Shown here one piece after another: positions 1 to 64,000 of a stretch of 64,000 nucleotides of DNA. Both the position numbers and the translations under genes were made by a program. The stretch lies in assembly GCF_029392895.1 (NCBI RefSeq), contig NZ_CP114200.1, positions 186,001 through 250,000 of the forward strand, given 5' to 3'. A model generated the notes under the pieces. It saw only the letters and a program-made list of their open reading frames with translations. It was not told the DNA's origin and made no database searches. The stretch is from Streptomyces sp. 71268 (GTDB taxonomy: Bacteria; Actinomycetota; Actinomycetes; Streptomycetales; Streptomycetaceae). How positions within the stretch are numbered: position 1 is the first letter of the stretch; each line of letters starts with the position of its first letter.

Positions 1-1
1 C

Positions 2-2353
2 GGGCGGCTCGACCGTCCGTTGCGGGAGTTGGCGTTCGATGCCGCGCCGGCCGGCGGGGCGGTCTCGCTGGCGGCGCCCGAGGCCGCCGCGGTCCGGTTC
101 GCGGGGCACGTCGCGCTGGCCGCGCTGGTGCGCGACCTTGGCGTCAAGGCCGGTGCGGTCATCGGCGCGGACGGCGGGGAGATCGCCGCCGCGCACGTGG
201 CCGGGGCGTTGCCGCTGCCCGACGCGTGCGCGCTGGTCCTCGCCGACGCCGCCGGCCCGGAACGGGTACGGCAGGTGGCCGGCGAACTGGACGTACGACG
301 GCCCGACCTGCCGGTGCTGAGCGCGCGCACCGGTGAACCCGTGGACGAGTCGCTGGCCAGTGCCGCGTACTGGGCCGAGCGCGGCCAGGGTGGGGCAGCC
401 GGTGGTGTCGCCGGCGCCGCGGCCGGCGCGAGCACCTGGGTGGAGTTCGGGCCCGACGCGCTGCTCGCCGCGGAGCCGGCCGGGCGGGCGCCGCTGACGG
501 TGTCGGCCGTGATCCCCGGGCAGCCCGAGGTGCGCGCGCTCACGCACGCCGTGGCGCGGCTGCACCTGGCTGGCGGCCCGGGCGTTGACTGGCGGGCCTT
601 CTTCGCCGGCGGCCCGGCGCCGAGCACCGTACGACTGCCGACGTACGCCTTCCAGCGGCGTCGCTACTGGATGGAGAACGAGCCGGCGCCCGACGCGCCG
701 GCCGTCGAGTCGCGGGCCGACACCGAGTTCTGGGCGGCCGTGGAGCGCGCGGACCCGGACGCGGTGGCCCGCGCCATCGGGGTCGGCGGCGAGCGCGGCG
801 CGCTGCTCCGCGAGGTGCTGCCGGCCCTGACGGCGTGGCGGCGGCAGCGCCAGTTGCGGTACCGGGTGGGGTGGCGGCCCGTCGCCGAGGCGGGCGAGCC
901 CCGGCTGTCCGGGCGCTGGCTGGTGGTGGCCGACCCCCTCCCGGCTTCCACGGCGGCGGCGGACGCGCGACCGGCGCGGGACGGGGCCGCGAGCGGCGCG
1001 TCGGCGGTGGTCGCGGCGCTGCGCGCGCGGGGCGCCGAGGTCGTGCCGGTGAACGCGGAGCCGGCCGCCGGGTCGGACGCGCCGCTGTCCGAGCGGCTGG
1101 CACGGGCGAGCGCCGGGCGACCGGTGGTCGGTGTGGTGTCGCTGCTGGCCCTGTCCGGGCCGCGCCCGGCGAATGGCGGGGACGCCGCGCCGGGCGAGGA
1201 CGGCACGTCGGCGCTGGCGCCGACGGTCGCGCTGGCCGACGCCTTGGAGCGGGCCCGGATCGAGGCTCCGTTGTGGGTGGTCACCCAGGGCGCGGTCAGC
1301 ATCGGCGTCGGCGACGCCGCCCCGCGTCCCGAACAGGCCCAGCTCTGGGGCCTGGCCGGGGCGTTGGCCGCAGAGCGACAGGACCGCTGGGGTGGCCTGA
1401 TCGACCTGCCGGCCCGGTGCGGCGCCCGGACGTGGCGCCGGCTCACCGCGGCGCTGCTCGCCGACGAGGGCGAGAGCGAGGTGGCCGTACGCCCTGACGG
1501 CGCGTTCGCCCGGCGCCTGGTGCGGGATGTGGCGGCCGGCACGGCCGACGGTGGCATCCTGCGCGGCACGGCGCTGATCAGCGGCGCGAACACCGGTGCC
1601 GGCGCGCACGCGGCCCGCTGGGCGGCCGAGGCCGGCGCCGAGCAGGTGCTGCTGGTGGACGCGACGGCGCCGGACGAGGCGCTGGCGGCGGAGTTGTCCG
1701 CGACCGGCGTGCGCGTGGCCACCGCCGTCGCCGACGTGGCCGTCCCGGACGAACTCGACCGGATCGCAGCGACCATCGCGCCCGAGCTTCCGCTGACCGC
1801 CGTGGTCCACCTCGGCTGCGGACTCGGTTACGAGGCGGGACCGTTGGACGCCGAGCGGCTGCGCGGCGAGGGCGCGGACGCGGTGGCCGCGGCGCGCCAG
1901 ATGTGCGCGCTGGCCGAGCGGCACGAGCTGACGGCCCTGGTGCTGTGTTCGTCGGTCGCCGGAATCTGCCGTGGCCCGGGGCTCGGCAACCAGGCTCCGA
2001 CGCACGCCTACGTGAGCGCCCTCGCCCAGCGGTGCCGGGCACGGGGTGTGCCCGCCGTGTCGCTGGCCCTGGGGCCCGTCGGCGAACCGGATGCCGCTGT
2101 CGGCGCCGCCAAGCAGTTGCGGGGCAACGGGGTGACGGCGCTGCCCGGGCAGGCGGTGGTCCAGGCCCTCCGCGACGCCGTGGCGGCCCAGGCGCCGGCT
2201 GCGGTGGTCACGGACATCGACTGGGCGTGGGTGGCCGGCCACGCGACGGAGTTGGGCGTACGGCGCCTCTTCGCCGACCTCCCGGAGTTCCGGCCCACCG
2301 ACCGGGCGGCCCCACCCACGCAACCCGCCGCACTCGCGCCGGGGTCGTCGTGA
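2..2353 (+). CDS. PKS-like protein, 3' part: degenerate AT and degenerate KR (candidate polyether KSX/CR protein)
   Basis: Partial: the frame is open to the left edge. The first residues (GRLDRPLREL) match an AT interior, so the KS must lie upstream. About 780 residues are visible. The AT nucleophile motif GHSxGE reads GADGGE (nt about 164-181), so the Ser is Gly. The roughly 100 residues that normally carry the HAFHS/YASHS motif are largely missing. The post-AT linker PTYAFQRRRYW is intact. The KR-like region (nt about 1570-2100) reads SGANTGAGA in place of TGGTGxLG, the catalytic Tyr position is Gln and Asn is His, and no catalytic Lys is seen. There is no DH, ER, ACP or TE; the stop is followed 175 bp later by a free ACP gene. 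Known background: polyether clusters carry a KSX (KS-CR) protein next to a discrete ACPX. Inference: this is that protein and holds or transfers the finished chain rather than extending it. Confidence 0.75.
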   Translation, partial: GRLDRPLRELAFDAAPAGGAVSLAAPEAAAVRFAGHVALAALVRDLGVKAGAVIGADGGEIAAAHVAGALPLPDACALVLADAAGPERVRQVAGELDVRRPDLPVLSARTGEPVDESLASAAYWAERGQGGAAGGVAGAAAGASTWVEFGPDALLAAEPAGRAPLTVSAVIPGQPEVRALTHAVARLHLAGGPGVDWRAFFAGGPAPSTVRLPTYAFQRRRYWMENEPAPDAPAVESRADTEFWAAVERADPDAVARAIGVGGERGALLREVLPALTAWRRQRQLRYRVGWRPVAEAGEPRLSGRWLVVADPLPASTAAADARPARDGAASGASAVVAALRARGAEVVPVNAEPAAGSDAPLSERLARASAGRPVVGVVSLLALSGPRPANGGDAAPGEDGTSALAPTVALADALERARIEAPLWVVTQGAVSIGVGDAAPRPEQAQLWGLAGALAAERQDRWGGLIDLPARCGARTWRRLTAALLADEGESEVAVRPDGAFARRLVRDVAAGTADGGILRGTALISGANTGAGAHAARWAAEAGAEQVLLVDATAPDEALAAELSATGVRVATAVADVAVPDELDRIAATIAPELPLTAVVHLGCGLGYEAGPLDAERLRGEGADAVAAARQMCALAERHELTALVLCSSVAGICRGPGLGNQAPTHAYVSALAQRCRARGVPAVSLALGPVGEPDAAVGAAKQLRGNGVTALPGQAVVQALRDAVAAQAPAAVVTDIDWAWVAGHATELGVRRLFADLPEFRPTDRAAPPTQPAALAPGSS

Positions 2354-2528
2354 CGCCGTACGCCATGCCGGCCCGGGCCCGGTCCGCGCGAGGGGGCACG
2401 GACCGCCGCCGCCCGGGTGCGCGCGGTCCACGGCGGACCGCCGCCGGCCACGAGTTCTCCGGCACGCTCACCGCCGTCGGCGCCGCCGACGGCCGCGTAC
2501 CGAAGCCCCAACGAGACGGGAGAAAGTG

Positions 2529-2882
2529 ATGGACACCGAAAACAGCGAGGCCAACCTCGACGGCGCCAAGCTCCGCGAGGACCTCGCCGCCGCCACCCCC
2601 GAGCAGCGCGAGGCGCTGTTGCGCGAGACGGTGCGCGCCCAGCTCGCGAGCATCCTGCCCGAGGCCACCATCGAGGACGACAGCAACTTCCTGGAGAGCG
2701 GGCTCACCTCGCTCACCGCGCTGGAGCTGACCCGCAACCTGATGACGCTCACCGACGTGGAGATCCCCCTCGTCGCCGTCCTGGAGTACCCGACCCCGGC
2801 CACCCTGGGCCACTACCTGGCCGAGGCGTTCGCGGCGGTGGCCGAGGGCGACGCGGCCCCCGCCGGCACCGCCGCCGAGTAG
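2529..2882 (+). CDS. Discrete acyl carrier protein (ACPX-like)
   Basis: 117-residue stand-alone ACP. The phosphopantetheine site is in ESGLTSLTALELTRNL (Ser in GLTSL, a variant of the usual GFDSL), followed by the helix III region EIPLVAVLEYPTP. The N-terminus is an acidic, Ala/Glu-rich extension and the C-terminus a flexible Ala/Pro tail, so it is not a fragment of a multimodular protein. ATG 2529 is preferred over GTG 2526 because GGAG (2519-2522) sits 6 nt ahead of it. It lies 175 bp after the dead AT-KR protein on the same strand and is closed by a strong hairpin at 2963. In polyether pathways a discrete ACP carries the chain during epoxidation and ring closure; that role here is inferred from context. 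A type II or resorcinol-type ACP is less likely because no KS-alpha/KS-beta pair is visible. Confidence 0.85.
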   Translation: MDTENSEANLDGAKLREDLAAATPEQREALLRETVRAQLASILPEATIEDDSNFLESGLTSLTALELTRNLMTLTDVEIPLVAVLEYPTPATLGHYLAEAFAAVAEGDAAPAGTAAE

Positions 2883-2962
2883 CCGGGTGGGCACGCACCC
2901 CGCACGGCCCGCGCGCACGGATACGGGCAGGCGCCGCACAGCCGGCTGACGGTCGCGTCCAC

Positions 2963-2996
2963 GCCGCACCGGGGTCTCTTCAGGCCCCGGTGCGGC
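2963..2996 (+). terminator. Hairpin terminator after the ACP gene
   Basis: Perfect 12-bp stem (GCCGCACCGGGG / CCCCGGTGCGGC) with a 10-nt loop, 80 bp after the ACP stop. There is no T-run, as is common in Streptomyces. It separates the PKS/ACP unit from the mobile-element remnant. Confidence 0.75.
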
Positions 2997-3061
2997 GCCG
3001 TGCCACGAGCCGGCCGGCTGGACCTGGGGGTTATGTGCCTGGCCGCGGGAGCCGTTTCGAT

Positions 3062-3120
3062 GTGACTATGGGAGTCACCACCTGACCGAGTTAGCGATGT
3101 CAGTTTGTTTTGAAGTCACT
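3062..3120 (+). repeat. Left inverted end of IS21-like remnant
   Basis: Contains GTGACTATGGGAGTC (3062-3076) and TGTCAG-N4-TTTTGAAGTCACT (3098-3120). Both blocks recur in the same order on the opposite strand at 4134-4072. The first block also contains a small palindrome, GTGACT/AGTCAC (3062-3078). Confidence 0.6.
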
Positions 3121-3201
3121 TGAGGGCTTGCGGTGGGACCGTGGGTGCGCTTCTCCCACGGGGGGCCTCATGGGTAACTCGCAGTCCCTCGCCACCTGCG
3201 A

Positions 3202-3387
3202 ATGGGTAGTGTCGCGATCGCTTCGAACGAGAGTTTCAGCGGGTGGACGAAGACATGCACCGATCCGCGGCTCTGCGCGGCCATCGTCGACCGCCTGACC
3301 TTCAACAGCGCCATCATCCAGACCGGCACCGAGTCCTACCGCCTCGTCCACACCAAAACCCTGGCCGAACAGACCCAGGCCGGCTGA
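3202..3387 (+). pseudogene. istB C-terminal fragment (IS21 transposition helper ATPase)
   Basis: The translated frame contains IASNESFSGW, TDPRLCAAIVDRLTFN and TGTESYRL in order. These are the conserved last ~50 residues of IstB, the AAA+ helper of IS21-family transposases. The Walker A and B region and the rest of the ~260-residue protein are absent, and no istA is seen, so this is a 5'-truncated relic. A stop follows at 3385-3387 and then a hairpin at 3401. Confidence 0.75.
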
Positions 3388-3400
3388 ACGGCGCCGCAGG

Positions 3401-3427
3401 GCCGACCCCGGAGCCAGCGGGGTCGGC
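3401..3427. terminator. Bidirectional hairpin between istB fragment and DinB gene
   Basis: Perfect 10-bp stem (GCCGACCCCG / CGGGGTCGGC) around a 7-nt loop, in the short gap between two converging reading frames. Confidence 0.6.
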
Positions 3428-3439
3428 AGTTGGGCAAGA

Positions 3440-4036
3440 TCAGCCGTTGACTTCCCGCGCCACGCGCTCCAATCGGAGCCGGTGGCCCTCCCACCATGCC
3501 TGATCACCTGGCGGCATGTTGCCCTTGCCCTGCAAATACCCGACAGATCCGTCGATGAGCTCTCGCACGATGTCCGCGTGACCGGCATGCCGCTGAGTAT
3601 CTGAGATCACGCGCACCAGGATGTGGTGCAGTGTCACCTCTCGACGTTCCTCAGGCCACCACGGGACACGGCCGATCGCATCCAGCGTGAGCGTCGCGAT
3701 CGTGCTGTCGGAGTGCTTCCATGCCTGCCGATACAGCTCGACGATGTCTTCGCGCGACTCGTCTGCGGTGGCCCACATGTCTGAGTTGGGTTCTGTTTCC
3801 TCGGTATACCACCAGGTCGGCGGCTCCTCGTCGAAGAACGGCCGCCCGAACGTGTCACCGAGATACCCCAGTTCCACGCCGGCGACATGTTTGACCAGCC
3901 CCAACAGGTTCGTGCCCGTGGGGGTCAGCGGACGGCGGATGTCGTGCTCCGAGAGCCCATCGAGCTTCCACACCAGGGCATCACGCGCCTCTCGCAGGTA
4001 TCGGAGAAGGTCCGCTTTCGGGTTCGGTTCGATCAT
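3440..4036 (-). CDS. DinB-family protein (DUF664, mycothiol-dependent enzyme superfamily)
   Basis: 198 residues from ATG 4036 (MIEPNPKADLL); a GGAAG lies upstream, whereas the in-frame ATG at 4060 has no clear RBS. The typical DUF664 pattern is visible: LREARDALVWKLDGLSE near the N-terminus, LLGLVKHVAGVELGY (first metal His), then HHILVRVISDTQRHAGHADI (metal-binding His cluster) and a Trp-rich C-terminus ending in WWEGHR. Members form a four-helix bundle binding a divalent metal and use thiols such as mycothiol for transfer or detoxification reactions; the substrate here is unknown. Codon use is less biased than in neighbouring genes, and the gene sits inside the IS21 remnant, which suggests acquisition with the element. 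No link to polyketide synthesis is apparent. Confidence 0.85.
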   Translation of the reverse strand: MIEPNPKADLLRYLREARDALVWKLDGLSEHDIRRPLTPTGTNLLGLVKHVAGVELGYLGDTFGRPFFDEEPPTWWYTEETEPNSDMWATADESREDIVELYRQAWKHSDSTIATLTLDAIGRVPWWPEERREVTLHHILVRVISDTQRHAGHADIVRELIDGSVGYLQGKGNMPPGDQAWWEGHRLRLERVAREVNG

Positions 4037-4071
4037 GCCGGGCAGTCTTCCACCCGGCACTGACAGCCGGG

Positions 4072-4134
4072 AGTGACATCAAAAGCCGCTGACAGCGATC
4101 TTGCCTGACGCCGAGAAACGACTCCCCAAGTCAC
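4072..4134 (-). repeat. Right inverted end of IS21-like remnant
   Basis: Read on the minus strand it has GTGACTTGGGGAGTC (4134-4120) and then TGTCAG-N4-TTTTGATGTCACT (4094-4072). These match the left end at 3062-3076 and 3098-3120, with block spacing of 40 versus 36 bp. An extra CTGACAG is present at 4060-4066. Confidence 0.6.
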
Positions 4135-4228
4135 CTTCAAATGACTCCCCGTGAAAGTGGCACAGCCAACCTGGTACGCCCGCTCGCTGATGGATGGGCG
4201 CGCGGCGAGGTGTGGTGGCGCCCTGCCG

Positions 4229-5518
4229 TCAACGGGTCCCCCGCCAGCTCTTCGGGCCGGCGCCGGGTGCGGGCGAGTCGGCCCGTCCGGCGCGCGGGCC
4301 GGTCCGCTGCCGCGCGACAGCCGCCAGATGCCGGGCCAGGGCCGCCACCGCGCACAGCGCCAGCAGCGCGCACACCCCAGGCCAGCCCGCCGCGTCGAAG
4401 GCCCGCGCGCCCAGCCAGGACCCGGCGCTGCCACCCAGGTAGGCGCAGGTCATGTAGGCCGTGGTGAGGCGGCTGCGGGCGTCGGCGCGCAGCGCGTAGA
4501 CGCGGGTCGTGTTGGCGACCATCCCGCACTGCATCGCCACGTCGAGCAGCAGCGTGCCGACGACGAGCGCCGCCATGCCCGCCGCCCCACCCAGCGCCCC
4601 GACCGCCAGCACCACGGCGGAGGCGAGCGTTCCCACCAGGCAGACCAGGTTGACCAGGTCGGGGCCGCGCCGGTCGGTGAGCCGGCCGGCCAGCGGCGTA
4701 CACACCATGGTGGCCGCCCCCACCAGGGCGAGCAGGCCCGCGGCCGGGGCGCCGAGCCCGTACGCCGGGCCGGTCAGCAGCAGCACGACGCCCGTCCACA
4801 CCGCCGAGAACCCGGCGAACACCGTCGCCTGGTAGAAGCTCGAGCGCCGCAGCTCCGGCTCGGTGCGCAGCAGCCGCAGCGGTTCGGCGAGCAGGGCGCG
4901 GTACGGCCGGCCGGCCGCCGGGGCGGGCCGGACGGGAAGCGCCGCCGCGAGCACCCAGGCCAGCAGCAGCATCACGGCCGCGGCGACCAGGTAGGGGGCC
5001 CGCCAGCCCCACGCCTCGGCGAGCGAACCGCCGAACGCGCGCGACAACAGCATCCCGCCGATGGCACCGCTGGCCAGCATCCCGGACACCTCGCCGCGCC
5101 GGCCGGGCGCGACCAACCCCGCGGCGAGCGGGCCCACCACGGACGCGGCGACGCTGGTCAGGCCCACGGCGGCGGAGGCGGTGACGAGCACCGGCAGCCC
5201 GGGGGCGAGGCCCGCCACGAGCAGCCCGAGGCCGGTCAGGCAGAGCAGGACCGTCAGCAGGCGTCGGTGCGGGAACCGGTCGCCCAGCGGTACGAGGAGG
5301 TAGTTGCCGGCCGCGTAACCCACCTGGGTGGCGGTGACCGCGAGCGTCGCGGCGCCCGTGGAGACGCCGAGCCCCTCGGCCGCGAGCGGGGTCAGGGCCT
5401 GCGCGAAGTAGAGGTTGCCCACGGCCACGGCGCAGGTGAGCGCGAGCAGGAGGAGGAACCGCCGGCTCAGGGCGGGACCGGGTGGGGCTGGTGGTGGCGC
5501 TGCTGTCATGCCAGGCAT
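4229..5518 (-). CDS. MFS transporter (DHA1-type drug exporter)
   Basis: 429 residues with about 12 hydrophobic segments, beginning RRFLLLLALTCAVAVGNLYF. The motif A region after TM2 reads PLGDRFPHRRLL, and a central basic loop separates the two halves. The family exports small hydrophobic compounds by proton antiport at the cytoplasmic membrane. ATG 5518 and ATG 5509 are both possible starts; 5518 gives MPGMTAAP. The gene is divergent from an ArsR-type regulator whose start lies about 47 bp away, a usual exporter/regulator pair. It could export the ionophore or be an unrelated efflux system; sequence alone does not decide. Confidence 0.85.
   Translation of the reverse strand: MPGMTAAPPPAPPGPALSRRFLLLLALTCAVAVGNLYFAQALTPLAAEGLGVSTGAATLAVTATQVGYAAGNYLLVPLGDRFPHRRLLTVLLCLTGLGLLVAGLAPGLPVLVTASAAVGLTSVAASVVGPLAAGLVAPGRRGEVSGMLASGAIGGMLLSRAFGGSLAEAWGWRAPYLVAAAVMLLLAWVLAAALPVRPAPAAGRPYRALLAEPLRLLRTEPELRRSSFYQATVFAGFSAVWTGVVLLLTGPAYGLGAPAAGLLALVGAATMVCTPLAGRLTDRRGPDLVNLVCLVGTLASAVVLAVGALGGAAGMAALVVGTLLLDVAMQCGMVANTTRVYALRADARSRLTTAYMTCAYLGGSAGSWLGARAFDAAGWPGVCALLALCAVAALARHLAAVARQRTGPRAGRADSPAPGAGPKSWRGTR
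5508..5518. promoter_or_regulatory. Palindrome over the MFS start codons, possible operator
   Basis: ATGCC-A-GGCAT is a perfect 11-bp palindrome covering the two candidate MFS start codons. A further ATGCC half-site lies at 5558-5562, just before the regulator start. Its position suggests control of the divergent pair, but part of the palindrome is simply two CAT/ATG codons, so it may be chance. Confidence 0.25.
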
Positions 5519-5565
5519 TCCACGGCCCTGTGGGAGCGGGCGGAAACGACGTAGCGTATGCCTTA

Positions 5566-6561
5566 ATGATCAGCTTCGTGATGGGGGTCGAGGACCTCGC
5601 CGACACCCGGTTCGCGCTGTCGCCGCTGGCCGAGACGGTGTGCAGCCTGCGCGTGCTGCGCGAGCCCGGGCTGTCCGCGCTGCACCTGCCCTGGCGCCGA
5701 GCGGTCATCGGCGGGTTGGGCGCGCTGGACACGGAGTTGCTGCTGTCGCTGGTCGCGCGGCGGCACACCCTGCCGGACTTCCTCACCCCGCGACCGACCA
5801 CCCACTTCGCGTCCTTCGCCGAGGAACTGGCCGTCGTGCGCCGCACTCCCCCCGCGCTCGTACGCCGCGACCTGCGCGACACGCACGCACCCGATCCGCT
5901 GCCGGCGCCGCTACGGGCCGCGGCGGACGGCACCGACGCGGAGGTGGTCGCCCTCCGCGAGGCCGTCTGCGACCTGCTCGATGGCTACTGGAGCGCGGCC
6001 GTCGAGCCGTGGTGGCCGCGGATCCGCCTCGTGCTGGAGGCTGACATGACCTACCGGGCGCGCCAACTGGCCACCGGTGGGGCGCGGCTGTTGTTCGCCG
6101 ACCTCCACCCCGACGTGCGGTGGCGGGACGGCGCGCTGGAGATGCGCGGGATGATCGGCGACGGCTTCCGTACCCGGGCCGCCGGGCGGGGGCTGTTGCT
6201 GGTCCCCCTGGTGTTCGCGCACAAGCCCGCGCCGCCCGTGACGGAGCACGTCGCGCCGGCGTTGGCCTACCCCAGTCGCGGGGTGGCGACGCTGTGGGCC
6301 GAGGCGCCGTCAGCCGCGCCGCCGGGGGCGCTCGCGGAGCTGGTCGGGGCGGTGCGGGCGCGGCTGCTCGCGCAGTTGGCCGAGCCGCTGGCCACCGTGG
6401 AGATCGCGCGCCGCTTCCAGGTCACGCCGAGCGCGGTCTCCCAGCACCTGCGCGTCCTCTTCGCGACGGGACTCGTCACCCGGGCCCGGCACGGACGGCA
6501 GGTGCTGTACCGGCGCACGCCGCTCGCGGACCAGTTGCTGGGCGGCGAGAGCGCGCCCTGA
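5566..6561 (+). CDS. ArsR-type winged-helix regulator (DUF5937-like N-terminus)
   Basis: 331 residues from ATG 5566 (MISFVMGVEDL); an upstream in-frame start at 5482 would overlap the MFS gene and is not used. The N-terminal three quarters resembles the sensor-like region found in actinomycete ArsR proteins (VEDLADTRFALSPLAETV; LPWRRAV). The C-terminus carries the winged helix: TVEIARRFQVTPSAVSQHL as helix-turn-helix, then LVTRARHGRQVLYRRTPLA as wing. No Cys-rich metal site is visible, so it is unlikely to sense arsenite. Divergent from the exporter gene, so repression of that gene is the simplest role. Confidence 0.85.
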   Translation: MISFVMGVEDLADTRFALSPLAETVCSLRVLREPGLSALHLPWRRAVIGGLGALDTELLLSLVARRHTLPDFLTPRPTTHFASFAEELAVVRRTPPALVRRDLRDTHAPDPLPAPLRAAADGTDAEVVALREAVCDLLDGYWSAAVEPWWPRIRLVLEADMTYRARQLATGGARLLFADLHPDVRWRDGALEMRGMIGDGFRTRAAGRGLLLVPLVFAHKPAPPVTEHVAPALAYPSRGVATLWAEAPSAAPPGALAELVGAVRARLLAQLAEPLATVEIARRFQVTPSAVSQHLRVLFATGLVTRARHGRQVLYRRTPLADQLLGGESAP

Positions 6562-6650
6562 CCCCGCGGACGTCGCCCGCTCCCACCGGGAGGTGAGACG
6601 TCTATCGGGGTCCTGTTCCAGAGCCCACGGCCATGGGGCAGGATGAGCCC

Positions 6651-7175
6651 ATGCTCGTGATCGTCTGTGGCCTGCCCGCGACGGGGAAGACAACCCTGGC
6701 CCGAACCCTGGCCCGCCAGATCGGCGCCGTTCACGTGCGCGTGGACACCATCGAGCAGGCGATCGTCCGTTCCGGGCTGGCCGCCCACCCCGTGGGCCCG
6801 GCCGGATACGCCGTCGCCTACGCCCTGGCCGAGGAGCACCTGCGACAGGGGCTCACCGTGATCGCCGAGTCCGTGAGCCCGCTGGCTGTCACCCGCGACG
6901 CCTGGCGGAGCGTCGCCGAGCGCACCGCTACCCCCGTGGTCGAGGCCGAGATCGTCTGTTCCGACCCGACCGAACATCGCCGCCGGGCCGAACACCGCGC
7001 GGTCGACATCCCCGACCTGCCCCTCCCGGACTGGGACGCCATCACGCACCGCCCGTACGAACCCTGGCACCGCGAGCACCTCGTGCTCGACACCGCCGGT
7101 CGCGACGTCGCCGCCTGCGTCGCCGACCTCCATCAGGCGCTCAGCGAGGCCAGGGTCCCGCCCGCCACGGGTTGA
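6651..7175 (+). CDS. AAA/P-loop kinase of unknown substrate
   Basis: 174 residues from ATG 6651, chosen because the P-loop follows directly (MLVIVCGLPATGKTT, Walker A at residues 7-15) and an AGGA lies upstream; ATG 6633 has no RBS. A DxxEQAIVRSG segment and a later CSDPTEHRRRAEHR stretch (likely LID arginines) give the layout of small-molecule kinases of the gluconate/chloramphenicol/zeta-toxin kinase group. The phosphoryl acceptor cannot be told from sequence. It ends 11 bp before a hairpin shared with the converging P450 gene. Involvement in polyketide resistance is possible but unsupported. Confidence 0.75.
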   Translation: MLVIVCGLPATGKTTLARTLARQIGAVHVRVDTIEQAIVRSGLAAHPVGPAGYAVAYALAEEHLRQGLTVIAESVSPLAVTRDAWRSVAERTATPVVEAEIVCSDPTEHRRRAEHRAVDIPDLPLPDWDAITHRPYEPWHREHLVLDTAGRDVAACVADLHQALSEARVPPATG

Positions 7176-7185
7176 CCGGCACGCA

Positions 7186-7233
7186 CCCGGCGCCGTCACC
7201 CGGCGCCGGGCCCGTGCGGCGGCACTGCCGCAC
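7186..7233. terminator. Tandem hairpins between converging kinase and P450 genes
   Basis: First hairpin: 10-bp perfect stem CCCGGCGCCG/CGGCGCCGGG with a 5-nt loop (7186-7210). Second: GTGCGGC/GCCGCAC with a 6-nt loop (7214-7233). They suit termination from both sides. Confidence 0.7.
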
Positions 7234-7240
7234 AGCGGGC

Positions 7241-7275
7241 GGCCCTGTCGCCTAGCAGGCGGCCCTGTCGCCTAG
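7241..7275. repeat. 20-bp-period tandem duplication at the P450 stop codon
   Basis: GGCCCTGTCGCCTAG occurs at 7241-7255 and again at 7261-7275. The second copy contains the P450 stop codon (7272-7274, minus strand), so the end of the gene was duplicated into its own 3' untranslated region. Confidence 0.7.
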
Positions 7276-8531
7276 AACACGCACCGCACGTGCTTGATGG
7301 CCTCCACGAAACTGGCGACCAGCCGCCTGGGCTCGCCTTCGCTGCGGATGTGCGGCAACCGTCCGAAGAGTTCGCGGAAGAAGACGGTGACCTCCATGCG
7401 GGCCAGGTGGGCGCCGAGGCAGAAGTGCGGCCCGACGGAGCCGAAGGTCAGGTGCGGGTTGGGGTCCCGGGTGATGTCGAACGTGTACGGGTCCGCGAAC
7501 ACCTTCTCGTCCCTGTTGGCCGAGCAGTAGAAGAGCAGGACCTTGTCGCCCTTGGCGAAGGTGTGTCCGCCCACCTCGCACTCGCGGGCCGCCGTCCGGC
7601 GCATCCAGTTGATGGGGGTCGCCATGCGCAGGATCTCCTCGACGGCGCGCGGCGCGTACGCGTCGAAGTCGGAGAGCAGCAACTCCCGCTGCTCCGGGTG
7701 TTCGGTCAGCAGCACCAGACCACGGGAGAGCGCGTTGCGGGTGGTCTCCATGCCCGCGATGACCAGGAGGATGAAGAAGGAGGACAGTTCCTCGGGGGTC
7801 AGCCGCTCGCCGTCGATCTCGGCGTGCACCAGGCGGGTGATGAGGTCGTCGGTGGGATTCTTCATCCGGTCGGCGGCGAGCCGGGCGATGTAGTCGCCCA
7901 GCTCGCGCGAGGTGCGCAACAGGGCCGGCGTCGCCTGGTCGAGGCGGGGCACGTACTCCGGGTCGAAGGTGCCGACGATGATGTTCGAGCGGTCGTAGAT
8001 GAACTCGTAGTCACTGGGGGGAATGCCCATCATTCCGCTCAGTACGGCTATCGGCATGATGGCGGCGGCCTGGCGTACGAAGTCACACGGGCCGGTCGCT
8101 ATGAGGTCGTCGACGATCTGCCGGGCCGCCTTCCGCGACGCCGCCTCGAACTCCGCCGCCATGCCGCGCCCGAAGGCGCGGGAGACGATCCGGCGCAGTC
8201 GCGCGTGCTGCGGATTGTCCATGTTGATCATCGAGCCGAAGAAGTTGTTGAACTCCTGCGGCAGGTCCACGATGCTGATCCCGGTCGGCGCGGAGCAGAA
8301 GTCCTGCGGCCGTCGACTCACCTCGGCGATGTCGGCGTGGTGCACCAGCGCGTAATAGCCGGACCCGTGCGGATACCCGGGCATCGCGGGCTCACGGAAG
8401 TGCATCGGGCCCGGCGCCCTGCGCAGCGCGGCGAAGGCCGCGTCGCGATCACCGAACGGCTGCGACCAGAAGGCGAGGTCCGTGAGGTTGATCTTGGTGA
8501 CGTCGTCGAACCTGGAGACGGGTGGGTACAT
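7272..8531 (-). CDS. Cytochrome P450 (candidate polyether tailoring hydroxylase, MonD-like role)
   Basis: 419 residues, usual bacterial class I length. The I-helix oxygen-binding motif is VIAGMETTRN (about residue 257), the K-helix ExxR is EEILR (about 296), and the heme-binding loop is FGSVGPHFCLGAHLAR with Cys ligand at about residue 371. Val replaces the usual Gly in the middle of the loop. ATG 8531 has GAGG just upstream. P450s insert oxygen using ferredoxin electrons; no ferredoxin gene is beside it. It is divergent from the thioesterase-like hydrolase across 422 bp. In nigericin/monensin-type pathways a P450 hydroxylates the terminal methyl (MonD makes the monensin C26 hydroxymethyl), and this gene is the only P450 in the window, so that role is inferred. 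Oxidation elsewhere on the polyether is possible. Confidence 0.85.
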   Translation of the reverse strand: MYPPVSRFDDVTKINLTDLAFWSQPFGDRDAAFAALRRAPGPMHFREPAMPGYPHGSGYYALVHHADIAEVSRRPQDFCSAPTGISIVDLPQEFNNFFGSMINMDNPQHARLRRIVSRAFGRGMAAEFEAASRKAARQIVDDLIATGPCDFVRQAAAIMPIAVLSGMMGIPPSDYEFIYDRSNIIVGTFDPEYVPRLDQATPALLRTSRELGDYIARLAADRMKNPTDDLITRLVHAEIDGERLTPEELSSFFILLVIAGMETTRNALSRGLVLLTEHPEQRELLLSDFDAYAPRAVEEILRMATPINWMRRTAARECEVGGHTFAKGDKVLLFYCSANRDEKVFADPYTFDITRDPNPHLTFGSVGPHFCLGAHLARMEVTVFFRELFGRLPHIRSEGEPRRLVASFVEAIKHVRCVF

Positions 8532-8953
8532 GGCGCCTCGTTTCGCGCGAAGTGAAAGGTCGGGGGAAGGACGACCAGCTCGCGCGGAAGAGGGGCGCGT
8601 TTTCCCTGCCTACGGCGCGCACGCACCGCTCGCAAAGAAAGTCGCCGGAAACCATGAAATCGCCGCAAGCGGGGAATCGCACTGCGACGTCATCGCTCCG
8701 ACCGGAAAGCCCTGCCTTGCTTTCCGGGCACTCGGGAAGGGAAATGCCGACACTATGTCTGCGGTTGAGGATTCCGATAGACTCCGGGTGGAGCCACTTG
8801 CACCGTCGTCACGGAACCTGCTGCGTTCAGGTGGTCCAGCACGGAACAGCATCGCCCCTCTCGCTTAAGTGCGGCTAATTTGCCGGCAATTTAGGGAACC
8901 GTAATATCAACAGGGCTCGGATGGCGACCTGTTCACGCGCTAGGCTTTTCGCC
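8532..8953. other. 422-bp intergenic region between divergent P450 and hydrolase genes
   Basis: No convincing coding sequence on either strand; the open frames crossing it have no RBS or recognisable protein. The part nearest the hydrolase (8870-8910) is unusually A/T-rich and holds the promoter candidate at 8880-8907. The P450 promoter must lie on the minus strand in the same region, but I could not place it. The length suggests a regulator-binding region. Confidence 0.5.
8880..8907 (+). promoter_or_regulatory. Candidate promoter of the hydrolase gene, with palindrome
   Basis: TTGCCG (8880-8885) and TAATAT (8902-8907) are separated by 16 bp, close to the major sigma-factor consensus, 46 bp ahead of the ATG. 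The -35 box is part of a perfect palindrome TTGCCGGCAA (8880-8889), a possible operator. Confidence 0.35.
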
Positions 8954-9802
8954 ATGGATCTCTCCGTCCCCGTAACCGATGACGTGAAATTGCATTTCCG
9001 GCACCGGCCGGGAACCGCGGCCACGGCGTTCCTCCTGGTGCACGGCATGGCCTCCAACGCGCAGCTCTGGGACGAGGTCGCCGACCACCTGGCCGCCGCG
9101 GACCACCCGGTGTACGCGGTGGACCTGCGCGGCCACGGCGAATCCGACACGCCCGAAACCGGCTACGACACCCGCACCGCCGTCGCCGACCTGGTCGCCT
9201 CCTGCGCGTTCCTGGGGTTGGAGCGGGTGGTGGTCGCGGGACACTCGTGGGGCGGCAACGTCTCGGTGCGCTTCGCCGCCGAGAACCCACAGCTGGTCTC
9301 CGCCCTCGCCCTGGTGGACGGCGGCTGGCTCGAACCGTCGGCGGCGTTCGCCTCCTGGGAGGCGTTCGTGGCGGCCCTGCGCCCCGGCGCGCTCGACGGC
9401 GCCACCGTGGACAGCATCAGCGCGTACTTCCGCACCATCCACCCCGACTGGTCGCCGGCGGCGATCGACGCGGCCGTCGCCACCATGCGCGTCCACCCGG
9501 ACGGCACGCTCACCCAGCGCATGACGCACGACCAGCACATGTCGATCCTGCGCAGCATCTGGGACGAGCCCCCGGTGCCCTGGTACGCGGACGTCGACGT
9601 GCCCACGCTGCTGATGGTCGCCATCCCCAAGGGCGCGTTGCCCCCGCTCGCGGACCGCATCCGCACCCGCGTGCGGAACACCACGGCCCCCCTACGCCAC
9701 GCCACCCTGCGCGAGTACCCCGACTCCGAGCACGACCTGCACGTACAGCGCCCCGGACAAGTGGCGGCGGATCTCCTGGAGTTGGCACGCGGCGCGGGAT
9801 GA
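8954..9802 (+). CDS. Alpha/beta-hydrolase, candidate polyether chain-releasing thioesterase (MonCII/NanE type)
   Basis: 282 residues from ATG 8954 (MDLSVPV). The fold signature is complete: oxyanion loop LLVHGMASNAQLW, strand DLRGHGES, nucleophile elbow VAGHSWGG (Ser98), acidic residue in LALVDGGWL (Asp122), and His in DSEHDLHVQRP (His260 or His263). The Ser-Asp spacing of 24 equals the Ser96-Asp120 spacing I recall for NanE, the discrete thioesterase releasing nanchangmycin, and the His spacing is close. No PKS protein in the window ends in a TE, so a discrete hydrolase is needed for release from the ACP. Convergent with the SDR gene and separated from it by a hairpin. A generic esterase or epoxide hydrolase is the alternative; no Tyr pair typical of epoxide hydrolases was assigned. 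Confidence 0.8.
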   Translation: MDLSVPVTDDVKLHFRHRPGTAATAFLLVHGMASNAQLWDEVADHLAAADHPVYAVDLRGHGESDTPETGYDTRTAVADLVASCAFLGLERVVVAGHSWGGNVSVRFAAENPQLVSALALVDGGWLEPSAAFASWEAFVAALRPGALDGATVDSISAYFRTIHPDWSPAAIDAAVATMRVHPDGTLTQRMTHDQHMSILRSIWDEPPVPWYADVDVPTLLMVAIPKGALPPLADRIRTRVRNTTAPLRHATLREYPDSEHDLHVQRPGQVAADLLELARGAG

Positions 9803-9803
9803 G

Positions 9804-9836
9804 CCGGCGGCGGGCCCGACCGGGACCCGCGGCCGG
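9804..9836. terminator. Hairpin between converging hydrolase and SDR genes
   Basis: 14-bp stem with two mismatches (CCGGCGGCGGGCCC against GGACCCGCGGCCGG) and a 5-nt loop, starting 2 bp after the hydrolase stop. Confidence 0.6.
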
Positions 9837-9884
9837 TGAGGACAAGCCGGGCCGGGCCTGGACATGCCCGTGGAGGGGCACCGG

Positions 9885-10643
9885 TCACAGGAAGGCGCCC
9901 CCGGAGACCTCGACGCGCTGGGCGGTGACCCAGCGCAGGCCGTCGGAGGCCAGCGTGGCGATGGCGTCGCCGATTTCCTCGGGTTCGCCGACGCGGCCGA
10001 GCGCGGTCTGCCCGGCCAGAACCTGGCGCATTCCGGCGTCGTCCCGCATCGCTCCACCGTTGAAGTCGGTGGCGGTCGGCCCCGGGGCGATGGAGTTGAC
10101 GCGGATGCCGCGCGGGCCGAGTTCCGCGGCGAGGGTACGACCCAGAGCTTCGACGGCGGCCTTCGAGGCGGAGTAGACCGAGGTGGCGGGGCTGGTGTGG
10201 CGGGTCAGCGACGACGAGACGTTGATGACCTGGCCGCCCCGGGCCAGCAGCGGCACGAGCGACTGTATGAGGAAGAACGTGCCCCGGACGTTGGTGCCCA
10301 TCACCGTGTCGAAGTCGTCGACCGTGACAGCCTCCAGCGGCCCGAAGACCCCCACTCCCGCGTTGTTGACCAGGATGTCGAGCCGCGAGGTACCCCAACT
10401 CTCCAGCCGCGCGTTCAGTTCGGAGGTGAAGGACGCGAAGGAGGAGACGTCGCTGATGTCGAGCCGGAGCACAGCGGCGGTCCCACCCACGGCGCGCACC
10501 CGCTCCACCGTCACTTCGGCCCCGGCCACATCACCGCGGTGGGTGACCACGACCCGCACCCCGCGTGCGGCCAGGGCGACGGCCGCGCTGCGGCCGAGGC
10601 CGCGATTTGCACCGGTCACCAGAGCGACCTTGTCGATCGTCAT
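9885..10643 (-). CDS. SDR-family NAD(P)-dependent oxidoreductase
   Basis: 252 residues, the standard classical-SDR length. The cofactor motif is TGANRGLG (residues about 10-17), the NNAG motif is present (LDILVNNAGVGV), catalytic Ser lies in INVSSSLT, and YSASK gives the Tyr and Lys. VNSIAPGPTATDF follows, and the protein ends in the usual substrate-loop tail (VSGGAFL). GGAGG sits 6 nt before ATG 10643. It oxidises or reduces an alcohol/ketone, substrate unknown. It is divergent from a TetR gene with two palindromes between them, the classic layout of a repressor with its target, so it may be a stress or detoxification gene rather than part of the polyether pathway. Confidence 0.88.
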   Translation of the reverse strand: MTIDKVALVTGANRGLGRSAAVALAARGVRVVVTHRGDVAGAEVTVERVRAVGGTAAVLRLDISDVSSFASFTSELNARLESWGTSRLDILVNNAGVGVFGPLEAVTVDDFDTVMGTNVRGTFFLIQSLVPLLARGGQVINVSSSLTRHTSPATSVYSASKAAVEALGRTLAAELGPRGIRVNSIAPGPTATDFNGGAMRDDAGMRQVLAGQTALGRVGEPEEIGDAIATLASDGLRWVTAQRVEVSGGAFL

Positions 10644-10698
10644 GAACGTCCTCCACCGTGCGACAACCAGGATGCGCCCAGGCGCCCCCAGACCAGAT

Positions 10699-10716
10699 GC
10701 GAGTCACTCGACTCGC
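10699..10716. promoter_or_regulatory. TetR operator candidate 1 (perfect palindrome)
   Basis: GCGAGTC-ACTC-GACTCGC: two perfect 7-bp arms around 4 bp, in the SDR/tetR intergenic region, 56 bp ahead of the SDR start. Confidence 0.6.
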
Positions 10717-10748
10717 CTTACTGGCGCACCGTAGGCGGACCCTCTGAT

Positions 10749-10766
10749 GTGAGTCAAGTGACTCGC
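10749..10766. promoter_or_regulatory. TetR operator candidate 2 (near-perfect palindrome)
   Basis: GTGAGTC-AAGT-GACTCGC: same design as site 1 with one arm mismatch. The centre-to-centre distance is 50 bp. It lies 26 bp before the tetR ATG, so binding would block tetR itself. Confidence 0.6.
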
Positions 10767-10791
10767 CTCGGAGCTACGGCATACTCTTCGC

Positions 10792-11427
10792 ATGCCAGCA
10801 GAACTCACCGCGTACCACCGCGGGCTCGCCCAGCAGAAGCGCGAGGCGATCATCTCCGCGGCCACGGAACTGTTCCTGGACCGTGGCTACGACGGCACCT
10901 CCCTCGCGCGGATCGCCGAAGCGGCCGGGGTCTCGAAGTCCACCCTGTTCAAGCAGTTCCCCACCAAGGCGGCCCTTTTCGAGGCCATCGTCACCGAGTC
11001 CTGGCAGCGCGACGCCGGCGACGCCGCCGCGCGGCCACAGGCGGGGGACCTGCGCTCCGGGCTGACAGCCATCGGCCACCGCTACGCCGACCTGATCGGC
11101 CAGCCCCGCATGGCGGACCTGTTCCGCATCGTCATCGCCGAACTACCTCGCTTCCCCGAGCTGGGACGGACCCAGTTCCAGCTCGGCAAGCTGCCCTACT
11201 TCGCCTCCGTTCAGCACTACCTGGAGTCCGAGCACGAGGCCGGCAACGCCTATGTGCCCGACGCCGAGAGCGCCGCGAACCAGTTCCTCGGCATGATCGC
11301 CAACTACGTCCTGTGGCCGCGCATGTTGCTGACCGACTGGAACCCCGCGACCTCCGACATCCACAACGCCGTCGAAGAGGCCGTCCAGACGATGCTCGCC
11401 AGACACACCCCCGTCCCGCCGGCCTGA
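10792..11427 (+). CDS. TetR/AcrR-family transcriptional regulator
   Basis: 211 residues. The N-terminal DNA-binding domain is clear: KREAIISAATELFLDRGY as helix 1, TSLARIAEAAGVSKSTLFKQF as helix-turn-helix (about residues 38-58), then TKAALFEAIV. The C-terminal ligand domain contains LFRIVIAELPRFPEL and resembles TetR members with a C-terminal domain of the AefR/TetR_C_7 kind. There is no strong RBS before ATG 10792. Likely represses itself and the divergent SDR through the two palindromes at 10699 and 10749; its inducer is unknown. Confidence 0.88.
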   Translation: MPAELTAYHRGLAQQKREAIISAATELFLDRGYDGTSLARIAEAAGVSKSTLFKQFPTKAALFEAIVTESWQRDAGDAAARPQAGDLRSGLTAIGHRYADLIGQPRMADLFRIVIAELPRFPELGRTQFQLGKLPYFASVQHYLESEHEAGNAYVPDAESAANQFLGMIANYVLWPRMLLTDWNPATSDIHNAVEEAVQTMLARHTPVPPA

Positions 11428-11758
11428 CCGGCAGCCGGAACTTCCACGCTGACGCGCAAGGGCAACAGCCACGACGCCTTCACGACACAGCGCAGGGCCC
11501 GCCGCGAGCAGGGCATCCGGGCGTCGTACGCCTCGGCCAACCGCGCACCCTACGCTGGTCCGTGCAGGAGTGCGAGGTTGGAGCCCCCCTCATCAGCGAG
11601 GACGGTCCGGCCCGCCGGCTGCGGCATCAGCAGCGGTGATGCCGCCGTGCAGTGCCTCGGCCCCGGCGATCCACTCCCCCGGCCCCAGGTGCCGGCGGAC
11701 CCAGGCCCGTGTCAACGGCGGGACGGCCGTCGCCTCGTCGTGTTCGGTCATCGGGACA
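11428..11758. other. Gap between tetR and the GNAT gene
   Basis: No intact gene seen. The left half shows nothing recognisable; the right half contains a possible truncated phosphotransferase N-terminus on the minus strand (11593-11751). Confidence 0.4.
11593..11751 (-). pseudogene. Possible N-terminal remnant of an aminoglycoside-phosphotransferase-like gene
   Basis: A 52-residue frame from ATG 11751 reads MTEHDEATAVPPL, then TRAWVRRHLGPGEW and GAEALHGGITA. This resembles the first strand and Gly-rich loop region of APH/choline-kinase-like proteins, after which homology stops and the frame closes. It is divergent to the GNAT gene, whose start is only 7 bp away. The match is short and made by eye, so this may be spurious. 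Confidence 0.25.
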
Positions 11759-12325
11759 ATGAAGCGCATGAACGCATGGCCCACGATCTCCGCTCCGGAG
11801 ATCCCCACCACTCGCCTCCGGCTGCGCAAGGCACACGACGCGGATATCGACGGTCTGATCGATCTTCAGACCGATCCGCAGGTCCGTGCGCATCTCGGTG
11901 GTGCGCGGCCCCGCGACGCCGTCGAACGGTACTTCGCCGCGAACGGCGTCGGCGCCGTCGCGGACAAGGCCGGCGCGTACGTCATCGCCGACCGGGATTC
12001 CGACGCGTGCCTCGGGACGCTGGTACTCGACCGGCGCGCCGCGGACCTCCCCGGCCACGTCACCGAGGAAGGCGGGGAGCTGGAGCTCACCTACCTGCTC
12101 CGGCGGCGCGGCTGGGGAGCGGGGCTGGCGTTCGAGGCCGCTACGGGCCTGTTGCGTGCCGTCGCCGACGAGCTGCCCGACCAACCGGTCCTGGTGGTCA
12201 CCCAGACGGCCAACGAGCGTTCCCGCCGGCTCGCCACCCGCCTCGGCTTCCAGCCCGTCGGCACGTTCGAGGCCCATGGCGCGGAGCAAACCCTCGCCGT
12301 GACCGAACTGCACGCGTTCGCCTGA
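11759..12325 (+). CDS. GNAT-family N-acetyltransferase (RimJ/RimL-like)
   Basis: About 188 residues. TTRLRLRKAHDADIDGLIDL is the typical N-terminus of the RimJ/RimL-type GNAT group. The acetyl-CoA-binding loop is R-R-R-G-W-G-A-G (LLRRRGWGAGLAFEAATGLL), followed by VTQTANERSRRLATRLGF, the conserved motif-B helix. The substrate amine is unknown. ATG 11759 and ATG 11768 are both possible; neither has a strong RBS. Converges on the last PKS gene, with 137 bp between the stops that can fold into imperfect G/C hairpins. It probably marks the edge of the PKS run and is not evidently a biosynthetic gene. Confidence 0.82.
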   Translation: MKRMNAWPTISAPEIPTTRLRLRKAHDADIDGLIDLQTDPQVRAHLGGARPRDAVERYFAANGVGAVADKAGAYVIADRDSDACLGTLVLDRRAADLPGHVTEEGGELELTYLLRRRGWGAGLAFEAATGLLRAVADELPDQPVLVVTQTANERSRRLATRLGFQPVGTFEAHGAEQTLAVTELHAFA

Positions 12326-12462
12326 CTGGCTGTTCCGTCCACGGCCATCGACCACGCTGGGAACAGGGACCCACGCCCCCGCCCCCTGCCGCCGCATCAC
12401 CCGGACACCGGACGGCGGCGCCGAGCAACGGTTGTCACCGACGGCAGGGGCGGCGAGGGCTA

Positions 12463-15400
12463 CTACGCGCCCAACTCCTCGATGAGGGCGAACACCTCGT
12501 CGGCCGTGGCGTCGGTGAGGTCCTCGTCGGTCCCGCCCTGGGGCGCCGTGTCGGTCGTCGCGGCGGAGTACTTCCACAGCAGCGCCTGGAGCCGGTTCAC
12601 CAGACCCGTACGGCGCGGGTCGGCCGCGGGCAGCTCGGCGAGCGCGGCCTCCACCTCGTCGATGCGACCCAGAGCCGGGTGTGCCTGGTCCGCGCCGGAG
12701 GGCAGGAGTTGGGTGAGCAGGTACTCGGTCAGCGTGCTGGGAGTCGGGTAGTCGAAGACCAGCGTCGTGGACAGGGTGAGTCCCGTCGCGCCGCGCAGCC
12801 GGTTGCGTAGTTCCACGGCCGCGATGGAATCGAACCCCAGCTCCTTGAAGGGGCGGTCGGGGTCCACCGCGTCCTGTGACGGATAGTGCAGTACGGAGGC
12901 CACTTGGGCGCGTACGACCGTCAGCAGCCGTTCGGTGCGGTCCGGCGCGGGCAGGGCGGCCAACTCCTCTCGTAGGGCGGCCGCGCCGTCGCCCGGTGCG
13001 CCGGCGTCCGGTTCGCGGGCGGCGTCGAGCGCGCGCCGGGCCTGCGGCACGCCGTCGAGCAGCGGGCTCGGCCGAGCCATGGTGAACAGCGGCGCGAACC
13101 GGTCCCACGCGACGTCGGCCACGGCCAGGTGCGGGTCGTCGTGGTCGAGCAGCCGACCGAGGGCGGCCGTGGCGAGCCCGGGATCGAGTGGGGTCAGCCC
13201 CTGCCGGCGCAGCCGCTCCGTGTGCTGACCGAGTTCCGAGTCCGGCCCGGCAGCCGCCCCGGGCGCGGCAAGGTCCCAGAGTCCCCAGGTCACCGACGTC
13301 GCCCGACGACCCGCGGACCGGCGTTGCCGCGCGAGCGAGTCCAGGTGGGCGGCGGCCGCGGCGTAGGCGCCGTGGTCCTTGCTGCCCCAGGAGGCGGCCA
13401 CCGTGGAGAAGAACACCACCGTGTCCTCCGGGCCCAGGCCGCACAGCTCGTCCAGATGAGGCCCGTCGTCCACCAGGTTGGCGGCGACGGCCTCGGCGAG
13501 GTCAGCGGGCGAGAGGTCGGTCAGCGGCGCCAGCTCCCCGGTGACCGAGGTGTGGATGACCGTGCCGATCCGGGCACCCTCGTCGGCCAGGCGCGCCGCG
13601 AGGCGCGCGACGGCCGTCCGGTCGATCGGCGCACAGTCAGCCACCTCCAGAACGGCCCCGAGCGTGTCCAGTTCGGCCGTCAGCTCCGCGACACCGGCCG
13701 CTTCGGCTCCGCCTCGTCCCAGCAACAACACCCGCTCGGCACCGCGCTCGGCCGCCCAGCGGGCGGTGTACGCGGCGGGCCCGTCGGCGTCACCGGTGAT
13801 CAGCACGGTGCCACGAGGCTGCCAGGGCCGCTCCGGCTCTCGTTCGCCCAGCCCCGCCGACACGAGACGGCGCCCCCACACCCCGCCCCCGCGCAGCGCC
13901 ACCTGGTCCTCGCCGGACGCTCCGCCGAGAACGGCGCGCAGCGGGCCGGGGTCGACGTCATCCGGCGCGGGCGGCAGGTCCACGATCCCACCCCACAGCG
14001 CGGGGTGTTCCAACGCCGCCACCCGACCGAGCCCCCAGATCTGGGCCTGCGTGGGCGAGTCCACGCTCTCGTCGGCCGAGACGGCGACCGCGCCACGGGT
14101 GGCACACCACAGGGGGCTCCGCACCTCGGCGTCGACCAGCGCCTGCACCAGCGCGAGCGTCCCGGCGACGCCGTCGACCAGGCCCTCGTGATCAGCGTGC
14201 GGGTGTTCGTCGAGCCCGAGGAGCGAGAGAACACGGGTCGGCGCGGTGGCCTCGTCCGCGTACGTGTCCCGCAGCGCGGCGGCCAGCTCAGCACGCCCGT
14301 AGGACTCCCCCACCACCAGCCGGCGCACCCGGTCACCGCCTGCCCCCAACGTACGGATGCACAGCTCGACCCACTCGTCAGCGGCCCCCGACGGGCACAC
14401 CACGAGCCACGATTCGGCCGATTCCGACAGCGTCCCGAGGTCGGTACGCCGATGCCACTCCACCCGGTACCGCCAGCCGTCCGCGATCGACCGCTCACGC
14501 CCCGCCTGCCGCCACGCCGACAACAGCGGCAACACCGCGCCGAGCGAGGCGCGCGCACCCTCACCGGCCGCGCCCCCACCATCGCCAACCCGCAGCGTCT
14601 CCGCGAGCGCCCCCAGATCCTGCTGCTCAACAGCGCCCCAGAACGCGGCTTCGCCCTCCTGACCGCTGGGAGCGGCAAGATCGGGCAGCATGTCGGGGAG
14701 CCAGTAGCGCTGTCGTTGGAAGGCGTAGGTGGGGAGGTCCACGACGTGGGGTGTGGGGTTGCTGGGGTACCAGCGGGTCCAGTCCACGTTCACACCGGCG
14801 GTGAAGGCTTGTGCTACGGACTGTGCCAACTGCTCCAATCCGCCGTGTTCGCGGCGGAGGGTGGGTACGGCGGCGGCTTCGATCCCGGCTTCGTCGAAGG
14901 CTTCTTGGAGTCCGACGGTCAGGACGGGGTGGGTGCTGGCTTCGATGAAGACGCGGTGGCCGTCGGCCAGGAGCTGGCGTACGGCATCGGCGAAGCGGAC
15001 TTGTTCGCGCAGGTTGGTGACCCAGTAGGCGGTGTCCAGGGTGGTGGTGTCGATACGTTCGGCAGTGACGGTGGAGTAGAACGCCACCTCGGCTCCGGTG
15101 GGCGTGATACCGGCCAACACCTCGTGCAGTTCGTCGGCGATCTCGTCGACTTGTGGGCTGTGTGAGGCGTAGTCCACGTCGATCAGCCGGGCCCGGCCGC
15201 CTGATGCCTCCAGAGCGGAGACGGCGTGTTGAACCTGCTCGGGCGGTCCGGAGACCACGGCGGAGCCGGGACCGTTGACGGCCGCGATGCCCACACCCGC
15301 CGCGCTCTCACCCAGCCCGGCCAGGAACTCCTCAGCCTTGTCCTGACTCAACGCCAGCGAGGCCATGGCGCCGCCGCTGGCAAGGCGGCGTAGTGCCTTG

Positions 15401-17475
15401 CTCCGCAGCGCCACCACCTTGGCGCCGTCCTCCAAGGACAGCGCGCCAGCGACGACAGCGGCCGCGATCTCACCCTGACTGTGCCCCACGACAGCGGCAG
15501 GCTTGACCCCCTGGTCCGCCCACACGGCGGCCAACGACACCATCACTGCCCACAGCACCGGCTGGACCACATCAACCCGGCCCAGGTCAGCGGCGTCCAC
15601 CCCGCCGCGCAGCACCTCGGCAAGCGACCAGTCCACGTACGGCGCCAGCGCCCGCTCGCACTCTGCCACCCGTGCCGCGAACACCGGCGAGGACTCCAAC
15701 AACCCCGCGCCCATGCCCACCCACTGTGACCCTTGCCCGGGGAAGACCAGGACGGGGCCGAGGTCGGTGGGGAGTGTGGGGGTGCCGGGGTTGGTGAGGG
15801 TGGGGTGGGTGGTGTCGGTGGCCAGTGCGTGGAGGCCCGCGAGGAGTTCGTCGTGGTTTTGGGCGGTGAGGACGACTCGGTGGTCGAAGGTGGTGCGGGT
15901 GGTGGTCAGGGACCAGCCGATGTCGGTGATCGAGGCGGCCGGAACAGCCGTCGCCAGGTGCTCGATCAACGCCTGGGCCTGACCACGCAACGCGGCGTGA
16001 CTGCGAGCCGACAGCACCCACGGGACATAGCTGCCCGTAGCCGTCACGGCCTCGGGCGCGGCGGGCGCCGACTCCTCGACGGGCACCTCCGGCGCCTGCT
16101 CCAGGATCACGTGCGCGTTCGTACCCGAGATGCCGAAGGAGGAGATCCCCGCCCTGCGGGGGCGTTCGCCGCTGGGCCAGGTGACCGGCTCGGTGAGCAG
16201 GCGTACGGCGCCGGCCTCCCAGTCCACGTGCGGGGTGGGGCGGCCGACGTGCAGGGTCGCGGGGAGCGTCTCACGTTGCAGCGCCATGATCATCTTGATG
16301 ACGCCGCCCACGCCTGCGGCGGCCTGGGTGTGGCCGATGTTGGACTTGATGGAACCCAGCCACAGCGGCTGGTCGTCGGGCCGGTCCTGGCCGTAGGTCG
16401 CGAGCAGCGCCTGTGCCTCGATCGGGTCACCCAACGAGGTGCCGGTGCCGTGCGCCTCCACGGCGTCCACCTGGTCGGGGGCGAGGCGCGCGTTCTCCAG
16501 CGCCTGCCTGATCACCCGCTCCTGGGCCGCGTCGTTGGGGGCGGTGAGGCCGTTGCTGGCGCCGTCCTGGTTGATGGCCGAGCCACGGATGACGGCGAGC
16601 ACGCGATGGCCGTTGCGCCTGGCGTCCGAGAGGCGTTCCAGGAGCACCAGGCCGACGCCCTCGGAGAAGCCGGTGCCGTCGGCGGAGGCCGCGAAGGACT
16701 TGCACCGGCCGTCGGGGGCCAGGCCGCGCTGGCGGGAGAACTCCGCGTAGGCGGTCGGGGTGGTGAGCGAGGTGACGCCGCCGGCCAACGCCATCGCGCA
16801 CTCGCCCTGGCGCAGGGCCTGGGCCGCCAGGTGCATGGCCACCAAGGACGACGAGCAGGCCGTGTCCACGGTCACCGCGGGCCCCTCGAACCCGAAGGTG
16901 TACGCGACGCGTCCCGAGATCACGCTGGTGAGGCTGCCGGTGGTCGCGTACCCCTCGAAGCCCTCGGGAATGCGCGGGGTGCGCGACAGGTAGTCCTGGC
17001 TGGACACTCCCGCGTACACGCCGGTGGCCGAGCCCCTGAGCTGGGCGGGGTCGAGGCCGGCCCGTTCGAGGAGTTCCCAGGCGACTTCGAGGAGCAGGCG
17101 CTGTTGTGGGTCCATGGCCAGCGCCTCGCGCGGGCTGATCCCGAAGAACTCCGCGTCGAACCGGTCGGCTCCGTCGAGGAAGCCACCGTCGCGCACGTAG
17201 CTGGTCCCGGGGTGGTCCGGGTCCGGGTGGTACAGACTCTCCAGGTCCCAGCCGCGGTCGGTGGGGAACGGCGTGATGGCGTCGGTGCCCGAGGCGACGA
17301 GGTTCCACAGGTCCTCGGGGCCTCGCACGCCGCCCGGGTAGCGGCAGGCCATGCCGACGACGGCCACCGGCTCCTGGGACCGCTCCGTCACCTCGCGCAG
17401 CCGCTGGCGCGCCTGGCCGAGGTCCACCGTGACCCGCTTCAGATACTGGCGGAGCTTCTCTTCGGTGTCCGACAT
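12463..17475 (-). CDS. Type I PKS, one module: KS-AT(mm)-KR(dead)-ACP (MonAVI/NigAVI-type position)
   Basis: 1670 residues. N-terminal docking coil ([15 protein letters not shown]); KS about 34-460 with Cys in VDTACSSS (~204); AT about 560-870 with GHSQGE (~662) and YASHS (~768), the methylmalonyl signature; KR-like region about 1220-1400; ACP about 1510-1590 with Ser in GFDSIAAVE (~1547); C-terminal docking tail ending [11 protein letters not shown]. There is no DH, ER or TE. The KR lacks function: the cofactor loop reads TGDADGPAA, Ser is Thr (FFSTVAA), the Asn after Tyr is Ala (YAAAAAH), and the catalytic Lys is not found. The module therefore leaves a beta-ketone, which corresponds to the spiroketal carbon in nigericin/monensin-type polyethers. 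It starts 16 bp after the preceding PKS stop. The tail implies a further PKS partner not present here. Confidence 0.93.
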
Positions 17476-17491
17476 CAGTTCTCGCTCCTGA

Positions 17492-20400
17492 TCAGGAAGG
17501 CAGTTCGCGGTCGATGAGGGCGAACAGCTCGTCGTCCGACGCCGCGTCGACCGCGGTGCTGTCCGCGCTCTCCGTGTCGGGCGTGTCGTGGTCCGGCCCG
17601 CTGTCGTTGAGGCGCCACAGCAGCGTCTCCAGCCGCTTGGTGAGCTTGCCGCGCGCGTCGCCGCCGGCGTCGATCCGGGTCATCGCCGCCTCCAACCTCT
17701 CCAACTCCTCGAAGAGGGGCGCCGCCGGGTCGGCCGCCGCGGGGCAGAGTTGTTCGCGCAGTTCCTCGGCGATGGCCGCCGGGGTGGGGTAGGTGAAGAT
17801 GAAGGTGGCGGGCAGCCGCAGCCCGGTGGCGGCCGAGAGCCGGTTACGCAGTTCGACGGCGGTCAGCGAGTCGAACCCGAGGTCCTTGAACGGGGCGTCG
17901 CTGTGCACCGCGTTGGGGTCGGCGTGGCCGAGGACGGCCGCCGCGTTGCCGCGTACGAGGTTGAGCAGCGTGCGCTGCTGCTCCTCGGGGGGCAGCACGG
18001 CGAGTTGGCTGGCCCAGTGGGTGGCCGCCGCCTGGTCGGTGGCCGCGCCGCGGCGCGCGGTGGCGGTGCTGACCAGTGCTCGGAGCTGCGCGGGTAGGGC
18101 GTCGGCGGGTTGCGCGCCCAGCGCGCGCAGGTCCAGGTGGGCGGCGGCGAGTTGGGCGTGGCCGTGCCGGCAGGCGGCGTCCAGCAGGCGCAGAGCGTGT
18201 TCGTTCGGCATGGCCTTGATGCCCGAGCGACTCATCCGGGCCAGGTCCGCCGCGTCGAGGTGGCCGGTCATGCCGCTCGCGTCGGCCCACAGGCCCCAGG
18301 CGATGGACACGCCGGGCAGGCCGAGCGCACGGCGGTGGGCGGCCAGGGCGTCGCAGAAGGCGTTGGCCGCCGCGTAGTTCGACTGTCCCGGGCTGCCGAG
18401 GGTGGCGGCCGCGGAGGAGAAGAGGACGAACATCCCGAGCCGCAGGTCCTTCGTCGCGGCGTGCAGGTGGGCCGCGGCGCTGGCCTTGGCCGCCCACACG
18501 GGCGCCAGCCGCTCAGCGGACTGGGAGGTGACCACGGCGTCGTCGAGTACACCCGCGGCGTGGACGACGCCGGTGAGCGGGTGCGCGGGGTCGATGCCCG
18601 CGACCAGGTCGGCGACGGCGGCCCCGTCGGTGACATCGGCCGCGACGACGCGCGCGTCGGCCCCCGCGTCGGCCAGTCGTGCCAGCAGTTCGTCCGCGCC
18701 GGGTGCCTTTGCGCCACGCCGGCTGACCAGCACCAGGTGCCGTACGCCCCAGGTGCGTGCGAGGTGTTCGGCGACGTGGCCGCCGAGGGCGCCGGTGCCG
18801 CCGGTGATCAGGACCGTGCCGTTCGCGTCCACCGTGCCGGGCACGTCGAGGACGAGCTTGCCGGTGTGCTTGGCCTGGCTGAGGTGGCGCAGCGCCTGCC
18901 GGGCCCGGGCCAGCGGCCAGCTCCGTACGGGTGGCGGTTGCAGCGTGCCGGCGCGGAACATCTCCCGCAGGGTGGCGAGCATCTCGCCGATCCGGTCGGC
19001 CCCGGCATGGGTGATCAGGTCGTACGCCTGGTAGCTGACGCCCGGGTAGACGGTGGCCAGGTGGTCGGCGTCCCGGATGTCGGTCTTGCCCATCTCCAGG
19101 AACCGGCCGCCCTTGCCGAGCAGGCGCATCGAGGCGTCCACGAACGGGCCGGAGAGGCTGTTGAGGACGACGTCCACACCACGGCCTCCGGTCGCCTCCC
19201 GGATCGCCGCCTCGAAGTCCAGGTCCCGGGAGTTGGCCCGGTGTGCCTGGTCGATGCCCAACTCGCCGAGGACGGGGTGCTTGCCCGGGCTGGCCGTGGC
19301 GTACACCTCGGCGCCCAGGTGGCGGGCGATCTGGACGGCGGCTGTGCCGACGCCGCCGGTGGCCGCGTGGATGAGCACCCGCTCGCCCTCCCGTACGCGG
19401 CCGAGTTCGACGAGCCCGTACCAGGCGGTGAGGTAGGCGATCGGTACGGCTGCGGCCTGCTGGTCGGTCCAACCCTCGGGGACGGGGGTGACGAGCCGGG
19501 CGTCGGTCTGTGTGATCGGCCCGAAGGCGCGGTCGAGGACACCCATCACCCGGTCGCCGACGGACACCGTGCTCACTCCGGGCCCCACCGCCACGACGGT
19601 GCCCGCTCCCTCGCCGCCGAGCCCGCTCTGCCCGGGCACCATGCCGAGGCTGACGACCACGTCCCGGAAGTTGACGCCCGCCGCACGCACCTGGACCCGG
19701 ATCTGCCCCTCGGCGAGCGGCTCCATGACCTCCGGGCACGGCACGGGGGCGACGCCTTCGAGGGTGCCGCTGCCGTCGGTGTCCAGACGCCAGGCGGAGC
19801 GCCCGTCCGGGCCGACCACGCCGCCGACCTCGGTCCCGCCGCGCACCAACCGGGGGACGAGGAGTTGGCCGCCGCGCAGCGCCACCTGCGTCTCCGTCGC
19901 GCCGATCGCCCGTGGTACGCCGGTCGCGAGACCCGGGTGAGCGGCGTCGGTCGCGGCGTCCGGGTCGAGGTCGAACAGGAGGAAGCGGTCGGGGTTCTCG
20001 GACTCCGCGCTCCGCAGCAGACCCCACACGCCGGCTCCGGTTAGCTCCACCGTGCCGTCCTCACCCTCGCCGGCCGCGACCGCGCCCCGGGTGACGACCA
20101 CCAGCCGGCTCGCGGCCAGCCTCGGTTCGGCCAGCCAGCTTCGTACCAGATCGAGCACGTACTCGACGGCGCGCCGGCCGGTGTCCGCCAACCCTTCGCC
20201 CGCCGTGTTTCCTTCGCCGGCGACCGTGGGTGACACGCCGACGCACGCGACGGCGGGCACCGCGGCTCCGGTGTCCAGCGCTTCGACCAGCGCGGACACG
20301 CTGGCGTACGACTCGGGGTTCGCGCCGCCCGGAAGCTCCAACCCGCCGAGGTGGAACGGGTCCTGGCCGAGCACGGCCCAGCCACCCGCGTCGTCCGCCG

Positions 20401-23400
20401 CCTCACCAGCGTTGCCGACGACAGGCTGGGGCAGCGGGGTCCAGTCGAGCGCGAACAGTCCGTCCACCCCACGACCGCCGGCGGCGCGCAACTGGTCGGG
20501 GGCGGCGGCACGCATCGCCACCGCGTCGACCGTGAGCACGGGCGCGCCCACGGCGTCGGCCACGGTGAGCCGCAGCGCTCGCTCGTCGTCGCCGCCTCGC
20601 GGCCCGGGAGAGATGCGGACCCGCACGCTGCCAGCCTGGGTGGCCCACAGCGACACGCCGTTCCACGCGAAGGGCAGCCATACGCGGTCCGCCCGGGAAG
20701 CCGACGACCGTGCCCCGGCCCCCGCGACGCCCTCGCCGGCGGCGTGGTCCGCACCGCTGGCCTCGGTGTCGGCGTCGGGGGCAGCGGCCTCGGCACCGGC
20801 CTGGTCGACCAGGAGCGCCGGGTGCAGCGCCGCGTCGAGGAGGGCGGGGTGGATGCCGTACCCGTCCCGCTCCCCCGCCGCCTCCGGCAACTCCACCTCG
20901 GCGTACACGTCCTCGCCCTGCCGCCACACGGCGCGCAACCCCTGGAACGCCGGGCCGTAGCCGTACCCCTCGGCGGCGGCCCGCGCGTAGAACCCGGCGA
21001 CGTCCACGGCCTCGGCCCCCGCCGGGGGCCAGGTGCCCAACAGGCCGGCAGGCTGCTCGGCCGCACCGGACGGCGGGCTCAACACACCCTCCGCGTGACA
21101 CACCCAGGTGGCGTCCGCACCGGGCTCGTCCTCGGGGCGCGAGTGGATCTGGACGTCCCGCGAACCGTCAGCCGCGGGCGCCCCGACAACCACCTGGACG
21201 CGCAGCGCCCCGGAGGACGGAAGTTCCAACGGCACCTGGAGCGCCAACTCCTCCACGCCCGCGCAGCCGGCTTCGTCGGCGGCCCGCAACGCCCACTCGG
21301 CCAAAGCCGCGCCCGGCAACAACGCCGAGCCCGCCACCGCATGTTCGGCCAGCCAGCCCCGGCCGCTCCCCGCCGAAAGCCGCCCGGTCAGCAACAGCCC
21401 ACCGTCGGCCAGCTCCACGGCGGCCGGCAACAACGCGTGCGCGACCTGCTGCAACCCCGCGGCACCCACGTCACCGACACCGCTCTGTGAGACCAGCCAG
21501 TACGGCTCACGTTGGAAGGCGTAAGTGGGCAGGTCCACGGCGCGGGGCGCGGGGTTGTTGGGGTACCAGCGGGTCCAGTCCACGCTGACGCCGGCGGTGA
21601 ACGCCTGTGCCACGGACAGCGCCAACTGCTCCAACCCGCCGTGCTCGCGGCGAAGAGTCGGTACGGCGGCGGCTTCGACTCCGACCTCATCGAAGGCTTC
21701 CTGGAGCCCGACGGTCAGGACGGGGTGGGTGCTGGCCTCGATGAAGACACGGTGGCCGTCGGCCAGGAGTTGGCGTACGGCATCCGCGAAACGGACCTGC
21801 TCGCGCAGGTTGGTCACCCAGTAGGCGGTGTCCAGGGTGGTGGTGTCGATGCGCTGGGCGGTGACGGTGGAGTAGAACGCCACCTCGGCTCCGGTGGGCG
21901 TGATACCCGCCAACACCTCGTGCAGCTCGTCAGCGATCTCGTCAACTTGTGAACTGTGGGAGGCGTAGTCCACGTCAATCAGGCGAGCCCGGCCGCCTGA
22001 CGCCTCCAGCGCGGAAACGGCGTGTTGAACCTGCCCAGGAGGCCCGGAGACCACCGCCGACCCCGGCCCGTTGACGGCCGCGATGCCTACGCCCACCGCC
22101 TCGTCGCCGAGGCCAGCCAGGAACTCTTCGGCCTTGTCCTGACTCAGCGCGAGCGAGGCCATGGCGCCACCACCGGCAAGCCGGCGCAACGCCTTGCTCC
22201 GCAGCGCCACCACCTTCGCGCCATCCTCCAACGACAGCGCACCAGCGACCACAGCAGCCGCGATCTCACCCTGACTGTGACCCACCACAGCGGCAGGCTT
22301 CACACCCTGATCAGCCCACACCGCAGCCAACGACACCATCACCGCCCACAACACCGGCTGCACCACATCAACCCGACCCAGGTCAGCCGCGCCCACACCA
22401 CCCCGCAACACCTCGGCAAGCGACCACTCCACGTACGGCGCCAGTGCCCGCTCACACTCGGCCACCCGCGCCGCGAACACCGCAGACGACTCCAACAACC
22501 CCGCACCCATCCCCACCCACTGCGAACCCTGCCCCGGGAAGACCAACACCGGGCCGTCACCATCGAGCCCCGGAGCCGCGTCCGTTGTCACCACACCCGG
22601 ATGCGCCTCGCCCGCCCCCAAGGCCAACAACCCCGCCTGGAGCGACTCCCGATCGTGTCCCACCACCACCGCACGCCGCTCGAACAACGAGCGCGTCCTC
22701 ACCAACGACCAACCCACGTCGCCCAACGACAACCCGGGCCGGCTTTCCACCCATTCCGCCAGCGCCATCGCCTGTCCGCGCAACGCCTCGCCACCGCGTC
22801 CCGACAACACCCACGGCACCACGCCGCCCGGCTCGGACCCCGCAGGAGCCGCAGAGCCCGCCGTACCCTCGGAAGCCTCGGCGTTCTCGGAGACCTCCGG
22901 AGCCTGCTCAAGGATCACGTGCGCGTTCGTGCCCGAGGCGCCGAAGGAGGAGATGCCCGCTCGCCTGGGGCGGTCTTTCCGCGGCCATTCCACCGCTTCC
23001 GACAGCAGTCGTACCGCTCCCGCGTCCCAGTCCACATGGGGCGTCGGTTCGTCGATGTGCAGGGACTGAGGCAGTACGCCGTGGTGCATGGCCTGCACCA
23101 TCTTGATGACGCCCGCCACTCCCGCGGCGGCCTGCGTATGGCCGATGTTCGACTTCACCGAACCCAGCCACAGCGGGGCGTTCTCCTCGCGCTCCTGCCC
23201 GTACGTGGCGATCAGCGCCTGTGCCTCGATCGGGTCGCCCAGCCGCGTTCCCGTCCCGTGGCCCTCCACCGCGTCCACCTCGGCGGCACTGATCCCCGCG
23301 TTGGCCAACGCCTGCCGGATCACGCGCTGTTGCGAGGGCCCGTTGGGGGCCGTCATTCCGTTGGACGCGCCGTCCTGGTTCACGGCCGAGCCGCGTACCA

Positions 23401-26400
23401 GCGCGAGCACCCGATGTCCGTGGCGCCTGGCGTCCGAGAGCCGCTCAAGGAGCAGCACCCCCACGCCCTCGCCCCATCCGGTGCCGTCGGCCGCCGCCGC
23501 GAAGGGCTTGCAGCGCCCGTCCGGTGCCAGGCCGCGCTGTCGCGAGAATCCCGTGAACACGTCCGGGGTGGCCATCACCGTCACCCCGCCGGCCAGCGCC
23601 AACGTGCATTCGCCCGAGCGCAGTGCCTGTGCCGCCAGGTGCATGGCCACCAGCGACGAGGAGCACGCGGTGTCGACCGTCACCGCCGGGCCTTCCAGGC
23701 CCAGCGTGTACGCCACGCGGCCGGAGACGACGCTGCCCGAGCCGGCCAGCATCGCGTAACCCTCCAGTTTCGGGTCGCCACCGCGCGAAAGGCCCGCCGC
23801 GTAGTCGTGGTACATCACGCCCGCGTACACGCCCGTCGCCGTGCCCCGCAGCGAGACCGGGTCGATTCCGGCCCGTTCCAGCGCCTCCCACGACGCCTCC
23901 AGCAACAGTCGTTGCTGCGGATCCGTCGCCAGCGCCTCGCGTGGGTTGACGCCGAAGAACCCCGCGTCGAACTGGTCCGCGTCGTACAGGAAAGCCCCCT
24001 CACGCGCGTAGCTCGTCCCCGAGTGGTCCGGGTCCGCGTGGAAGAGGCCGTCCACGTCCCAGCCTCGCGTGGTGGGGAACTCGCCCAGCACCGCCCGCCC
24101 GCTGGCCACCAGGTCCCACAGGCCCTCCGGCGATACGGCGCCCCCGGGGAACCGGCAGGCCATGCCGACGATCGCCACCGGCTCGTCCGCTCCCACACCC
24201 ACCGAGGCCCGCTGCGAGGTGCGCGCGGCGCCCGCGCCCGCGTCGCCGCTCCAGCGTGACAGTACGTAGGCCGCCAGCAGGCGCGGTGTCGGGTAGTCGA
24301 AGACCAGTGTCGCCGGCAGTCGTAGACCGCTCACCGTCGACAGGCGGTTCCGCAGTTCCACCGCCGTCAGCGAGTCGAAGCCCAGCTCCTTGAACGCGGA
24401 GTCGGGTCGCACATCGGCGGCCGAGGGGAAGCCGAGCACGGCGGCCACGCTGCCGCGCACGACGTCGAGGACCTCGGCCTGCCGCCCGTCCGCGTCCAGG
24501 CCGGACAGCCGCGCCGTCAGGCCCGCCGCGCCCGAGGCGTCGGCGTCGGCCGCCCTGCGCCGCGTGCGGCCGGCGAGGCCGCGCAGCACGGGCGGCAGGT
24601 CGGTGGCGCCGGCGAGGCCGAGTACGTCGAGGTCGACGGCGACGAGCAGGGGTCGCGGTGACCGGCGGGCGGCGTCCAGGAGGCTGAGGCCGCGCTCGGC
24701 CGTGAGCGGGCGCATGCCGCGTAGTCGGGCCAGCTCGGCCTGGCCCATGTGGCCGGTCATCTCGCTGGCCTGTTCCCACAGGCCCCAGGCCACCGACTGC
24801 CCCGGGAGGCCGAGGCCGCGCCGGTGGGCGACCAGGGCGTCGACGAACGCGTTGGCCGCCGCGTAGCCGGCCTGGCCCGCGTTGCCCACGACGCCGGCGG
24901 CCGAGGAGAACATGAGGAACACGCGCAGGTCCAGGCCTGCCGTAGCGGCGTGCAGGTGCGCCGCGACGGTGGCCTTGGCCGCCCAGGCCCGCGCCACCTG
25001 CTCCGCCGTCTGGGAGGTCACAACGCCGTCGTCCAGCACGCCTGCCGCGTGCACCACGCCCGTGAGCGGGTGTTCCGGGTCGATGCCCGCGACGAGTTCG
25101 CCGGCTGCCTCCGCGTTCGTGACGTCCGCGGCGACGACGCGCACCCGGGCGCCGGCCGCGCCGAGCCGCTCGACGAGTTCGGCGGCCCCCGGCGCTTCCG
25201 GGCCGCGCCTGCTGGCCAGTACCAGGTGCCTGACCTGCCACGTCCGTACGAGGTGTGTCGCCACCAGGGCGCCCAGCATGCCGGTGCCACCCACGATGAG
25301 CACCGTGCCGTCCGGGTCGAGCGCGCCCGTCTCGCCCTCCTGGCCCGGTGCGCCCGACTGGCTGTCGGGTGTGGTGGCCGGGGCCCGTACGAGCCGGGGC
25401 ACCAGCGCGCGCTCGTCCCGGAGCGCCACCTGCGACTCGTCGGCCGCGAGGGCCGCCAGCACCCCGGCCGTCAGTCCGCCGGACGGCGGCTGGGCCGCCG
25501 CGTCGAGGTCCAGCAGGAGGAAGCGTCCCGGGTTCTCCGACTCGGCGCTGCGGACCAGGCCCCACACGCCGGCGCCCGGCACCGCCACGTCCGCGCCTTC
25601 GGTGGCCACCGCGCCGCGCGTCACGACCACCAGCCGCGAGGAGGCCAACCGCTCCTGTGCCAACCAGTCCCGCACCACGCCCAACACGCCCACGGTCGCG
25701 CTCAGGCCAGCCTCCGCCAGCCCCGCGCCCTCGCCGTCGGGGGGCGCGACGCCCAGCAACACCACCGGCGGCACCTCGCCGTCCTCGCCCACCGCCTCCA
25801 GTAGCGCGTCCACATCGGCGAAGACACGCCTCGAACCCGGCAACTCTTCGGCCAGGTTCCACACGTCCGCACCCAGCACCGCCCAGTCGGCCGCTTCCGC
25901 GGCCTCACCGCTGCCCGGCGTGGTGCCGGTCAGCGGTGCCCACTCCACCGCGTACAGTCCGGCCGCCCCGCTTCCGGCGGCCTTGAGCTGCTCTGCGGAG
26001 GCGGGACGCATGGTGACGGCATCGGCCGTGAGCACCGGGGCGCCGACGGCGTCGGCCACCGTGACCTGGAGCGAGCGCTCTCCGCTGGTGGCGGCCTGGT
26101 CTGCGGAGACGCGGACGCGGACGGAGCCGGCCTCGGCGGCCCACAGCGCGACGCCACTCCAGGCGAAGGGCAGCCACACCTGTTCCGCGTCGGACGCCGC
26201 AATGGGCTCCTCGGTCAGCAGCGCCGGGTGGAGGGCGGCGTCGAGCAGCGCGGGGTGGATGCCGAACCCTTCACGGTCTCCGGCGGCCTGGGGGAGTTCG
26301 AGTTCGGCGTAGACGTGGGAGCCGTGCCGCCAGGCGGCCTTGAGCCCCTGGAAGGCCGGACCGTACCCGTATCCCGCCTCCGTGGCCCGCTCGTAGAACC

Positions 26401-29400
26401 CGGTGAGGTCCACGGCCTGGGCCCCGGCGGGCGGCCAGGTGCCGTCGAGTGGCCCGGGCGCGTCGGGGTGAGGGGTGGGCGGGCTCAGGGTGCCCTCCGC
26501 GTGGCACACCCAGCCGGCGTCGGCGCCGAGGTCGGCGTCGTGGTCGGGCCGCGAGTAGACGTGCAGGGCACGCCGGCCGTCCTCGGCGGCAGCGCCGACG
26601 ACGACCTGGGCGCGTACGCCACCGGTCGCGAGCAGCGCGAGCGGCACCTGGAGCGTCAGCTCCTCGACGCCGCCGCAACCCACCTCGTCGGCCGCGCGCA
26701 GCGCCCACTCCACGAGGGCGGCGCCGGGCGCGATGGTCGTGCCGCCCACCACGTGCTCGGCGAGCCAGGGTTGCGCCTGTGCCGTGACGCGACCGGTCAG
26801 CAACAGGCCGCCGTCCGCGAGCCCGACGGCCGCGGGGAGCAGCGCGTGCTCCACCCGTTGCAGGCCGGCCGCACCGACGTCGCCCACGGCAGTGCTCGGC
26901 GCGGGCCAGTAGCGCTGGCGTTGGAAGGCGTACGTGGGCAGGTCCACCACGCCGGGCGTGGGGTCGCTCGGGAACCAGCGGGCCCAGTCCACGTCGGCGC
27001 CGGCGGTGAACGCCAGCGCGACGGACTGCGCCAACTGCTCCAACCCGCCGTGCTCCCGACGCAGGGTCGGCACCGCGGTCGCCTGGATGCCGGCCTCGTC
27101 GAAGGATTCCTGCATGCCCACGGTGAGGACGGGGTGGGTGCTGGCCTCGATGAAGACGCGGTGCCCGTCGGCCAGGAGACGGCCCATGGTGTCGGCGAAG
27201 CGCACGCGTTCGCGCAGGTTGGTCACCCAGTACGGGGTGCCGAGGGTGGCCGTGTCGATGCGCTCGGCCGTCACCGTGGAGTAGAAGGCCACCTGAGCTC
27301 GGGCGGGCTCGATTCCGGCGAGTACCTGGTGCAGCTCGTCGGCGATCTCGTCGACCTGGGGGCTGTGCGAGGCGTAGTCCACGTCGATCAGCCGGGCCCG
27401 CCCGCCGGCCTCCTCGTGGGCCGCCACGGCGTGTCGCACCTGCTCCGGCGGTCCGGAGACCACCACAGAGCCGGGCCCGTTGACCGCGGCGATGCCCACA
27501 CCCGTGGCGGCCTCACCCAGGCCGGCCAGGAACGCGGCCACCTCCTCCTCGCGCATCGCCAACGAGGCCATCGCCCCGCCGCCGGCCAGCCTGCGCAGCG
27601 CCTTGCTCCGCAGCGCTACCACCTTCGCGCCATCCTCCAAGGACAGCGCACCGGCGACGACAGCGGCCGCGATCTCACCCTGACTGTGACCCACCACAGC
27701 GGCAGGCTTCACACCCTGATCAGCCCACACGGCGGCCAACGACACCATCACGGCCCAGAGCACCGGCTGCACGACATCAACCCGGCCCAGGTCAGCCGCG
27801 TCCACACCACCCCGCAACACCTCAGCAAGCGACCAATCCACGTACGGCGCCAACGCCCGCTCACACTCACCCACCCGCGCCGCGAACACCGGCGAGGACT
27901 CCAACAACCCCGCACCCATCCCCACCCACTGCGAACCCTGACCCGGGAAGACCAACACCGGGCCGACGCCGCCGGGGCCGGTGGTCGCGGCGGCGGGGGT
28001 GCCCGGGGAAATGACGTGCGGGTGGGCCTCGTCTTCCGCCAACGCCCGCAGACCGCCCAGTAGTTCGTCCTCGCCCCGGCCGACGACGACGGCGCGGTGC
28101 TCGAAGGTGGAGCGGGTGGTCACCAGGGACCAGCCGATCTCGGTGGGTGAGTGGCGGGGGGCGTCGGTGAGGTGGGCGAGCAGGGCCGCCGCCTGGGCGC
28201 GCAGCGCGTCCGCGCTGCGGCCGGAGACCACCCAGGGCAGCACGTGGGGGGCGGTGGGGGCCTGTTGGTCTGCGGGGCGTCGCGGCGGCTGGGTCGCGGG
28301 CTGTGCGTCGTCCGCGGGCGCCGGTGCCTCTTCGATGATGACGTGCGCGTTGGTTCCCGAGATCCCGAACGACGAGACGCCCGCGCGCCGGGTACGGGCA
28401 CCGGCCCGCCAGGGCACGGGGTCGGTCAGCAACCGGACGCCGCCGCTGCTCCAGTCCACGTGCGGGGTGGGCTCGGCCAGGTGCAGGGAGGCCGGCAGGT
28501 GTTGGCGTTGGAGCGCCATCACCATCTTGATGACACCGGCCACGCCGGCGGCGCCCTGGGTGTGGCCGATGTTGGACTTGACCGAGCCCAGCCACAGCGG
28601 CTGGTCTTCGGCCCGGTCCTGGCCGTAGGTGGCAAGGAGTGCGTCGGCCTCGATGGGGTCGCCGAGCCGGGTGCCGGTGCCGTGTGCCTCGACCGCGTCC
28701 ACCTCGGATGGCGACAGCCGGGCGTTGGCCAGGGCCTGCCGGATCACGCGCTGCTGGGACGGCCCGTTGGGGGCCGCGAAGCCGTTGCTGGCGCCGTCCT
28801 GGTTGATGGCTGAGCCCCGGAGCACCGCGAGCACCTGGTGCCCGTTGCGCCGCGCGTCCGACAGGCGTTCCAACAGGACGAGCCCGACGCCCTCGCCCCA
28901 GCCGGTGCCGTCGGCCTCGGCCGCGAACGCCTTGCAGCGGCCGTCGGGAGAGAGGCCGCGCTGCCGGGAGAAGCCGGTGAAGACCTCGGGGCTGGCCATG
29001 ACGGTGACGCCGCCGGCCAGGGCCAGTGAGCATTCGCCCTGGCGCAGTGCCTGGGCCGCGAGGTGCAGGGCGACCAGCGACGAGGAGCAGGCGGTCTCCA
29101 CCGTGACGGCCGGGCCTTCGAGGCCGAGGGTGTAGGAGACCCGGCCGGACAGCAGGCTGGGCGCGTTGCCCGCGTAACCCTCCGAGCCCTGCTGTGGGGC
29201 CTCGCCCTGTGAGGTGCCCCCGGTGGTGGCGGTGCCGGCGTACACCCCGGTCTGGCTGCCCTTGAGGGAGACCGGGTCGATGCCGGCGCGTTCGATGGCC
29301 TCCCACGCGGTCTCCAGGAGGAGGCGCTGTTGGGGGCCGGTGGCGAGTGCCTCGCGCGGGCTTATCCCGAAGAAGGCGGGGTCGAACTGGTCGGCGTCGT

Positions 29401-29698
29401 AGAGGAACCCGCCCTGGGTGACGTAGCTGGTGCCCGGGTGGTCCGGGTCCGGGTGGTACAGGCCGTCCAGGTCCCAGCCCCGGTCGGTGGGGAAGTCGCC
29501 GATCGCGTCGGTGCGGGAGGTGACCAGTTCCCACAACTGCTCGGGCGAGGCGACGCCGCCCGGGAACCGGCAGGCCATGCTGACCACGGCCACCGGCTCC
29601 TGGGAGCGCTCCTCCACCTCGCGCAGGCGCAGCCGCGTTTCGTGCAGGTCCTTGGAGACGCGCTTGAGATACTCGACCAGCTTCTCTTCGTTCACCAT
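17492..29698 (-). CDS. Type I PKS, two modules: KS-AT(mm)-DH-KR-ACP, KS-AT(mm)-DH-ER-KR-ACP (MonAV/NigAV-type position)
   Basis: 4068 residues from ATG 29698 ([16 protein letters not shown] upstream). Module A: KS Cys ~201 (VETACSSS), AT GHSQGE ~668 and YASHS ~775 (methylmalonyl), DH His in [10 protein letters not shown] ~981 and Asp in LLDAALH ~1153, KR TGGTG-type loop read as VGGTGMLG ~1466 with LDD (B-type), Tyr ~1611, ACP Ser ~1771. It makes a trisubstituted alkene. Module B: KS Cys ~2012, AT ~2471 (methylmalonyl), DH His ~2786 and Asp ~2955, ER with LGMVPG ~3352 and HAATGGVG ~3445, KR ~3632 with Tyr ~3774, ACP Ser ~3942; it makes a saturated methyl-branched unit. All KR residues (Lys, Ser, Tyr, Asn) are present. 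Val in GMVPG predicts 2R methyl. C-terminal tail [12 protein letters not shown] pairs with the MSDTEEKL coil of the next protein. Confidence 0.95.
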
Positions 29699-29739
29699 GA
29701 GGTATCTCCCGGCCTGAGCGATGGTGTGGTCCCGTGCAT

Positions 29740-41820
<12,081 letters not shown>

Positions 41821-41837
41821 CAGTTCTTGCTCCTCCA

Positions 41838-44800
41838 TCAGGGCAGTTCGCGGTCGATCAGGGCGAACATCTCGTCGTCCGACGCGGTGTCGAGGTCGCT
41901 GAAGTCGTGTCCGCCGGTGCGCTCGCTGGTCCGTTCGTTGACCTTGCTGAGCAGCCCGGTCAGGCGCTTGGCGACGCGTTGGCGGCCCTCGTCGTCCAGG
42001 GTCAGTGCGGCGAGGGTGTGTTCCAGTCGGGCCAGTTCGCCCAGTACGGGGTCTGCCGCGTCCGGCCCGGGGGCCTCGGCCTCGCCGGGGGCGAGGCGTT
42101 GCAGCAGGTGGTCCGCGAGCACGGTCGCCTCGGGGTAGTCGAAGACGAGGGCGGCGGGCAGTCGTAGGCCGGTGGCGGCCGACAGGCGGTTGCGTAGTTC
42201 CACCGCGGTCAGCGAGTCGAAGCCCAGTTCCTTGAAGCTGGCGTCGGCGGGCACCGCGTCCACGTCGGGGTGGCCGAGCACGGTCGCGGCGTGCGTACGG
42301 ACCAGGGTGAGCAGCGTGCGGTGCGCTTCGGCCGCGGTCAGCCCGGCGAGGCGGGTGGTCCAGTCGACGGTGTGTGGCTCGCTGGTGGCGCTGGCCGTGC
42401 GCCGCTGTCGGCGGCCCGTCGTGGCCTGGCTGGTCAGGCCGCGCAGGGGGGCGGCCAGGGTGTCGCTCGGCTGGGCCGACAGGGTGCGCGGGTCGAGGTC
42501 CGCGGCGATCAGGTGGGGTGCGCCGTGTTGGGTGGCGGCATCGAGGAGGGTGAGGCCGTGGGCGGTGGTGAGGGCGCCCACGCCCGAGCGTGCCATGCGG
42601 GCCAGGTCCGCGCTGTCGAGGTGGCCGGTCATGCCGCTGGCGTCGGCCCACAGGCCCCAGGCGATGGACACGCCGGGCAGGCCGAGGTCACGGCGGTGGG
42701 CGACGAGCGCGTCGCAGAAGGCGTTGGCGGCCGAGTAGTTGGCCTGGCCGGGGCCGCCCAGGGTGCCCGCGGCCGAGGAGAAGACGACGAACATGCCGAG
42801 TCGCAGGTCCTTCGTCGCGGCGTGCAGGTGGGCGGCGCCCGTCGCCTTGGCCTGCCACACCCTGGCCAGCCGCCGCGGTGTCTGGGCGGCGAGTACGGCG
42901 TCGTCCAGGACCCCGGTGGCGTGGATGACGCCGGTGAGTGGGTGGACCGGGTCGATGCCGGTGACGAGGTCGCGGACGGCTGCCGCGTCGGTGACGTCGG
43001 CGCCGACCACGCGCACGTCGGCGCCGAGGCCGGCGAGGCGGTCGACGAGTTCGTCGGCGCCGGGCGCCTCGGCCCCACGGCGGCTCACCAGGAGCAGGTG
43101 GCGCAGGCCCCAGGCCCGTACCAGGTGTTCGGCGACCAGGGCGCCGAGGGTTCCGGTGCCGCCGGTGATCAGGACCGTGCCGTCGGGGTCCACCGCGGCG
43201 GGTACGTCGAGGACCAGTTTGCCGGTGTGCCTGGCCTGGCTCAGGTGGCGCAACGCCTGCCGGGCCCGGGCCAGTGGCCACCCACGGACCGGGGCGGGGC
43301 GCAGGTCGTGGGAGACCAGCAGGTCGCGTACGGTGCGCAGGATCTGCCCGACGCGGTCGGGGCCCGCGTCGGGTACCAGGTCGAACGCCTGGTAGCGCAC
43401 GCCCGGGTGGGCGGCGGCGATGGCGTCCTGGTCGCGGATGTCGGTCTTGCCCATCTCGACGAACCGTCCGCCGTCGCCGAGCAGGCGCAGCGAGGCGTCC
43501 ACGAACTCGCCGGCCAGGCTGTTGAGTACGACGTCGACGCCCCGCCCGCCGGTGGCTTCCCGGATCATCGCCTCGAAGTCCAGGTCGCGGGAGTTGGCCC
43601 GGTGGGCCGCGTCGATGCCCATCTCCTCCAGCACGCCGTGCTTGCCAGGGCTGGCCGTCGCGTACACCTCGGCGCCCAGGTGGCGTGCGATCTGCACGGC
43701 GGCCATGCCCACGCCGCCGGTGGCCGCGTGGACGAGTACCGACTCGCCCGGGGCCAGGCCACCCAGGTCCACCAGGCCGTACCAGGCGGTGAGGAAGACG
43801 GTGGGCACGGCCGCGAGTTCGCGCGGGTCGAGCCCCTCCGGCAGCGGGGTGACGAGGCGGGCGTCGGCGATGGCAACCGGCCCGAAGGCGCCTTCGAAGA
43901 GGCCGAACACGGTGTCGCCCGGTGCCAGTTCGGTCACCCCGGGGCCGACTTCCCGTACGACTCCGGCGCCCTCGCTGCCGCGGAAGACACCGTTGCCCGG
44001 ATACATGCCGAGGGCGATCAGTACGTCGCGGAAGTTGATGCCCGCGGTGTGCACCTCGATGCGTACCTGGCCCTCGGCGAGCGGTTCCAGCGCCTCCGGG
44101 CAGGGGCGGGGGACGACGCTGTCGAGGGTGGCGGTGCCCTCGGAGGCCAGCCGCCAGGCGGGGGCGGCGACCGGGGCGACGAGTTCGGCGCCGAGGGCGC
44201 CGGCCCGTCGCATGCGGGGTACCAGGACGCGGCCCGCGCGCACCGCGAGCTGCGGCTCGTCCAGGTCCACGGCGCGCAGCACGCTCTCCACCGGGGCCTT
44301 GGCGGGCCGCTCCGGCGCGGGGTCGAGGTCGAGGAGGACGAAGCGGCCCGGGTTCTCGGCCTGCGCGCTGCGGATCAGGCCCCACACGCCGGCCGCGGCC
44401 ACGTCGGTGGCGCGGGTGGCCGGTTCGGCTCCCGCGCTGCCGGGGTCGGCGTCGTCGGTGGTGACGGCACCACGGGTGACGACGATGAGTCGGGCGTCGT
44501 CGGTACGGGGCTCGGCCAGCCAGTCGCGCGCCACGTCCAGCACGTGCTGGGCCAGGGCGAGGCCGGCGCCGGCCGGGTCGTCGTCGGGCGTCCCGGCCCC
44601 GGGCCCGGTGCGTACGACGCTGAGCAGGGCGGTGGTCGGGGCGGGCGCGCCCGCGTCCAGGGCGGCTGTCAGCGCGGCGACGTCCGGGTAGCTGGCGACG
44701 GTGGAGCCGTCCGGTACCGGGAGCCCGGCGAGTTGGAAGACGTCGTCACCGAGTACGGCCCAGCCGCCGGCGGCCGACCGCCGGGTGGGGGCGTCGGCGT

Positions 44801-47800
44801 CGGCCGGCGTGGGTACGGGCGTCCACTCCAGCGTGTAGAGGCCGTCGGCGCCGGGGGCGTCGGCGGCGCGGAGTTGGTCCGTGCGGGCGGGGCGCAGCAC
44901 GAGTGCGTCGGCGCTCAGCACGGGTTGGCCCGCCGCGTCGGCCACCGCGACCCGCAGCGCGCGTTCGCCCGCGCCGTGTGACGGGAGCGGGGTGAGCCGG
45001 ACCCGGAGCGTGCGGGCGTCGGCGGCCCACAGGGCGAGGCCCTGCCAGGAGAAGGGCAGCCACAGTTGGTCGGCCGGGTCGGCCTCCGCGTCCGGGGTCT
45101 CGGTGGGCCAGGTGAGGAGTCGGGCGGGGTGCAGGGCTGCGTCGAGGAGGGCCGGGTGGAGTCCGAAGCCGTCGGGGGCACCGGCCGCGTCGGGCAGGGC
45201 GACCTCGGCGAGCACGTCGGGCCCGTGCCGCCAGGCGGCCCGCAGCCCCTGGAACGCCGGCCCGTAGGCGTAACCGGCCGCGTTGACCTGCTCGTAGAAG
45301 GCGTCGACGAGCACGGGTTCGGCGCCGGCCGGGGGCCAGTTCGTGCCGAGGTCCGGGCCGGCGGGGGCCGCCGGGCCGAGGACGCCCTCGGCGTGGCGGG
45401 TCCAGGTGCCGGCGTCGTGGTCGGCTTGTGCGTAGACCCGTACCTCGCGCCGGCCGTCGTCCGCCGGGGCGTCGATGACGACCTGGACCCGGACGCCGCC
45501 GTCGGCGGGGAGTACCAGCGGCGCCTGGAGCGTCAACTCCTCGACGCCGGCGCAGCCCGCTTCGTCGGCGGCGCGCAGCGCCCACTCGGCCAGCGCGGCG
45601 CCCGGCACCAGGACGGCGCCGGCCACCACGTGCTCGGCCAGCCAGGGGTGCGCGTGGGCGGTGACGCGGCCGGTCAGCACGTGGGTGCTGCCGTCGGCGA
45701 GTTCCATGGCCGCGCCGAGCAGGGGGTGGTCCGCGGTGGTCAGGCCCAGGTCGGTGGGGTCGGCGCCGCGGCCGGTGTCGCCGTCGAGCCAGTACCGTTC
45801 GCGCTGGAAGGCGTACGTGGGCAGGCTCACGACGCGCGGCGCGGGGTCGGTGGCGAACCAGCGGGTCCAGTCCACGGCGACACCGGCCGTGAACGCCTGT
45901 CCGACCGCGCGCACGAGTTGGGCGGGGCCGCCCTGGTCGCGGCGGAGTGTGGGGACCGTGACGCCCGCCAGGCCGGCCTCCTCGAAGGCTTCCTGGAGCC
46001 CGACGGTGAGGACGGGGTGGGTGCTGGCCTCGATGAACACCCGGTGGCCCGCCGCGAGGAGCCTTGCCGTGGTGTCGGCGAAGCGGACCCGTTCGCGGAG
46101 GTTGGTCACCCAGTACGCGGCGGTCAGCTCCGTCGTGTCCAGGCGTTCCGCGCTGACGGTCGAGTAGAACGGCACGTTGGCCGGGCCGGGCTCGACACCG
46201 GCGAGCAGGTCGCGGAGTTCGTCGGCGATCTCGTCGACCTGTGGGCTGTGCGAGGCGTAGTCCACGTCGATCAGGCGCGCCCTGCCGCCGCTCTCCTCGC
46301 AGTGGGTGACGGCGTGCCGTACCTGTTCGGCGGGGCCGGAGATGACGACGGAGCCGGGGCCGTTGACGGCGGCGACACCCACGCCCGCCGTCGCCTCGCC
46401 CAGGTCGGCCAGCAGTTCGACGACCGCGTCCTCGCGCAGCGCGAGCGAGGCCATCGCCCCGCCACCGGCGAGGCGGCGCAGCGCCCCGCTGCGCAGCGCC
46501 ACCACCTTCGCGCCGTCCTCCAGGGACAGCGCGCCGGCGACGACGGCCGCCGCGATCTCACCCTGGCTGTGGCCCACCACGGCCGCGGGGGTCACACCCT
46601 GGTCGGCCCAGACCGCGGCGAGGGAGACCATCACGGCCCACAGCACGGGCTGCACCACGTCCACCCGGCCCAGGTCGGCCGCGTCCACGCCGCCCCGTAG
46701 TACCTCGGTCAGCGACCAGTCCACGTACGGGGCGAGAGCCCGTTCACACTCGGCCACCCGGGCCGCGAACACCGGTGAGGACTCCAGCAACCCGGCGCCC
46801 ATGCCCACCCACTGCGAACCCTGGCCCGGGAAGACGAGTACGGGGCCGCCGGCGGTGGCACCGGTCGGGGGTGTGTCGGGGCCGATGACGCCGGGGTAGG
46901 TCTCGCCGGCGGCCAGTGCCTGCAGGCCGACCAGGAGTTCGTCGCGGTCCTGGCCGACGACGACGGCACGGTGCTCGAAGAGCGCGCGGGTGGTCGCCAG
47001 CGACCAGCCGATGTCGGCCAGGTCGAGTTCGGGGTCGGCGATCACCCGGCGGGCGAGTGCGGCGGCCTGGTCGCGCAGTGCCCGCGGGCCACGGGCCGAG
47101 ACGGCCCAGGGCACGATGGCCTCGGTGGGGGCCTGGGCCTGGCCGGTTCCGCCGGCGGGGTCGGGCTCGGTGGGCTGTCGCGGCGCCTCCGGTGGTGCCT
47201 GCTCCAGGATGATGTGGGCGTTGGTGCCGCTGATGCCGAAGGACGACACGCCCGCGCGGCGCGGGCGTTCCCGGCCGGGCCACTCGACCTGTTCGGTCAG
47301 CACGCGGACGCTGCCGGACTCCCAGTCGACGTGCGGCGTCGGGGTGTCGACGTGCAGCGAGGCGGGCAGCACCCCGTGCCGCATGGCCTGCACCATCTTG
47401 ATCACGCCGGCGACGCCGGCGGCTGCCTGGGTGTGCCCGATGTTGGACTTGACCGAGCCCAGCCACAGGGGTTGGTCGTCGGGCCGGTCCTGGCCGTACG
47501 TGGCGAGCAGGGCCTGTGCCTCGATCGGGTCGCCGAGGGTGGTGCCGGTGCCGTGTGCCTCGACGGCGTCCACGTCGGCGGTGGTCAGGCCGGCGCTGGC
47601 CAGCGCCTGGGCAATGACGCGTTGTTGGGCGGGGCCGTTGGGGGCGGTGAGCCCGTTGCTGGCGCCGTCCTGGTTGATGGCCGAGCCGCGCACGACGGCC
47701 AGCGGACGGTGCCCGTTGCGCCGGGCGTCCGAGAGTCGTTCCAGCAGGAGCAGGCCCACGCCCTCGCCCCAGCCGGTGCCGTCGGCGGCAGCGGAGAAGG

Positions 47801-50800
47801 GCTTGCAGCGGCCGTCGGCGGCCAGGCCGCGCTGCCGGGAGAACTCGACGAAGGTGTTGGGGGTGGCCATGACGGTGACGCCGCCGGCAAGGGCCAGGGT
47901 GCACTCACCCTGGCGCAGCGCCTGGGCGGCCAGGTGCATGGCCACAAGCGAGGACGAGCAGGCGGTGTCCACGGTCAGCGCCGGGCCTTCGAGGCCGAAG
48001 GTGAAGGCGACGCGCCCGGAGGCGATGCTCGGGGTGCTGCCGGTCATCAGCCGCCCCTCGACGCCCTCGGGGGTGCGGCCGAGGAAGCGGCTGCCGTAGT
48101 CGTCGTACATCACGCCGGTGATGACCGCGCACCGGCTGCCGCGCACGCTGGCGGGGTCGATGCCGGCGGACTCGAAGGTCTGCCAGGCGGTCTCCAGGAG
48201 CAGCCGTTGCTGGGGGTCGGTGGCGACGGCCTCGCGCGGGCTGATGCCGAAGAACGCGGCGTCGAAGCGGTCGGCGTCGTGCAGGAAGCCGCCCTCGCTG
48301 GCGTAGCTGGTGCCGACGTGGTCGGGGTCGGGGTCGAAGAGTTCGCCCAGTGGCCAGCCACGGCCGGTGGGGAAGGCGCCGATGGCGTCGGTGCCGGAGG
48401 AGACCAGGTCCCACAGGTCGTCGGGCGAGCCGACGCCGCCCGGGTACTGGCAGGCCATGCCGACGATGACGATCGGGTCGTCGTCGGTGGCGGCCGGCGC
48501 CGGGGCGGGGGTCTGGCGTCGCGGGGCCGCGCCGATGAGTTCGTCGCGCAGGTGGCGGACGAGGGCGTCGGGGGTCGGGTAGTCGAAGATGACGGTGGCC
48601 GGGACCCGGATTCCGGTGCTGGCGCTGAGCCGGTTGCGCAGGTCGAGCGCGGTGAGCGAGTCGAAGCCCAGGTCCTGGAAGGCCCGGCCGAGGTCGATGG
48701 TCTCCGGCGCGGGGTGCGCGATGACCGTGCCGACCTGCTCCCGTACCAGGTCGGCGACCGCGGCCTCCTGTTCGGCCGGCGGCATCCCGGCCAGACGGGT
48801 GCTCCAGGCGGCGGTGTCGGCCGGCGCCTGCCCGACGCGGGGCGCGGCCGGCACCAGGCGGCGCAGCGCGGGCGGCAGCGGTCCGGCGTGGGCCTGGGCG
48901 CGCAGTACGGCCAGGTCGAAGCGGGCGGGGAGCACGGTGGCGTACGGAGCGGCGAGCCCCGCGTCGAACAGGGCGAGCGCCTGGTCCGGGGGGACGGGGG
49001 CGACGCCGGAGCGGGTCATGCGGGCCAGGTCGGCGTCGCTGAGGTGGTCGGTCATGCCGCCGGAGTGGCCCCACAGGCCCCAGGCGAGGGAGGTGGCGGC
49101 CCGGCCCTGGGCGCGGCGGTGTTCGGCGAGCGCGTTCAGGAACGCGTTGGCCGCCGCGTAGTTGGCCTGGCCGGCGCTGCGGACCAGGGAGGCGGCGGAG
49201 GAGAAGACGGCGAAGACGGCGAGGTCCAGCTCGCGGGTGAGCTGGTGCAGGTGCCAGGCGGCGTCCAGCTTGGGGGCGAGTACGGCGTCGAGCCTGGCGG
49301 AGGTCAGGGCGCTGACCACACCGTCGTCCAGGACGCCGGCGGTGTGGATGACGCCGGTCAGCGGATGGGCCGGCGGGATGGCGTCGAGCAGGGCCGCCAG
49401 GGCTCGCGGGTCGCTGGTGTCGCAGGCGGCGATGGTGATCTGGGCCGGGTGCCCGGCCCGCTCGGCGAGGTCGGTCAGCTCGGCGGCGAGTTCGGCGGCG
49501 CCGGGGGCTTCCCGGCCGGCCCGGCTGACCAGCAGGAGGTGCCGGGCCCGGTGGGTGGTGAGCAGGTGCCGGGCGATCTGGCGGCCGAGCGCGCCGGTGC
49601 CGCCGGTGATGAGTACGGTGCCCAGCGGGTCGAGCGCCGGCGCGGTGGCCTGCGGGTCGGGCCGGAACCTGGCCAGTCGCGGCACGCACGACGTGCCGGT
49701 GCGCAGGGCGAGTTCCTCCTCGTCGCCCGCCAGTGCGGTGGCCACGGCGGCGGGCAGCGCCCGCTGGGACGCTGGGCTGTCATCGATGTCGAGCAGCAGG
49801 ACGCGGCCGGGGTGTTCGGCCTGCGCGGAGCGGGCCAGGCCCCACAGCGCGGCGCCGGCCAGGTCGGCGGGCGGTTCGCTGGCGTCGGTGCTGACCGCGC
49901 CACGGGTGACGATGGCGAGCCGGGTGGCGGCCAGCGCGTCGTCGGCGAGCCAGCCCTGGAGGTCGGCGAGCAGGCGGTGGGCGCTGTCACGCACCTGGGT
50001 GGGTACGTCGTCGCCGTCGGCCCGGTCGAGGGTGGCGAGCACGATCGTGGCCGGGGCGGCGGCGCCGGCGGCGACGGCGGCGCGCAGCTCGGCCAGGTCG
50101 CGGTAGGTGCTGACGCTGGCCGCGCCGGCCGCGCCGGGCAGGCCGAGGTCGGTCGCTCCGACGACGGCCCAGCGGCCGGTCGCCTCGCCTTGGTCGGCGG
50201 CCGGTGCGTGGGCCTGCCAGTCGAGTCGGTAGAGCGTGTCGTCGACGGCGGCGCGGTGGGCCCGCCACTGCTCGGCGGGGATCTCCCGCACGCCGAGGTG
50301 GCGCACGGTGGCGACGGGGGCGCCGCCGGTGTCGGTCAGCTCCAGGCTGACCTGGTCGGCGGCGGTCTGGGTGATGCGTACCCGCAGCCGGGTGGCGCCG
50401 GCTGCGTGCAGTCGTACGCCGCCGAAGGTGAAGGGCAGGCGCACGGTGCGCGGCGACTGCTCCTGGGTGGGGTCGGTGGTCTGGTCCCGGTCGGTGCCCC
50501 ACAGCTCTTCCAGCGGGTGCAGCACGCTGTCCAGGAGGGCGGGGTGCAGTCCGTACCCGGTGGCGTCGGCGCGCTGCCCGGTGCTCAGGCGCACGTCGGC
50601 GACGATGTCGTCACCGTCCCGCCAGGCCGCGTGCAGGCCACGGAACGCGGGCCCGTAGGCGTAACCCTGGTCGGTCAGGCGGGCGTACAGGCCGGCCACG
50701 TCGATGGGTTCGGCGCCGGTGGGTGGCCACGGCTCGGCCGGGCTGGTGCCGGTCGGCGCGGGGTGGGTCGGGGTGGCGCTGGCCGCGTCGGCGATGAGGC

Positions 50801-53800
50801 CGGCGGCGTGCTGGTGCCAGGAGCCGGGGCCGCTGCCGCCGGTGGCGTCGTCGTCGGCCGGCCGGGAGTGGATGGTGACCGTGCGGCGCCCGGTGGCGTC
50901 CGGGGCGCCGACGGCGAGTTGGACCTGCACCGCACCGGTGGCGGGCAGGATCAGCGGCGACTCCAGGGTGAGGTCCTCGACCAGGTCACAGCCCGCCTGC
51001 GCGGCGGCCAGCAGGGCCAGTTCGAGGAAGGCGGTGCCTGGCAGGGGGACCGTGTCCTGGATGGCGTGGTCGGCCAGCCAGGGGTGGGTGTGCAGGGAGA
51101 GCCGCCCGGTGAGCAGGAGGCCGCCGTCGGCGGGCTCGACCAGGGCGCCGAGCAGGGGGTGCGCGGTGCTACCGAGGCCGGCGGCGCGCACGTCACCGGT
51201 GGCGGCGGGCGTCGGCCGCCAGTAGCGCTGCCGCTGGAAGCGGTAGGTGGGCAGGGGCACCGTGCGGCCACCGCCGGGCACGGTGGCGCCGAAGTCGACG
51301 GTGGCGCCGTCGATGTGGGTGTGGGCGAGCGCGGTGAGCAGGGTGCGCGGCTCGTCGCGGCCCTTGCGCAGCACGGCGGCGAACGCGGGCTCGCCCTGGC
51401 CCGCCTCGCCGTCGATGGCGGCCCGGGCCATGGTGCCGAGGACGGCGTCGGGGCCCAGTTCGAGGTAGCGGACGACGCCCTCGCCCTGGAGGGTGCGCAG
51501 GCCGTCATGGAACCGTACGGGCTCGCGCACGTGGCGCACCCAGTAATCGGGGTCGGTCAGGTGCTGGGCGCCGACGAGTTCCCCGGTCAGGTTGGAGATC
51601 ACCGGGATCTGCGGGGCGTGGTACGTCAGGCCGCTGGCGACCGCGCGGAAGTCGGCGAGCATCGGGTCCAGGCGGGGCGAGTGGAAGGCGTGGCTGACGC
51701 GCAGCCGCTTGGTCTTGTGGCCCCGCTCGCGCAGCGTTTCGGCGATCTCGTGGACGACCTCCAGATCGCCGGAGACGACGACGGCGGTGGGGCCGTTGAC
51801 CGCGGCCAGCGCGGCCCGGTCGGTGCGCCCGGCGAGCAGTTCGCTCACCTGCTCCTCGGTGGCCTCGACGGCGATCATCGCGCCGCCGGCCGGCAGCGCC
51901 TGCATCAGCCGTCCCCTGGCGGCGACCAGGGTGCAGGCGTCGGCCAGCGACAGAACGCCCGCGACGTGCGCGGCGACCAGCTCGCCCACGGAGTGCCCGG
52001 TGAGGTAGTCGGGGGTGACGCCGAAGGAGGTGACGAGCCGGTACAGCGCGGTTTCCAGGGTGAACAGGGCCGCCTGGGTGATGCCCGTCTGGTGCAGGGG
52101 GTGGTCCTGGGTGTCGTCGCCCTCGGGGCCGGCGGGTGTCTCGTCGGCGAACAGGGCGGCGCGCAGCGGCCGGTCGAGCAGCGGGTCGAAGTGGGCGCAC
52201 GCCTCGTCGACGGCGGCGGCGAACACCGGGTAGCGGTCGTAGAGTTCGCGTCCCATGCCCGGGTACTGGCTTCCCTGCCCGGTGAACAGGAAGGCGGTTC
52301 CACCGGGCCGCGCGGGTGACTCCGCTCGGAGCAGGCCGGGGTGTGGGCGGCCGTCGGCGAGCGCGTGCAGGGCCTCGGTGAGCTGCTCGCGGTGTACGTC
52401 GATGAGCACGGCCCGGTGCTCGAAGGCGGAGCGGGTGGTGGCCAGCGACCAGCCGATGTCGGACGCGGACAGGTCGGGGTGGGCGGCGAGGTGGTCGGCC
52501 AGCGCCCGGGCCTGGTCGCGCAGGGCTTGTTCGGTGCGGCCGGAGAGCGTCCAGGCCAGCGGGGTGCCCTCGGGCCGGGGCGCGGTGGGGGCGGCCGGGG
52601 GTTCGGCGGGCTCGGCGGCGGGTGGCTGTTCCAGGATCAGGTGGGCGTTGGTGCCCGAGATGCCGAAGGAGGAGACGGCCGCCCGGCGCGGGCGTTCGCC
52701 ACGCGGCCACGGCACGGGCTCGGTGAGCAGGCGTACGGCGTCGCCGGACCAGTCCACGTGCGGCGTGGGCGCGTCGACGTGCAGGGTGCGGGGAAGCTCC
52801 TCGTGTCGCATCGCCATGATCATCTTGATGACGCCGGCGGCGCCGGCCGCGCCCTGGGTGTGTCCGATGTTGGACTTGACCGAGCCCAGCCACAGGGGCC
52901 GGTCAGCGGGGCGGTCGGGCCCGTAGGTGGTGAGCAGGGCGTGGGCCTCGATGGGGTCGCCGAGGCGGGTGCCGGTGCCGTGCGCCTCCACCGCGTCGAT
53001 GTCCTCCGGAGCCAGCCTGGCGTTGGTCAGCGCCTGGCTGATGACGCGCTGCTGGGACGGCCCGTTGGGGGCGGTGAGCCCGTTGCTCGCCCCGTCCTGG
53101 TTGACGGCGGAGCCGCGGATGACGGCGAGCACCTCGTGCCCGTTGCGCCGGGCGTCCGAGAGCCGCTCAAGGAGCACCAGACCCACGCCCTCGGAGAACG
53201 CGGTGCCGTCGGCGGCGGCGGCGAACGCCTTGCAGCGGCTGTCGGCGGCCAGGCCGCGCTGCCGGGCGAACTCGGTGAACACGTTGGGGATGCTCATCAC
53301 CGTGACGCCGCCGGCCAGCGCGAGGGCGCACTCGCCCTGTCGCAGCGCCTGCGCCGCCAAGTGCATGGCCACCAACGACGAGGAACAGGCGGTGTCCACC
53401 GTCACCGCGGGACCTTCGAGGCCCAGCGTGTAGGCGACCCGCCCGGACAGCACGCTCGGCGCGTTGCCGGTGACGAGGTAGCCCTCGGCGTCCTTCTCGA
53501 TGTGCGGGGTGCCGAAGCCGGGCAGGGCGACGCCCGCGTACACGCCGGTGGGTGAGCCCTTCAGCGTCTGCGGGTCGATGCCGGCCCGCTCGAACAGCTC
53601 CCACGTCGTTTCCAGCAGCAGCCGCTGCTGCGGGTCGATGGCGAGGGCCTCGCGCGGGCTGATGCCGAAGAACTCCGGGTCGAACGCGGCCGCGTCGTAG
53701 AGGAATCCGCCCTGCCTGGCGTAGCTCGTGCCGGCGTGGTCCGGGTCCGGGTGGAAGAGGCCGTCCAGGTCCCAGCCACGGTCGGTGGGGAAATCCCCGA

Positions 53801-53996
53801 TCGCGTTCTCCGCGGCGTGCACGAGGCGCCACAGGTCCTCCGGTGACGCGACCCCGCCCGGATAGCGGCAGGCCATGCTGACCACGGCCACCGGCTCCTG
53901 GGACCGCTCCTCCACCTCGCGCAGGCGAGTGCGCGTGCTGTGCAGGTCACTGGTCACCCGGCGCAGGTAGTCGACCAGCTTCTCTTCATTCACCAC
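41838..53996 (-). CDS. Type I PKS, two modules: KS-AT(mal)-DH-KR-ACP, KS-AT(mm)-DH-ER-KR-ACP (MonAIII/NigAIII-type position)
   Basis: 4052 residues from GTG 53996 ([11 protein letters not shown]). Module A: KS Cys ~205, AT GHSVGE ~664 with HAFHSP ~768 (malonyl), DH His ~977 in [10 protein letters not shown] (Asp replaces the usual Gly) and Asp in LLDSVLH ~1156, [10 protein letters not shown] ~1462 with LDD, Tyr ~1612, ACP Ser ~1780; product a disubstituted alkene. From AT to ACP this module is clearly diverged from all others here. Module B: KS Cys ~2014, AT GHSQGE ~2473 and YASHS ~2580 (methylmalonyl), DH His ~2789 and Asp ~2953, ER LGMYPG ~3330 and HAATGGVG ~3428, KR ~3612, Tyr ~3754, ACP Ser ~3926; product a saturated methyl branch, predicted 2S from the Tyr. 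The tail [11 protein letters not shown] pairs with the MSDTEDKL coil of the next protein 17 bp downstream. Confidence 0.95.
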
Positions 53997-54038
53997 GGAG
54001 GGTCACCCGGCTTTCAGCGATATGCGCGCCCAAGTAAT

Positions 54039-60743
<6,705 letters not shown>

Positions 60744-60784
60744 GGGAGTCACCCGGCCTTCGGCGATGGTGGCGTCCGGCGCAT

Positions 60785-63700
60785 TCAGGACACCCCGAGT
60801 TCGTTGTGGATAAAGTCGAGAACCTGGTCCGCGGACGCGGATTCCAGTCGTTGCGCGGCGCTGCCTTCGCTTGCCGGCTTGTGTTCCGCCTTGAGCCGGG
60901 TCAGCAGGCTTTCCAGTCGGGACAGCACGGCGCCGGCGTCGCTGTCCGCCAGCGCCGCGTTGGTCAGGGTGTTCTCCAGCCGGGTGAGGTCGGTGAGCGC
61001 CAGTTCGGCGGTGCCGTGCGCCGGGGGTTGTGTCTCGTCGGGCACGATCCGCTGGAGCAGGTGCGTGGCGATGCCCTCCGGTGTCGGGTGGCGGAAGATG
61101 AGGGCGGCCGGCAGGCGCAGCCCGGTGGCGGCGGCGAGTCGGTTGCGCAGTTCCACGGCCGTGAACGAGTCGAAGCCGAGGTCCTTGAAGCTCGCGTCCA
61201 CCTGGACCGCGTCGGCGTCGGCGTGCCCGAGCACCGTGGCCGCGTGCCCCCGGACCAGGGTCAGCAGGGTTCGGTGGCGCTCGTCGGCGGAGAGTCCGGC
61301 GAGCTGTGCCACCCAGTCCACCGGCCGTCCCGCACCGGCCTCGGCCGCGCTGCGCCGTCCGCGTACGCCGACCGTGAGCAGGCCGCGCAGGGCGGCCGGC
61401 ACCGTGTCGACGGGGAGTGCCGCCAGTGCGCGGGGGTCGATGGCCGCGGCCACCAGGTGGCTGCCGCCGTGGCGGCGGGAGGCGTCCCAGAGGGTGAGCG
61501 CCTGCTCGGTGGGGAGCGCCTCGATGCCGGAACGCGGCGCTGGCGCGGCCCCGTCCGCGGCCCAGGGCCCCCAGGCCACCGCGAGGCCGGGCAGGCCGAG
61601 CGTGCGCCGGTGGGTCGCCAGCGCGGCGCCGTACGCGTCGGCCGCCGCGTCCTCGGGTCGCCCGGCGACGCCGAGGGTGCCGGCGGCCGACGCGAACGTC
61701 GCGAACAGCGTGAGGGGCAACCCGGCGGTGGCCGCGTGCAGGTGCGCGACGGCGCCGGCCCGGGTGGCCCACAACCGGGCCAGGTGTCCGGTGGCGTCCA
61801 CGGTGCCCTCACCAGCGGACGTGGGCCCGTCCGTGGCCGTCCGCGCCGCCGGGTGACCGCCCGAGGTGTGGATGACGGCGGTGAGCGGGTGTTTGGGGTC
61901 GACAGCGGCGACGAGCGCGGCCACCGCCTCGGGGTCGGCGAGGTCGGCGGACGCGAACCGTGGCGTGGCGCCCAACGCGTCGAGCCGGTCCGCGAGTTCG
62001 CCCGTCCCGTCGTCGCCCGCGCCGGGTGGACTGACGAGCAGGAGGTGCTTGGCCTGTCCCGTACGTGCCAGGTGCTCGGCGATCAGCTCGCCCAGCGGCC
62101 CGTCGCCGCCGGTGACCAGGACGGTGCCGTCCGAGTCGAGCGCGTCGGTCCCGTCGGTGGCTGGTTCGGCGGGGGCGGTGGCCCGGGTGAGGCGCGGTGC
62201 CAGCACCCGGCCGGCCCGTACCGCGAGCCGAGGCTCGTCGAACTCGCCGGCCCGCAGCGCCACCGAGGGCAGTACGGCGGTGTCCTCGTCGGTGTCGAGC
62301 AGCAGCAGCCGCCCCGGGTGCGCGGCCTGGAGGGCGCCGACCAGCCCCCATGCGGTGGCGCCGGCCAGGTCGCGGACGGGTTCGCCGTCGTCGGTGGCCA
62401 CGGCGCCACGGGTGATGACGACGAGCCGGCTGTCGGCCAGGGTGGGGCGGGCCAGCCAGTCGCGCACCTGGCGCGACAGGTTCTCGGCGAGGCGCAGCGC
62501 GTCGGCCTGGGTGTCGGTCGGTGTGTCGCTACCGAGTGCCTGGGTCAGCACGGTCGCGGGTACGGGCGCGCCGTCGGCGGCCGATGCCACCAGCGTCGCC
62601 ACGTCGGGGTGGCGGGTGGGGCCGTGCGGGCCGCCGGTGCCGGGCTCGGTCAGGCCGAGCCGGTCGTCGCCGAGCAGTGCCCAGTCCGCGTCGGCGGGCG
62701 TGTCGGTCCCGCGCGCCGTGGCGAGTTGGGCCCAGTCCAGCGTGAACAGGCCCTCCACGCCCCGGCTGGCCACGGCGCGCAGGTGGTTCCCGTCGGCGGG
62801 GCGGGTCACCAGCGCGTCGGCGGTAAGCACGGGCGCGCCGGTTCCGTCGGTGACCGTGACGCGCAGCGCCCGCTCCCCCTCCGCCACGTCCTGACGCGGG
62901 CTGAGCCGGACCCGGACGCTGCGCGCCTCACCGGCCCACAGCGTCACCCCGGTCCAACTGAACGGCATCCACACCCGCCCGTCGATGTCCTCGTCCGCCG
63001 TGGGGGTGGGGACCAGGCGCGCGGGCTGGAGCGCCGCGTCCAGCAGGGCCGGGTGGATGCCGTAACCCTCGTGGTCGCCCGCCGCCTTGGGCAGCGCGAC
63101 CTCGGCGAGCACCTCGTCCCCGTGTCGCCACAGGGCGCGCAGGCCCTGGAAGGCGGGCCCGTAGCCGTAGCCGTCGGCGGTGTTGTGGGCGGTGAACTCG
63201 GCCAGGTCCACGGGCTCGGCGGCGGGCGGCGGCCAGGCTCCGATCGGCTGGTCGGGCTCGGTGGCCTCGGTCCGCGGCGGAGCCAGTACGCCTTCCGCGT
63301 GGCACAGCCAGGGCAGGCTGGACGGTTGGGGCTCGTCGGCGCGTGAGTAGATCCGTACGTCGCGGCGGCCGTCGGCGGTGGCCTCGCCCACCACGACCTG
63401 GACGCGCAGCGCGCCCGTGGCGGGAAGCACCAGGGGCACCTGGAGGGCCAGTTCGTCCACGCCCGCGCCGCCCACCTCGTCGGCGGCGCGCAGCGCCCAC
63501 TCCAGCAGCACCGTGCCCGGCACCAGGGTGACGCCGGCCACCTCGTGCTCCGCGAGCCAGGCGTGGGTCCGCGTCGACAGCCGTCCGGTGAGCACGTGGG
63601 TGGTGCCGTCGGCGACCTCGACGGCGGCGCCGAGCAGCGGGTGTCCGGAGGTGGTGAGCCCGAGGTCGGCCGGGTTGCCGGCGCCTCCGCCGGCCGGGGC

Positions 63701-64000
63701 GAGCCAGTACCGCTCGCGTTGGAAGGCGTACGTCGGCAGGTCCACGACGCGGGGCGCGGGTTCGGCGGCGAACCACCGGGACCAGTCCACCGCGACTCCG
63801 GCGGCGAACGCCTGCGCCACCGACTGCGCCAACTGTGCCGGGCCGCCCTGCTCGCGCCGGAGCGTGGGCACGGTCACGGCCGCCACCGCCGCCTCGTCGA
63901 AGGACTCCTGCAATCCCACGGTGAGCACGGGGTGGGTGCTGGCCTCGATGAACACCCGGTGGCCCGCTTCGAGCAGCCGACGCACGGCGTCGGCGAAGCG
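60785..64000 (-). CDS. Type I PKS, 3' part of a module: AT(end)-DH-KR(dead)-ACP (MonAI/NigAI-type position)
   Basis: Partial: the 5' part lies beyond the right edge and the frame is open there. The visible ~1071 residues start in the AT C-terminus ([18 protein letters not shown]), whose sequence resembles the methylmalonyl ATs of the neighbours. DH motifs look intact ([17 protein letters not shown]). The KR (nt about 61500-62140) is dead: the Lys is Arg (WATRAGAV), Tyr is Asp and Asn is Asp ([10 protein letters not shown]), and the LDD motif is missing; the cofactor loop is TGGDGPLG. The ACP has Ser in GFDSFTAVE. The tail [13 protein letters not shown] matches the [11 protein letters not shown] coil of the next protein. 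With KR inactive the DH has no substrate, so a ketone remains; in nigericin/monensin this is the terminal hemiketal carbon. By analogy the missing part holds the loading module (KSQ-AT-ACP) and this module's KS. Confidence 0.93.

Follow-up and report, generated by a model that had tools for sequence, protein, structure and literature searches.

The window analysed here, a stretch of 64,000 nucleotides (bases 186001-250000) from a single-contig genome of 8,379,354 bases, is almost certainly the central part of the complete nigericin gene cluster of Streptomyces ID71268. Nigericin is a well-known ion-carrying antibiotic from soil Streptomyces. The ID71268 genome was published at 8,379,354 bp and placed close to S. 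buecherae, cultures of the strain were found by LC-MS to contain nigericin (known compounds being identified via LC-HRMS against standards or literature data), and antiSMASH region 1 (T1PKS, 134,524-321,356) was listed in Table 1 of that report at 100% similarity to nigericin, with nigericin as the observed metabolite (PMC10127220). The window falls within this region, and other polyketide synthase (PKS) matches of the genome, those at 1.435-1.528 Mb and 2.477-2.524 Mb, fall in regions 8 and 13 of the same report. The exact genome length and these agreeing cluster positions are the grounds for taking the genome to be that of ID71268. The sequence is apparently identical to that of the published cluster; no difference was found, and the modules are not described in the available part of the report. 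Strain, cluster and compound have thus already been published, and the nigericin cluster is already known. A nigericin-type polyether had been predicted from the sequence in a first-pass annotation, and this prediction is supported by the genes of the locus, by alignment, by the published antiSMASH region enclosing the window, and by the published product, nigericin and not another compound (PMC10127220, available part).

For reading of the cluster, Pfam scans, domain searches, and a gene finder run on 180 kb around the window were used; genes were called with a simple codon-usage script, giving approximate start codons, and in the first protein search scoring was limited to the 8000 candidates with the most words in common. 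The make-up of genes and modules, the active-site motifs, synteny and sequence relatedness were read directly; the order of steps, the carbon numbering (after the structure of nigericin) and the parts played by the individual tailoring enzymes are proposed. In the parts of the literature available to us, we know of no knock-out in Streptomyces ID71268.

Six PKS genes on the minus strand (Table 1) encode the loading module and extension modules M1-M9, and the 1-1-2-2-2-1 gene split previously claimed for 12463-64000 was found. The loading/M1 gene continues past the window to at least genome position 255514, and its start lies upstream of the called start. The loading module carries DAAQSS at the KS active site and a HAFH AT, and was accordingly classed as a KSQ-type, malonyl-selecting module (acetate starter). 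Alignment of the AT motifs of all modules gave YASH (methylmalonyl) in M1, M2, M4, M5, M7, M8, M9, M13 and M14, and HAFH (malonyl) in the loading module, M3, M6, M10, M11 and M12. DH, ER and KR were found together in M2, M4, M6, M8 and M13, DH and KR without ER in M3, M5, M7 and M14, and KR only in M10, M11 and M12, with dead KRs in M1 and M9. In the M9 KR both the NADPH motif and the catalytic Asn are lost and Thr occupies the Ser position, and the M1 KR is without the catalytic Tyr and Asn, bearing out the two dead-KR ketones of the first-pass annotation. Its AT and KR specificity assignments were upheld by alignment, including the methyl it had called likely at C18 (the M1 AT reads YASH), and the C1-C19 pattern of methyls, alkenes and ketones that it drew, in its own numbering, for the half made here is exact, judged from the AT motifs and reductive domains of M1-M9. 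The loading module, M10-M14 and most tailoring genes lay beyond its view. The DH motifs of M1 look intact despite the dead KR (in Streptomyces sp. S465 the M1 KR is no longer detected), and this DH would have nothing to act on because the M1 KR is dead.

Table 1. Features located in the window (position 1 is genome base 186001)
Feature	Position	Strand	Basis
KSX-like PKS protein, 3' part (genome 184151-188353)	1..2353	+	58-59% identical to syntenic S465 and S. violaceusniger genes
Discrete ACP, ACPX-like	2526..2882	+	Syntenic orthologues 71-76% identical
Cytochrome P450, NigD-like	7272..8531	-	Pfam PF00067; 82-83% identical to syntenic genes
Alpha/beta hydrolase, MonCII/NigCII-like	8954..9802	+	Pfam; 76% identical to syntenic genes; start codon uncertain
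M9: KS-AT(methylmalonyl)-KR(dead)-ACP, leaves C13 ketone	12463..17475	-	Domains, motifs
M7: KS-AT(methylmalonyl)-DH-KR-ACP; M8: KS-AT(methylmalonyl)-DH-ER-KR-ACP	17492..29698	-	Domains, motifs
M5: KS-AT(methylmalonyl)-DH-KR-ACP; M6: KS-AT(malonyl)-DH-ER-KR-ACP	29740..41838	-	Domains, motifs
M3: KS-AT(malonyl)-DH-KR-ACP; M4: KS-AT(methylmalonyl)-DH-ER-KR-ACP	41838..53996	-	Domains, motifs
M2: KS-AT(methylmalonyl)-DH-ER-KR-ACP	54039..60743	-	Domains, motifs
Loading module (KSQ-AT(malonyl)-ACP) and M1 (KS-AT(methylmalonyl)-DH-dead KR-ACP), 3' part	60785..64000	-	Domains, motifs

To the left of the window, genome 154453-181397 carries five further modules, M10-M14, on the plus strand, making 14 extension modules in all. 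Three of the five are malonyl modules with KR as the sole reductive domain, one is a methylmalonyl module that reduces fully, and one a methylmalonyl module with DH and KR; they are consistent with the other half of nigericin. From gene order and this fit, the plus-strand modules would act after M9, in the order g026, g027, g028. The nigericin methyls are at C28, 26, 22, 20, 16, 14, 12, 4 and 2, and the AT classes agree with these positions in 14 of 14 modules. The structure also needs ketones at C29 and C13, alkenes at C24=25, C20=21 and C16=17, hydroxyls at C11, C9 and C7, methylenes at C27, 23, 19, 15 and 5, and a C2=C3 alkene for oxa-Michael ring closure; against this pattern the reductive domains agree in all 14 modules and the KR motifs in 13, the exception being the M13 KR. 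Nine methylmalonyl and five malonyl ATs give 2 + 10 + 27 = 39 carbons, and 40 with one O-methyl, equal to the C40 of nigericin.

The genes for oxidative cyclisation lie at and beyond the left edge of the window, and include the polyether epoxidase and epoxide hydrolase genes expected in the rest of the locus, as a MonCI-type epoxidase and SnoaL-like proteins. The flavin monooxygenase runs from about genome 182640, with its start placed further upstream than called, and among solved structures its best match is MonCI (652 bits), ahead of LasC/Lsd18 (466 bits). Two SnoaL_2 proteins are encoded at genome 181394-182334, and the second, the one of the two searched against solved structures, matches MonBI/MonBII at up to 219 bits. 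The limonene-epoxide-hydrolase family PF07858 was also considered and gave no match in the genome, leaving the SnoaL_2 proteins as candidate epoxide hydrolases. MonCI acts on the ACP-bound chain, with MonB in the role of epoxide hydrolase (PMC10560226, available part). The KSX-like protein has a KS, a truncated AT without GHSxG, a dimerisation element and a degenerate KR, and no ACP was found in it by domain search; together with the discrete ACP it spans genome 184151-188882, and both are known from their genes, which have syntenic orthologues. The discrete ACP likely carries the chain during oxidative cyclisation. MonCII/NigCII-type enzymes release the chain, which is transferred to a discrete ACP (PMC4147253, available part), and by analogy the alpha/beta hydrolase is the predicted releasing thioesterase. 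The P450 is likely the C30 hydroxylase.

A monensin-type or other polyether made from the same gene split was weighed, as the first nine modules are divided like MonAI-MonAVI and the monensin cluster shares the MonCI-like epoxidase and a MonBI/MonBII-like protein, but it has 12 modules against the 14 found here, another AT pattern (methylmalonyl ATs in M8 and M9 and the YASH-type M5 AT of this locus stand against it) and another acid half. The published product contradicts a monensin-type compound as well (PMC10127220, available part), and we give this alternative practically no weight.

In the pathway proposed for nigericin, the loading KSQ would decarboxylate malonyl to the acetyl starter, and 14 modules would assemble a C30 chain carrying three alkenes (C24=C25, C20=C21, C16=C17) and two ketones (C13, C29). 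After transfer of the chain by the KSX to the discrete ACP, its alkenes would be epoxidised there by the MonCI-like enzyme, two MonB-like enzymes would open the epoxides to cyclic ethers, the NigCII-like hydrolase would release the acid, a methyltransferase would methylate the C11 oxygen, and the P450 would hydroxylate C30. A close congener from the same PKS (grisorixin, abierixin or epinigericin) as the end product is very improbable; the PKS reading is blind to nigericin versus its congeners, which differ in tailoring, but the P450 and methyltransferase genes are both present without internal stops. Nigericin itself, moreover, is reported in the strain (PMC10127220, available part).

The methyltransferase and a SARP regulator are encoded outside the window. 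The nig cluster of Streptomyces sp. DSM4137 (the work of Harvey in 2007) reportedly has nigAI-nigE and nigD-C as divergent pairs, together with a SARP regulator. These are likewise common to the nig cluster of S. malaysiensis F913, in which nigR disruption abolished nigericin and the NigR box CGWWWCCG lies in the nigD-C and nigAI-nigE intergenic regions (PMC9312159, available part); the divergent P450/hydrolase and PKS/methyltransferase pairs found here correspond to these two regions. The box was found in neither of the two matching intergenic regions as called (with the hydrolase start uncertain), and three boxes (genome 194971, 195139 and 195154) are located shortly after the called start of the hydrolase gene, which is itself uncertain. 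One box each was found in three of the seven intergenic regions tested, against 48 in the 180 kb overall, so that there is no enrichment.

Genome contigs were scanned with the epoxidase, giving 112 stretches with the pattern, 30 of them relatives, in a scan from which the strain's own genome was possibly left out. Epoxidase identity among the 30 loci was 98% in S. buecherae AC541, 88% in S. zagrosensis, 85% in S. himastatinicus, 81-83% in a group including S. violaceusniger, and at most 72% in Actinomadura and others. Gene-by-gene comparison showed that S465 and AC541 share the core (g026-g033, g039-g040, g044-g051), with gene order and orientation kept. S465 also shares all 14 AT classes, the dead M9 KR, and the domains apart from M1, where the KR difference described above lies, with PKS proteins 65-72% and the epoxidase 81% identical. 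The module pattern is conserved and not due to chance, because the 14 AT classes and the dead M9 KR recur in S465, which by synteny would also make nigericin. In S. violaceusniger NBRC 13459 the cluster is reversed, and its tailoring genes and cluster ends have counterparts at 67-89% identity; gene calls there are shorter (e.g. 1368 vs 4838 residues), and the six PKS genes share one best match.

Two parts of the window, 3440-7175 and 9885-12325, hold extra genes for which the compared stretches of S465 and S. violaceusniger have no counterpart. Those between the ACP and P450 genes encode a 198-residue protein, an MFS-transporter-like protein and an ArsR-like protein (the latter two scoring under the NCBIfam cut-offs), and a small protein that by eye is of the P-loop type; those between the hydrolase and M9 genes encode an SDR, a GNAT protein and a TetR regulator. 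In S. buecherae AC541, the stretch compared gave no match to the SDR/TetR pair or to the 198-residue protein. Judged by eye, a short minus-strand ORF at 11593-11829 looks like the beginning of a longer ORF at the same place on the minus strand of AC541, between its hydrolase and GNAT genes, and because of this resemblance part of an AC541-type ORF may have given way to the SDR/TetR pair. Beside the cluster, a further PKS gene (L009:12603 to L010:1344, genome 258603-267344, minus strand; 89% identical in AC541) encodes a KSQ-type loading module, with GASQG in place of GHSxG in its AT, and one KS-AT-DH-KR-ACP module, and adjoins two genes scoring under the NCBIfam cut-offs, one gentisate-dioxygenase-like and one 3-hydroxybenzoate-6-monooxygenase-like; in S465 and S. 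violaceusniger the stretches compared stop within 2.5 kb of the SARP genes, and so speak neither for nor against a counterpart there. Before M10 lie an M28-peptidase-like gene and a DUF1579 gene (L006:4414-5883 and L006:7361-8068), which may belong to the cluster because their counterparts (82% and 59% identity) adjoin the S465 cluster.

The one departure from the expected motifs, the M13 KR (L007:8281-8817), has Ala 13 residues before the Tyr, where the catalytic Ser would be expected. The Ala was present in 12 of 12 genomes where the position was readable, namely the strain's own and 11 loci (L012, L013, L014, L015, L016, L018, L019, L023, L025, L026 and L039) of the 16 considered (L012-L026 and L039); the stretches at L017, L020, L021, L022 and L024 do not reach the M13 KR and match best, at 57-60%, what seems to be the M14 KR. 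In a wider survey, from which stretches of less than 150 residues and identical sequences were dropped, 135 KRs were left and 113 were counted, the other 22 being unused (in 16 of them Gln/His stand in the Tyr/Asn columns, apparently through misregistration). The 113, a biased sample mostly from the nigericin cluster and its relatives, comprised 86 Ser-Tyr-Asn, 13 Ala-Tyr-Asn, and 14 distinct KRs with Thr-Tyr and without Asn, among them the M9 KR of this cluster. The 13 Ala KRs are 12 rows of M13 (L048 being a second AC541 stretch) and one KR from Phytohabitans suffuscus (L036). Since nigericin needs M13 to fully reduce C5, the M13 KR probably works without the Ser, or another reductase helps. 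That this KR is itself functional despite the Ala, and would so represent a conserved PKS KR with a changed proton relay, is a tentative reading that we hold to be rather doubtful. A narrow search of the open-access literature found no report of a Ser-to-Ala change in a nigericin KR, which says little.

The product predicted by reading modules by eye from raw sequence is thus real, and had been detected by others before. The biological addition is small, the cluster being the published one of the classic ionophore nigericin, and the conserved Ser-to-Ala change in the M13 KR provides a small testable point on which KR residues are needed.
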